From positions 28,458 to 92,457 of the forward strand of contig JAIVFJ010000238.1 of NCBI GenBank assembly GCA_025765615.1: a DNA stretch of 64,000 nt. Direction: 5' to 3'. Shown here in pieces: positions 1-64,000 of this stretch. The notes beneath the pieces are model-generated. The model had not been told where the DNA came from, searched no databases, and saw only the letters and a list, made by a program, of their open reading frames with translations. This stretch comes from Zopfochytrium polystomum (Eukaryota > Chytridiomycota > Chytridiomycetes > Chytridiales > Chytridiaceae). Position 1 is the stretch's first letter. The number at the start of each line of letters is the position of its first letter. The position numbers and the translations under genes were made by a program.

Positions 1-391
1 CATCACCCAGGGCGGCCAGGGCTCCTGCCAGGTCTTCTGCGCCTACCACGGCACCATTGACATCTCCGACATCTACTCGGGCACAAAGTACCTGTTCTAC
101 GGCGTCCTCCCCGACCAGGGCGGCGCGTGCGCGGGAGGCTGCGGCTCAGCTTCTACCGTGTTTGCCAATCTCTGCTCCGTCTCGTCCCACGAGCTCGTCG
201 AGGCCACGACCGACCCCGCCGTCGGCGTCGCTACGACCTACGCCGCGCCGCTCGCGTGGTACAACCAGGCCAACGGCGAGATTGGCGACATTTGCAACGC
301 CCAGCAAGGCACCGTTGCCGGCGGTAACGGAAAGACCTACACCGTCCAGAAGGAGTGGTCCAACAAGGCCTCCGCTTGCGTCCTCAAGTAA
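1..391 (+). CDS. EXORDIUM-like secreted protein, copy A (5' end outside window)
   Basis: The frame is open from base 2 to the stop at 389-391, giving the C-terminal 129 residues. It is very close to copies B, C and D. Visible landmarks are the cysteine-rich block (SCQVFCAYH, then CAGGCG), the motif SSHELVEATTDPAVG, then APLAWYNQANGEIGDICNAQQG and the ending KEWSNKASACVLK. The HELxEAxTDP block followed by an EI(G/A)D(I/L)C block matches the layout of plant EXORDIUM/phosphate-induced proteins, which are extracellular; that family link is an inference from motif order. By comparison with the other copies, the missing part holds the signal peptide, the exon junction and about 170 residues. The part present shows no frameshift or stop. 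Confidence 0.85.
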   Translation, partial: ITQGGQGSCQVFCAYHGTIDISDIYSGTKYLFYGVLPDQGGACAGGCGSASTVFANLCSVSSHELVEATTDPAVGVATTYAAPLAWYNQANGEIGDICNAQQGTVAGGNGKTYTVQKEWSNKASACVLK

Positions 392-1335
392 ACAGACCGA
401 CAAACCGAGTAACGCCCTGCAAATACGCTCGGCTCGGCGCAGCATGCTTTGTTCCTTTTGTTCCCCCCCCCCTTTTTTCTCTTCTTGCCTCTTGTCCGGA
501 CACGGGTCAGGTCGCGTGCGCATTTAATCCGGCTGCTCCCTCAACGGTTAATTTGCCGTGAGGGCTTCAGTTCTCTTTTTACCTCGCACAACCCAACCCG
601 CCTCCCCTCTGCTCTTAATCTGACTTTGACGAAACCTCTACACAACCTCAACTTATATTTCTCTGATATCGCGTTTGGTTCGGCTTCCCTGGAACTCGTC
701 CTTGCTTTTTCTTACCCTCCCCCCACTCCCTCGTTTTTGCAATTTTGGGCGAAGTGTAATTATTTCTCCCCCCGTTCGGATGCGAATGAGCGAGGAAGAG
801 CGAAAACAAGCAAAAGGCGCTGTGCCCCCGCGCGACAGTCCCCGAAACAGCGGTACTCTTATCGAAATACAAAAATGAAGACATCGAAGTCTCTCCTTTC
901 CCGTGCGGTCAACAACTGCGAAAAGAAGGAGGGTGAGCAAGGGAGGAGGATGGACGAAATGATAAAGAAATGTATAACGCAGACCCTCACAAAAGCGTCT
1001 GAGTTGGCGGTAGAGAGACCAGACGATCTCGACACCGAATGAAGATGAGTTTGGCCAACTGCTGACACGCAAGTGCCACATGAAGCAGAAGGTGCGCCGA
1101 GCCCTCTCACTAAGCCCTTGCTCGGTGCGGGTGGGCGGAACGTTCGAGATGGTGGGCGGAAATCGCAACTTCGATTCACTTCCTCATAAACACTCCAAAG
1201 ATTCCCAAAATTGCTTGGGGTGGGGTTAAAAAAGCCAGGGCGATGGCGAAGCCCCTATTGTTCTGTCACTCAGTGCGAGGAAGGACTGTGCTCCAAAAAA
1301 TAAAATAAGGGTGCTCATACGGACAAGACAAACCA
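392..1335. other. Intergenic, carries first copy of repeat R2
   Basis: No convincing gene. About 555-900 is repeated in the same orientation at 2585-2860: both copies share the stretches around CTCGCACAACCCAACC, CTCTTAATCTGACTTTGACG and GCAAAAGGC. The two copies bracket the decayed SDR gene. Confidence 0.6.
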
Positions 1336-2191
1336 CTACGCCCGTCTCGACTTTGCGACGGCTTCCGAAACCAGTGCCTCCGAGACGCTCAACAACTTTT
1401 CTGCTTGCTCCACGTCGTACTCCTTGCTATGGTACAGCTTCCCGATCTGACAGTCATAGTAGTACTTTCCGCCCTCTGATCCGGCGGGAGCGCGGTCAGC
1501 AACGTGGTGGCCGAGACGGTCTCGATGGTCGTGCTGTCGGCAGCTGCACCTCTGAGGAACTTCTTGTTCATGTTCCAGACGGACGACACGTAAAAGCGGA
1601 CGCTGCTGTGCCGCATGAGCTCGGTGGTGGTGAGTGCACCGACGACACTCAAGCCCTGGGTCTCGCAGCGCCTGTTCAGCTTGAACGCAAACAGCTGGAT
1701 CGCCGGCTTGCTCTCGCCGTACCGGACCCACAGGTTGTACGATTTCCTACCGGCCAGTCGTAGAACGGAATGCCCTTTGGGGTCGCGTACAGCAGCGCCG
1801 CAATGCTGGAAAGCACCACGACGCGGGCCTTTGTCGCCGCCCGCCGCGACCGCGTTAACAGCGTTAGCAGCCGCGTGAGGAGCCGGAAGTGTGGAAGGTG
1901 GTTGACGCCGAACTGCGCCTCGAAGACGTCAGGGGGTGAGTGAGTAGTGTGACGCCCGGCGTTGCACACGAGGATGTCGAGCGGCTGGCTTGAGGCGAGG
2001 TAGCTGTCGACAATGGCGTCCACCCACTCCACGGTCGAGAGGTCCAGCTTTTGGAACGTGAACTTCGCTCGGCGCCTCCAGTCCGAGGCCAGTGCTGGCA
2101 GCGGTCACGACAATGTGCTTGCCAGCGGCACGGTCGGCAAAGGCGGCGGCAGCCTGCTTGAGTCGTTGGAGAAGGAATGTGGGTTGCTCAT
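1336..2191 (-). pseudogene. Decayed short-chain dehydrogenase/reductase (SDR)
   Basis: Read on the minus strand from 2191, fragments in different frames match the SDR at 37393-38384 from end to end. The order is MSNPHSFSNDSS, AAGKHIVVT with STGLGLE (cofactor glycine motif), LDLSTV, PLDILVCNAG (the NAG motif is intact here), RVVVLSS, RYGESK (the YxxxK catalytic pair), WNMNKKFLRG and the C-terminus GGKYYYDCQIGKLYH to AVAKSRRA. About 30 residues after the glycine motif are deleted near 2072, and several one-base shifts break the rest. It is flanked by the two R2 repeats. A functional product is very unlikely. The family normally makes cytosolic or membrane-bound NAD(P)-dependent oxidoreductases. 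Confidence 0.85.
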
Positions 2192-2291
2192 GGGTTTGGG
2201 GACCAGGCGGCGGGTTGATTCCTTTTTTCGGGAGTTGTTTTGTGTGGATTTCTTGGGCGTGTTGGGAGGTTTGTTACGGCAGACTATCTGT

Positions 2292-2329
<38 letters not shown>

Positions 2330-3210
2330 TCGGTCCTTGAAAGGGAGGTTCCAATACATGTCCGCGAAGCATAAATAATTTCCCTTTTGACGCCAACTAT
2401 TCATAAATAGATATTTTTTTTTTTTTTTTTTTTTTTTTGCCTGATGTTCCCGGCGCATCCTGGATTGGCCGCTTGGATCGAGATTCTGACCCAACTTTGC
2501 GAAATGTACTTACGCATTTGCGCCCCGATGGAAAAACAACTGGCGGCCGATTGGCACTCCCCCTCCTGACACACCCCTGGCACTGCAATTTGCCGCGAGG
2601 GCTGAAGTTCTTTTTTTTTTGCCTCGCACAACCCAACCCCGCCTCCCGTCTGCTCTTAATCTGACTTTGACGAAACCTCTATACAGCCTCAAGCCATTTT
2701 TCTGCTAACATCCCTTACCTCACTTTTTGCAAATTTTGGGCAAAGGTTTCTCACCCTCTTGAGTGCAAATATGAGCAAAGAAGAGCGAAACAAGCAAAAG
2801 GCACTGTGCCCTCGGGTGACAGTCTCCGAAACATGAAGATATCGGTGTGCAACGCATTTCCTACTGGACATTCTATTTTTTTGCGAGGCGAAGCAAGCGA
2901 GGAGCCTTTCGGATCTCTGTTGTGTGTTGGGTAACAAAGTACTGCATAAATAGAAGGTCGACACAGAGAGGGAGACAACCGAAGAGAAGAGGAAAAGAAA
3001 TGAGGTCTCCGTCGTCGGGCAAACATGCAATCAAGACGCTGAAACGAAAAAAAAGGAAGACAAGGCATTCATGAGCCCCAGCGCCAGCAGCAGCTTTCAT
3101 CAGCTGTTTCCCGCCCACCCATCCCTCATCGCGCCGATCTCTCGCGCCGATCTCCCTTCCCGACTCAAGCTCGCCTGAAAGGGGGGGTTATGCATTCCCA
3201 CTAAAGAGAA
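2192..3210. other. Intergenic: CT tract, poly-T run, second R2 copy
   Basis: Holds a (CT)n tract at 2297-2325, a long T run at about 2412-2438, and the second copy of repeat R2 at about 2585-2860. No supported gene. Confidence 0.6.
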
Positions 3211-3741
3211 TCACGGCCCGGCGGCTGCACCGTTCGTCCCAGAAGTCGACGACGATGACGCCGCCGTCGCGGCGCCCCCGCCGTCCCGGGCCAGTCGCCG
3301 TCGCCGCAGCCACTGCCGCAGCGTCGTCGTCGCCGATGACTCCGACTTTTCCTGCGCCATCGTCTGCGGCGGAGGCGGCGGCGACGGGGACGGTTCCTGC
3401 TGTTGCAGCTCCACCGCGGCGGCGGCGATCGTGGTGCTGGTGGCGGTGGCGGTGGTAGCTGTCGTGCTGGCGTCGTCGTTGTCCACGGGGGCGACGGCGA
3501 GGGCGACGGCGGTGTCGCTGGACGCCGTGGCGGACGCCGTGGCGATGGATGCGGAATCCGCGGCTCCTGCAACGGCGGCGGGGTCCTTGCGGGTTCCGCG
3601 GCGGTCAGGACGACGGCGACGGCTGCTGCTGCTGGTGCTGCGGTGGCTGCTGCGCGGGGAGGACGGCGATTGGGCGTCCTCGGCGGCGGCGCGTTGGGCG
3701 CCGTAGTTTGTTGCGATGACGATGGTGGCGTTGATGTGCAT
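3211..3741 (-). CDS. Low-complexity protein, possible remote LAYGASDR-family relative
   Basis: A 176-residue frame starting MHINATIVIATNYGAQR, with the ATG directly preceded (in sense) by a long A run, exactly as for family gene F4 at 17700. The N-terminus resembles the MHPNATA...LAPTSDGVKR start of the family. The rest is Ala/Ser/Thr/Pro-rich low complexity and lacks the SLAYGASDR repeat; it ends in an Arg-rich patch (LRQWLRRRRLARD) and a Ser/Gly tail. In sense, a possible TATA (GCATAAAA) lies about 140 bases upstream. Codon bias is GC-rich like its neighbours. The repeated low-complexity codons could produce an open frame by chance, so reality and membership are both uncertain. Confidence 0.4.
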   Translation of the reverse strand: MHINATIVIATNYGAQRAAAEDAQSPSSPRSSHRSTSSSSRRRRPDRRGTRKDPAAVAGAADSASIATASATASSDTAVALAVAPVDNDDASTTATTATATSTTIAAAAVELQQQEPSPSPPPPPQTMAQEKSESSATTTLRQWLRRRRLARDGGGAATAASSSSTSGTNGAAAGP

Positions 3742-4415
3742 TTTTTTTTTTTCTTTTTTTTTTTTTTTTTGGCGGGTAGGGTTTTTGGGTGGGCAGGTGG
3801 CGGTGATAAGATTTTGAGGAAAGCTGTTTCGGAGAGTCGGTGGTTGGTTGGTGTGGTTCCGACGGGTGAATGGTTTTATGCGCAAGGAATGCTTTTTTTT
3901 TTTATTTTTTTTTGCTTTTTTTGTCGTTTTTTTTTTTTATTCTCTCGGCCGATAGTACACGGTTTGCATGGTTGTCTCGCTTTCTCCCGACACCCCCGAC
4001 GACGACCGCTCTCTCTCTGTCTCTGTCCCTGTCGCTCTCTCCCTCTCTCTCTCCCCCCTCTCTCTCTCTCTCTCTCACTTCTCTCTCCCCTCGCTCTCTC
4101 TCGCCCGCCTCTTCCCCATCCGTTTTGCACACGGCGATGCTCGAGACAGAAGCCAGGCAAACCAATTGTTGCAAGGAAAGGTTTTTTTTCTTCCTGGCGT
4201 GGGCCCTGACGTGTAAAACTCAACGAGGTCACAACAACAGAACACATGAGCAGCAGATAAAAAGTAAAAGCCGTGTGCGATGTGGAAAAAACAATAAAAA
4301 ACTTGGCAAAATGAAAAGAAGGGGGCTTGCCCTTGCAAGCAACGAACTAACTAACTGCACAAAAAAGAAACACAAACAACACAATAATGGAATGAGGCGG
4401 TGACGCTTTTTCGCT
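3742..4415. other. Intergenic with T runs and imperfect CT tract
   Basis: Contains T runs at about 3741-3770 and 3893-3938 and an imperfect CT-rich microsatellite at about 4005-4110. Short frames here are translations of these repeats. Confidence 0.6.
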
Positions 4416-4844
4416 TCACAGGCCCAACCCGGCGTCCATGATCGGGTCGAACCTGCTGCCCCTCGGCACGGCGAAAAACGTGGCGCGGTGGAACACCCCA
4501 AACAGCCCGATGAACGCCGCGTCCGCGACAACGGCCGCCGCCGCCGCCCACACGCCCCAGAACGGACGCACCGACAGCGTTGCTGTAGTCGTCGTCGTCT
4601 GGTCGGCGACCATCTGCCCTCGCATCACGAGCGCGGCCGCCAGCGACGCGACGGTGAGGAGCAGGTGTGCGGCGACGGCGGCGAGGAGGTTGAGCACGAG
4701 GAGCCGGCGAAGGCGCAGCGCGCGGGATGGGCTGGACGACGAGGGCTTGAAGAGGAACGAGCGGTTGGTCCAGATCAGGAACGCGTCGATGTACTGGCGG
4801 TGGTGGGGGGGTTGTCGCGTCAGGAAATGTTAAATCGGCAGGCG

Positions 4845-4880
<36 letters not shown>

Positions 4881-5522
4881 CCGGAAAAAGTGTTTGAACA
4901 AAACTCACAATGAACAGCGCGACCCCCGCCGCAACCGTCGCCCCCAGCGCCATCGCCGCCGCAACCTTGCGCGCCGCGCCGTCGCACAGACCGGCGCGCA
5001 GCGCCGACAGAGGCTCGGCGCCGTTGTTGTTGTCGTCGGGGCGGCACAGCCGTTCAACGTCCGCGCAGCCCTCGGCGACGCACACCTGGAACAGCCCGAC
5101 GCGCGCGTCGTACGGGCCCGACGACGGGGTGGACACTGTCGCGGCAAAGGACGTCGGGGACCCGAGGTAGGTCGCCGCAAAGAGGGTTGGGATGAGGAGG
5201 AAGCAGAGGTAGAGGAAGTAGCGCGGGTGGTGAATTCTTTAAGGGAAAGAGCAGGTGTGGATGTGAGTTTTCCGTTCGCAGGCAATGCTAAATTATGGGA
5301 AAAAGGAAGAAAAACGTACGGGGTATCGCTCCTTGTCGCGTCGACGGTCCCTGGCGCCGACGCAGCCGCGGGCTTGTCTTGGATGAGGCCAGCCGCGCTC
5401 TTTTGGGTGTGGAACTCGCCGCTGCTGTCGGTCCCGCTGCTGGTTTCGTCTGTTGTTGCTGCCGCCGGCGGGACGGCAAGCAGCAGGTCCGGGGACGCGG
5501 AGTTTTGCGGTGGCGCCGGCAT
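4416..5522 (-). CDS. Claudin-like four-helix membrane protein H1
   Basis: Three exons on the minus strand: 5522-5320, 5236-4909 and 4793-4416 (302 residues). Donors are GTACGT and GTGAGT; phases are 2 and 0. The first ~67 residues are Ala/Ser/Thr-rich and probably cytosolic, ending SDTP. Helix 1 is PRYFLYLCFLLIPTLFAATYL. An outer loop follows with ARVGLFQVC, then further cysteines. Helix 2 is AAAMALGATVAAGVALFI, helix 3 LLVLNLLAAVAAHLLLTVASLAAAL, helix 4 FWGVWAAAAAVVADAAFIGLFGV, and the tail is ATFFAVPRGSRFDPIM. Helix order plus GLFxxC...C in the first loop resembles the claudin/PMP22/SUR7 superfamily (inference). Paralogue H2 at 47823-48981 has the same exon layout. Intron 2 contains an A/T homopolymer of about 36 bases. 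Confidence 0.75.
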
Positions 5523-5832
5523 GAGGGTTGGATTTTTTGTTTAGGTTGCGTTGGTTCTGTAGGGAGTCCGGGCGTTTTTTCAAGAGACGGGGTGGGTGGG
5601 GTGGAAGGAAGTCTGGATGGATGCGCGTTGGAGATCGTTAATTTTTTTGAGTGCTGTGGTTGTGCTGGGGGGAGAAGTGCCGCGTGTTTGACGTATTTAA
5701 GTGGAGTGAGTTGTTTGGGGGACCCGTTATCGCAGTCGGGCCGGGCCGGGAATGGTGTTAAGCCGTGGGCAGTTTGTTGTTGGTGGGCGGCGCCCGCTTT
5801 TCACATGCTTTTTCTGCAGCCACCTATTAACA

Positions 5833-5879
<47 letters not shown>

Positions 5880-7071
5880 TCCCCCCCCCTCTTTCACATG
5901 GAGCGGTTCAGTTTGTTAGCTTGTTTTTCTGCGTGGGCTTCACCCATCACTGACGTCAGTCACGGCACAACTCTGGCCGAAAACTGTTGGTTTGTTGGTT
6001 TGTTGTTTTGCTGTGGAAAAATGTGAAAAAAAAGAGGGAAAAAATGCTCAATATAGCCGCTCTCGATGTGTGTTTCGCCGAAACAGAGACCACAACACGC
6101 ACACAATGCGGTACACTTGGATTGGCTGTGCCCCTCCCTGTCTGTCTCTCTCCTCTCGCTCAATCACCTTGCTGTCACCATACGCGCACCACAAACCAAA
6201 TCACACTCATTCAAGCTCACCCCAGCCTCGCCTCGATTCCGCACACTGACACACACACTCGTCTCTCACTCTCTCTCACTCTCTCTCACTCATTTCCCCC
6301 TCTTCTCCGTCTCTCCAATTCGTCCGGGAAATCAACGGCAAAACATAAGCGCCGACCCCCACGACCCGGAACGGACTTCGGCCCGGGGGCGAAATGGATG
6401 GTTGCCCCCCGCTTATTTCCCACCAGGTTCTTCCCGGGAAAAAAAAACCAAGCCAGATTCCCCGCACCCCAAACCGCGGGTCCCTCAACCACAAATGTGA
6501 CACGTGAAAGGCCTCTTTTGGTCGAGACTGTGGCCAGGGGCGGCCACGCACCCTTGTTTCTGCTGTGGGGGTGTTTTCCTTTTTTGCGTGAGCATCACGT
6601 CAGAAGGCTAACAAGAACTGTCGCCGTCCAAAGAAACTGGGGTGGGAAAGAAAGCACATTGCAACCCGAAAACTGCGAAACAAACTGAGCGGAATGATGT
6701 GCGTCGAATGGCATTAGCTTTGCCGAAAGGGGGTCAGGTTACCGGAACGACGGTGCCCGCAGCAGAGTGGCATCTGTCAGTTGCGAGAAGCTACGGGCGG
6801 ATAGAGCGGCGCCTTCCGGCCTCCCACAAAGCGGCGGACTCTGAAAGATGGTGCTCGGAGCTCGTTGGGGCCAATTGAGAACCACTCGTCGCTCCCGTGC
6901 AAGAAACAGTCGTTCGCACGGAGTGAAGTTCTGATAAACTTGCTGTTTGTTGTCGTTTGGCTGATGCGAGCTTGATCGAGGTTCGGGGCGAGCGGTGGTG
7001 AGCGGCCGAGGTGTGGCTGTCCGACTGAAAAACCTGAATTTCCAAACAAAAAGGGTAAACACCGTAGTAAC
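5523..7071. other. Intergenic, CT microsatellites
   Basis: Holds a pure (CT)n tract at about 5837-5878, shorter CT repeats near 6262-6295, and no supported gene. Confidence 0.6.
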
Positions 7072-7590
7072 TTGCTCCATGAAAACGAGCAAGTTCAGAG
7101 ATCCAGAGATTACTGTTTTGAGCAGCGGAAAGTGGGTTGTTCTTTGCACAGCAGCCGAGAAGCGAAGAAGAGGCTGTTTTTCAGTGCAAACCCGCGACGC
7201 CGATGCGATGGGGCCCCCGTTTGTCTTAAAAAGGTGAAGACATCACAGCTTTCCGACGAGCGGTGGCAACACTGTAATCCCTTCCGGGGGAGCTCGCCGT
7301 TGCTGTCGGATCTCTTCCCGTGCATTGTGGGTTCACAGGCTCTGGATCCGCTTCCCAATGTTGAGGATCGCCCCCTTCCGCAAACAGAAGTCCCGTGTGG
7401 ACCAGCCTCCTGCGTCGCAAGGCGCAGCACTGAGACGGGTCTTGAATAGTTGCCGAACCGCCCGAGGCTGGACAACAGAGCAGGGAAAAGGCACAGCACG
7501 GGGCGGTCTGGGGACGCGCCGGTCCGAGTTGGGCGCCAGATGTTCCTTCACCCGGGTTGAGGGACCAGCAACTTCTTTCTTTTGGACTTT
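7072..7590 (+). repeat. Dispersed repeat R1, copy 1 (partial)
   Basis: About 500 bases closely match 18690-19160 on the same strand, for example GAAAGTGGGTTGCTCTTTG-like sequence, GGCAACACTGTAATCCCTTCC, and ATCGCCCCCTTCCG through to CCGGGTTGAGGGACCAGCAA. The match stops near 7590, where copy 2 continues. No intact reading frame is shared. It may be a mobile-element fragment, but no terminal repeats were found. Confidence 0.75.
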
Positions 7591-7748
7591 TTCTGTTTGG
7601 CTCTCCACAAACCGCAACAAGCGTGATAATCGGCCGCATGTCGCCGACGACATTTCAGTGGTTCACGCACAAAAGCCTCTTAAACCCACGATATGCGCTC
7701 TGCCCCATTTCAGAAGAAATCTGCGCCTGTCGAAAATGGTGGGGAACG

Positions 7749-7799
7749 CAGGCAGAACGGCATAGACCGTTTCTATGCCGTTCATTTTTCTGTTGCCTG
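7749..7799. repeat. Strong hairpin (inverted repeat)
   Basis: GAACGGCATAG (7755-7765) and CTATGCCGTTC (7773-7783) are perfect inverted copies around a 7-base loop. Outside them CAGGCA (7749-7754) pairs with TGCCTG (7794-7799), leaving a T-rich bulge on one side. It lies just beyond the 3' end of F1. Role unknown. Confidence 0.7.
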
Positions 7800-7900
7800 A
7801 AGTAATCGCACGCTTGAAACCCCCACCAGTGATGGAGTTTGCTCATAAGTGTGGGCCAGTCTGATAAACGTGACTTGTATTGTATATATTTTCAATTTGT

Positions 7901-7923
7901 TATATATGAGATGGGCTGCGTCG
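7901..7923 (-). promoter_or_regulatory. Conserved 3' element of F1
   Basis: Reverse complement of CGACGCAGCCCATCTCATAT plus an AT-rich run. The same element follows F2 (9521-9543), F7 (30033-30055) and F8 (31671-31693), in sense each time. Position and AT-rich ending suggest a 3' UTR or polyadenylation signal region. Confidence 0.55.
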
Positions 7924-8118
7924 GTCGAGCAAAGAAGCGATGGAGGAAAGCCCCGAAAGGGAACAGTCTCCGAGAGAGAGAAAGTGAGAGGAAAGCAGGG
8001 GAAGAGGAAAACAGAGCAACACAAAAACAAAAGGCAGAGGCAGCCGGCGCGGGCTGCAGAGCCAACAACCAAAAACGAACAGCAAACGGCACAAACGCAG
8101 CGACACCACAAGCGCGGT

Positions 8119-8604
8119 TTAGCGGATGGGGCGAATGTGGCGGTCCGACGCGCCGTACGCGAGGCTCGCCATCAGACGGTCGAACCGCTCCTGCTTCGCC
8201 GCTGACGCCTCTGACGCATCCGACACCGAGGGCGTCTCGCTCCCGCCGTTCGCGTCGGCGGCCTCGTCGTCCTCAGCTAGCGCCTCTGCCGGCGACAGCT
8301 TGATGTGCCTGTCCGACGCCCCGTACGCCAGGCTCTCGGCGAGACGGCGCAGTGCGACTTTGGTCTTTGCGGACTTGATGGACGACGACGGGGTGGAGCG
8401 AGCGACCGACGCCGCGGCGGTGACGGTCGGAGTCGTGGGCTCCGGGGTGGTGGTGCTTGAAGAGGAAGGGGAGGTTTCAGCCTTGGTTGCTGTGGTCATC
8501 TTGATGTTGCGGTCGGATGCGCCGTAGGCGAGGGCGGACATGAAGCGCTTGACGCCGTCGCTGGTTGGGGCGAGGGGAACGGCGGCGGTGGCGTTGGGGT
8601 GCAT
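8119..8604 (-). CDS. LAYGASDR triple-repeat protein F1
   Basis: Intronless, 161 residues. Starts MHPNATAAVPLAPTSDGVKR. Three copies of one peptide are spaced by Ser/Thr/Pro-rich linkers: FMSALAYGASDRNIKM (about residues 21-36), LAESLAYGASDRHIKL (middle) and LMASLAYGASDRHIRPIR at the very C-terminus. A basic stretch (KSAKTKVALRR) precedes repeat 2 and an acidic stretch (EDDEAAD) follows it. No signal peptide or membrane helix, so probably cytosolic or nuclear. I do not recognise the family. The upstream frame is open, but MHPNA is chosen because all close paralogues begin there and the upstream DNA is conserved as a leader (CTCTCGGCCTCATTCGC). Confidence 0.85.
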   Translation of the reverse strand: MHPNATAAVPLAPTSDGVKRFMSALAYGASDRNIKMTTATKAETSPSSSSTTTPEPTTPTVTAAASVARSTPSSSIKSAKTKVALRRLAESLAYGASDRHIKLSPAEALAEDDEAADANGGSETPSVSDASEASAAKQERFDRLMASLAYGASDRHIRPIR

Positions 8605-8727
8605 TTTTTCTTTTGTTCTTTGGGGTTGTTCTTTGGAGTGAAGGGGAGAGCGAATGAGGCCGAGAGGCTGGAGATGTTGCTGGAATGAAGGGTGTGGACT
8701 GAGGGTAACGTTTTCTGAGGGCAAGCT

Positions 8728-8778
8728 TTTTATATGCGAGGAATGAAGGAGTTTGCCCAATCAGACGCGGTTAGGGGT
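8728..8778 (-). promoter_or_regulatory. F1 promoter: CCCCTAA box, GATTGG box, TATA
   Basis: In sense the order is CCCCTAA (8771-8777 on plus as TTAGGGG), GATTGG (plus CCAAT at 8757-8761), and a TATA-like CATATAAAAAG (about 8728-8736). The same order and similar spacing precede F8. Confidence 0.6.
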
Positions 8779-9059
8779 TTTTCCTTCTTTTTCTTTTCCT
8801 TTGCTGTTGTGGGGGTTCCAGCTTCTCGGCGATTTCGGCCGATCACCTTCCTTTGCACTCTCGATCGGAAAGAGGAAGAAAGAAAGTGTTGCAGACAAAA
8901 CACGATAGTGATCGCGAACAAGATTATGTAAGGTTTTGCTGCGAGTGCGGATTTCGTTTCTCTTTCTTCTTTCTTTCTTTCTTCCTTTCTCCTTCGCATG
9001 CCAAAAAGCACGCGCCATCCGCGGCATTCACTCGCACGCGCTCGGGGGCTCTACCGGGT

Positions 9060-9260
9060 GATTCATCGCCCAATCGGCTACGGTGGCTCATCCCTTCGCC
9101 TTCACCGCGGATGTAATCCGGGAAAATGAGAAACAAGCCCTAAAAGCTGGCCTTGCTTGCAGAAGGGCCGAGGACCCCCGAACCGCGATATAAACCCAAA
9201 CCAGTGCTTTCGCTCACCTTAAACCGCCATCAACCAGTTTTCACCAGGCCAGTAAGAGCC
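9060..9260 (+). promoter_or_regulatory. Orphan promoter, divergent from F1
   Basis: Carries the block GATTCATCGCCCAATC...CGGTGGCTCATCC (9060-9092) also found at 10727 upstream of F3, then AGCCCTAA (9136-9143), then TATAAA (9189-9194). This copies the F3 promoter layout, but no gene follows before F2's 3' end. Inferred remnant of a lost F3-type gene. Confidence 0.6.
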
Positions 9261-9743
9261 CAAAACTACTTCTCATCGCCAATAGCCGCTCTACCTACAC
9301 CTCCCCCTCTCCAACAACCCATGGTCTAAGGTTACTTCAGCGATTTGCAACTGACTTCTCCCGATTCCATTCCCTTGATCCTCTTTCTCTTGCTCCTTCC
9401 GTTGGTTACATCTATCTCCTGCTGTTCGAATACTACTCGCGACGTAAACATTTCAAAACGACCGTTTGTAAGGTGGGTGACTTGGATTGCATGTATTTTC
9501 ATTCCTTTTTTAAATATGAGATGGGCTGCGTCGTTCGAGCGAGTAAGGGCATGGAGGAAAGACCCCCGAAGGGGAAGCAATCTCCGCAACAGAAACCGAG
9601 CAAAGAAAGAGAAGGAGAAAACCAACAAACAACACATAATGTAAAACAAAGGAGAGGCAGCCAACGCGGGCTGGGAAGCCAACAACCAAAAACAACAAAC
9701 AACAATCGTCACAGACAAAGGCGGAGACACAACAAGCGCGCGT

Positions 9744-10226
9744 TTAGCGGATGGGGCGAATGTGGCGGTCCGACGCGCCGTACGCGAGGCTGGCCATCAG
9801 GCGGTCGAATCGCTCTCGCTTCGCCGCTGACGCTTCCGACGCGTCAGACACCGACGGCGCCGGCGATGTCTCGCCGTTCGCGTCCGCATTCTCATCAACA
9901 TTCTCGACCGGCGCCTCGGCGGGCGACAGCTTGATGTGCCTGTCCGACGCGCCGTACGCAAGGCTCTCGGCGAGACGGCGCAGTGCAAGCTTGGTCTTTG
10001 CGGACTTCATGGACGACGACGTGGTGGACCGTGTGACCGATGGCGTGGCGGTGGTGGTCGGGGTTGTGGGCTCCGGGGTGGAGGCAGAGACCACGGTGGT
10101 GGTGTTCTTGGTCCCGGTCATCTTGATGTTGCGGTCAGACGCGCCGTATGCGAGGGCGGACATGAAGCGCTTGACGCCGTCGCTGGTCGGGGCGAGGGGA
10201 GTAGCGATGGCGGCGTTGGGGTGCAT
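9744..10226 (-). CDS. LAYGASDR triple-repeat protein F2
   Basis: Intronless, 160 residues, close paralogue of F1, F7 and F8. Starts MHPNAAIATPLAPTSDGVKR; repeats are FMSALAYGASDRNIKM, LAESLAYGASDRHIKL and LMASLAYGASDRHIRPIR, separated by Thr/Pro-rich then acidic linkers. It is divergent from F3 (866 bases between starts), so the two may share a two-way promoter. The conserved 3' element follows at 9521-9543. No targeting signal is visible. Function unknown. The strict conservation of the repeats against variable linkers suggests the repeat is the working part, for example a short helix that binds a partner (inference). Confidence 0.85.
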   Translation of the reverse strand: MHPNAAIATPLAPTSDGVKRFMSALAYGASDRNIKMTGTKNTTTVVSASTPEPTTPTTTATPSVTRSTTSSSMKSAKTKLALRRLAESLAYGASDRHIKLSPAEAPVENVDENADANGETSPAPSVSDASEASAAKRERFDRLMASLAYGASDRHIRPIR

Positions 10227-10356
10227 TTTTACTTGGGTTTGTTCTTTTGGAGAGTGAAGGGGAGGGCGAATGAGGCCGAGAGGCTGGAGTTGTTTTGTCG
10301 TGAGGAGGCGAGTTGGTTGATTGGATGTGAAGGGGAACGTTTCCCAAGGAATCCCT

Positions 10357-10410
10357 TTTATAGCGGGCGGGGTGGGGGGGTCGTTCGTCCAATCAGAGGC
10401 CCTTAGGGCT
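10357..10410 (-). promoter_or_regulatory. F2 promoter
   Basis: In sense: AGCCCTAA (10410-10403), GATTGG (plus CCAAT at 10389-10393), then CTATAAAAGG (about 10363-10354). Ordered as in the other family promoters. Confidence 0.65.
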
Positions 10411-10726
10411 TTTTTCTTGTTTGCTTATTTTGGTTTGTCAGGCGAAGGAGAAAAAAAAAAGAAAAAAAAGGAAAAAAAAAGCTCCGGCGTTTTCCACGCT
10501 CATCATTTTGCGTAGTTTAGAACTCCAGTCAGCCGGCAGTGGGGCGGAGATTGAATTGGATTGTGAAAGGCCCGCCCCAAGGGCTGATTATGATCGCGAT
10601 GCGCAACTCTTTCTTTCTTTCTTCTTTCTTCCTTTCGTTCTTTCTTCGCTCCTCGTCTTGTCTTTCTTCTTTCCTTTTGCTTCTCCTCCTCTCCTCCCCG
10701 CGCGATCAGTTGGTGGCGCAGGGCGT

Positions 10727-10973
10727 GATTCATTGCCCAATCAGTTGCCTGCGGTGGCTCATCCATTCGCATAAACATTGCCTGTCAAGGAGAATTGCAG
10801 TAAAAAAGAGAAGAAAGCCCTAACGCTCCCGTTGGAGAAAGACCGAGAACGACCGAGAAAGACCAAGAGCGACTGAGGGAGAAAGAGAGAGAGAGAGAGA
10901 GCGTGTGTATGTGTGACTGAGACTGAGCCTTCCCCAAATCTCCAAACCCCCCGCAAAACCCTTCGATATAAAA
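10727..10973 (+). promoter_or_regulatory. F3 promoter
   Basis: GATTCATTGCCCAATC with GGTGGCTCATCC (10727-10763), AGCCCTAA (10816-10823), a GA tract and GATATAAAACC (about 10965-10975), about 120 bases before the ATG. Confidence 0.65.
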
Positions 10974-11091
10974 CCGCCTCCGCTGTCGCTTACCTAAACC
11001 ACACACACACCAGGTTCGGCAAGCAACAACAACAAAAAAAAAACCCCCTCCCACAGCCACCCGCTCTCTCCAATCACACCACACCGCAACA

Positions 11092-11343
11092 ATGGTCCAC
11101 TACAACTCCCCCTCCGCAGTCGCCGCCATGGTCCCCAAGACCAAGATGTTCGCTCCCGCCAAGAACCACCCCGCCGCCGCCGACCTGCCGCTCACCAAGA
11201 CCGCCACCCAGTCCTCGACCGCGTCGTCGTCGTCGCGAATGTCGTCCGCGTCGGCCTCCTCGGCAACCAAGAAGGCGGGCGTGCAGCGGTTCTTTGACAG
11301 CCTCGCGTACGGCGCAACCAGCCGCCTGGTGCCCGGCCGCTAA
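11092..11343 (+). CDS. LAYGASDR single-repeat protein F3
   Basis: Intronless, 83 residues. N-terminus MVHYNSPSAVAAMVPKTKMF, a Ser/Ala-rich linker with a basic ATKKAG, and one C-terminal repeat RFFDSLAYGATSRLVPGR. It aligns along its length with F6 (28297-28557). The repeat shows it is related to the triple-repeat genes, with T-S for S-D. No signal peptide or helix. Divergent partner of F2. Start codon supported by identical N-terminus in F6. Function not recognised. Confidence 0.85.
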   Translation: MVHYNSPSAVAAMVPKTKMFAPAKNHPAAADLPLTKTATQSSTASSSSRMSSASASSATKKAGVQRFFDSLAYGATSRLVPGR

Positions 11344-12085
11344 GCACGACGCGTCGCAGCCGCCAAGGCCTCTTATTGTGGGCTAGCGCGTGTGTGGGAC
11401 TGTTTTGGTGCTTCTTGTTCGTTCGACGCATCCGTTTTCGCCTCTTGTCTTTGGCCGCCGCAGCACGTTTCTTTCTTCGCCATCGTCCAGCCTCACGACA
11501 ATTTCTTCCTCTTTCGGGCCGATAAAATTGCCCCCTTCTTCTCTACATTACCCCTTCTTTCGCTGTTGGACAGCCTCTTAACCCTTGTTTCTGGAGACGC
11601 CCTCACCGCGATGGCGCATCCTCCACGCGCGTTCTATTTCGCGCTCTCGAAAAAAAATCAAACGTACCAATATAATAAAAATATCTCTTCATAATTCACT
11701 CCCACAAAAAGCTAGCTTCGAAGGGGGCCAGTGTGCCGAACGAAGATTGAAAACCGAAGCCAACGAGATGAATCAGCAACCGAACCTCGTCGGAGCTTTC
11801 GTTTGATTGATGAAGTAGATCCACAGACATGGTGTTCATTTGCAGTTGGTGGGCTCGATTGTATTTATTTTGTCGAGTTTCCTCAAGCGTGTCCACCCTT
11901 GTACCACTCATGAGCAAAGAACAGGGTAGAGACAGGAGAAGGGCAAAAGGATGGTAAAGTGGGAGATTAGCATAGCCTGCGAGAGGCCATCACATTAGAG
12001 GTTGCCAATTAGGTGAAAAGGACAAGAAATTGGAGGGAAGAATTGCGGGAAAAAGCGTTGGCACGAGTCGAACGACCCGAGTGTT
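11344..12085. other. Intergenic, 3' flanks of F3 and copy B
   Basis: No supported gene or RNA. Confidence 0.5.
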
Positions 12086-13081
12086 TTACTTGAGCACGCA
12101 GGCAGAGGCCTTGTTGGACCACTCCTTCTGGACGGTGTAGGTGTTACCGTCTCCGCCGGTGATGGTACCCTGCTGCGCGTTGCAAATGTCACCAATCTCG
12201 CCGTACTGGCTGTTGTACCACGCGAGCGGGGCCGCGTTGCCGGTCGCCAAGCCGACGGCGGGGTCCGTGGTCGCCTCGACGAGCTCGTGCGACGAAACGG
12301 AGCACAGGTTGTTGAACGTCGACGACGACGTCCCGCAGCCGCCCGCGCACGAGCCGCCCTGGTCCGGGATGATGCCGTAGAACAGGTACTGCTGGTCCGA
12401 GATGTCCGAAATGTCGATTGTGTTGTGGTACGCGCAGAACTCGACGCACGAGCTCTGGCCGCCTTGGGAAATCGAGTAGCCGGAGGCGAAGTGGATCGGG
12501 AAGTACGAGTTGGCCGTCGGAGTGATCGTGCCGTCTTGAACCAGCGACCGCAGGTACGGCTGGATGTCGTTCGCGTCGTCGAGGTCTGTGGCGGACGGCA
12601 GGTTGCTGAGCGTGATGGCGCCCTTGTACGTGCCGCGGCCGATGCCGGAGTACTGGCTCAGCATGTCGTAGTAGGTCGAGCTGGTGACGCCCTTGTAGAA
12701 GCCGGGGAGCTTGGAGGCGTAGGTCGCGCCGCCCCAGTTGAGCTGAAAAAGGTGGCGGGAGGCAAGTGTGTGGAGGAGAGTAATTTAAGAACAATGTGCG
12801 AGTAGAATAAAAAACCCGGAAAGCCTCACCAGAGTGACTTCGACGTTCTTGAGGACCGGGCCGCCGTAGTAGGTCAAGGCCTTGGCGGAAGCGCGAGCCT
12901 GGAGGCGCTGGCCTTCGGCGGGGGCGGGGGCGCCCAGGACGTGGGCGTCGGGCGTGAACTGGACGCCGTCCTTGTAGCGGACACCAGGGATCTTCTTGTC
13001 GACGACAAGGGGGCTCGGAGCGGCCGAGACGAAGGTGGCGGCGACGACCGCCAGGGTAGCGAGGATGCCGGTGAGCTGCAT
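12086..13081 (-). CDS. EXORDIUM-like secreted protein, copy B
   Basis: Two exons: 13081-12830 and 12742-12086; the 87-base GTGAGG...CAG intron is in phase 0. The product has 302 residues. A signal peptide (MQLTGILATLAVVAATFVSA, then APSP) is followed by VVDKKIPGVRYKDG, LTYYGGPVLKNVEVTL at the exon junction, YYDMLSQYSGIGRG, a cysteine block (SCVEFCAYH, CAGGCG), SSHELVEATTDPAVG, LAWYNSQYGEIGDICNAQQG and a C-terminal cysteine. YGGPVL near the N-terminus plus HELxEAxTDP and EIGDIC match the plan of EXORDIUM/phosphate-induced proteins of the cell exterior. Whether the HE motif binds metal is open. A TATAAATA box (plus TATTTATA, 13191-13198) lies about 110 bases upstream. Confidence 0.85.
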
Positions 13082-13710
13082 TATTCTTGCCTTTTCGAGT
13101 GTTGGATCAATGAGGTACTGAAACGGGGATATGAGGTATTCCGATCGGGGGTACTGTGGATGGAGGGACGGAGAGCGAAGTGGGCGCGAGTATTTATAGT
13201 GTCCACAGGAGGAGGGAGCGGGAGTGACGACCAGGAAGCGGAAGGGGGGAGCGAGGCGGTCATCCGACGTCAGTCATGCTTGGCAAACGAATTGCCTGAA
13301 AAGGAGAAATGCAGACACGTGCAAGCCCAAATATCGCAAGTGCCAAGCCGAGACAAAGAACTCCAAAAAGGGCAAAGCGCGCGACGCTGTTTGGAATCCA
13401 TGACTGACCGTGAAATTTTTTGACTGTCACGGCGCGTGGCAAACCGACAACGGGACGACGAAAGCCGCCGCGCGTTCCTTCCTTGGCAAGGAAGGCGTGT
13501 GGGCAATCAATCGTGTTTCTCTTGCCCGAAAAGGAAAAAAAAGTCGTTGTCTGCAAGCGATCCTCGCGAAAGCCGCCTTTCTCCCGCGCCTTGGCGGCCT
13601 TTTCGTTTTGGGATATCGTTTGCCCCGTTCACCGCAACGGCTCAATGCACATACATATATGCCCGCATCGATTCGGCTGCCCACCTTACATTTTTTTATG
13701 CTGACTGGAA
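13082..13710. other. Intergenic upstream of copy B
   Basis: Promoter of copy B (TATA at 13191-13198, minus sense). Nothing else supported before the hAT target site. Confidence 0.5.
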
Positions 13711-13718
13711 CATATTTG

Positions 13719-16360
13719 CAGGGTTGTTATTTGGACAAAAAAAGGCACCTGCCTTTTATTGTCCATTTTGGACATTGTCCTTTGCCGGACAAAATGGCGC
13801 CGAGTCTGTCGCAAGATCTGTGCCTTTTTGGACTGCCCGAAATCCTGCCTTTTTTAGTTTTTGATTGGTTTTGAGATAAAAAAGGAACCCGTCTTTTACC
13901 AATTTATTTATTTCTCACTTCTTACAGCCCGTCTCCTCGATCACCGAACAAATCTCCAAACAAGTCGGTTGAAAATCCCAAGAATTCGTTCTTCACAAAT
14001 TCGTAGAGCTCTGTCCCCTCTAGCTGGGCCATATTAGTTACAACAAAGATCACCTTATTTATCACATCGTCGTGGAGGCGATTGCGGATGTTGGTGTGGG
14101 TGCGGGCAAATAAAGAGAAATTTCGCTCTGAAGCGGCACTGGATGTGGTGATGGAGAAAGCCTTCAGCGCTATGGGTCTGAGTCGTGGGAACTCGGAACC
14201 CCGAGTAAGCCAAAACTCAGATGGTGAAAGCTTCCGACTTTGGACGTTTCCCCAATAAATTGGCTCCGTAAGCTGAATTCCATCACACCATAGAACAAAC
14301 TTCCAGTACTCGGCACTGATCTCGCTTTTTTCAACATCCGATGCGCCAAGAGCCGCCAGCTTTTCAACAACCTTGCCCTTCTCAGCTGTGGAAAGGTGGG
14401 TGCCACGGTGAACTGGATCCAAGAGATTGGCGAATGCATGCTCGTCACGTCGCATGAAAGCGAATCGAGCTTCAACCTTTTCCAAAAGTGCGGTTTTCAT
14501 CTCAGTGGAAAACCCTTCGAGATTGCGAAATTTATCCTCGATTGTACGGAATCCCATGTAAACTTCTGAAGCAGGCAACCTGTCGCTTGGAAGCGAACAA
14601 GTTGCTCGTCAATTGGTGTGAGGATTTCGATAGCCATTCGTAAATGTTCGTCAAAATGCTGGTAGTTTAATATACTCAAGATGTACTGACGATGCTCGCG
14701 TTCCTTGCGTTGGCAGTCCAGGAAATCAGTCTGAGATGTGGCAACTCGCATCAAGGGCAGAGCGTCTAGAACCGACTTTACTGACTTCAGATACGACGTC
14801 CAGCGAGTGGGTGCTGGCTGGACAAGCCACCGCAGATTTGCTCGCTTCATCTCTTGGCGGAGGCGGCCACCCCAGAGTGCGGACATACGAGATGCAGTCA
14901 GAGATGTGTATAAGCGGTGATTGCTCGTCACTGATCACGCAAATGTCCTTTGTGAGAAGATTCAGTCCGTGTGAAACACATCCACCTGCGAATGTTCCTG
15001 GTCTCTTTTTCTGAACAGAAGCCCATGCTTTCTTGTTTGCGCTTGTGTTGTCTGTCACAACACTGCCAACGTTCGAAAATGTTGCAACCTGATCCATTAC
15101 ATCACAGATATCGTCGGCAAGCTTTTCTGCAGGGCGTGTCTCACCGCTTGAATTCTTTGACATCCAGAAAAAGGTATGGGGGCCAGAGACGGGTTTTCAA
15201 CATATTTGAACGATGTGCCCGACGTGTAAAGTGCCATCGCAAGGAAAAAGTTGAACGAGCGCTTCTCATCTGTCGACAAGGAAGAGCCCCCGCAAGAACA
15301 ACGACGGATGTCGTTTGAATGACCAGCAGGCAGGTAGAACGACGGATAAAGAGAAGGATCCAGCTCCTTCATCAGGTCGAGGAATTTTGGGCAGCGCCTG
15401 ACGAGATGATTCTCCACCCGATCAACTTTTTTGTGGTGGTTGACCTCCTTTTCGCACAATTTGCAAATGGTTGATTGCTGCTGTCGACACGCATAGTCGT
15501 TGGATAAGTAGCTCCAGGCATCAGATGGTGGGCGTCCAGGGCTCACTGTCGTAGACATACATCTTCTCTTCCGTGAAGAACCAGCATCTGGCAAAATCCC
15601 GTCGTTTAAGGACGGAGAATGGCGAGACCAATTTGAATCGCTTCCTCTCGAGCTAGCGTGACCAGTATCAGAGTTGACGCTGAGCCGAGGCAGACCATCA
15701 TGCTCATACAACAGTGATTGCGGTGAATCAGAGCTGGACAGTGGAGGTTGTGCGATCAGCTGGATATGTGATGATGATCGGCCTTCAGGTTGTCGAGTAG
15801 TTGTGAAAGCACCAGGTGGCGTGTGACCAGGTATGAGGGCATTGCTGACAACTCGGCCGATCGGAAACTGCTTACTCTGACCTGAATTAAACACGGACAT
15901 GATCATCAGCTTTCATCAATGAAACACGCCTGCTCACCACTGCACCCAGCAAGAAAGTCAACATTCATCGTTTGGGCGGCTGACGGCAAGGTGTTGGTCA
16001 CATCCCTCAACTGTTGGTGCATCGCTGGGGTTTTGGCGACAGCGGGAAGCAAAGGAACCGAAGATGCCCATTTTTCCGTTTGAAAGAATGGCGGTATTCC
16101 AGCACCAAGACTGCGTCCTGCACCTGCGCTGTTTGTCGTTGCGTTCGTCGGTTTGGTCGAGTCGTGGCTATCCATCGATCGAGACGTCGCTTTGGTGGTC
16201 GTTGGTGGTTTTTCCTTTGCGCCTTGCGATGCACGAACGAGCTAACACATCAACTATTTACCTTCCATTTTGGGTCGCATTTTTGGACTGTCCAAAATGC
16301 TGTCCAAAATGGCAGGTTTGTGGCAGACAAATGGACAGCCCTTTTGTTTTCCCAACCCTG
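13719..16360 (-). mobile_element. hAT DNA transposon with 8-bp target duplication
   Basis: Terminal inverted repeats CAGGGTTG (13719-13726) and CAACCCTG (16353-16360) are flanked by a perfect 8-base duplication CATATTTG (13711-13718 and 16361-16368), diagnostic of hAT elements. Subterminal regions carry many copies of GGACA/TGTCC, likely transposase sites. The minus strand holds a broken transposase. Exon 1 is 16175-15938; a 56-base intron joins it in frame to 15881. A BED-type zinc finger follows (W-Y, CKLCEK, HLVRRC). Then come, across three frame changes (about 15170, 14925, 14580), the catalytic-core parts VVTDNTSANKKAW and CVSHGLN, and the C-terminal hAT dimer domain (SSAASERNFSLF...RNRL). 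Roughly 100 residues between NPSL and the core seem deleted. Confidence 0.93.
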
Positions 16361-16368
16361 CATATTTG

Positions 16369-17286
16369 TGATACCTTTCCATTGTGCGCCAATATCCCCG
16401 CATCCGCTTCCTCCGGAAAACATTCAATTGCTGGCTTTGTTCGAAGTCACATTTCTTTCATCAACATTGGTGAAAAAGCTTGGCTGTCTTCCATCGACGG
16501 TGTTCTATGATGAATTGTCGCTTCCCCAGCCCGCGCGTCATACCAAGGCAAGTTGCACTTGTCGTCTATCACGCAACCGATTTTAGGCTTGGACTCTTGT
16601 AGAGCTGCGAGTGTGTGAGGTCCGAGCTGGACGTTTGCTGGAAATCTCCTCAACCGGGTTTCTTTTGATACGGCACGCCCTTGGTCCTTTTTAATGGTTT
16701 CACTGTTCCACACTAATGAGAAGGGGCAAACGCTTTGCTGAAGTTCTGAAGTGCAACGACGCGTTTTAACTCAGCCAAAACCCCTCGTAAACAGCTCTCT
16801 GATTTGTAGTCCACCGGCGCGGGTCTTCTGGTCTATTGCCAAACACCTTCAACACACTTTCCACACCCCTCCCTTTTGGACCAGTGTGCTTGAACTCCAC
16901 TATTTCCCCTCAAACCACCACCTCAACACCATATTTAACCGACCAGACAGCCGTCGAACTTTAACTGTCCTTCAAACCGTGACTGATGCCTGTGTTGCAC
17001 CTAAAATTTGCACCCGCCAAACATGACACAAGCTGTACCAACTTCACCTTGGGGTTTAAAACAGTTGTATTTCAGGATGCGTGAACGGATATGGGAGTGT
17101 AGAGGGCTGAGCATCAATAAAAGAAAGAAAAAACCAAGCTCGACCTGGGAGCTTGGCACCAGCCAAAGCGATCCCGGAAACAGGAAAAAAGAAGGACGCT
17201 TAAAATAGCCGAACAGCAGCCAAAAAAGTGCAAAGAGACCTGCAAAAAGCAAGAACAACCCGGTAAAGAAAACCAACACATCCGAC
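16369..17286. other. Intergenic between hAT element and F4
   Basis: No supported gene. Confidence 0.45.
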
Positions 17287-17694
17287 TCAGCGCAGCGGGT
17301 GGATATGACGGTCCGACGCGCCGTACGCCAGGCTGTCCATGAGCCGCTCGAACCGAGCGGCTCGGCCGTCGGTGGCCGGCGACCCGGCGCGCGAACTCTC
17401 CGCGACGCCGTCGGCGTCGACATGGCTGGCGGCCGAGGCGCCTTCCAGCCTCTCTGTCGCGCGCAACGACTTGGATGACCGGGACGTCCCAGACCTCACG
17501 GAAGCCGAGGAGCTGGCGGGCGCGGGAACGTGGAGTGAGTCGCTTGAGAGGCCGGCGGCGGCGGCGGTTTGATGCGTGGGCGTGGCGGGCTTGACGGCGC
17601 GGTCTGAGGCTTCGAGCGGGAGGGACGCCAGGAAGCGGTGGGCGCCGTCCTTGGTTGGAGCGATGGGGACTGCCAGGGTGGGTTGCGCGAGTGG

Positions 17695-17700
<6 letters not shown>
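17287..17700 (-). CDS. Diverged LAYGASDR-family protein F4
   Basis: Intronless, 137 residues. MHPLAQPTLAVPIAPTKDGAHR matches the family start; repeat 1 has changed to FLASLPLEASDRAVKP, repeat 2 is barely recognisable (SLRATERLEGAS), and repeat 3 is intact (RFERLMDSLAYGASDRHIHPLR). Linkers are Ala/Ser-rich. In sense, a run of about 26 A directly abuts the ATG. The upstream AGCCCTAA (plus TTAGGGCT, 17876-17883) and TATA (17851-17860) match the family promoter layout but no ATTGG is seen. Repeat 3 being the best kept suggests the C-terminal copy matters most (inference). Function unknown. Confidence 0.8.
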
Positions 17701-17725
<25 letters not shown>

Positions 17726-18536
17726 TGGTGGTTTCTTTGTGATTTGGTTTCCTTGGAGAAAGACTGTGTGATCGGTGAAAGCGCCGGGTAGAGAGTATGA
17801 GACTTTTTCTTCGTTGGGATGGGTCGTGTTGGAGTGCTGCCGCGGGCGCGTTTTTATACTGTCCAGCGATTAAGGTTAGGGCTTTGTGGCACTTTCTTTT
17901 TCTTTTTTTTTTCTTTTCCTCCTTTTTCTTTCTTTCGATCGATTTTGTTCTTTCCTGACTGGGCGAGTGCTGTGGCTTGGCGGTGCCTTATTCGGAGCAA
18001 TAGAAGAGAGTGAGAGTGTAGCAGTGCCCCACGAACAAACGAGCGGTTTCCTCCGAGTTTTGTGAGGTACTCGAACATTCCATCTTTCCTTCATTCACGG
18101 CCGTCCTCTTTCAACAAGGCCTCCGTCGATGATTCTGGAGAAGATCTGTTTGCAGGGGGTCGGTGGAAGTTGCATTCGCATTGTGTTTTCTTTGAAGTAG
18201 CACATTAGTTGGCGGCCTTTGCTTACTCCAGGAAGGTGTGCGGGTATACAGCGGGATTGGAAACGAAGCCCAATTTTACCCTGTGAGACTCGACGCCGAA
18301 CAGGTAATGTTATCTGGAGCCAGGTGATGTGTCGAGTGACGGCCGTTTGGGGAGTTGCGTGATTGTGTGAGTCTGAAACAGTAGCGCCAAACGGAGTCCG
18401 GGAAGTAAAGAGAAATTCTTCATTGAGTGTGCCATGACGCCATGCCAAACAGCCGCCCACTCGATGGGTGCATTGTGAAAAGATAGGCATGAGGGCGATT
18501 TTGACGGAATCTACAGCAAACAGATTGATCGAATTT
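17701..18536. other. Intergenic with F4 promoter
   Basis: T run 17701-17726, then the F4 promoter boxes (17851-17883, minus sense). Nothing else supported. Confidence 0.5.
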
Positions 18537-19690
18537 AAACACCGTACGACGGTCTCTCAGTCCCATCTGGCCAGCCAGAGTCATGTTGATCCCGTCTTAC
18601 CTGTCGGTTCTCGACAAAAGAAACCGAAAAATTAGGCAAGCAAAGAGGGTAGTCGCCGTGACAAGTTCCTCTACGAAATAAACAGGTTGAAAATCCCAGA
18701 AATTGCATGCTTTGAGGAGCGGAAAGTGGGTTGCTCTTTGTACAGCAGCGGGGAAGCGAATTTCAATGCGAACCCGCGACGCCGTTGCGATGGGGCCCCC
18801 GTTTGTCTTAAAAACGTGAAGACACCACCACGTTCCAACGAGCGGTGGCAACACTGTAATCCCTTCCGGGGAGCTCGCCGTTGCTGTCGGATCTCTTCCC
18901 GTGTATTGTGGGTTCAGGCTCTAGGTCCGCTTCCCAATGTTGAGGATCGCCCCCTTCCGCCAACAGAAGTCCCGTGTGGACCAGCCTCCTGCGTCGCAAG
19001 GCGCAGCACTGAGACGGGTCTTGAATAGCTGCCGAACCGCCCGAGGCTGGACAACAGAGCAGGGAAAAGGCACAGCACGGGACGGTCTGGGGACGCGCCG
19101 GTCCGAGTTGGGCGCCAGATGCTGTTCCACCCGGGTTGAGGGACCAGCAACTTCTTCCTTTTGCATCTTTAGATTTCCTTTTTTTTGCCCCGCGTCCGAC
19201 GGCATCGTCGTTGACAAAATTTTGGTTGCGCTGGCCGACTGCGAGGCTCGAAGTAGCCCGAATCAGTCCAACCGCAGCGCAGCGGAGGTGCAGTCATGGA
19301 GACGATCGCGTTTGTCAGCGCCGACCGACTCGGCGTGGGTCCTGGCAATCGGACGACTGTTCGCGGCACAGCGCCGGCGGACGATCTGGCGATAAGCGGG
19401 TCCCCATGAACTGCACGCTGCGTACTTCGGATTGTCCACCCTCAGGAATTGTCAGACCCATTGTCTCGCGGGCTCCGTCTTGGAGATAGAAATCGTCGAA
19501 AATCCACCACGGAGGTGGAGCAGGAGGCATGCGCATCGTGGAGCCAGTGACTACCCAAGCAGCCGTGTCGAAAAGGTCGTGCCAGGCCTTGTGCCCAGCG
19601 AAAGGTCTATCCCAGTCGTCATCGTCCCGGAGAGGCCGGAGTCCGGTGGTTCGTTGGTCCAGTCTTTATCTCGCCATCACCCGTCCAGCC
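18537..19690 (+). repeat. Dispersed repeat R1, copy 2 (longest)
   Basis: Matches copy 1 (7072-7590, same strand) over 18690-19160 and copy 3 (32745-33455, opposite strand) over both ends. The minus strand from about 19620 to 19315 keeps a protein-like frame with WHDLFDTAAWVVTG, FDDFYLQDGAR and LTIPEGG, also partly readable in copy 3, so the repeat probably includes an old gene fragment I cannot name. No terminal repeats or target duplication seen. Confidence 0.75.
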
Positions 19691-20095
19691 CGTGAATGGC
19701 CATGCCCAGTGCGCGGTTGCAAAGGCAAAGCATCCTCTTTCTTCCGTTATGGATGCATGGGTAGTGCAATACCTTCTTTTGGCATGGGCTACAGCCAAAT
19801 GCATCTTCCCTCATTCCAGGAACAAGGAGTGGCCCTTCTGCCGAAGCAGACGTTTGTCTTCCGTTCCCTTGACAGTTTTGCCGAAAAAGGAGTGCTCCCA
19901 GCAGGCTCTCGAGCCCACACAAGAGTAACCCTGCAACGGATCTTCAACCTTGCCGGTGCGCCGTCGGAGGGTACGAACGCAGAGCTAGAAGTCTCATGTG
20001 GGCAGGAGTGAATCAGTGGAAAGGGGCCAGGCTGTGATTCAGAGTCTTTGTTGCCCCCCGGCCGCCCTCAGCTGGCCCTTCCGCCGCGTCCACTG

Positions 20096-20129
<34 letters not shown>

Positions 20130-20435
20130 GTCTCTGTCTCTGTCTCTCGGTTCTTTCTCGGCTCCCGACGTCGACAGTCCAGCGATGCATTCCGCACTCC
20201 CGCACCAAACAGATCTGACAATTCACCTATTCTTCCAATTGTCATCAAGTTTTTTGCGCTGTTTTTCCGATCTCAGCAAAAAAGTAACAAGAAAAAAAAA
20301 AGAAAAAAAAAGAGAAAGACCCTTGCAAGTCATTCTCCCCTCTCCCGCCTCCTCATCTTCATCGGCCTCGTCGACTCCTTCTCCTTTCTCTCCGTTGCTT
20401 TAAAAGTGGCCCCGCGCCAAGCTCACACCGTTCAA
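19691..20435. other. Intergenic, CT tract upstream of MFS gene
   Basis: A CT/CTGT tract at about 20095-20148 and an A-rich run near 20280-20315 precede the transporter ATG. No other feature. Confidence 0.5.
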
Positions 20436-22674
20436 ATGCCTTCATCCACCGCCGCGCCGGCGCCTTCGTCAATGCAGCAGCCGCCGCCGTTCACTGGAGC
20501 CCCGAATCTAGCAAGTGGCCTCCTGGCGATGGTGCACACAGAACACGATAACGACACGACCTTGGACCCCGCTGAGGGCGCCCGCTTGCTCGCTGCCGCC
20601 GCCGCCGCCGCAACCGCGACCTCCCCGTCCCTCCAGTCTCTCCCTGCGCCCTCCACAGCACGGCATACCCCCGTCGCCTCCTCCATGCACTCCTCCGCCA
20701 CCACCCCCGCTAGCCCCGTCCTCGCCTCAAGTCCAGACGCCAAGCCCGCCGCCCCTCCACACCGCCCAGACTCGCCCACCTCCCTCCACACGGCAACCCA
20801 CCCCGACCCCGACCCTGTCCCCTCCGATACCGGCGACGCCACACCGGCCGATTTGAAGGTAGCGATCTCCGATGTGACCGACGAGCGCAAGTCCGAGGCG
20901 GGCAGCCCGATCGAGGACGCCGAGGAGGACGGGATGCCAGACGGCGGTGCGCACGCGTGGCTCGTGGTGCTCGCGTCGTTTGTCGTGCAGTTTTGGGTGT
21001 TTGGCGTGTTGTACTCGTTTGGCGTTTACAATGTAAGTGGGATGGATGATGAGTGAGGGTAGGGGGAAGGGGAAGGAAGGGAAATCATTTCAGGGACGCG
21101 GTCTGAGTCGTGGTGACACTTTTTCTCTCCCGAAGCAATTCTAACCCTGAGGCTGTCTCGCCCAACCCCCCTCCACGCAGACTTATTTCATGTCCGAAAA
21201 TGTGAGCGCAACCGTTTTCCTCCGAGCGAACGGAACTAGCGACAGACTAATGTTCAAATTGTTTGCAACATTTAGCTCGCCTCGTCATCCGCTGTTTCGT
21301 TTATTGGGACGCTCGGCGCCGCTCTCTTACCAATGCTTGGCCTGTTTTCGGGTCGAATCGCCGAGCGATTCGGTTTTCAAAGAATGGTGCTAATCGGTGC
21401 GCTAATTGCGACAGTAAGTTTTTGCAATGCGAGGTTTCTGTTCGTGCACTTTGAAATATGCACCTTGCTGACATTGCATTCGGCTTCAGTCGGGCTTGTT
21501 GTTAGCTTCATTTAGTACCAAATTGTGGCACCTTTACCTCACACAAGGTATCCCGATACTTGTTCAGACTCACAAATCACTGACTGCAAGGTTCCTGTGC
21601 ACTGCTCTTTTACCATAGGCGTTCTCTACGGTGTCGGCGCGTCCATCGCCTACTTCCCCGCTGTCACAATCCCCAACCAGTTCTTCTCCACCCGCCGCGG
21701 CCTCGCCACTGGCCTCGCCTCCTCCGGCAGCGGCTTTGGCGGCCTCGCCCTCTCCCTCGCCACGGACGCAATGATCTCCCGCATCGGCTTCGCCTGGTGC
21801 CTCCGCGTCACCGCCCTCTCCATGCTCGTCTGCATCGCCGCCGCCCTCCCCGCCCTCCGCAGCCGCTTCGAGTCCCCGGCGCCGCATACCCCCACCGCCC
21901 GCTTCCCTCCCACACCCGCGCACGCCACCTCAAAACCACACCCACAACCACACGCACAACCACCCGCCGAACCCCTCGCGGCGATGCTGACGCGCCTTGT
22001 CCTCCGCGACCGCCGCTTCCAGCTACTCGCCGCCGGCGCCTTCTTCGCGACCTTTGGCAACCTCGTGCCAATCTACTTCCTCTCCACCTTCGCCGTCCGC
22101 CGCCTCGGCGCCCCCGCCGCAACGGGGTCGCGCCTCATCGCCGCGTTCGACGGCGCCATCGGCGCCGGCCGCGTCCTGCTTGGCCTCGGCGCGGACCGCG
22201 CCGTCGGACGTCTGAACGCACTGAGCTCTTGCATGCTGCTCAGCGCCGTGTCGATGCTCGTCATGTGGACTACCGCCGACTCAGTCCCGGCGCTCGCCGC
22301 GTTCGCGGTCGTCAACGGCGTAAGAATCCCCCCTTCCTGATTTCATTCTCCCACCCGCCCCCCATTTGCCTTACCAGCAAACTTGGCGCCTTTTGAAAAA
22401 AAACAACCAGGTCACCTCCGGCGGCTTCATCTCGCTCTACCCCGTCGCGGTTGCCAGCCTCTACGGCGTCGCGCAGCTGCCCAGCATCTACGGCCTCGTC
22501 TTCACCATCGCGTCCGTCGGCAACCTCGCCGGCGCCCCGCTCGCCGGCGCCATCCAGGAGGCGGCGGGCTACAACGCGGCCATCGTCTACGCCGGCGCCG
22601 TCACGCTTGTGTCGTTCGCGTTCGTGTGGGCGGTGAGGCGGAGGGTCGAGCCGAAGCTGTTGAGGAGGGTGTAA
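20436..22674 (+). CDS. MFS transporter, monocarboxylate-transporter type
   Basis: Six exons joined in frame: 20436-21032, 21181-21201, 21276-21413, 21490-21547, 21619-22319 and 22411-22674 (592 residues). All introns are GT-AG. The first ~170 residues are Ala/Pro/Ser-rich and cytosolic. Helix 1 begins at PDGGAHAWLVVLASFVVQFW, the [DE]GG..W signature of the MCT/SLC16-like family. LFSGRIAERFGF is the loop 2-3 MFS motif. VLYGVGASIAYFPA and FFSTRRGLATGLASSGSGFGG mark helices 4-5. A variable Pro/His-rich loop (about 330-365) divides the halves, and the second half runs FQLLAAGAFFATFGNLVPIYFLSTFAV to a basic tail RRRVEPKLLRRV. Such proteins carry monocarboxylates or related small acids across the plasma membrane; substrate unknown. 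Exon 2 is only 21 bases. Confidence 0.9.
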
Positions 22675-23620
22675 GGGAGGGAAAGGGGGGAGGAGAGTGG
22701 ACGGAAGGCGGGGTTTGGTGAACCCCCGTTCACACCCCCAACCCATGTCCCAGGGTTTGCTTTCTAGGGCTGTGTCGCCGATCCCTCGTTGAGTTTTTGT
22801 TGGATGCTTTCGGGTGTACCCGCGTGAACTTCCCCGCGGACCCATGTTTGTTTTTGTTTTTTTCCTCTTCCTTTCAGTTGGCTCGTCCGCCACTGCTTCT
22901 CAACATGTGTAAAACCGACAATGAAAACAAAACGAAACCTCTCCAAACCGAAAACTCGCTTTTTTCTTTTTCTTCTCTCTTCCGTGCGAGTTTCACGAGG
23001 GCAGACTACGGCCGCTGTTCCTTGGCAGAACACTTCGGCTGGCTTGTCTACTATCCATTCTTTAGAGATAATAATGTTTCTCAGGAACAGCGCGATTGTT
23101 CATTCTCGTTGCGTAAACCAATGCAGTTGCGTGTCTTGCTGCGGGCGTCGGGGACGAAACCGAGGTTGCTAAGCACGCACTCGCGCGCGCGCGGAGAGTG
23201 CGCCGCATTGTCTTGTGAAATAGAAAGGAATGATTAAAGCACCAAAAACCCCTAAGAAGAGAAGAGACGGCTGGCTCCTGATTGGACGGTGGAAAGCCCC
23301 ACGAGAAAAATGAAGAAAAAAATCATCAGAAATTCATTACATAAGAGATAAAAGAAACAAAGAAAACAAACAAGAAAAGGAAAATAAAACAAAAAGAGTG
23401 GGAATGAGTTGTTCCTGCGCGGAACAAGAGACGAAGACCAGCCCGATCAATCAACAAGAAAAGTCCGCACGCGCCGCCCGGTGCAAAAGCCACCCTCCTC
23501 CTCCTCCTCCTCCTCCTCCTCCTCCTCGTCCTCGTCCTCATCCTCCTCGCTTTGCCTCGCCCAGAACACCACTCCCACCAACCACCACCACCGCCACCCG
23601 CCTCCCGCAACCACCACCAT
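22675..23620. other. Intergenic with F5 promoter
   Basis: ACCCCTAA (23248-23255) and GATTGG (23280-23285) precede F5 as in the family; a CTC repeat (about 23492-23528) lies in its presumed leader. Confidence 0.5.
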
Positions 23621-23983
23621 ATGCACCCCTCCATCATCCTCGCCCCCACGAACGACGGCGCCAAGCGCTTCATCTCCGCCCTGGTCCATCGCGCATCGTC
23701 CCCATCTTCCAATTCCACCACAACAACCACCGACGACAGCAAAGACTTCAAGTACCAGGATCACGACGCAATCAAGGTGAAGGCAACTTGCACCGGCTCG
23801 TTCGACGCAACCCTCGTCGAGCTCACTCCGTTCGAACCTGACACCCGCCGCGCCGACGCTCAACCGTCCGACAGGCTCGCGCTGGCGGCAAAGTCGGCCG
23901 CCCAGCGGGAGAGGCTTCACAAACTCGTGAGCGGTGGCCGGGCGTCGGACAACGCCTGCGGCGTTGTCCGGCGCTTTCGTTAA
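23621..23983 (+). CDS. Diverged LAYGASDR-family protein F5
   Basis: Intronless, 120 residues. MHPSIILAPTNDGAKRFISALVHRAS aligns with the MHPNA...LAPTSDGVKRFMSALAYGAS start of F1/F2. The C-terminus SAAQRERLHKLVSGGRASDNA parallels SAAKRERFDRLMASLAYGASDRH, but the LAYGASDR core is lost in both places. The middle is acidic and threonine-rich. The promoter boxes ACCCCTAA and GATTGG upstream support membership. Start chosen by alignment; an open frame extends 23 codons further. Could be a member adapting to a new role or early decay without stops. A fragment with the same start occurs at about 30230. Confidence 0.65.
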   Translation: MHPSIILAPTNDGAKRFISALVHRASSPSSNSTTTTTDDSKDFKYQDHDAIKVKATCTGSFDATLVELTPFEPDTRRADAQPSDRLALAAKSAAQRERLHKLVSGGRASDNACGVVRRFR

Positions 23984-24563
23984 ACGAAACAAAGTGTGTC
24001 TCGGGCAAACGGCGGCACAGCAGAGCCGCTGTGGGCTTTGTCTGAAGGCTTCTAACTTGTAGCACGAGAAACGCTCTTTTTCTTGCCTCTTTAGCTGACT
24101 GGCCAAACACTTGTAGTTTACGCTCTGATACTTTATTTTCCTCCCCATACTGCTTCTTCCGACACGCTGCTTGTCAAGACAGCTTCAGTGCTTCTAGTTT
24201 ACTTTTTTTTTTTTTTTTGGTCATGGATTTCAAGCTTCTGCGATAGGTTTTGCCTCATCATTTTTTCTTGTGGAGCATCGCGGAGGCTGGCAACGAGTCG
24301 CCTCATCTGTGCTAAAACGCACCAAATACATCGATATCAAACAAACAAGCGGTGTTTCAGGGAGGATCGGGTCCGTTTGAGCAATCGGTCGGATCAAAAC
24401 ATTGAATCTATTGAATGAATGTGAAAACCTCAACCCTGGATAGGTTTGAAGAAAAGCCAAAAAAAAAAAAAAAAAAGACTACAGAATCTCCTCTTCAAAA
24501 AATGGCTCGATCGACTCTCACCATCCACCCTCCAGCCGTCCCCCACCCATCGGGTCGCCATAA
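23984..24563. other. Intergenic
   Basis: Poly-T at about 24204-24218 and poly-A at about 24459-24476; no supported gene. Confidence 0.5.
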
Positions 24564-25091
24564 TCACTTCTTCCTCCCGCCCGGCGCTTTCGCCGCCGCC
24601 TTCGCCTTCCCCGTCGGCGGTCGCGGCACGCTCTTCACCGCCGCAACCTTCCCCGCGGACCCCACCGCGCCCCGGTTCTTCGCGGGCAACTGGATCCCCC
24701 TCGCCCCGCCACCGCCGCCGCCGCCGGGCGGCGACGGCCTGCCGGTGGGCATAATCGCGCGGGCGACGGCGTCGGGCTGCGGGCGCGGCGGCGGCGGCGG
24801 CGGCAGCGGGCCGGTGGGCGGAGGCCCCGGCGGCGGCAGGTGCGGCGGCGGCGCGTCGATCGGGTGTGACGCGCGCACGAACAGAACGGCGCCGCTTTGC
24901 TGTTCCAGCCCGCGGTCGTGGCGGTACAGGAGTCCGAGCTCTGCGACCGCCGCCGCCGCCAGAATCGTGGCCAGCAGAAGCAGCTTTTGGATGCGCGCCG
25001 CCGCCGCCGCCGCCACCGCCCCCGAGCGGTGGTGGTGGGGTCCTTTGGTCTTGGTCGCTTTGACTTGGGCGTGGGAGGAGCGCGGGGGCAT
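24564..25091 (-). CDS. Single-helix Pro/Gly-rich protein G1
   Basis: Intronless, 175 residues. A basic N-terminal segment (about 30 residues) leads into AARIQKLLLLATILAAAAVAELGLLY, one predicted membrane helix or signal anchor. After it come a short charged stretch, SGAVLFVRASHPI, a proline-rich run, a glycine run, and a basic C-terminus (KVAAVKS, then KAKAAAKAPGGRKK). G2 at 26321-26869 shares the helix, the AGKVAAVKSxPRP block and the lysine tail. The upstream DNA of G1 and G2 is also similar (GGAGCGAGCACGAGACCT), so they arose by tandem duplication. TATA in sense near 25250. Type II membrane topology is an inference; function unknown. Confidence 0.65.
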   Translation of the reverse strand: MPPRSSHAQVKATKTKGPHHHRSGAVAAAAAARIQKLLLLATILAAAAVAELGLLYRHDRGLEQQSGAVLFVRASHPIDAPPPHLPPPGPPPTGPLPPPPPPRPQPDAVARAIMPTGRPSPPGGGGGGGARGIQLPAKNRGAVGSAGKVAAVKSVPRPPTGKAKAAAKAPGGRKK

Positions 25092-26320
25092 TGTTTCGTG
25101 GTGGGAAGCTTGAGCTTGGTGGGTGTTCTGTTCACCGGGTGGTGCAGAACTGTGAGAGAGGCTGGGAGGCTGTTGTTGTGATCGCGGGATGGAGGTGTGG
25201 GAGTTCTGGGGGTTTGTGGATGAGAGATGGGGGGAGAGAGCCGCCTCCTTTTATACTGCGTATCAAGGTCTGCACTGCAGTGGGTGCGAGAGGGGGAGGG
25301 AGAGAAGGCGAGAGACAGGAGGGAGCAAAGGAAGAAATGAATTTAACGAGACGGAGCGAGCACGAGACCTGGTTTTGATGGCGGGCCTTGCTGGAGAGGA
25401 ACGACACCTCAAGCCAAACGAGAGGAAGTGTCTTTCACATTCGCCAAAAACGCGACGGCCCTGTCTCGCCTCACTTATGCCAAAGAAGAACAAACTTGGA
25501 AACAGCTATTTCTTCCTGTACGCCACTCAAAACGTGCGGTCCAACGTTGTTTCCGTCAAACGGAATTCATCTCGCTTTGTCTCGCTCCTCTTTGTTTCAC
25601 CGCGATGCGGCGTGAATGAATCAACAGAAACTGACCTCTGACCCCGGCCAAGGAGAAGGGGCGCTGTCTTCCCGTTTGGTGTTTGGTGGGGGGCGCCAGA
25701 GCATCCCCACAGAAGCGTCACGAAAATCGGTGAACCACACAATCAATTGAAAGACAAAAGCGGAATTGAATGGTGGGTTTGAGGGTGAGGGTGTCTCGCC
25801 CACATACTTTTCCGTCACCAAACAGAGCGCCCAACACCACCACCGACCAACCCGCAACTGCTACTTCCCATCTCTTCACGGCTCCGAAAGGCTTACACAA
25901 AGAGACCGAGGGGAAGCCAGCGGTCTGCGGAGCATTGGCGTCCTCGGCTAACGACCCACCCCCATTAACCAAAACTTGCAGTTGCACGTTGACTTGATCT
26001 GCTGGTATACTTACCCCTTCCCGACATCAACCTTGTCTGAATTACTTCCAGAGGCAGCTCGATGCTTCTGGTAGCTTTGTTGATTTCATCAGTTTTCTTT
26101 GTGGATAACGCATCAAATACAATCAATATCAACGTAAAAGAGTTTGGAAGGGTTGAGTGCGTGTGCGTAAGTAGTTTGAATCAATAGAAATATATTGGTT
26201 GGAATTTTGAGAGCAGTACGTAACCGCAAACTGCATAGGGCAGACGAAAGAAAGGCTTTCTTCAAGGAGTGCACGACCGACCATCCGCACAACCCATCGT
26301 CCACCATCTCCCGCTCAGCA
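25092..26320. other. Intergenic between G1 and G2
   Basis: G1 promoter with conserved block near 25350; nothing else supported. Confidence 0.5.
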
Positions 26321-26869
26321 TCACTTTTTCTTCCCGCTCGACCCTTTCGCCGCCTTCACCTTCACCTGTGGTCGCGGCAGGCTCTTTACCGCCGCGACTT
26401 TCCCCGCCTTCGGCGCTCCCCCTTTGTTCGCGGGCGCCACGCCCCTCGCCACGCCTCCCGTTATGCCCCTCCCCCTGCTGCCGACGGCGGCCGCCCCGCC
26501 GCTCGAGGGAGGCGGAGGAGGCAGCGGTCCGGTGGGAGCAGGCCCGTTCGGCGGGCTGCCGCCAATTGTGTCGATCCAGATTATACGCGCGCCGCGCGTC
26601 GACGTCGGGCCCGCGGCCGTGCCGTCGGGCAGCGGAGCCGCAGGCCGGTTCGGGTTGGAGTTCAAGGCGTCCGGGTCCGGTCCGGCGATGGGCCACGGCC
26701 ATGCGTGCACGAAGAACGCGCTGCCGGCGCCTTTGCGGTCGAGGTAGAGGCAGAGGAGTTGCGTCGCCGCAGCCGCGATCACCGTCGCGAGCAGAAGAAG
26801 CTTTTGGATGCGCGCCGCGGAGGTGTGGGACCTGGTCGATTTGAGTTCAGTGGTGGTGCGAGGTTGCAT
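26321..26869 (-). CDS. Single-helix Pro/Gly-rich protein G2
   Basis: Intronless, 182 residues; paralogue of G1. Layout: a basic N-terminus with SAARIQKLLLLATVIAAAATQLL as the single helix at about 18-40, CLYLDRKGAGSAFFVHAWP, a Pro/Asn-rich part, RGARIIWIDTIGG, a proline run, Gly-rich spacer, then AGKVAAVKSLPRP and a lysine tail ending SGKKK. In G1 the equivalent of RIIWIDTIGG is gone. No catalytic motif. TATA in sense near 26997; a very long GA/CT tract lies upstream at 27051-27189. Confidence 0.65.
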   Translation of the reverse strand: MQPRTTTELKSTRSHTSAARIQKLLLLATVIAAAATQLLCLYLDRKGAGSAFFVHAWPWPIAGPDPDALNSNPNRPAAPLPDGTAAGPTSTRGARIIWIDTIGGSPPNGPAPTGPLPPPPPSSGGAAAVGSRGRGITGGVARGVAPANKGGAPKAGKVAAVKSLPRPQVKVKAAKGSSGKKK

Positions 26870-28296
<1,427 letters not shown>

Positions 28297-28557
28297 TCAG
28301 CGACCGGGTGTTTCGGGCACCAGGCGGTTGGTGGCGCCGTACGCGAGGCCATCAAAGAACCGCTGCACGCCCGACTTCTTGCTTGCCGAGGAGGTCGACG
28401 CGGACGACAGTCGTGACGATGATGACGTGGTTGATGACTGGGTGGCCGTTTTTGTGAGCTGCAGGTCGGAGGGGGACGGCTGGTTCTTGGCGGGAGCAAA
28501 CATTTTGTTCTTGGGGACCATGGCGGCGATGGCGGAGGGGGAGTTGTAGTGAACCAT
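28297..28557 (-). CDS. LAYGASDR single-repeat protein F6
   Basis: Intronless, 86 residues, paralogue of F3. MVHYNSPSAIAAMVPKNKMF start, Ser/Thr-rich linker, SASKKSGVQ and one repeat RFFDGLAYGATNRLVPETPGR. The tail is three residues longer than F3 because of an extra ETP. Divergent from F7 (810 bases between starts), mirroring F2/F3. Upstream in sense are AGCCCTAA (plus TTAGGGCT, 28721-28728) and GGTGAATCATAGCCCAATC (about 28799-28781). Function unknown. Confidence 0.83.
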   Translation of the reverse strand: MVHYNSPSAIAAMVPKNKMFAPAKNQPSPSDLQLTKTATQSSTTSSSSRLSSASTSSASKKSGVQRFFDGLAYGATNRLVPETPGR

Positions 28558-29168
28558 TGTGGTCGTTATGACGGGGCTGTGAAGGCTGCTGCAGGCGATG
28601 AAAGTTCTCTTGGGGGCGTGGTGGATCTGAGTGGAGGGGATTTGGTAAGCGATGGTTTTATCTCGGCCTTGATGAATATATATACTGTATACGGGAGGAG
28701 AGTTTGAACAGGGCGTTCGGTTAGGGCTTTCTTCTCGTTTTTTCTTGCGTGACGATTCAGTAGGTTGGGCCGCCGCCGTTGATTGGGCTATGATTCACCA
28801 CGCGCATACAGCAGGGGGCGTGCTTTGCGCCACCAGACTGGTGCGAGAAAAAGAACAAAAAAAAAAGAAAAAAAAAAAAAAAAAGAAAAGCAAAGGACGA
28901 ACAAACCGCACCTCGGAATCCGCACCAAACACTCCCCCCCTCTTTGCTTTTTCCTTCGCTTTCCATTTCTTTCCGCCCCAAATCTCCCAAATCTGCCTGT
29001 CGAGTGAGTGAGCGTTGAAAAAAAGAAAGAAAAGAAAAAAAGAAAAAAGAAAGAAAAAAGAAAAAAGGCTGAAAAAACCCTGCGCAAATTTTGTTTGTTT
29101 TGTTTTCTCCTTTGCCTGCAGGGCTCGGGACGAGGGCCCAAGAAAAAACCAAACCAAACAAGAAAAAA

Positions 29169-29223
29169 AGCCCTAACGGGCCTTCTCATTGGGCCAACGA
29201 GCCTCGCTGCCCCAATATAAAAA
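29169..29223 (+). promoter_or_regulatory. F7 promoter
   Basis: AGCCCTAA (29169-29176), CATTGG (29187-29192) and AATATAAAAATGG (29214-29226), about 140 bases before the ATG. Confidence 0.65.
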
Positions 29224-29366
29224 TGGCAGAGGGCGGTGTAACGCCTTCAACAAACCAGTCAACCAACTAGCCTACCTTCCCACAAACAAATAACTCCAGC
29301 CTCTCGGCCTCATTCCCTGCCCTCCCGAAAGCCTCCCTCTTCTCCAAAGTACAGACCCAAGTTAAC

Positions 29367-29858
29367 ATGCACCCCAACGCAAACGCCACTGCTCCCCTCG
29401 CCCCGACCAGCGACGGTGTCAAGCGCTTCATGTCTGCCCTCGCCTACGGCGCCTCCGACCGCCACATCAAGATGACCACAACAACCAAGGACATCACCGC
29501 GGCCACAGCCTCCTCCTCTGCTTCCACCACGTCGACTACCCCAGAGCCCACGACCCCGACCGCTTCGGTCGCCCGCTCGACCACGTCGTCATCGAAGAAG
29601 TCCACCAAGACCAAGGTTGCGCTCCGCCGGCTCGCCGAGAGCCTCGCGTACGGCGCTTCCGACAGGCACATCAAGCTGTCACCCGCCATGGCGCCGGTCG
29701 AGGAGGACGAGAGCGTGGACGCGAACGGCGAGACGGCGACCGCGCCGTCGGTGTCCGACGGGTCCGAGGCGTCTGCGGCGAAGCGGGAGCGGTTCGACCG
29801 CCTGATGGCCAGCCTCGCGTACGGCGCGTCGGACCGCCACATTCGCCCCATCCGCTGA
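29367..29858 (+). CDS. LAYGASDR triple-repeat protein F7
   Basis: Intronless, 163 residues. MHPNANATAPLAPTSDGVKR, repeats FMSALAYGASDRHIKM, LAESLAYGASDRHIKL and LMASLAYGASDRHIRPIR; Thr/Ser/Pro-rich first linker, basic KKSTKTKVALRR, acidic second linker. Closest to F8 and, in the opposite arm, F1/F2. The 3' element lies at 30033-30055. Leader contains CTCTCGGCCTCATTC. Function unknown; no targeting signal. Confidence 0.85.
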   Translation: MHPNANATAPLAPTSDGVKRFMSALAYGASDRHIKMTTTTKDITAATASSSASTTSTTPEPTTPTASVARSTTSSSKKSTKTKVALRRLAESLAYGASDRHIKLSPAMAPVEEDESVDANGETATAPSVSDGSEASAAKRERFDRLMASLAYGASDRHIRPIR

Positions 29859-30224
29859 AACGCAATTTGTTCTCGCGTCGCTTCATTTCGCGTCTTCCCT
29901 TTTTGTTTGGTTGTTGGCACTCCAGCCCGCGCTGACTGCCCCCCATTGTCTTACGTTTGTTGGTTTTTCTCTCTCTCTTTCTTTGCTGGCTTCCTGTTGC
30001 GGAGATTTTCCTCCATGGCCTTACTTGCCGAACGACGCAGCCCATCTCATATTTAAAAAAAGAATGAAAATACATACAATCTAAGTCACTCCCCATCAAG
30101 AAGTCAAAGTGTTTACTCCCGAGTTGCGTTCGAATCGCAGGAGGAGAGGATCGAAGGAATGATACCGCAGTTCCGAAGAGCGCTGGAAGTCTTTACGAGT
30201 CGGCTGACTTTGGCGCAGCACCCA

Positions 30225-30320
30225 AGGTGCGCCTACAACCGCCCCCCTGCATAATCCTCCACAACACTGTCAAAAGCTTCATCTCCGCCCTAGTCCATCA
30301 TACGTTGTTCAGAGGTTCCC
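30225..30320 (+). pseudogene. Relic resembling the 5' end of F5
   Basis: CIILHNTVKSFISALVHH corresponds to the F5 N-terminus SIILAPTNDGAKRFISALVHR, and the DNA matches (AGCTTCATCTCCGCCCTAGTCCAT). It has no usable ATG and the frame degrades after about 30 codons. It sits between F7 and F8 where a single-repeat gene is missing. Confidence 0.6.
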
Positions 30321-30454
30321 CTCATCCTCACCACCAATATGACCGCCACCACCCTTTTGGCCTGGTCGAAAACTGGCTGGTTTGCGGGCGCTCGCTCTTT
30401 CTGATGACCAGGCGAGCGGTGGGGCTTGCTTCTCATCTTCTCGGAGTAGTTTTG

Positions 30455-30495
30455 GCGAATGGATGAGCCACCGCAGCTGATTGGGCCATGAATCA
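30455..30495 (-). promoter_or_regulatory. Orphan promoter block between F7 and F8
   Basis: In sense (minus): GATTCATGGCCCAATC followed by GCGGTGGCTCATCC, the block seen at 9060, 10727 and upstream of F6. No single-repeat gene lies downstream on the minus strand, so it marks a lost partner of F8. Confidence 0.6.
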
Positions 30496-30764
30496 CCCGC
30501 TGGTGACAGTTTCCGCCCAGCGAGCACGCGCCACGGACTCGTGCGTGCCGGCCTGTGCGGAACAATGAAGATTGGACGCCCAATAAGAAAGAACAAAGAA
30601 GAAAGAACACAAGCAAGCAAGCCTTACATCATCATCATGTTCGCGATTTCAATATTTTTTTTTTCTTACGGGCGCAAGAAACCTTTCTTTCTTGCTAAAG
30701 AAAGTGCGAGCACGAATTGGAAAGAGACAATCCTTTGCCTCCCACAAAAGAAAAAAAGGAAAAA

Positions 30765-30786
30765 AGCCCTAACCGCGCCTGATTGG
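30765..30786 (+). promoter_or_regulatory. F8 promoter boxes
   Basis: AGCCCTAA (30765-30772) then GATTGG (30781-30786); the following TTTTTAAAAGG and ACATAAAAAGC are TATA candidates. Near-identical to the F1 promoter. Confidence 0.6.
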
Positions 30787-30959
30787 GCATCCTTTTTAAA
30801 AGGTGTCTCCTTGCCTTCTTCATTCCTCCCACATAAAAAGCTTGCCCTCAGAAAACGTTACCCTCAGTCAACACCCTTCATTCTCCAGCAACATCTCCAG
30901 CCTCTCGGCCTCATTCGCTCTACCCATCTTGAAGCCCCTTTCTCCAAACCCCAGTAAAA

Positions 30960-31481
30960 ATGTACCCCAACGCCACCGCCGCTACTCCCCTCGCCCCGAC
31001 CAGCGACGGTATCAAGCGCTTCATGTCCGCCCTCGCCTACGGCGCCTCAGACCGCCACATCAAGATGACCACAACAACCAAGGACGCCACCGCGGCCCCG
31101 GCCTCATCGCCCGCTTCCACCACCGTGACTACTCCGGAGCCCACGACCCCGACCACCACCACCACCGCCACGCCCTCGGTCGCCCGCTCGACCACGTCGT
31201 CGTCCAAGAAGTCCACAAAGACCAAGGTTGCCCTCCGTCGTCTCGCCGAGAGCCTCGCCTACGGCGCGTCCGACAGGTACATCAAGCTGTCGCCGGCCGA
31301 GGCGCCGGTCGAGGATGACGAGGAGAACGCTGCGGTGGCGGACGCGAACGGCGAAACGACGACCGCGCCGTCGGTGTCCGAGGCGTCAGAGGCGTCTGCG
31401 GCGAAGCGGGAGCGGTTCGACCGCCTGATGGCCAGCCTCTCATACGGCGCGTCGGACCGCCACATTCGCCCCATCCGCTGA
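30960..31481 (+). CDS. LAYGASDR triple-repeat protein F8
   Basis: Intronless, 173 residues, the longest of the four. MYPNATAATPLAPTSDGIKR (H to Y at residue 2), repeats FMSALAYGASDRHIKM, LAESLAYGASDRYIKL and LMASLSYGASDRHIRPIR, with the only changes in the cores being H to Y and A to S. Linker 1 is expanded by threonines. The leader closely resembles that of F1 (CTTGCCCTCAGAAAACGTTACC). The 3' element is at 31671-31693. Function unknown. Confidence 0.85.
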   Translation: MYPNATAATPLAPTSDGIKRFMSALAYGASDRHIKMTTTTKDATAAPASSPASTTVTTPEPTTPTTTTTATPSVARSTTSSSKKSTKTKVALRRLAESLAYGASDRYIKLSPAEAPVEDDEENAAVADANGETTTAPSVSEASEASAAKRERFDRLMASLSYGASDRHIRPIR

Positions 31482-32136
31482 AACCGCTCTGCACTCTGGC
31501 GTCGCTGCTTCATTTCGCTTCTTCCTTTGTTTGTTTTAGTTGTTGGCTCTGTAGCCCGCGCTGGCTGCCCCCTCTTTGCTTTATGTATTTCTCTTCCATT
31601 GCTTTCTTCTCTCTCTTTTGCGGAGATTGTTTCCCTTCGTAGGCAGCTTTCCTCCATTTCCTTGCTCGAGCGACGCAGCCCACCTCATATTTAAAACTCC
31701 CGAAAATAAATGCAATCCAAGTCAGTGTCTGATTGCCGTAACTGATATGTGGTCGAGCAGGCTCCAAACTGCCCCATTAGCCGATTTCTTCTTTCTCCTC
31801 ACCTCGTCGACTGTTCTTTAGGAAGTCACATGGGAATAAGTAAAAAGCCCGGGAAAGGTTGTTAAGTCGACGCCTGTTAGACGGTTTTCCTAACGCGGTG
31901 CGTGGCCTATTGTCGGCGGCGGCGGCTTTGACGTTTCAGCGGCCGACTCAAAGCAAGCACGCGCCGGGCGGAAGAGATCCACCGCAAGGGAATGCAAGGC
32001 AAGAAAAACAGATACGTGCACTTTTGAAAACAGCAACCGACCATTCCGTTTTTCACAAGACTTGGCTCTCGAAAATCTAGTAGAAAAGCCCAACTCCCCC
32101 ACCCCCCCAACGCTTTGCTTCTTGCTTAAACCCTTT
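31482..32136. other. Intergenic, F8 3' flank
   Basis: Conserved 3' element at 31671-31693; no gene supported. Confidence 0.5.
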
Positions 32137-32300
32137 ATGAAAGCCATACACCTCACCACCACCTACTCGCCCCGACCGCCGACGGCGCAAAGCGCATCCT
32201 TGCGGCACCGGGCGCCGCTTCAAATCGCACCACCAGAACACTCGCCGCCGCCTCCACACACCATCCACGACGCTCGCGAACATTAACGGCAGCCGTGAGC
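32137..32300 (+). pseudogene. Relic of a LAYGASDR-family 5' end
   Basis: From 32166 the frame reads LAPTADGAKRILAAPGAASNR, the family LAPTSDGVKRFMSALAYGAS block in decayed form. The expected start just upstream is ATA (32146) in a frame shifted by one base. No downstream repeats remain. Confidence 0.6.
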
Positions 32301-32744
32301 CGTCAGTGGGAAGCACGGGCCAGAGAAAAAATGACATCAAGACGCATTGCACCAGACCACTACCTCCCCTTCAGTCCTGCCGAGGAAACATAATCTCGGC
32401 TTTGTGTTGCACTTCGTTTGATGTATTTCCATCCGGTACCCCTCGCCGCCCTGCACATGTTTAGCAAAAATCATTCTGCTTTGACTAGAGTCGATCTCCA
32501 ATGATCTGGATGGGATTAATAGTTTGCGTTCGGCTTTGAGGTGCCGGCCTTGACGAAGCAGCGGACACCGCCAATACTGGCACACAGTACCGAATCCTCA
32601 CCCAGTGTCGGACGAGACACAAAAACCATTCGCGATCCATCTGCTGACTGCGAAAGCACCAACGATCGATTGTCAGGTTCGCGATTGTTGTCTCCAAAAG
32701 AAAAGGAATTAGAGTAAGCACCAATTATCACGATGCGAAAGAAA

Positions 32745-33455
32745 GAAGTTGACTGGACCAACGAACCACCGGACTCCGGACCCTCTCCGGGACGATGACG
32801 ACTGGGATGGACCTTTCGCTGGGCACAAGACCTGGCACGACCTTTTCGACACGGCTGCTTGGGTGGTCACTGGCCCCACGATGCGCACGTGCACTTTCGC
32901 CCTCCTGCTCCGCCTCCGTGCTGGACTTTCGACGATTTCTATCCCCAAGGCGGGACCCGCGGGATAATGCGTCTGACAATTCCTGAGAGTGGACGATGTG
33001 CAGTACGCAGTGTGGAGTTCAGGGGAACCCGCTTATCGTCAGATCGTCCACCAGTGCTGTGGCCACGTGAAGTCGTCCGATTGCCAGGACCCGCGCTGAG
33101 TCGGTCTGCGCTGACAAACGCGATCGCTCCATGACTGCACCTGCGCTGCGCTGCGGTTGCAGACTGATCCGGGCTGCTGCGAGCCTTACAGTTGGCCAGC
33201 GCAACCAAAGGATGTCAACGACGATGCCGTTGGACGCGGGGGAAATAAAAAGGAAATGTAACAATGCAAAAGAAAGAAGTTGCTGGTCCCTCAACCCGGG
33301 TGGAGGAACATCTGGCGCCCAACTCGGACCGGCGCGTCCCCAGACCGCCCCGTGCTGTGCCTTTTCCCTGCTCTGTTGTCCAGCCTCGGGCGGGTACGGC
33401 AGCTATTCAAGACCCGTGGCCAGATGGGACTGAGAGACCGTCGTACGGTGTTTAA
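32745..33455 (-). repeat. Dispersed repeat R1, copy 3 (inverted, internally deleted)
   Basis: Reverse complement matches both ends of copy 2 but lacks what corresponds to about 18573-19014: CAGTCCCATCTGGCCA is followed directly by CGGGTCTTGAATAGCTGCCG. The same FDDFY/LTIPE coding trace is readable on the plus strand (about 32890-33060). Confidence 0.78.
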
Positions 33456-34351
33456 CGCTGTGCACTATCTTCGCCTCAGCGTCGACCGTTTTGTGGCGCC
33501 CCGGAAGGCACCTCACGAAGCGCCTGCAGCTCCTCTCAAATGACAAATGCTGCGGCAGCGGGCGCAAGCGGCAAGCCGGTTACGATGCAGCCCATCTCAT
33601 ATTTAATCTCATATTTAGAAAATTGAAAATGGACTATAAAACTGCTTGACCTCCTCGCTTCGTTCTCACCACGGCTGGCTTGTCGTTCATAAAAGACAGT
33701 TGAAATGTCACTGGCAACCACTCCGGGTCCCCAATTCCTCCATTACACTGCCACGACTAGCACGGCGCTGACGATCGCCGTGATCCGTTATACCTGCGCT
33801 TCCTCTGATTCGATCCAAGTGTCGTCCATCGTTCGCAGTGTCTCCTCCGACGGCCAGACGGGTCGGGGAAGGAGGCGGTGCGCATGCGGCGCGTGGGGGC
33901 GCAGCCCAGCGGCACCGAGTTTGTCTCCTCACCATTGTTGTGCAATAAAAATGACGCCGTCCTGGGACCGTTCTTTTTTCGGTCGTGTTTGCCCTCCAAA
34001 ACCGTCTTCCAGCTTCCTGTCGTTGAAAGTTTCTTGTTTGCCTTTCGAAGGAGGCTTTCCGCACAAAAAAAGACGAAGCAAAAGGAAATATCCGAAAAAG
34101 CAGCAAGCCGCAAACAAAAACACGTCAAAAATCACGGAGAAATGCACCATATGCAGAAAAAAAGCCCTAGTCCCGATTTTCATTGGACAGCCCTGAACCG
34201 CATCTCGCTCCCGCATAAATGCGCTTCCACCCACCCCTTTCCCCCGACTTCCTCCCTGCCGCCTTCCAACGACTACCACTCTGCTTAGCCTAAAGGATTC
34301 AAAATTTATCCCATCATCACATAGCCCCTCTCCAACTCCCAAAACCCAAAC
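33456..34351. other. Intergenic with orphan 3' element and F9 promoter
   Basis: CGATGCAGCCCATCTCATAT (33583-33605, with a partial second copy) is the triple-repeat 3' element with no gene before it. AGCCCTAG (34163-34170) and CATTGG (34181-34186) form the F9 promoter. No other gene. Confidence 0.6.
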
Positions 34352-34822
34352 ATGCGACCGACCCCCGCCTCCACCACCACCACCCCTGCCGACAGCGTGC
34401 ACCGTCTCCTCTCCTCCCTCGCCTACGGCGCCTCCGACCGCGTCCTCCCCGCCCCTTCCCCGCGCCACCACCGCGCCGAAGACGCCGTCATCCTCACCTC
34501 CGCGGCAGACCCGGCCTTCGACACCGCCTTCCCGCCCCTCGATCGCGAGGACACCGACCATCCGCCGTCGGCCCACCACGCCGCCGCTCGAGAGAAAGCC
34601 GCCGCACTCCGAAGACTCGCGGTGATACTGGCTGGCCGCGGTCGCCACGAGGCCGGGTACGCGCGGATCTGTTGTGACGAGGACGAGGACGACCACCGGC
34701 ACGGGCACCTCGACGCCGACGGGCAGCCGTCATCGGCGCCGCCGCCGGCGGAGCGGTTCGGACGCGTGATGGACTGTCTCGCGTACGGCGCGTCGGATAG
34801 GCATATTGTGCCGGGCCGATGA
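34352..34822 (+). CDS. Diverged LAYGASDR-family protein F9
   Basis: Intronless, 156 residues. Lacks the MHPNA start (MRPTPAS instead), but repeat 1 (RLLSSLAYGASDRVLP) and repeat 3 (RFGRVMDCLAYGASDRHIVPGR) are intact. Repeat 2 has become ALRRLAVILAGRGRHE. The VPGR ending is shared with F3, linking triple- and single-repeat forms. Linkers are His/Asp-rich. A family promoter lies 160-190 bases upstream. Function unknown. Confidence 0.82.
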   Translation: MRPTPASTTTTPADSVHRLLSSLAYGASDRVLPAPSPRHHRAEDAVILTSAADPAFDTAFPPLDREDTDHPPSAHHAAAREKAAALRRLAVILAGRGRHEAGYARICCDEDEDDHRHGHLDADGQPSSAPPPAERFGRVMDCLAYGASDRHIVPGR

Positions 34823-35775
34823 AGAGGCTATCACTGTCCCCATTCCTTCTTTTTTATTCATTTCGATTCCCCATCTCTTTTTCCGTTCGTCCACCTTCCT
34901 CATCTCGGTTTTGTTTCCCCCAATGGACCAGTGTTCATCTTCCCGGTTTTGGTTTGTTTTGTTCATTCCTACTTTTAGACTCGAGCCCAGTTTGCATTCC
35001 AAACGATCGGGTCGCCTTCACGCCTCATTCTTGCCTTAACCCATTCCTCCCTTATCCCATTTTTCTGCCTCTTAAATGCTTCTCATAAGCAACGAAACGA
35101 AAGAATATACAATCCATCACTCGGATCTGTCAGCATGGTCCGTGGCTACGTTTCGATGGAGAGTGTCCTCACTGCTACCTTTTGCAAAGGGTTGAGGGCG
35201 ATGAGACAAGCCGAGATTTTTCAGCGTCAAGGAAGGTAATGGACACGCGAAAACCAGCACTGAGCGGTAAGTTACCAAAACCAATAGGAGCCAATGTCCT
35301 CAAACGGCTTCCACGCTCACACAGTAGGTTATACCCTCCTTCAGCTACTGGCTCATTGATCACCAAACAGCGCGATTGGCACCTTTTGCTGTCGCACTGA
35401 TGAGGAGCAAACGTCATTTACAGGAGCGCTAATGGCGCAACCCCCAAAGAGGAGGCGATCAAAAAGGCGTACTTATTGTTGGTGAAAAAAGGTGATAACC
35501 AGGCAAACAAAGGAGGAAGCTTTGACACCAGAAGCCAGAAGTATGGTTCACGTCGAATGCCAAATAATAAATGAGACCCAATTGACGAAACAAGGATACG
35601 TAGAGCAAACAAACAAGAGGAACGAATAGAACATTCGAGTGCGAAACGTGAGGCCGCAAGTGAGGGAAAAAATGGAACCCGAACGATCGGGGGAAGGCGC
35701 CCACCACGCCATCGATCCCATTACTGTAAAGCCATCATTCCACCGAGCGGAAAACACACCGGTACACCAGCTGCA
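34823..35775. other. Intergenic
   Basis: No supported gene or RNA. Confidence 0.5.
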
Positions 35776-36181
35776 TCAGGCCCCGTAGTCCGCCTCCCGG
35801 TCGGCCGCAATCGCCGCCGCCAGGTCGTCGGCGCTTGGAATCCCAACGAGGTCGAACACCGCCGACAGCCGTGAGACGGACCCGTGGACGACGGCCGTGA
35901 CGGTGCGAAGCAGGTATTGTGCGAGTGCTGCGGCCGCGGCGGTCGCGATGGCAACCGTGGATGGGGCCGACAGGGACCTTGAAGGGAAAGGTGGTGTTTT
36001 ATGGTTAGTTCCTCTGGTGCAGTGCTTTTCTAATTTTTTTTGGGAGGGAAGGGGGGAGGGTGAATGAGAGAGTTTGGAGCACGTACTTTGCGTTGCTGGT
36101 CGGCGTCGTCTGCGCGTCGGGGAGAGCGCAGCAAAGGGACGGTGCGCGGTGAAGTGTGGGCCACTGCTTTTCGATGCTCAT
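35776..36181 (-). CDS. Small two-exon protein, 98 residues
   Basis: Exons 36181-36087 and 35977-35776, joined by a GTACGT...TTCAAG intron (108 bases) that restores the frame at codon 32. The N-terminal third is MSIEKQWPTLHRAPSLCCAL with no clear feature. Exon 2 has an Ala-rich hydrophobic stretch (STVAIATAAAAALAQYLLRTVTAVVHG) long enough for one helix, possibly membrane-associated, then amphipathic SRLSAVFDLVG and an acidic end (IPSADDLAAAIAADREADYGA). I do not recognise it. Support is the in-frame splice and GC-rich codon use. Confidence 0.55.
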
Positions 36182-36796
36182 AGTATTACTTCTTTTGGTG
36201 CAGGGTGGAGCAGTGCAAGATGCTTTGAGAAACTTGAAGGAAGTAGATGTGGTTCGGTGGTTGGGGGGGTTTTCTGGTTTGAATGGCCCCGCACCGCCGC
36301 GGCATTTATAGCATTTTGGGACGGCTTGCGGTAGCGGGTGCCTCCTGTCCAAACACCCACCTCCTCGTCCGGAAGACAGACACCCGCAGAAGACAGGCAA
36401 CACTAATGTGCAATGCGGGGCAGATCTGGGCAAATGCGGACTTTGCAGCAGACTTACTTGAAGCGACCACCAAACCAAAGACAGCACCGCGCAGTCGCTT
36501 GCCCGCTCTCGCTTCCGCGCCACACGCGCCACACAAGCCCAGAAAGCGCGCAAAGGCCCGCGGGCTCCTTTTCCTTTTCTTTACATTTTTTATTTTATTT
36601 TATTTTTATTTTTTTTTGTTTTGTACACTTACAAAGGGTGGTATCCGCACATAATGAGCTTCCAATGTTGTCTTCAACACAACAAACAACAGCGATTTAC
36701 ATCGAAGACATCCAAACCTCGACGGAAAAATAATACAACGGCAAATGCCGATGGCGACGAAAGCACAGGAGTCCTTGCGGAATGTCGCTCACTGTC

Positions 36797-36827
<31 letters not shown>

Positions 36828-37392
36828 TTTTTTTTTGAGGCGTGCCGGGAAACCCAGCGCTTCTGACGCTTTCTTTTGTCGTTCGCATTTATCAAGACCT
36901 AGGAGCCGAACGGGTGTCGTTTCTCGATCCCACACAGCCGACTTCAGGTCGATGCTGGGGCTTACATCCCAAATCCGTCCTTGCAGTATGATTGCGACCC
37001 CGCCCCCAGTCGCGATCCTCGCAACTGACTCTGTGTCACCGCCTTGAGGATAGAGCAGCACTGTTTGCGAGCACAATCATGGCGTAGGTCAGCGGCAAGA
37101 CGTTAGTGCGAGAACATGGTCGAGTTGGAGGGAGCATAAGCATGTGTGATAGTAATATTTGATGACAAATCTGAAAAGAAGAAAGGACAGACAAGGATAA
37201 TCTGTTGCGGAGATGCTTTGGAGGCTGCGCTTTTCAAGTAGAGGAGAGAGAATGCGCAAGTGTAAGAAAGAGCGAGAGAGAACGCACAGACGGACCAGCG
37301 GTTTCCGCTCTTCCGTAAATAAATAAACGCTGCCTGCCTTTGACAAACCTCGAACAATCATCAACCCGCACAACAAGGTCGAACCCAACGCT
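36182..37392. other. Intergenic, poly-T run
   Basis: T run at about 36797-36836; no other feature supported before the SDR gene. Confidence 0.5.
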
Positions 37393-38384
37393 ATGGCAAA
37401 CCCTCTCTCCTTCACCAAAGACTCCACCGCCGAACAGGCCGCCGCCGCCTTCGCCGCCCGCGCCGCCGGCAAGCACATTGTCGTGACCGGCGCCAACACA
37501 GGCCTCGGCCTCGAGACGGCGCGCGCGCTCGCCGCCCACGGCGCCGTCGTCACCATCGCCGCCCGATCGCAAGCAAAGGGCGAGGCCGCGGTGGCAACCG
37601 TCAAGAACCGCCATCCGGACGCCAACGTCACCTTCCGGCAGCTGGACCTCTCGACCGTGGCCGGCGTCGACGCCTTTGCGGACGCTTACCTCGCCTCGGG
37701 CAAGCCCCTCGACATCCCCATCTGCAAGCTGGCGTCATGGCATGCCCTTACTCGCTCACCCCCGACGGCTTCGAGACCCAGTTCGCCGTCAACCACCTCG
37801 CGCACTTCCGCCTGGTCACCCGGCTGCCGCCGTTACTCGACCGCTCGGGCAGGGCCGCGGGCGACAAGTCCCGCGTCGTCGTGCTCTCCAGCCTCGCGCA
37901 GCTGCTCTTCGCCCCGCCCGCCGGCATCCCGTTCGACGACCTCGATGCAAAAAATTCGTACAGCATGTGGATCCGCTACGGCGAGACCAAGCTCGCGAAC
38001 ACCCTGTTCGCCTTCGAACTCGACCGCCGCTGCGCCGCGCAGGGCCTCGCCGTCGCCGCGGCGTCCGTGCACCCGGGGACCATCGCCGCCACCGAGCTGG
38101 CGCGCCACAACAGCAGCTTCACGTATTACCTGTCGGCTTTTTGGAACTTGAACAAAAAGTTCCTCAGCGTGGTATCAGCGGACAATAGGACCCTCGAGAC
38201 GGGATCGGCGACCACCGTGCTGACGGCGCTAAGGCCGGATCTCGTGGGCGGAAAGTACTACTATGACTGTCAGGTTGGGAAGATGTATCACCCCAAGGCG
38301 TACGACGTGGAGCAGGCTGAGAGGTTGTGGAGCGTCTCGGAGGCGCTGGTTTCGGAAGCCGCCGCAAAGTCGAGAGGAGCGTAG
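37393..38384 (+). CDS. Short-chain dehydrogenase/reductase, one-base frameshift
   Basis: About 330 residues if the shift near 37725 is ignored. TGANTGLGLETARALAAHGA is the cofactor-binding TGxxxGxG motif (about residue 31), LDLSTV follows strand 4, VVVLSS carries the catalytic serine, and RYGETK is the YxxxK pair. The C-terminus (GGKYYYDCQVGKMYHPKAYD) matches the decayed copy at 1336-2191. The closest well-known group is retinol-dehydrogenase/WWOX-like SDRs (inference). At about 37725, TGCAAGCTGG lacks one base relative to the expected CNAG sequence, destroying the NAG motif and shifting frame. All other motifs are intact, so this may be recent damage or an assembly indel. Confidence 0.8.
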
Positions 38385-39613
38385 AGCGCTTTTTGTTTGT
38401 TTCCTCCTTCGAGGACTTGGGTTTAGCGAAATGAGGGAAGAGGGGGAAGGGAGGGCGGTGATTTCGCTGTGGAAGCGCCAGTCGCTTCCTTTTGAGCTAT
38501 GGTGCGTTCAGTATGTCTTTAACCTCTATCTTTACCTTTGTATTTTCCCTGTTAACGGGCTTTTGTTGGAATTTGGGGCTGACCCGCGTTCTCGCTCGAC
38601 GGTATTGCGCTGTGCATCCATCGTCCTGATCAATCCCATTCTTCGAACACCAGCAGCGTTCCTTGTTCGCGCATAACTTTCAAAATGAGTTTTGCGTGCC
38701 CAACTTCCACAAAGGGTAGGTTTTCCCGTGTGATCTCTCACTGCACATGTGCATTTGTAAGGAGAGGGGCAACAGCTAATTTCGTGAACGCGAATGGCAC
38801 TTTTTGGTAAGTTTTCTCAAACGAATCGCTTGCGCTATTCGCATTCCTCTCCACTACATGAAGGCCAGATGTTCTTTGGTCCAAAAACTGCATCCTGCCT
38901 ACTCCTCTGCTGACTGAACGCATCGGGAACACGCTGCTTGGCGGGCGCTGGTCCGTGATAGTGCTACCGCTCTTCTTCGCGAAGTGCGCCGGGGCCGCTT
39001 CACCGCTCACGCCTGCACGCGGTATTGATTGGGAACAGCCTCGGTTCCGTTTCAGGGGTGGATTGTTTGCGTGAGTCGAAGACCAAAAACGGCGTGCGGA
39101 TTGGACTCTCCCCGCCTGCACTTCACTAGGGGTCCCGAAGGTCGCTCGCCTCAACTTTCAATTAGGACAAAATTTGAGATTTCAAAAACCAGTCGTTTTC
39201 ATTTGAGGCCAATCATCAACATGATTTACCTACAGAACGGACACGAAGAAAGTGAGGAAATAGTTACGCTCTTCGGCCATCCCCAAGGGAGCACCATGAA
39301 AATGGTTGGTGTGGAAGGCATTAAGTCGACGGTGTTTTTCCGCCGTTTGGACCATAGAAAAGCGGGATGGTAATGGGAGAGGGAAAAAGGCGGCGAGAGA
39401 AAGACTTTACGGTGTCCAGCGTAGCAGCACAAAACCGAAAGCTTTCGAGGGGAGGAGGTGGGAGATTGGAAGATGAAAGCGCCACAACAGAAGGGAGTTG
39501 GTAAAGGGCAAAAAAAAAACGGAGAGGAGTAAAAGAGAGACGGGACGGTTGGAATTAACCTCAGAGCGAAGTGAAAATCTCTCAAGTACGACTGTTTCCG
39601 TTTTTTCCGCTAT
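38385..39613. other. Intergenic
   Basis: The 3' flank of copy C (about 39402-39430, GTGTCCAGCGTAGCAGCAC) resembles that of copy D at about 43848. No gene supported. Confidence 0.5.
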
Positions 39614-40600
39614 TTACTTGAGGGAGCAAGCGGAGGCCTTGTTGGACCACTCCTTCTGGACGGTGTAGGTGACGCCGTTGCCGCCGACGACGGTGCCCTG
39701 CTGGGCGTTGCAAATGTCGCCAATCTCACCGTTGGCCTGGTTGTACCACGCGAGCGGCGACGCGTAGGTCGTGGCGACACCGACGGCGGGGTCGGTCGTG
39801 GCCTCGACGAGCTCGTGCGACGAGACGGAGCACAGGTTCTGGAAGACGGTCGACGCGGAGCCGCAGCCGCCCGCGCACGCGCCGCTTTGGTCCGGCATGA
39901 TGCCGTAGAACAGGTACTTGGTGCCAGAGTAGATGTCCGAGATGTCGATCGTGCTGTGGTACGCGCAGAACACCTCGCAGGAGCCCGACCCGCCCTGGGT
40001 GATGGTGTAGCCGGAGGCGAAGTGGATCGGATAGTACGAGTTGGCGTTCGGCTTCAGCGTGCCGGCCTTGACGAGCGAGCGGAGGTAGTTTTGGATGTCG
40101 GTCTCGTCCGTCAGCGCCTTCTTCGACGGCAGGCCCGTCAGGGTGATGGAGCCCTTGTAGGAGCCGCGGCCGATGCTGGAGTACTGGCTGAGCATGTCGT
40201 AGTAGGTCGACTGGACGACGCCGGTGTAGAAGCCGGCGAGGTCGGAGGCGTACGAAGCGGCACCCCAGAGGAGCTAATGTGGATGTAGTTTGGGGGGGTG
40301 GCAGGGGGTTAGGCGAGTCTGAGGGACGGGGGGTTAGCGCTTTAAAAAACGTACCATGGTGACCTCAACGTTCTTGAGGACCGGCCCGCCGTAGTAGGTC
40401 AAGGTCTTTGACGACGCGCGGGCCTGGAGGCGGCTCGAGTTGGAGGGGGCGCCGAGGATGTGGGCGTCCGGGGCGAACTGGATGCCGTCCTTGTAGCGCA
40501 CGCCGGGGATCTTCTTGTCGACGACGATGGGGCTCGGGGCAGCCGAGACGAAGCTGGCGGCGATGAGCGCGAACGAGGCGAGAAGGGCCGTGATTTGCAT
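39614..40600 (-). CDS. EXORDIUM-like secreted protein, copy C
   Basis: Exons 40600-40355 and 40273-39614, intron GTACGT...TTAG in phase 0 at the same site as in B and D; 301 residues. Signal peptide MQITALLASFALIAASFVSA, then IVVDKKIPGVRYKDG, LTYYGGPVLKNVEVTM, YYDMLSQYSSIGRG, SCEVFCAYH, CAGGCG, SSHELVEATTDPAVG, YNQANGEIGDICNAQQG and a terminal ACSLK. Loop KKALTDETDIQNYLRSLVKAG is nearest to pseudogene E, so C is the likely closest intact relative. TATA in sense at 40747-40741. Confidence 0.86.
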
Positions 40601-41672
40601 GGTTTGCTATTAAAGTAGGGGTTTGGTTGAGGTTCTTGTTTCCAAGGGAGACTACTATGAGGTTGAGGTTGAGGGGTCGCTCTGAGATGAGGGATTGAAC
40701 TACTGAGGGTGGTGGGGTTAGTGCCGTGAGACGGCGCCCATTTATACCTGCCGGCAACGAAAGGCACAGCAAGCCAGCTCTTCTCCGTTTGTTTTGTTAT
40801 GCTTGCAATTTTTTTTTTTTCTTTTTTATTTCTTTTTTCCGTCGTGCTGCGTTTGTGGTTTGGTGCTTTCGTGGCAGTCGGAGAACCAGTCCGCCTGCCG
40901 TGCCGTGCCAGATTTGTCTTTGTTTGTCTGCCGCAGATTATTGCACGATTCTTTCGGCTGTCGGGGCTCTCGGTCATGCAAAGGGCTTTCTGCATAAAAA
41001 ACATATGGAAAAACCAACCAACCAAAGAACAGAGTTGCCTGAAAAGGAAATGCAACGACCACGTTGCCGAAGGCGTGCCAAGACCATCGCTTTTTGGGGG
41101 CGCGCAGCATCGATCGCGTGTGGACGGACGTGGACCCAGTATGCTTCAAACATTTTACCCTGTCAAAGATAACGAGGACCCACAGCCAAAAGAGAGAAGG
41201 AGAGAGAGAGATACAGAGACAGAGAGAGAGAGAGACAGAGAGAGAGAGAGACAGCGATATGAGTTCGGTGTCAGTTTTGCAAACAACACACTACAACTGC
41301 TCTGGGCCGCTGCGTCATCAAAATTATGCACGCCCACCGGCCTGTTTTTGGCGATGCCTCCGCTCAATGCCACCAAAAACAGTCGGGGGTGGTTGACGAT
41401 ATTCGCGCGCAATCAACCAAGCAACAGCCCAGCAGGTATCTCGGATCGAAAACAAACAGACAACCCGAAAAAGCCTTTGTCTTCCTCTCTGCGCGCACCA
41501 ACCAAAAAAAGTGCAATTCACTTCCGCTGCTGCTACTGCTGGTGAACACCCGCCTTGGAAACAAAAAAAATTGCTTGGCGGCGCTGAAATTTTCATGTCG
41601 GCTGCTTGGCAGAGAAGATAGAAGCATCCCGCCACTGCTGCCGCCTCTCTCTTCTCCTTCTCACTCTCTCTC
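40601..41672. other. Intergenic
   Basis: Copy C promoter near 40741-40747 (minus) and a GA tract at about 41196-41250. No gene supported. Confidence 0.5.
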
Positions 41673-42404
41673 TCACACATTTGTCTGTCCATACATAGCT
41701 TTCGACTTCCACCCAGTGAAGGAAGATGGCCGGATTCCATTCGAACCGTTCACGTGGACCTCGTCATGGGTGGAGACGAGCTCCGCAATCACCGTGGCGC
41801 TGCCCTTGTGGGAAGAAACTGCCTGCGAAAAAAAAAAAACGCTTATGTAGCTCATGAGCTCAACCTGGACTGGGCCCACAACCATCGCCCTGTTTTGAGC
41901 AGGTTTGCATGAAGTGGTCACGACTGGCTGAGATCTCCACAAAATCTCGCGGCTCGGAGGCCAGCGGGAGTCCTGCTGGCCTGATTGCCTTTGCCTAAAG
42001 TAAGACGTATGAAGCGTTGGTTCCGTGTCAGTAGGGTGGTTGTGAGATGGGTCGGGTCGGTGTATTAGACTGGATGTACTCACACAATCACGACTTCGTA
42101 CATCTTTCTTTCGCCAAACTTACAATATCTTTGCTCGCTTGCACACTTCATCAGACAGAAAAGGGATGAAGAATCCCATGGGAAAAGTAATTTTGGATGC
42201 GATTGGACCCACGTTCCATTTCTGTGGAAAAAACAGATCGAAAGCAGTAAAACTTATTGTACAGTCGTGGTCCAGGCGGCAGTGATGGTGGGGGCGAGGA
42301 GTTTCCCCGAAGCCGGCAACCTGCGCTATGGCAATGTTTCGATAAATGCTGAGAGGCACGCGCGCAATAAAGCAGCGCGGCTGGGAGCCGCTTTGGTCAA
42401 GCAA
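41673..42404 (-). CDS. Possible spliced gene, unrecognised
   Basis: Two open segments, down to 42124 and from 41994 to 41673, join in frame through a good GTAAGT donor and a TTTAG acceptor (intron 41995-42123). The joined product reads ...FLSDEVCKRAKIL then QRQSGQQDSRW and ends AMYGQTNV. No domain recognised, codon bias is weaker than in neighbours and no start is favoured. Could be a relic or chance. Confidence 0.22.
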
Positions 42405-42764
42405 CGTGTTGACAAAACTGTGCTAATAGCAGGGTCGCCCCGCAACGGCGTCGCCGACTTCCACTGCGTTTTCGTTGTCGACGCTGGTGACGACCGTCGA
42501 TGAAGGTCACCCGACGGACTTGATGCCGATCATCGAGTGAAGAGCGCTGGCGGAGGCGGCGGGGAGTGAGGCGTTGCAGAGGCCGCGGAGAGGGAGAGGA
42601 AGGATGCGGGAGGCGGTATGAGCGAGGTGGGGTGAAGCTCGGCTAAGTCACAGTAAAATTGTGGCGCGGTCGGTGGAAATCTGGAAGTTGGACTGCGAGA
42701 TCTGAAACACAACCCGCCCAGCTTGAAAAAACGAACAACCCTCTCCAGCTTTGCCCTCCAACAA

Positions 42765-43358
42765 ATGCGTCCCCTCCGCGAAGTGCGCGCCGTCCACGAC
42801 GCCGACACCATCACCGTCTACCAAGCCTACTCCCACGCCATCGCCGACGCCGTCCTCGCCGCCGGTGGCTCCTTCCTCTCCGCCCCGGACTTCAACCCGC
42901 ACCGCATGACCTGGATCAAACCCTCCTTCCACTGGATGATGTACCGCTGCGGCCACACCATCTCCAAAGACGACCGCCAGCGCCGCGTCCTCGCGATCCG
43001 CATGCGTCGCGAGGGGTTCTGCGCGCTCCTCAGATCCGCCGTCGTGCTGGACTCGAGGTCGAACGCACCGCCCGCGGCCGTCAGGGTTCAGTGGGACCCG
43101 GAAAGAGACCCGTGGATTAGGAGGTGTGCGTGGAGAAGTATCCAGGTCGGCGTTGGGAGGGATGTTGTGAGACGGTGGGCCGAGGAGTGGGTTGTGGAGG
43201 TCAGGGACGTCACGCCGCTCGCGGTGAGGCTCGCTGAGGCGCTGAGGACCGTCGCGCCTGGGGATTACGAGGGGCTTGCGAGGGCGGTGCCCGATCTGCC
43301 GGTCGAGACCCCCGTCGAGCTGCCGGACGATGTCAGAGCGTTGCTCGGGATGGAGTAG
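42765..43358 (+). CDS. DUF4291 family protein
   Basis: Intronless, 197 residues, the usual family length (about 200). Family landmarks in order: REVRAVHDADTITVYQAYSHAIADA (1-30), MTWIKPSFHWMMYRCG (about 47-62), RVLAIRMRREGF (about 72-83), VRVQWDPERDP, RRCAWRSIQVGVG and EWVVEVRDVTPLA. DUF4291 occurs in bacteria and fungi and has no established biochemical function that I can cite; a nucleic-acid or small-molecule role is guesswork. Start at 42765 fits the conserved N-terminus (R-E-[VI]-R-A-V). Likely cytosolic. No frameshift. Confidence 0.88.
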   Translation: MRPLREVRAVHDADTITVYQAYSHAIADAVLAAGGSFLSAPDFNPHRMTWIKPSFHWMMYRCGHTISKDDRQRRVLAIRMRREGFCALLRSAVVLDSRSNAPPAAVRVQWDPERDPWIRRCAWRSIQVGVGRDVVRRWAEEWVVEVRDVTPLAVRLAEALRTVAPGDYEGLARAVPDLPVETPVELPDDVRALLGME

Positions 43359-44015
43359 GCGGCATGGACGCAACCCCTTTCACCCCAGCTGGCAGTGGCG
43401 GTTGGTTGCGAGTACGAGTCCTAACCCTCTCGCGGGGACACGACGGATGCGCGCTATTGGCATTGGTGGGAGTTTTTGGGCATTGTTTCGAGAAAACGTG
43501 CGCAGCCGATGGATGGAGAGTTGACGCGCAACCAAGTTCCGTGCACTTCAATATATTTATGACCCATAAGAAAGTGCTCCTCCTTCCTCCCCAATCAGAT
43601 TTCAACAGTTTTTGCTTTTCCAAGTCCAATGTTTTTATTTTTCGTCTGTTCAAAAAAACTTTCGAACGTTGGGCACTTGAAAGAAGAGCGACAACGGTAA
43701 AGAGCGTGGAAAGTAATTATAGCTCCTGGACGGCCGCCCCCCTAGCGCTTGCCGCTCTTTTGAAGGAAAGTGTGAGGGAAATTAGAGTGGGACCAGAAGA
43801 CAGCTGCAGCGGGATGGCACTAAAAGGATGGTCTGGAGGAAAAGGTGGTGTCCAGCGTACCAGCACAAAACCACGTATTACTCAAGAGAGATGTGTACCA
43901 GCAGTGAGAACAGGGATACATGTGACGGGTTCAAAGGGAGGAAAGAAAGGAAAGATGAAACGAAGAACAAAAATTAGATTGTGGGGACCAAGAGCTAAAG
44001 AATGTCTTCACTCCT
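43359..44015. other. Intergenic
   Basis: 3' flank shared with copy C (GGTGTCCAGCGTACCAGCAC near 43847). No gene. Confidence 0.5.
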
Positions 44016-45031
44016 TCACTTGGCGACGCAAGCGCCTGCCTTGTTGGACCACTCCTTCTGGATAGTGTACTGCTTGCCGTTCCCACCGGTAATGGTACCC
44101 TGCTGGGCGTTGCAAATGTCACCGATCTCGCCGTTGGCCCTGTTGTACCACGCGAGCGGGGCCGCAAAGGTGGTCGCGAGGCCGACGGCGGGGTCGGTCG
44201 TGGCCTCGACGAGCTCGTGCGACGAGACGGAGCACGTGTTTGCAAACAGCGTACCCGCGGAGCCGCAGCCGCCCGCGCACGAGCCGCCCTGGTCCGGGAT
44301 GACGCCGTAGAACAGGTACTTTGTCGACGAAATGTCCGAAATGTCGATGGTCCCGTGGTACGCGCAGAACACCTGGCACGACCCCTGCCCGCCCTGCGTG
44401 ATCGAGATCCCCGGCGCAAAGTGGATCGGGTAGTACGAGTTGGCGTTCGGCGTCAGCGTGCCGTCCGACACCAGCGACCGCAGGTAGTTCTGGATGTCCG
44501 TCTCGTCCGTCAGGCTCCGCGACGATGGCTGCCCGCTGAGCTTGATCGAACCCTTGTACGTGCCGCGGCCGATGCCGGAGTACTGGCTGAGCATGTCGTA
44601 GTACGGCGAGTTGGTGACGCCCGTGTAGAAGCCGGCGAGGTCCGTCGCGAACTGGGCGTTGCCCCAGAGGAGCTGGGTGTCGGAGAGAGGATGTGTTAGG
44701 GAATGATTGGTCCGACGGGGTTAGGTGGGAGGTGAGTGTGGTGGTACGGGGCCAAGGGGTTGAGATATTCGTGGTTGGCACGTACCATGGTAACCTCGAC
44801 GTTCTTAAGAACGGGCCCACCAAAGTAGGTCAAGTCCTTGGCGGAGGCGCGGGCCTCGAGGTGGTTGGCCTCGGCGGCGGGGGCGAGGACGTGGGCGTTG
44901 GGGCCGAACTGGACGCCGTCCTTGTAGCGGACGCCGGGAATCTTCTTGTCGACGACGACGGGGCTCGGGGCGGCCGAGACGAAGCTGGCGGCGACCACGG
45001 CGAGGGCGGCGATGACGGCAGAGAATTTCAT
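44016..45031 (-). CDS. EXORDIUM-like secreted protein, copy D
   Basis: Exons 45031-44786 and 44672-44016, intron GTACGT...CAG, phase 0; 300 residues. Signal peptide MKFSAVIAALAVVAASFVSA, VVVDKKIPGVRYKDG, LTYFGGPVLKNVEVTM, YYDMLSQYSGIGRG, SCQVFCAYH, CAGGCG, SSHELVEATTDPAVG, YNRANGEIGDICNAQQG, ending KAGACVAK. Relative to C it has Tyr to Phe in YGGPVL and a shorter linker after VLAP. A TATAAATA box (plus TATTTATA, 45143-45150) lies about 110 bases upstream. Secreted; role inferred as wall or extracellular. Confidence 0.86.
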
Positions 45032-45793
45032 TGTTGGAATAGAGGTCTGTTTGCTTGATTAGAGGTAGTATGAGGTATTCAGAGAGGATGAGGGACGACG
45101 AGTAGCGAACTGTGAGGGGAGGGGGTAGTGAGGGAAGTGGGGTATTTATAGTGGGCATCCGGAAGAATCGTTGGCTGTCGATTGGAGTCAAAGGAACAGC
45201 AAGCAGCGTAGCGTGGAGACAGAGAGTTTGGAGGTGCATCGAGGATTGTTTGTTCGTTTGTGTCTGTCTGGGCGTGGGATGTGGGATGTGGTTGGTGTGT
45301 GGCTGACCGACCGCAAGCAGACAGAAAGAGAAAATTAAATTTCTTTCCTTTCGTGGGCGGCTTGACGGGACTGCGGCTGGATGTTTTCTCCTTATTTGGG
45401 GCATCGCGCGCTTCGCACGCCACGTGCAAGCTCGAATGTCCTGTTTTGGGCAACAGGCGCCCAGCCAAGCTGCAAGCTGCGCGCGATTATCTTTTCTCAA
45501 TCTGGCGCAAATTTCTCGTTTGTTGGAGAAGATTTCCGTTCCGGCTGCTGTGAGTGACGCGCAATGTGTACGTGACTGCAATTTCACAATCTCCGTCTCT
45601 CTCCCTATCTCTATCTCTCTCTCTCTATCTCTCTCTCATCCGCCTATCCCCGGCACTCTGTCTCTCTCCATGTCACTCCCCCAATCGCTATTTACCGTTT
45701 CGATTTCCGAGCTTATCGCCTTTGCCTTATTAGGTATGCGCTGTTGCTTGCGCGCAGTGATGGGATGTCAGGTGATGATTGCTGATGACGGAG

Positions 45794-45832
<39 letters not shown>

Positions 45833-46841
45833 GGAGAGACTGCCTCGGGGATACCATGGATCAAGTGTTTGACGCGCAGCACAAAAATTATTTTGAAAAG
45901 GAACTGCCACACCCGGACTCGCATCACGGAGAAACTCCCCTTTTCTTTGTCGCTGTGCACTTTTCTCCATGAACTTATTAATATTATTGGTAGACGGTTC
46001 TCGCCTCTGCCGCTGCAGTGCCGACCCGCTGCCCATGCTCTGAACCGCAGAAGCGCCCACTCCTCATAATTTACCCTCCTGCGATCTTGAGCTCACTGGC
46101 GCAGCTTCGACGTTCCCGACAATAGTGCGGCCACTTCCGCTATAACGGCCGCTATTGGCCTCCCTGCATCGAGCTGTGCACCTTCCTCCTAGCACCCACG
46201 CAACCGCATAACCTACTAAGGTAAGCTTATGAGAGGCAGCACGGTCGGGGGAGATCGCGGGCGACTTGCATTTCACGTGTGTGGTTGAAGATCAAGGTTT
46301 GATTTTCGAAAAGAGGGGTCTTGTGGCGTCCGTAGGTGCAGCAGCGTGAGGTGATGGAGCACATTAGTTGGCTGCACCAGCACGGCGCCACCACCACCAG
46401 CCAATCCCTCCGTTGTCACGGAATGAAAACATATCTGGCTCACGGGGAGTCTTCCCCGTCATTTAGATGGGGTCAAGTCCGCATGTAGCCGTTCTTTTCA
46501 AAATCAAGATCTCCCCAGTCGCTTCCGTCTTCGTCTCGGCACTGCCATCCGTTCAAACCCTTTCGACCTGAAAGCAGCTCAGCGACCTCACTCCCGATTC
46601 CTGCCGCACGAAGGGCACCGCTCAGTGTCCACGGACATTGCATGCGAATATGACAACCCGCCGCCAAAACGTCGCGTGACGATCCGAGTGCCATCCGCGC
46701 GCACACGCACACGCACACGGCAGGCCATTCAGCTGAGCCAGAATATTAAATTATAAATAGATATAGTATTTCTTAATATGACAATTGCGATTGTTCGCCA
46801 ACAACCCAAATACAACCAACCACGACCTCATGATTAATATT

Positions 46842-46884
<43 letters not shown>

Positions 46885-47822
46885 GCACACGCCATCCCCG
46901 CGTCCCGATCCCTGTGGAAGCAAACCAGAACTAAAAAAAAAAAAAATCGCTTACGGCTGATCCACTTGCAGCTGTCTGTAAACATATTCAAAGCTTCTCT
47001 CTCCTTGTTTTGCGCATAGACTGAGTAAAACGGAGCACAGAATCGCTTTGGAAAAAAATTCTCAAGCACAGAGAAAGCGAATACATTATACCAGAAAAAA
47101 AAAATTAAAAAAAGCCGCCTGCTCCCCGACCAAAAACGGAAACCTTGCAGTTTTGTCACTGCCTTTTCTCCATCTGGAACGGGTTCTGCTGCGCAAACCT
47201 GGGTCTCGTTGCGGCCGGTGCCGGCTTTGCGAGCGGCGGCTCGGGCAAGGCAAAGACGGTTTACACACACACACACACACATCCAAGGAGGGTCTGCGCC
47301 AGAAACTCCGCAACCTGGCTACCCTGATCGCAGTCCTACTGTCGACAATAGCGCGCGTGTGGATGATCACGCTTGCCGTCCAGGTTGATGGGGACGGTGG
47401 CGGCCAAAGCAGCACGCATCAATCGTGATACTTCGTCATTCAATGAAAACATGGACACGGCTCCAGAAGAAATTATGCTCCGTCTGTGTGAAGAGAAATG
47501 GGTAGGGCAAACATCAATTAGGGAAAAAAATTGCCCCACCATTTGCCACAGCTGGTGGCCATGCTCTTAAGGCGCTAAAGGGTTGAGTTAATGCCAAAGA
47601 AAAAAAAAAGTAACGAGGCACAGAGATTTGCAAAAAGGTGAGGCCTAGAGCGAACGCGTACTCAGTTCGCGGGAAGGGTGGGGGCAACGAAGAAAGAAAA
47701 AGATAAATAGAGGAAAGACATTAAGAGGTTCGGCCACGTTGGACCGAAAAAAAAAAAAAAAGAGATAAAAAAAAGTCCAACGTTGAGCGGATCGCCCTTC
47801 TTTTTTTTCACCCTTGTTTTCT
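45032..47822. other. Long intergenic stretch
   Basis: Copy D promoter (45143-45150), CT tract near 45597-45640, GA tract about 45798-45824, T run about 46842-46883 and a CA repeat about 47262-47281. A minus-strand frame at 46473-46718 reads like protein (PWTLSGALRAAGIGSEVAEL) but has no family, start or splice support. Confidence 0.5.
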
Positions 47823-48981
47823 TCAAACCCTCTCCATAATCGGATCAAACTTTGCCCCCTTCGGCACCGCAAAAAACGTCGCCTTGCCCCCGACGCCCGC
47901 AAACAGCCCCAAAAACGCCGCGTCCGCCCCCGCCGCCGCGACCGACACCCACACTCCCCAGAACGGGTCGACGGACAGGCCCGTCGAGGACGAGGAGCCC
48001 AGCATCGCGCCGCGAACAGAGAACGAGGCGGCGAGCGAGCCGGCGGTGAGGAGGAGGTGCAGGAGGAGGTGGATTAGCACGATGCGCGTGAGCCGCTGCA
48101 GGAGGTGGTGCGCGGTGCGCGGCGGGGTGAGCCAGGGGTGGAGGAGGAGGGAGTGGTGGGACCAGACGAGGAGCGTGTATGCGTACTGTTGATTTCCTGG
48201 TTAGAAGAAGGAGAAAAAAAGAAGGGGGAAATAAGAAACTCACCACAGCAAGCCCCCCGGCCCCCGCGACGGCCGCAATCACTCCCATCGCGGCCGCAGC
48301 CCTGTTCCCGGCGCCGCACACGCCGTCCACGACCGCGCGCGGCACGCCGTCGACGCGCGCGCCGCTTCCGGTGGCCGCCGCGGCCGCCGCGCAAACGCCC
48401 GCGACGCTGACGCAGTCCGCGCCGCCCGCGCACAGCTGGAACAGGCCGATTGTCGCGGTATAGGCGGAGGTGTCGGTTGACGAAGAGGAGGAGGAGGAGG
48501 AGGACTGCGGGAGGGTGGCTTTGAAGACGGTCGGCGAGATGAGGTAGGTGAGTTCGAAGAGGACTGGGATGAGGAGGAGGGCGAGGTAGAGGAAGAAGCG
48601 GGGGTAGTGGATGCTTTTTTATTTTTTTTTTTTACGTTGATGTGTTTGAGTTTTTAGTTCCAGGGGAAAGCAGGTGGTGGTGAGGATGGGTTAGTCGCGA
48701 GGGTGGACGGCAGCTAGGGTGACGGGCCCGAAAAGAACGTACGGGGTGTCTGACTGTGTGGGGTCAGTGGTGGTGGTGGTGGGGGCGGTGCCAGAGCTGT
48801 CTTTCACGTCTTCGCTTGCGGGGAAAGTTGATTCGGCGGTTACTGCAGCAGAAGCAGCAGAAGCAGCAGCAGCAGGAGTAGCCGGAGCAGCAGGAAACGC
48901 TGCGGCCGCTGGCGGGCGCGACGGGGGGGTGGTGGTGGTAGTTGTGGTTGCGGCTGCGGCGGCGTCGGTGGCGTCGGGCAT
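47823..48981 (-). CDS. Claudin-like four-helix membrane protein H2
   Basis: Exons 48981-48743, 48613-48244 and 48185-47823 (323 residues), with the same two intron positions and phases as H1 (4416-5522). The N-terminal Ala/Thr-rich segment ends QSDTP at the first junction, as in H1. Helix 1 PRFFLYLALLLIPVLFELTYL; outer loop TIGLFQLC...DC...VC; helix 2 AAAAMGVIAAVAGAGGLAV; helix 3 IVLIHLLLHLLLTAGSLAASF; helix 4 FWGVWVSVAAAGADAAFLGLFAG; tail ATFFAVPKGAKFDPIM. The identical tail and GLFQ[VL]C motif mark the conserved surfaces. Claudin/SUR7-like membership is inferred. Confidence 0.78.
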
Positions 48982-49841
48982 GCTGGTGATGGTGATGATA
49001 GGGTTGTTTGTTAATTACTGTTGTGGGGCCACTTTTTCTCTTTTTGCAGGGTTCTTCGGGCGGATGCACGGGTAACGAGTATTTATACGTCTCCGAGTGT
49101 GTGTGTGTGTGTGTGTGTGTGGCGCAACCGCGTGTCTCGGATTCACAATGACAATCCATGCATATGACGCACGCACGATCAGAATTAATTATTGTTTGAA
49201 GGCGACGTCATCGGTACGTCACACACCCCCGCAGCCATCACTGGCCATCCAGATAACGCGCACCCTTCGACGGTAAAATAATGGGCCGAAAAAAAAAAAG
49301 ACAAGATGCAAAGCAATGAGGCAGAGCTGGTATTCTTCTTCTTCTTCTTCTTCCCCTCCTCCCGTTTCTTTTTCGTCGATGCTCTTTCACCTCCTGTGGG
49401 GACCGACAAAACGCTCAGTTAAGGCGGGTGTTAGGAGCTGATTGAGTTCGCGACACCCAGCAGAGTACAAAGAACGCCTCACTGCTACGACGAGCAAAAC
49501 ATCAGGGGCAAAGGCGTGAAAGGAAAGTGGGGACATCCAAGGGGCACAGTATCCAAAACCTGAAAGACTGCCACGAAACGGGAGAACGGGAGTAGGGGGG
49601 GGAAGGGAAGGAGGAAACAAGGAGTAGTTGGGTAATACGTTTTGCCGGGGGCAGGGAGGGGAAGAAAGGAAATCGATGCGCTTCGGATGCGGTGCGTGAA
49701 ACAGAGGGGTCGCGGTGCAAAGTAGAGCGAGTGAATGGGTGACGTAGAGAATGATGCTATTTTGCCAACCGCATTGGAAAGATTGGCCAAGTTCCGGTGT
49801 CATGTCTCCCCACATCGACGTACGGGGGGGTATGGCCATCG
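48982..49841. other. Intergenic
   Basis: GT repeat at about 49097-49120 near the H2 promoter (TATA-like GAGTATTTATACG at 49076); no gene. Confidence 0.5.
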
Positions 49842-51611
49842 TCAAGCGCCCGTCACCAGCTTCTTCAACAGCTCCGGCACGCCGCCGCCCGTCAAATACA
49901 CGACCCAGTCCCACCCAATCTCGACGTCGACGGCCGCCAGCACCTCGTCCAGCCACCTGCTGACCTGCGCCACGCCCGCGGCCTCCCCTGCCGTCCCAAC
50001 CACCACGGCCCCGACTCGGTCGAACCGCACGCGCCCCGGGTCCCCTCCCGCCACCACCGTCGTCAGCAGAGGCAACACCGCCGCCGGCGTCGTCAGCAGC
50101 CCCAACCCCCGAACCGACCGCGCTGCCCGACGGGTTCGGGACCGACCACGCCGCCGTCAGGTTCACCGTCGTTGAAAACGATTGCGAACCGCTGACAAGA
50201 GAGACTTCGGGGAACGTCACGAGCGCCACGGCGACGCCGCCGAGAGAGATCCGTGCGGTCGCGTTGCGCACTGTCAACGTGTACGGCTGCCCGACGCCGA
50301 CGAGGGGTACCGTAAGCGGGATCAAGAGCGACGGCGGCGAAGTCAGGTAGCTCAGCGTCGGCTTGCCGAGCGTCGGCGTCGCGGTCGCCGTCGCGCTTGC
50401 GGTTGCCATCGCCGTCGCCGTCGCCTTTGTCGTGGTGGTAGTGGTCACCGGCGGCGGGTGCACCAGCGTCAAGTTGTTGTCGACCAAGATCTGCCCAACG
50501 TCCACGTCCCGCGCCAGCGGCAGCCGCCCGTAGTTGATCACGCCGCCCAGCGACACCGTCCCCTCGGTCCGCACGCTCAGCAGCGGCACCGCACTCGCGT
50601 TCCCCGTCGTCACGCACACAAGCAACGCCCTCACAAACCCAGCTCCCACAGGGAACCTCTGCCCTCCACTCGCGGTCGCACCCGTCGTCGCAAGCACGTT
50701 CAAATACGCCGGGTCCTCCGCCAACGCAATCGCCCCGCGCCGCAACGCAATGGTCCGCGGGAACCTGCGCCGCAAACAGCGTGCTCCGGTTCCCCGAATC
50801 CACCCTGTCCACCACGTCTACGTACCACGTGCTCGGCGCCCGGAAACACCACGTCGACCAGCACTGACGGCAGCCCCGTCACGTCCGCGGCCAAACGCGA
50901 GCCCGAGGTCCCCCGCGGTCGCGGCGGCCGCGTACCCCCGTCGCCGCCACGCCTGCCGGCAGCCCGTCGTCGACGCTCAGCACCTGCGCCCGCGTCACGT
51001 TGACCCGCGCGTTTGGCGGGTTGCCGAGGCGCCCCGCGAAGCCAGTCTTGGATGAGGCGGGGGACGAGGACGAGGAGGAGGACGCAGAGGAGGGTCGTCA
51101 GGGTCGCGACGGTGAGGAGCCAGACGAGGAGGAGCGGGAGGAGGCGGCTGTGCGTGCGGACGGGCTTGAGGTCGTGGAGGAGGGCGCGGCGGGAGGTTGT
51201 GGAAGCCGAGTGTGGGGTGGCGGAGCGGGTGGCGGAGGAGGAGGAGGCGTCGAGGCCGCCGCTGCCTCCTGCGGCGACGGCAAAGCGAGCGTCGCTTTGG
51301 TCGTTGGCGGGGGTGTCCACGTAGCCGTGCAGCAGCGGGGCGGTCTGATCGGCGGCGGCGGCATCGTCGCTGTCAGACGATGATGATGAGGCGATGGTGG
51401 TGGACGATGCAGAGCGGCTGTGCGCCTGCGAGGAGGCGGCGCCGACGTCGGCGGAGGCGTCTTTCGGCGGAGGCTGGAGGCATCCTTTGATTGATTGATT
51501 CTGTTTCGGATCGATCGATGATTTTTTTTTCCTTTTTTTTCCCTTTTTTTTTTTTGTTTCTTCTTCTTCTTCTTCTTTGAACCATTCATTTTCTTTCTTC
51601 CCTTGGTTCAA
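49842..51611 (-). CDS. Single-pass membrane protein with outer beta-rich domain (frameshifted)
   Basis: From 51611: a Lys/Glu low-complexity start (the true start may differ), an Asp/Ser-rich cytosolic part with DDAAAADQTAPLLHGYVDT, basic RALLHDLKPVRTHS, then helix LLPLLLVWLLTVATLTTLLCVLLLVLVP. The outer part changes frame about four times: ARVNVTRAQVLSVDDGLP, GLPSVLVDVVFPGAEH, WYVDVVDRVDSGNRSTLF, then a long frame (RRGAIALAEDPAYLNVLATTG to FSTTVNLTAAWSVPNPSG) and, after one shift near 50100, VLPLLTTVV to PELLKKLVTGA. Plan and repeats recall fungal DUF3712/LEA-like surface proteins, a weak inference. Either decayed or affected by assembly indels in G/C runs. Confidence 0.5.
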
Positions 51612-51790
51612 GTCCCAACTTATGGGAGAATGGAGGATTGAAAATGATTCTCGCGCGTATGATATACCGTTTAGACTCGATCGAAAGAGTCTTGAGCCGT
51701 TGTCGAATGAGAAGTTGAAGAAGAAAAAGAAGAGGAAGAAGGGTCTGGAAGCTGGGTGCTGAGTGGTTCTGCGGCTACAGTGGGAAGAAA

Positions 51791-51833
<43 letters not shown>

Positions 51834-52187
51834 AGTCTGTCTTGTCTCAACAGTGATAAATATATCATTATTATGCCCTCGGCTTCGCGTTTCTTCGTTG
51901 TTCAGAAGCAGCTTTGTTTCGTAGCAGCAGCAGTAGCAGCAATAGCAAGCAGCATCAGAGAGTAGTGGGTATGCGCCATGTGAGCAATAAAATAGAGTCG
52001 TTTAAGGTTGATCGAGACAGACGGGGGGAGAGAAGAAGCCACAAGCAAACAAACAAGCCCTCACAAGCAGCTGACCGGCCGCACTTCCAGGATGACAACA
52101 AACTGACTGTCCACTCGCGGACAGACAGGGCTGTCACGACCTGAAGGAGACAGAGAGGGAGAAAGAGAGACAGCCAGACAGAGAAAG

Positions 52188-52264
<77 letters not shown>

Positions 52265-52787
52265 AGAGAGAGAGAGAGAGAGAGAAGATTCAGATGACGA
52301 TCGAACCGACCGATAGACCGACAGACCGACAGACCGACAGACAGACAGACAGAAAAGGAAATATAACGCCCAACCAAACCAACCGTCCCCACCTGAACTC
52401 TTCCCCTTCCTTCCTTTCCCTCAACCTCTCGGAATTTTTTTTGTTTCGGCACTACTCGCCGGCCCCACCCCCAACTATCTCGCTCGCGTGCGTGCGTGCG
52501 TTGATTCATACACACATACTGCGACCTCCCTTAACACCTAATACACCGCTACCCCCCCCATCCATCCAATTCATCCATCCATCCATCTATCCCTTGACGT
52601 TCATCCATCGACTCCGTGCATCCACAGCAGCAGCAAGCCATCGTTGTTTGAATCAGTGGCAGCCAGCAGCATCGTCCGCATCAGCATCAGCCCATCAGTG
52701 CAAGAGCAGTAGCAGCAGTATCAACCATTCCTGCCCGGAGGGCCGCTCCTTCACCCCTCCCAGCTGTCCCAGTCGTCATCCGGCTGG
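51612..52787. other. Intergenic with CT and GA tracts
   Basis: CT tract at about 51788-51833 and GA tract at about 52192-52286, then short ACAG repeats. Nothing else supported. Confidence 0.6.
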
Positions 52788-55067
52788 ATGCAAATGCTTT
52801 CTCCATCGCCCTCTTCGTCATCGGCTCCGGCCCAACCGCCATCATCTGAACCACCACCAACCCAACAGCAGGAGCACTGCTCTGATGACCCGTCCCACAA
52901 TACGGAAGTCTCCTCCACTCTGCACGACCAGCCCTCGTCCGTCTCTCCCGCTTCTACGACCCACCCCACCTCCCGCTCCCGCAGCACGTCTGCATCCTCG
53001 TCGTCACCGCAGTTTGCCACGGAGAAGCCGGCGCTGTCGTGGTCGTCATCCTCCGACGAGGACGCCGCCGATCGCACCCTCGTGGCCGACGACGACGACT
53101 TTGACATGGATCCTGACTGCGACGTTTCTGCCAGGCTGATGCTGAAGGAAGAGCAGGAAGAAGAGCACGTCGGAGACACCCCCACCGGCACCGCCGCCTC
53201 GGCTCCCCCCGCCTCGAGCCTCGCGGTCGGCGACGACAACGTTGATCCTGCAGCAGCAGCACCAGCCGACGCCGCATCCGATGCTCTCGACATGGACCTC
53301 AAGGTCGTCTGCCCTTTCGACAGCAAGGCCTACCATGAGCAGCAGGTCGCCGTGTTGCGAGACGTTTCAGAGGACGGAGAATCCGACGTGGAGGAGGCGG
53401 ATGACGTCACTATGGAGGAGCCGCTCATTCAGGAAGTCGTTCTTAGCGTCACAGTCGGGGACGCGGATGACGCATTCGAGCAACGCCAGCAGGAGCAAAA
53501 CCTCTCGGCGGAAGACACCTTTACTTATTTTGGCATGCCACGATCTGCAGTATTCCCCACTCACCCAGCCATCGAGTCAAAGTCTTTCCCTCTGGACGGA
53601 TTCCATCTTCGTCACCACCACCACCACCACCACCACCACATTAATAACGGGGAGGAAAGCCATCCCCAGCACCACCACGGCGCGGCGGATAGTGATGCTA
53701 TCGCTGCGCAATGGCTGCTTGGGCGCCCGGCCTCTTACTACCCCGGCGAATCGGACCCTCGACTGCCGTGGCACTTTTCCTGGGTCGACGACGGCATGCT
53801 CGGCGGAATGTCGGCGCCCTTGGACCGATCGCACTGGAAGGCGATGAAGGAACAACGGCATCGGCCTCGTCGTCAACCTCACCGAATTCCTCGTCGTCGA
53901 CCGCTCCACCCTGCCAATGCAAGACCGCGAGCGCGAGCGAAGATGCACAGAGTGCTACGCGACCGAAGAGCGCGCCGAAGACGGCGTTTTTGACGACCTC
54001 ACCCTGTCTGACGGGCGTCGAGGTGCTCTTCCTCCCCGTCCGCGACGGCGCCATCCCCTCCCCTCCGACAGCTCCGCATCTTTGTCCGCGCCGCCCGTGC
54101 CGCCGTCGACCAAGGCCGCCGCGTCGTCGTCCACTGCCAGGCCGGCGTCGGCCGCACCGGCACGTTCCTCGCCGTCTGGCTCATGCACAAGTACCGCTGC
54201 TCCGCCACGGAGGCCGTCCGCCGCCTCCGCGCCGCCCGACCGCAGAGCATGCAATTCCACCGCTCACGCTGGCAAACCGAAACCTTTTGGCTCCACGACC
54301 ACGTCGCAACCCCCGCTGGCGGCGTCCGGTGGCGCAACGCGCCCTCCAACAACAACACTGCCAACAACACCACCGCCAACTCCGGCCTCGTCTCCCTCGC
54401 CAGCCTCGCCAGCGACGTCTACAACCGCAACCTCCTCCAGGAACGCTTCCTCGAGCGCTACGAGGCGGTCGCGACCCGCACCGGCTTCGACCTCGACGAC
54501 CTCGACCCCGACGAGGACGCCGCCCCGCTCGACCCCGCCGCCGCCTCCCCGCGCTCCCGCATCGACGTCCACTCCACCATCCTCGCCCACCTCGACTTTC
54601 AGCTCGACGCGAAATGTCAGAGGTCCTCGCCGCACACCACCACGGCCGCGAGCGCGCCGCCGCGATGGCGGCCGCCGCTGCGGCGGAAGACGACGACGAC
54701 GACGGCGCTGGCCCACAGCACGGGGGCTTCGTCTGCTGGGTCTGCAAGGGCGTCGACGCTCTCGGCCCCGAGCCCGTCGTCCCCGGCCGCCCCTGGCCCG
54801 CCCCGATCCCCGCCGCCGCATCCCGACGCACCCGCCGCCCGACCCTCTCCGCCGCCAGCGCCTCCTCGCGCTCCCCCGACCCCTTCCCCCGCCGCCGCCG
54901 ACGTCCCCCGCGAGATGATGGCCCTCATGGCTGCAGCGGCCGCCGCCGCCGCCGCGTCTGATAATGCCGTCGTCGCCGCTGTCGCCGACGCGGTCGCTGA
55001 GGTCGAGTCGTCCGCCGCGGCGGCTCCTGGTGAGGTCGAGAACCCGTGGATGACCGTGCGATGCTGA
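52788..55067 (+). CDS. DUSP23-like dual-specificity phosphatase with acidic N-terminus (frameshifted)
   Basis: The first ~330 residues are Ser/Asp/Glu-rich and unstructured, with a run of nine histidines near residue 277. Then LPWHFSWVDDGMLGGMSAPLDRSHW begins the phosphatase fold (compare FSW...G.LAG..P in DUSP23). GIGLVVNLTEF, LFLPVRDGAIPS (general-acid loop with D) and VVVHCQAGVGRTGTFLA (the CX5R active site with Cys and Arg present) follow, ending RRLRAARPQSMQFHRSRW. These lie in three frames, with +1 shifts near 53853, 54003 and 54063, so uninterrupted translation would miss the active site. The C-terminal part (EMSEVLAAHH, CWVCKG) changes frame twice more. It removes phosphate from Tyr or Ser/Thr residues if active. 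Confidence 0.7.
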
Positions 55068-56117
55068 TGTGGGGTTGCAGGGTGGATGAGGGGCATGTTT
55101 TTTTGGAATTAATTGATGGTTTGGTGGCGCATTCTTTGCCACCCCCCGCCCACCTCGTATCCACCTGGTTTTTGGGATTCCTCTCCTCAGTAAATGCATC
55201 TTTTGCACTCCAATTTTTTTTTCCTTCGAGGTTGAGGTTGGGGGGCAGTGGGTAATTTTTGCGTTTCCCTCACCCTCGTTTGCGATATTTTTGGCTGTTT
55301 TACATAGTCCCCCCCTTTGCTGGTTGTGGAAAGTAAAAACCGATGAGGGTACCTTTTATTTCCTTTTTTGGGGGGTCGGAGGGTTTCCTGTTTCCTTTCA
55401 GTTTCCGGTTCTTCTGCCTTTTTTTCTCCAATTCGGGTATTTCTACGTTTTAGTGCGCTCTATTTCTTTTTCTCTTTTTCCTTGTGCTCGTTGTGTTGCG
55501 CGGGGAGGGCTTTGTGCAAGCTATGCGTTTAGGTTTTGATGGATGGATTGGGAGGGATGGGGGGACGTGCCAAGTGTTGCTCACTTTTTGTTGTTTTTTT
55601 TTCTTTCGTTCTTTTCACGGGTTGTCCCCCTCGTTCGCCCCCCGTTGCTTCTTTGGCGTTTTAAAACTGCCCCGCTCGTAGAATGTTGCCCCGTTTGCCA
55701 TTGTTCTTCTTTGCGTTTTTTTCGGTTTCCGCGTAGAATTTTTTTTTTCTTCTAACAACCAAAAGTATGCCTCACCTGTTTTTTTTTTTTCTTTTTGATC
55801 CCTTGCTTCCCCGATCAAACCCGCTACTTTGAGATTAGCACCCCTCCCATCCGCCCCCCGTACGCCCTTTCAGGCCCTATTACTTTTGAACTACCACCCC
55901 CCCGCGCAACGCACTCCCGCAAGCCGATATCTCACTCTACCCTCTTTCTATTTTTTTTTTTCTTCTTCGGCTCGGTCGCCGTCATTTACAAAGAAATCCT
56001 TCTGTTTTCTAATTACGTTACACGCGAACGAGCGAGAGGGAGAGGGAGGGAGAGGGAGGAAGTTGTGTGTGTGTGGGTTGTGCTTGCGCGGGCCAACCCC
56101 CGATATTAAAATGCTTT

Positions 56118-56159
<42 letters not shown>

Positions 56160-57249
56160 CCGATCGTCGCGTCCGAGTAAACGAAAGAAATGTACGAGAC
56201 CCACAGCTGTCTGGTGACTTTTTGCAATTCGAAGTCTCCCACACTGTCCACGTGAGTGGAGTGAAAAAAAAAAATGCGGGAGCGGCTGCGTGGCGAGCGT
56301 GCCGGGGCCTGGAGGACTCGTTTGCTGCCGAAATAGTGGAAAGTTCGTTGGGATGATTGCGTTTGCGGTGTGGGGGAAAGCGTTGTGTGTGTTGTTTAAA
56401 TTTTTTTCCTTTATTATTCCACGCAGCCAAAGGCTGCGTGACGGGAAGAGTGAAAATGCCACGCATGAACGACAGAAAATCAAGAACCTGGACAGAACCA
56501 AGTACGTTGCCTCACACAGGCCCCTAGCCGCTAACACAATAGGAAGGAAATAAACAACAGACAAATGTCAACAACAAGAAAACAACAACTCGACAACGAA
56601 GAGAGAAAAACTAAGAAACGTTCGGGCCTGGGCCTGCGGAAAGTGTCAGAAGACTGCGGAAAGGATGGGTGTGCGAAGTCTGGAGGGGAAGAGGGTAGAG
56701 AGCAGCGGAAGAGCAGAGACAGAAATCCTTGGGGACGTCTGGTGTGTGTGCGTGTGCGTGTGTGTGTGTGTGTGTTTTTTTTTTTCTCTTTCTTTGCAGT
56801 TCTCGCCGCACAAGAGCGTGGTTACGTATACGAGCGGCATAGAAAAGCAGGCTAAACGAAAAAAAAAGGTACGACCCCCCCCCCTCCTGTCCCAGGGTTA
56901 GGTAACCCTCGCTTTTAACACTACTTCCTGCGTCTTTAACCGCGACGCAACACGTTCCTGTCCGCCGTGTGCAACCTTCAAAAAACGCCACCCCTCCACT
57001 TTGTTTTTGCGCCCGGGCGGATTGGTTCTTGCGTCGCGCCTCCTCTCACCAGCATCGCATCGATTTGAAAAGGGGTGGTGTGTGGAGAGACAGAGAGAGA
57101 GAGAAGGAGAAGGAGAGAAGGGGCAGGATGAAGCGGGGGAGAAGGAGAGAGGGAATATGTTTGATGGTGTGGGGGTGTGCTTGGACGCGACAAACGCAGA
57201 CTGGGGGAGAGACAGCCCTGTCGAGGCGCTACATGACGGTGTATACTTC

Positions 57250-57286
<37 letters not shown>

Positions 57287-57623
57287 CAGGTTGTTGTTGT
57301 GTGTGGGCCATGCAAACCCGCGCCCACACGGAAAAGAAAACGCTCGCCAACAATCAACGCGATCGCGTCTGTATGTTTGGTCTGTCCTTGCTTAGTAAGC
57401 AAATGAAGGGAAAGGAGGAAGAGAAAGAGGCGCGGGAGACAGAGAGTGCTGTGTAGGCGTTTTTTTTCCCTCGCTCCACGGCAGAGCGAGAGTCCAGCGA
57501 GTCATTCGCGCTTTTCATACAGTCGCCCCCCCCACGCGTCGCGTGATGGGCGAGAGGGGAGGGGAAGCAGAGAGAGAGAGAGAGAGAGAGAGAGAAGCAG
57601 AGAGAGAGAGACAGAGGGTGAGA

Positions 57624-57658
<35 letters not shown>

Positions 57659-57903
57659 TGTGTGTGTGTGTGTGAGTGAGTGAGTGAGAGGGAGACTCCC
57701 AACGCACAGGTTCGGAATGGTAGAGACAAGGCGAGAACATCGCGGCTGCGGAGCTGGCCCACATTGAACGAAACACCTTTTACCTTTAAAAAAATCATCG
57801 TTCCGATACGCCTTCCCCTTGCTCGCTGCACAAACCCCAGCGAGCTCATTGGAATCGACGCTGGCGAGAAGTCTCACCAAACAGGCGAAAGCTAACAAGA
57901 GCA
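55068..57903. other. Long intergenic stretch
   Basis: Poly-T runs at about 56120-56157 and 57252-57284, GT repeat near 56746-56775, GA tracts at about 57567-57660. Frames here are repeat-driven; no gene supported. Confidence 0.55.
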
Positions 57904-60758
57904 ATGAAAAGTGCCATGAGCACCACTGCTGCGCCACTTAAGTCAAGAGTCAGAGCGCGCGCAGCCGCAGCTACGCTTCTCGCCCTTGCCCTCCCCGCCA
58001 GCGCAGCCCTCCAGGGGTCTCCGTGCGCCCCCAACGTAACGTACGCCGGCACAATCTGCCCTCCCGCCATCATGAACTACAACATCGCCATCCCCGCCGC
58101 CGCCGTCCCCGCCGTCGACGCCGCCCTCGCCACCTTTGCAAGCCAGCTGGCGTTCGTCAAGCTCGCTGATATCACTTGCTACAACGCCTTACTCGCGCTC
58201 ACTTGCGGCGACGCGTTCCCGCTCTGCTTTAATGGTGGGCGGGCCTGTTCGACTCGTTTCAGAGTCCGTGAATGCTCCTTGTCCAACCCCCTTACCCCAC
58301 TCCCCCCCCCCCCTTGCATGGTTCTCAGACTCGTCGCCTCACATGAATGCAAACTCACACATGTGTCTCTTTATCAAACACCCACCCCTTCCTCCCCCGC
58401 ATCCCCCCGCCACCCCCGCCACCCTCCACTCGCACCCCACCCCCTCCCCCTTCCCCGCCCGTCCACCAGGCACCGCCCAGCTTCCATGCCAGTCCGCCTG
58501 CCAAACTGCCGTCACCGTCTGCACCCCGTACTTTACCAAAATCGGCGGCCTCGCCCTCCTCACCGCAAACACCCAGGGCTGCCTCAAAATATCCGCGGAA
58601 GATCCCGAACCGTATCCGACACGGTCGTGCTTCACACCGACCGCTATCGCCGCCGCGGCGACCAATTCGTCGGGGAGCGGCGGCGGCGGCGGGGGTGGAG
58701 GCGGCACTGCAAACAATGGGACGGCGGCGGGAAATGGTACTAGCGACGCCCCGGGGTCCAGTTGAGTGGGGGTTTTTCGTTTGCTTTGGTTTGCTTCGCG
58801 AATGTTGCTGAAGCGCTGCTTCTTCGAAAAATTCAAATTATAGGCATCCCTGCCACTTGTCCGGCGTACTTCCTGCCAGCTCCTTCGCTGAATTACTTGA
58901 ATACTGCGATCAACTGCGACCCACCCAGCGGCTGCTGCATTCCTTGCCCTTACCAGGTCTTGTGTTGGCCGTTTTCTCAGCATGGGTTAAGCCCATTGCC
59001 GCACTATGACATTCTAACCGAGAAAACAGGTCTACTTCTACACCGCCGGTTCCTACGATCGCATGGCCAAAATCACCTTCATCGTCAACACGGTCATGAC
59101 CGCCCTCATGTCCTACGTCGTCCTCTCGTGCGCGCTGCTGCCCGGCCGCAGAGACCACCCCGCCGACATTGCGCTGCACTACGCCGTCGCTGTGTTGCTC
59201 TGGATGGCCGTCCACTTGTTCAAGGCGGGCAACCCGAGGCGGATTCAGTGCGCGGACGCCGCGACCATCGCGTCGGCAAGGAACAATACGTGGTGCGCAG
59301 CGATGGGCGCGACGCTCATTTTTGCGGTGCATTCCGCAGTTCTGTGGGCGACTCTGATGGTAATTCGGGGAGCCCGACGAGCTCTCTGACAGGGATATTT
59401 TTTTGTTCGCGTTCCTGCTAACCCCAACCCCCCCTGGGCAGATACTCAACGTCCACCTCACCGTCGTCTGGCGTTCCAACCTCCTCCACCGCCACAAACC
59501 CACCGCGACCCTCGCCGCATGGCTCCTCCCCGCCCTCGCCACCGCCACCACCTTCGCCCTCGGCACCACCGTCGACGCATCCGTCGCTACCGTCTGCTTC
59601 GTCGCTCCAACTCAGGTCAACACGAGCTTCTTTGCTGTACAGGCTGTCTTTGTTGTCCCCGCCGTCGCCGCGGCGGTTTACACCGCCGGATATGTCGCGT
59701 ACTTGGCGAAGGGGTGGGGCGCGTGGCGGAGGATGGGCGACAAGGAGGTTGTTGCGAGCGGGAGAGATGATTATAAACCGATCAGGTCGAGGCAACAGTT
59801 TGTGGCGGTTGTGAAGGCGAATTGGAGGCCGCTGCTGCTGGGCGGCGCGTTCATGCTGACATACGGCTGCTACAGTTGAGTACCGATTGACTACTGCGCC
59901 AGACGACATTAACAGCCCCCACACACACACACACACACACACAATCACAGTCGTCCTCTACAACATCTTCGTCATCCCGGCCTACCACGCCGACGCCTAC
60001 ACCCCCTTCATCAAGCAGTGGCAAGCCTGCACCCTCAAGGCGTACGCGGAAACCCCGGACCCCCGTCGCCGCTCAAAATACCTGCGCCGACCAGGTCGCC
60101 CCCTTCGTGCCCCCCCATGTCATCACTCACCGCCGCCTCCGTCGCGTCCGCTGCTATCGGCCTCTGGTCTGTGATCATCCTAACGGGCGACGTCGCCGTG
60201 TTCAGTGGCTGGCGCACCGTTTTGAAGCGATGCCGCTTGCTGCGGCGGTGGTCGCACCAGCAGCAGCAGCAGCAAAGGGAGAGAGAAAAAGAGCCCTGCC
60301 GCCGCACAAAACAACACGCAGCTGCCGCCCCCGGCACCCCGCGCTGGCGCCGTCGCCTCCAAGCCCCAGCAGCAGCAGCAGCAGCATTCAGCAACTATAA
60401 CAAAACAACACACCACCGCCAACACCGACCCCGTACTCTCCTCTTCCTCTCTTCCTCCCTCCCACGCCGCAACCACCACCACCGCGAGCTCCTCCCACCA
60501 CCGACTCTGCCCACCAACGCCGCGTCCACCGACTCGCTCCGCTTCCTCGCTGCGACGGCGGCGGACTGTTCCGGCCGTCGCCAATGGTGTAGACGGAGCG
60601 GGGATTGTCGGCGCGTGGGGCGCTGCAGCCGCGGCTCCGCATCGACGGTTCGCGTCCGGGAACGGGGCGTCGGTGAGCTCGGCGGCGTCGGACTTGCGGC
60701 GGCGTCGGCGGAGGATGGTGGGGGTGGGAAGGGGCAAGTGTTGGTGGGAGGGCGGTAG
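57904..60758 (+). CDS. Frizzled/Smoothened-like seven-helix receptor
   Basis: Exons 57904-58234, 58470-58736, 58844-58956, 59030-59359, 59442-59874 and 59951-about 60758; the first five junctions join in frame. Signal peptide (ATLLALALPASA), then a Frizzled-type cysteine-rich domain: C-C-ITCYNALLALTCGDAFPLC, LPCQSACQTAVTVC, GC. A Ser/Gly linker and a second cysteine cluster (CPAYFLP...GCCIPCPYQ) precede helices MAKITFIVNTVMTALMSYVVL, ALHYAVAVLLWMAVHLF, WCAAMGATLIFAVHSAVLW, LAAWLLPALATATTFAL, FFAVQAVFVVPAVAAAVYTAGY, LLLGGAFMLTYGCY and LTAASVASAAIGLWSVIIL. A Gln/Ala-rich cytosolic tail follows. Frame seems to slip twice between 60070 and 60115, before helix 7. Such receptors sit in the plasma membrane; ligand unknown. 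Confidence 0.75.
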
Positions 60759-62214
60759 CTTTGTTTGAAGCTTGGGAAGGGATAGTATAAGGGTGTTGGG
60801 GGTTGTTGGGTTGCGGCTTTCATCGTTCCGTTTTTTGTCTCATGGTCCCCACACGTGCCCACACAGTTTTGCTTTTTACCATTGTATTTTACAGCCGTCG
60901 CGGTTATTTCGGTTAATAAGTTGCTTTCCCCCCCTCGTTTTTCCGTGGTCTTGCTGTTGTTCTTAGCCCGGCTTGCTTCAGGGTTTTTGGGTGGGGCAGG
61001 GTTTTGAACGAGTAAACATTTTCTTTGGTTGTTTGACCGAAAAGCATAGCCCACGCTGTGCAACACGTGTTCCAATCGATGTTTTTTTGGAAAATACCTA
61101 TTTGCTACAGTCTACTAGTACTGGATTAGTATTGGATTAAATAAATGTCGATCCAATTGCGCAAGAAGCTGGCGCGGGTAACCCTTGCGCGCACCTGACT
61201 TTTATGGCGACGTCATAATTCTCACATTATTGTAATGACAATCAATGGCCCGTGTGGGGTACAATAATTGATCGGGCATCTGATCTTTCTTGCGGAAAGT
61301 CCACACGTGGACAGCAAGCAACACGCCATGTCCAGTCACACACACACGCTATATAGCTGGTTTTTTTCTTTTTTTTATTTTTTTTTCTTTGCATACACGG
61401 ACGCACGCACTCACACACACTCTCTGTCTCTCTCTCTCTCCACACACACACTCTCTCCTCTGTTCGCCGGGCCGGGGACCTCACAAGATACCCACACGAT
61501 CCCGAAAAAAAAAAAAAAAAAAAATTAAAATTTTCCTCTGTTCAGCTCAGCCGCAACAAAAAAGGCGGCTGATTCCACCATTTCCAGTTTTTCCAGAGAT
61601 AAAAGAAATTTGGAGTACGGATCGGGAAAGCAAACAAGCCTGTGTGCCAAGACAAACGTAAAGTCAAAAAACTACTGTCACCAAAAAAGGCATCCCGCAA
61701 GCGGCGCTCACGAAAAAAAAAGGAAAAATCTTGATTGACACTTTTTTGGGCCGGTTACCCTCTTTTGGGCAAGGGCTGCCGGGTGGCGATCCATGCGCGC
61801 GTGGTCTTGGCGCGCGCCATACGATGATATCTGTGACCACACTGTCTGATTTTGGGCATCCGGGCAAGCAATCAATTGCAGTCAAGCCTTTGTTTGGCTG
61901 ACCGCCGCGCAAAGAAAAAAAAAAAAATTATTACGCGGACTAGTACGCTAGTACGGGAACTGAACGAAACAGACCAAAAAAAGAGGGGGTGGAGAACAGA
62001 CAAACAGACAGACAGACAGACAGACGAGAGACAAATGTCAAACAAACAAGCAAGCAAGCCACGCCGCGAGTATAAATACCGCCCGCTCTCACGCCCCCGT
62101 TTCCTTCCATCCCTCAGTTCAGTCCCTAATTGCGGGGGCCCCCGACCTCAAAACTAGCAAAACACTCATAGGACCCTAATAGCTTCACGTTTAAGAAGAA
62201 CATCTACTAGCAAA
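60759..62214. other. Intergenic with promoter of pseudogene E
   Basis: CA and CT repeats near 61335-61460, A run near 61504-61524, TATAAATACC at 62071-62080. No gene. Confidence 0.5.
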
Positions 62215-63130
62215 GATTGACAGATTACCGCAATCTCGCGCTCGCTCGCACTCGTCGCCCAGCATAGTCTCGGCCGCACCCCAGCCCCGTCGTCGTCGAC
62301 AAGAAGATCCCCGGGTGTCGCTAAAATGACGGAATACAGTTCGCCCCCGACGCTCAGTCTCGCCCCGCCACCGCGAGGCACACCACCTCGAGGCCCGCGC
62401 CTAGGTCGAAAGCAACATGTCGTCCTTTGGAGGGCCCGTAATCAAGAACGTCAGGTTTCACCATGCTCCTCTGGGGTGCCGCCCCTCGTTCGCCTCCGAA
62501 CTCGCCGGATTCTAAACGGGCGTCGTCCAGTCCACCTACTACGCTATGCTCAGCCAGTACTCTGGCATCGGCCGCGGCTCGTACAAGGGCTCCATCACCC
62601 TGACCGGCCCTGCGTCCAAAAAGTCCCTGACCGACGAGACCGACATCCAGAACTACCTCCGCTCGCTCGTCAAGGCCGGCACCATCAAGCCCAACGCCAA
62701 CTCGTACTTACCCGATCCACTTCGCCTCGGGCTTACTCCATCACCCAAGGCGGCCAGGGCTCGTGCCAGGTCTTCTGCGCCTACCACGGCACCATCGACA
62801 TCTCGGACATCTCGTCGACAAAGTACCTCTACTACGGCGTCATGCCCGACCAGAGCGGCGCCTGCGCAGGCGGCTGTGGATCCGCCTCCACCGTCTTCCA
62901 GAACCTCTGCTCCGTCTCCTCCCACGAGCTCGTCGAGGCCACGACCGACCCCGCCGTCGGGCGTCGCCACCACCATCTCGTCCCCGCTCGCGTGGTACAA
63001 CCAGGCCAACGGCGAGATTGGCGACATTTGCAACGCCCAGCAAGGCACCGTCGTCGGCGGCAACGGCGTCACCCTACCACCGTCCAGAAGGAGTGGTCCA
63101 ACAAGGACATCTGCTTGCGTCCTCAAGTTA
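62215..63130 (+). pseudogene. EXORDIUM-like copy E, decayed and intronless
   Basis: Recognisable along its length: weak signal-peptide remains (62228-62280), VVDKKIPG (about 62290), an in-frame TAA (62322), QFAPDA, then CACCATG joined directly to CTCCTCTGG (62465/62466), exactly where copies B, C and D carry their intron. Further on: MLSQYSGIGRGSYKGSITL, DETDIQNYLRSLVKAGTIKPNANSY, a shift near 62712, SCQVFCAYH, SSHELVEATTDPAVG, a shift near 62960, EIGDICNAQQG, another near 63075, and the stop is lost by an extra T near 63128. Nearest to copy C. A TATA box like those of the family is kept upstream at 62071. Confidence 0.88.
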
Positions 63131-64000
63131 AAAGAAGGAAAGAAAAACAGCGCGAACTCGCGTTGAGATATGCTAATTTTCTTAAATCTATTGTATCTCT
63201 CGCGCCCGTTCGTTTTCTTTTTTTCCTTCTTCTTTTTACACCTTGACGCTCCTTCTGCCTTGACGCCCGAGGAACTTTTGCGGTTTTGTGCTGGTTCGCT
63301 GGACACCGCAAAGGCTTTCGTCGGTCGCACTTTGCCCCACTTTTGTGTTACTTCCCCTCCGCACTTCTATGTTTCACTCGGTCGATGCGACCGACTTAAT
63401 CCCCCATTTCGAGATCGCGGTAAGCGCAGGACTACCCTAAGTGCATAATAAACCTTCACTGCCTTTGGGCGGCGCCTGTGTAAAACACTCACGAGATTGC
63501 ATTATTGAATGGAAAACACTGGGATGTTTTACGTCGAACAACCCGAGATCGATTTACGCAAACGTCTTGCCAAAAAAATGACTTTTTGTTTGCCAAGATA
63601 AGGTTCGCATATCCGTCAAACTTTGTGCGCGCTGTCGTTTAGACGCTGAAAAAATAGTGATCTTGGAGTCCAGCGGACCACTGAAGGGGCAAGGACACAA
63701 ATGGGAAGACTGAAACCAAAACTGGGCCACAACCCAATACCATTCCAATCCCATCCTTCAAACCAAGCTGCCACCCTTCCACTGTTCCCTTCCTGCTCCC
63801 GCACTAACCACCCTCAACGACGCCGCCGCGCTCAACGCCCACCGCCGACACAACGAACGCCATCTGTACTTAACTGTAGCAGACGTGTGTCAGCATAGGA
63901 GCAGCGGCCTCCAATTCGCCTTCACGACGGCCAAAACTGTTGCTTGGACCTAATCGGTTTATAGTCATCCCTCCCGCTCGACACGACCGCGTACTCGCGT
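63131..64000. other. Right end of window, no gene seen
   Basis: No frame with family, splice or start support. Confidence 0.5.

Follow-up and report, generated by a model that had tools for sequence, protein, structure and literature searches.

Nine loci of an apparently undescribed family of small proteins were found in a stretch of 64,000 nucleotides (the window) from the chytrid Zopfochytrium polystomum. In these proteins a short peptide, SLAYGASDRHI, occurs one to three times, and nucleotide comparison shows this peptide to be conserved by selection among the paralogues while the linkers drift. We rate at about an even chance the reading that these are small intracellular disordered proteins, whose one to three copies of an amphipathic helix with a fixed end bind a folded partner.

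Gene inventory of the cluster

The nine loci, each a single open frame, consist of four three-copy genes, two genes in which a well-kept copy is joined by an altered one, two one-copy genes and one eroded locus. The window contig (C238) and contig C3 look like two haplotypes, a likeness that was not part of the earlier note on this DNA.

The four three-copy genes lie where the earlier note had placed them, and their coding strand had been called correctly. A1 (8119..8604, minus strand, 161 aa; allele C3:98633-99118) carries its copies at 8503-8535 (ALAYGASDRNI), 8302-8334 and 8134-8166. A2 (9744..10226, minus strand, 160 aa; allele C3:97035-97517) carries them at 10125-10157, 9933-9965 and 9759-9791. 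On the plus strand, A3 (29367..29858, 163 aa) has copies at 29436-29468, 29640-29672 and 29811-29843, its allele at C3:77949-78446 being the annotated protein P0001 (DFJ73DRAFT_807541), and A4 (30960..31481, 173 aa; allele C3:76296-76817) has copies at 31029-31061, 31251-31283 (ending DRYI) and 31434-31466. The consensus in these four genes is R-[FL]-x-x-[AS]-L-[AS]-Y-G-A-S-D-R-x-I.

Two further genes had been described as holding one copy. Each does have a well-kept C-terminal copy, but an altered second copy makes that count slightly low: gene C (17287..17700, minus strand, 137 aa; allele on C3, annotated as P0003, DFJ73DRAFT_262392) contains an altered SLPLEASDRAV and an intact C-terminal SLAYGASDRHI, and gene E (34352..34822, plus strand, 156 aa) contains SLAYGASDRVL and CLAYGASDRHI. 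Between the two copies of gene E, the segment LRRLAVILAGRGRH looks by eye like an eroded middle copy.

Three loci reported as diverged were all recovered. B1 (11092..11343, plus strand, 83 aa) is composed of an N-terminal module, MVHYNSPSAVAAMVPK, followed by one C-terminal copy, RFFDSLAYGATSRLVPGR; its paralogue B2 (28297..28557, minus strand, 86 aa; RFFDGLAYGATNRLVPETPGR) has the same layout, which differs from the A-type architecture. By blastn, B1 and B2 showed 88% similarity over 11089-11335, which is the coding frame with the flanks excluded. Locus D (23621..23983, plus strand), an open frame of 120 aa with an eroded motif (ALVHRASSPSS), is probably decaying; its allele on C3 reads differently at the start, with no ATG in that open frame.

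Distribution of the motif in the genome

Relatives, which the earlier note had not covered, were found on contigs C184 (at 84, 86, 88 and 93 kb), C43, C205, C659 and C559, together with the protein P0004. Across 80.2 Mb, the degenerate pattern LA[YH]x[AS][ST][DN]R matched 39 times and a reversed control never, and 36 of the 39 belong to family loci (C3, C238 and C184; the other three are on C10, C92 and C286), so the family is not a product of chance. The pattern is incomplete, as B1 and the C43 group escape it. Of twelve weaker matches, the seven on C162, C13, C67, C500, C16, C178 and C432 were inspected and judged to be chance, the other five being on C379, C189, C87, C2 and C279. Of two further matches with equal scores, on C71 and C497, the one on C71 was inspected and lies in an unrelated frame.

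The motif is reused in different architectures: three-copy A genes, one-copy B genes and the relatives on other contigs. The N-terminal module of the B genes matched 12 further places in the genome, ten of which were inspected and one of these extended. The last repeat had been thought the best preserved, and within the window the C-terminal copy is indeed kept in the A, B, C and E genes (A4 reads SLSYG there); this does not hold for the whole family, since the C184 gene at 88 kb and the C43 gene preserve their N-terminal copy better.

Searches for known families

As far as searched, the family is undescribed, in agreement with the earlier note. No family protein came near a Pfam cut-off and none of 17 motif pieces matched any Pfam family, a sequence search of the PDB gave no match (best E 0.6), and none of the papers in the library searched contains the motif letters. 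In the protein collection, family members came only from Z. polystomum, as four annotated proteins (P0001-P0004), a restriction judged among annotated proteins only. A profile search of the same collection with the B module gave nothing from other species at E<=10 among 7975 candidates scored. No bacterial or viral source was found in a search with A3 as the only query, in which none of 596 prokaryote and 60 viral pattern stretches encodes a relative. Short disordered fungal genes are easily overlooked, and for this family no more than four annotated proteins turned up.

Selection on the repeated peptide

Over the six pairs of A paralogues in the window, the counts of synonymous and non-synonymous differences were 65 and 13 in the repeats (dN/dS 0.061), and 154.8 and 190.2 in the linkers (dN/dS 0.398). 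Counted as minimum events, this is 4 non-synonymous to 21 synonymous in the repeats versus 48 to 35 in the linkers (Fisher P 2.3e-4). The repeat differences fall 13/0/65 on codon positions 1/2/3, and this concentration at third positions indicates that the coding strand is correct; a non-coding or antisense origin was ruled out by the same distribution. Within single genes, repeats 2 and 3 differ at synonymous sites with pS 0.47-0.59, yet in A1, A2 and A3 the 11 codons compared specify identical residues, the exception being A4, whose repeats 2 and 3 are not identical over 11 residues. Gene conversion does not yield such a result, in which synonymous sites have diverged and the peptide has been retained.

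The selection proposed in the earlier note was therefore borne out among paralogues by the dN/dS comparison, but the alleles point the other way: inside the repeats they differ by four amino-acid changes and no silent one (P 0.003 in an MK-like Fisher comparison with the counts among paralogues), so that the present constraint on each single copy may be weak. Such a pattern, in which every allelic repeat difference changes an amino acid, would suit orphan genes of recent origin that are largely redundant, have little function today and stay alike through duplication and conversion. The clustered duplicates, relic copies and one eroded member agree with this, as do the frame-changed copies on C205, C559 and C659 and the lack of any relative outside Z. 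polystomum in the protein collection. However, synonymous divergence of the repeats has reached pS 0.23 between paralogues, and about 0.5 when repeats 2 and 3 of a single gene are compared, yet the peptide has been retained, and we regard this explanation as unlikely.

Promoters and origin of the cluster

A promoter element common to most window genes, likewise an addition to the earlier note, was detected as AGCCCTAA at 10403..10410 on the minus strand, 184 nt before the ATG of A2. Its AGCCCTA core starts at 10816 (plus) for B1, 17883 (minus) for C, 28728 (minus) for B2, 29169 (plus) for A3, 30765 (plus) for A4 and 34163 (plus) for E. Downstream of the core, A2, A3, A4 and E have ATTGG, while A2, A3, B1 and C have a TATAAA-like box, with a weaker CATAAA in A4 and E and TATATAT in B2.

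Blastn pointed to probable relics of B-type promoters in two places, one in the A1-A2 interval (9055..9142, plus strand) and a second in the A3-A4 interval (30502-30422, minus strand). Positions 9058-9099 and 30502-30449 each align with sequence upstream of B1, and 9055-9140 aligns with 30499-30422. The cluster probably grew out of a divergent gene pair.

Structure and possible function

Structure prediction, proposed in the earlier note as a check, gave low-confidence helices that coincide with the repeats (mean pLDDT 54 for A3 and 59 for B1). The AlphaFold helices of A3 at 15-28, 80-96 and 134-153 correspond to its three repeats, and of the two in B1 (7-12 and 63-75) the second sits on the motif copy. 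Disorder-promoting residue types account for 62-76% of residues in all 13 proteins, and hydropathy revealed no membrane span in any of them (highest 19-residue Kyte-Doolittle mean 1.02). A conserved motif, free linkers and no predicted globular domain are features that the family shares with the functional class of multivalent disordered linear-motif proteins.

The hydrophobic moment of five motif helices lies at 0.34-0.51, whereas permutations of the same helices average 0.22-0.28. This might also be expected of an amphipathic helix lying on a membrane surface, for example of an organelle or vesicle, without a protein partner, where multiple copies would increase affinity. We consider this improbable, as one hydrophobic face leaves the well-kept polar GASDR end, which comes after the helix, unexplained: the near-invariant columns of the 17-row motif alignment are R9, L14, A18 and R21, and since two of these four are in that end, a generic membrane helix would not need it.

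The earlier note had also suggested a processed peptide, that is, a precursor whose repeats are cut out at basic sites as in Kex2-processed fungal repeat precursors. Copies do stay while spacers drift, KR or RR precedes 11 of the 27 copies recognised by script (which missed the third A4 copy, one with DR), and K or R follows the final hydrophobic residue in 11 of the 27, with K after V in one more. But the dibasic site is not a conserved one, since the residue ahead of the conserved R can also be A, D, H, Q, E, G or T; some genes have a single copy and another kind of N-terminal module; and a signal-like hydrophobic N-terminus is present in none of the 13 proteins (highest 9-residue mean 1.51, by hydropathy only). 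The suggestion is thus disfavoured, with a small probability left to it.

The other idea of the earlier note, a partner-binding helix, would fit the predictions above. For disordered partner-binding proteins, the binding unit would be the amphipathic helix with its fixed end, R-h-h-x-[AS]-L-A-[YH]-G-A-S-D-R-x-I. The proteins would remain inside the cell and the helix would bind a protein, with several copies giving avidity or bridging partner molecules. Because A and B seem to have originated as two divergently transcribed genes with a promoter element in common, they may share a partner, either competing for it or connecting it.

PPxY ends, another feature outside the earlier note, occur near the C-terminus in six of nine outside-window sequences (C184 at 84, 86, 88 and 93 kb, C43 and C205), and are absent from C659, C559, P0004 and all window genes; a pseudogene fragment at 83 kb on C184 has PPGC at this place. 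The genome encodes WW domains (45 matches at E<=0.01, 41 of them marked over the cut-off). PPxY members might deliver the bound partner to a protein with WW domains, for instance a ubiquitin ligase of the Rsp5/NEDD4 type. In its widest form, which we offer only as a speculation with a low chance of being right, SLAYGASDRHI would be a new binding motif in at least three architectures of this chytrid. In the divergently transcribed pair, the three-copy protein would cluster a partner and the one-copy protein with the NSPxAVAS module would either compete for it or tie it to another process, and PPxY relatives would direct that partner to ubiquitination. As coding and peptide selection can be demonstrated from the DNA itself, the motif is a concrete bait and a route to an interaction in early-diverging fungi.

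Comparison with known systems

The WH2/thymosin-beta actin-binding repeats (PF02205) resemble the family in that a disordered chain carries, once or several times, a short amphipathic helix leading into a constant non-helical end, and GoLoco shares F-F-x-x-L, then R at equal spacing, in multiple copies. WH2 carries LK(K/R)(T/V) after the helix, and GoLoco a Q and a D/E-Q-R triad. The repeat could be a G-actin-binding WH2-like or a G-alpha-binding GoLoco-like one, both being short helices in disordered chains, and by eye the spacing of LLxxIxxG--LKKT and FFxLLxxxQxxR is similar to that of FMSALAYGASDR. However, LKKT/V is missing here, with mostly D-R-x-I instead, as are the GoLoco Q and triad (DQR). 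The Pfam WH2 profile matched ten places in the genome, three over the cut-off and none at family loci, and GoLoco gave no Pfam match; in profile comparison (hhalign), the WH2 score was no better than that of column-shuffled controls, 98 of 200 of which reached it, and the weak GoLoco score was reached by 11 of 200. Membership of either class is therefore very improbable.

A likeness to the PKA inhibitor PKI, which has an R-R-x-A/S-hydrophobic pseudosubstrate, gained no support: this is absent from the copies, and 122 of 200 shuffles reached the score.

Kex2-processed fungal precursors likewise have near-identical copies and drifting spacers, some copies following KR or RR, but this family lacks their signal-like N-terminus (by hydropathy) and a conserved basic pair. 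Unlike the window members and three outside ones, which are without PPxY, the remaining six of nine outside-window members resemble in sequence, by their C-terminal PPxY, the PPxY (PY) adaptors of Rsp5/NEDD4 ligases.

Family members in the window

Four genes each encode three copies of the SLAYGASDRHI repeat, as the earlier note had stated: A1 (8119-8604), A2 (9744-10226), A3 (29367-29858) and A4 (30960-31481), with proteins of 160-173 aa. Its count of two genes with a single copy stood in part, since C (17287-17700) and E (34352-34822) keep one well preserved C-terminal copy, but each also has an altered copy. B1 (11092-11343, 83 aa) and B2 (28297-28557, 86 aa) have an N-terminal module of another kind, followed by a single C-terminal copy. 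They share 88% DNA similarity, the limits of which coincide with the coding frame, and differ at 16 synonymous (pS 0.236) and 14 non-synonymous (pN 0.077) sites. At D (23621-23983) the motif is eroded, and the allele on contig C3 has no ATG in this frame.

The B-type module, M[VP]HxNSPxAVASxxPKxxxF, showed 12 further matches in the genome (G000 contigs C318, C6, C269, C125, C1, C213, C153 and C136; loci L069-L077), some of which may be haplotype pairs. The ten matches read have other ends, such as QQFFSLFGSGKVPPSQ and VKGFFTNLFSKK, and a B-type profile found no match in the protein collection.

Probable haplotypes and repeated elements

The window spans positions 28458-92457 of contig C238 of Zopfochytrium polystomum. 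The region of C3 at about 66-105 kb aligned inverted to window positions 2297-41210, with 91-98% identity in long collinear pieces. From this collinearity we infer that the likeliest relation of C238 to C3 is that of two haplotypes. A hAT transposon at about 13714-16366 (Dimer_Tnp_hAT, E 3.6e-12; BED finger slightly below its cut-off) was present in the window haplotype and absent from C3; it has an 8-bp target duplication, CATATTTG, and ends of the CAGGGTTG type. At 16872 the window haplotype is without about 2 kb that C3 has. A dispersed repeat (7043-7584, 18616-19664 and 32751-33417; about 88% alike in the window) was located in several further places on C3. A distinct family of repeated genes (SVSSHELVEATTDPAVG... 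GEIGDICNAQQG) occupies 1-395, 12086-13081, 39614-40600, 44016-45035 and 62221-63150, with DNA 70-88% alike and no Pfam match at E 0.001 in the three copies scanned.

Selection on repeats and linkers

The proposal that repeats are held while linkers drift was borne out in all six pairwise comparisons of the window's A paralogues taken together. The repeats (60 codons) contained 65 synonymous and 13 non-synonymous differences, a dN/dS of 0.061, versus 154.8 and 190.2 in the linkers (0.398); the C3 set gave 0.088 and 0.392, respectively. Because these pairs are not independent, minimum events were counted as well, omitting 20 gapped linker columns: 4 non-synonymous to 21 synonymous in repeats and 48 to 35 in linkers (Fisher P 2.3e-4). 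Within single genes, repeats 2 and 3 had a pS of 0.47-0.59, with zero amino-acid differences in A1, A2 and A3; A4 differs. In the four allele pairs, however, the signal runs against constraint: the repeats contain 4 non-synonymous differences and no synonymous ones, the linkers 18 and 10 (allelic versus paralogue counts for repeats, P 0.003). Each copy may by now withstand slightly deleterious changes, which redundancy would permit.

Promoter element and probable cluster origin

AGCCCTA occurred nine times in the window versus 3.45 expected (mean of 20 first-order Markov sequences). Seven of the nine lie 171-276 nt upstream of the ATG, on the coding strand, of A2, A3, A4, B1, B2, C and E; the eighth (9136) is inside a probable B-type promoter relic, and the ninth (22771) is upstream of no family gene. 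A1 has the variant CCCCTAAC. The element is followed by ATTGG in A1-A4 and E, and also by a TATA-like box, which has a weak form in A4, B2 and E. Since the A genes are mutual duplicates, and likewise B1 and B2, these occurrences represent no more than four independent lines.

A2 and B1 form a divergent pair, as do B2 and A3, and relics of B promoters are present in the A1-A2 and A3-A4 intervals; a divergent A/B pair is therefore the probable origin from which the cluster expanded.

Within the stretches read, AGCCCTA was not found at the family genes of contigs C184 or C43; C43 has ACCCTAG 337 nt upstream of the ATG, followed by ATTGG.

Family members elsewhere in the genome

A degenerate motif pattern matched 39 places in the whole genome. 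Family loci account for 36 of these, and the reversed control matched 0. C184 contains four intact family frames and one fragment at 83-93 kb. Near-identical copies of one further gene were found on C43, C205, C659 and C559, and the frame of the last three departs from that of C43 at the beginning, midway and close to the end. These copies sit about 2.8-17 kb from contig ends and are possibly subtelomeric. P0004, the fourth annotated family protein, is on a 9,816-base contig outside the genome-search matches.

Ends with PPxY, the WW-domain-binding motif, were seen only outside the window, in six of nine sequences: four on C184 (PPPEYSEKSV, PPPEYREKSV, PPAYSEKDV and PPPPYSERNV), and C43 and C205 (EPPAYESVVGRR). 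The motif is absent from C659, C559 and P0004. WW domains are encoded in the Z. polystomum genome.

Predicted structure and proposed mechanism

AlphaFold placed helices of A3 at residues 15-28, 80-96 and 134-153, coinciding with the repeats (mean pLDDT 54); only residues 141-150 reached a block mean of 80. B1 had predicted helices at 7-12 and 63-75 (pLDDT 59). The models support a helix on each copy and give no support to an overall fold. Hydrophobic moments of five motif helices were 0.34-0.51 versus 0.22-0.28 in permutations. In the best reading, a disordered family protein would present its helix to a folded partner, and the relatives with PPxY ends might recruit a ubiquitin ligase.

Comparison with known families

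The earlier note knew of no family with this motif, and the searches agreed. Pfam gave no match near any cut-off, and PDB sequences gave none to the motif profile (best E 0.6). In the protein collection, A3 alone (797 candidates) matched solely P0001, its own allele on C3, and an 11-member profile (scored on the 7991 candidates sharing most words) had four matches, all from Z. polystomum. The motif letters were not found in the literature searched, and the parts available of the Z. polystomum literature, including PMC9926174, yielded nothing that concerns the family. The WH2 motifs of Z. polystomum itself served as the comparison set: a clear verprolin-like motif (RGALLKSIEKGARLKKTVTNDR) and two near-identical WASP-like motifs, located at C205:6220-6303, C485:20867-20935 and C3:448032-448100.
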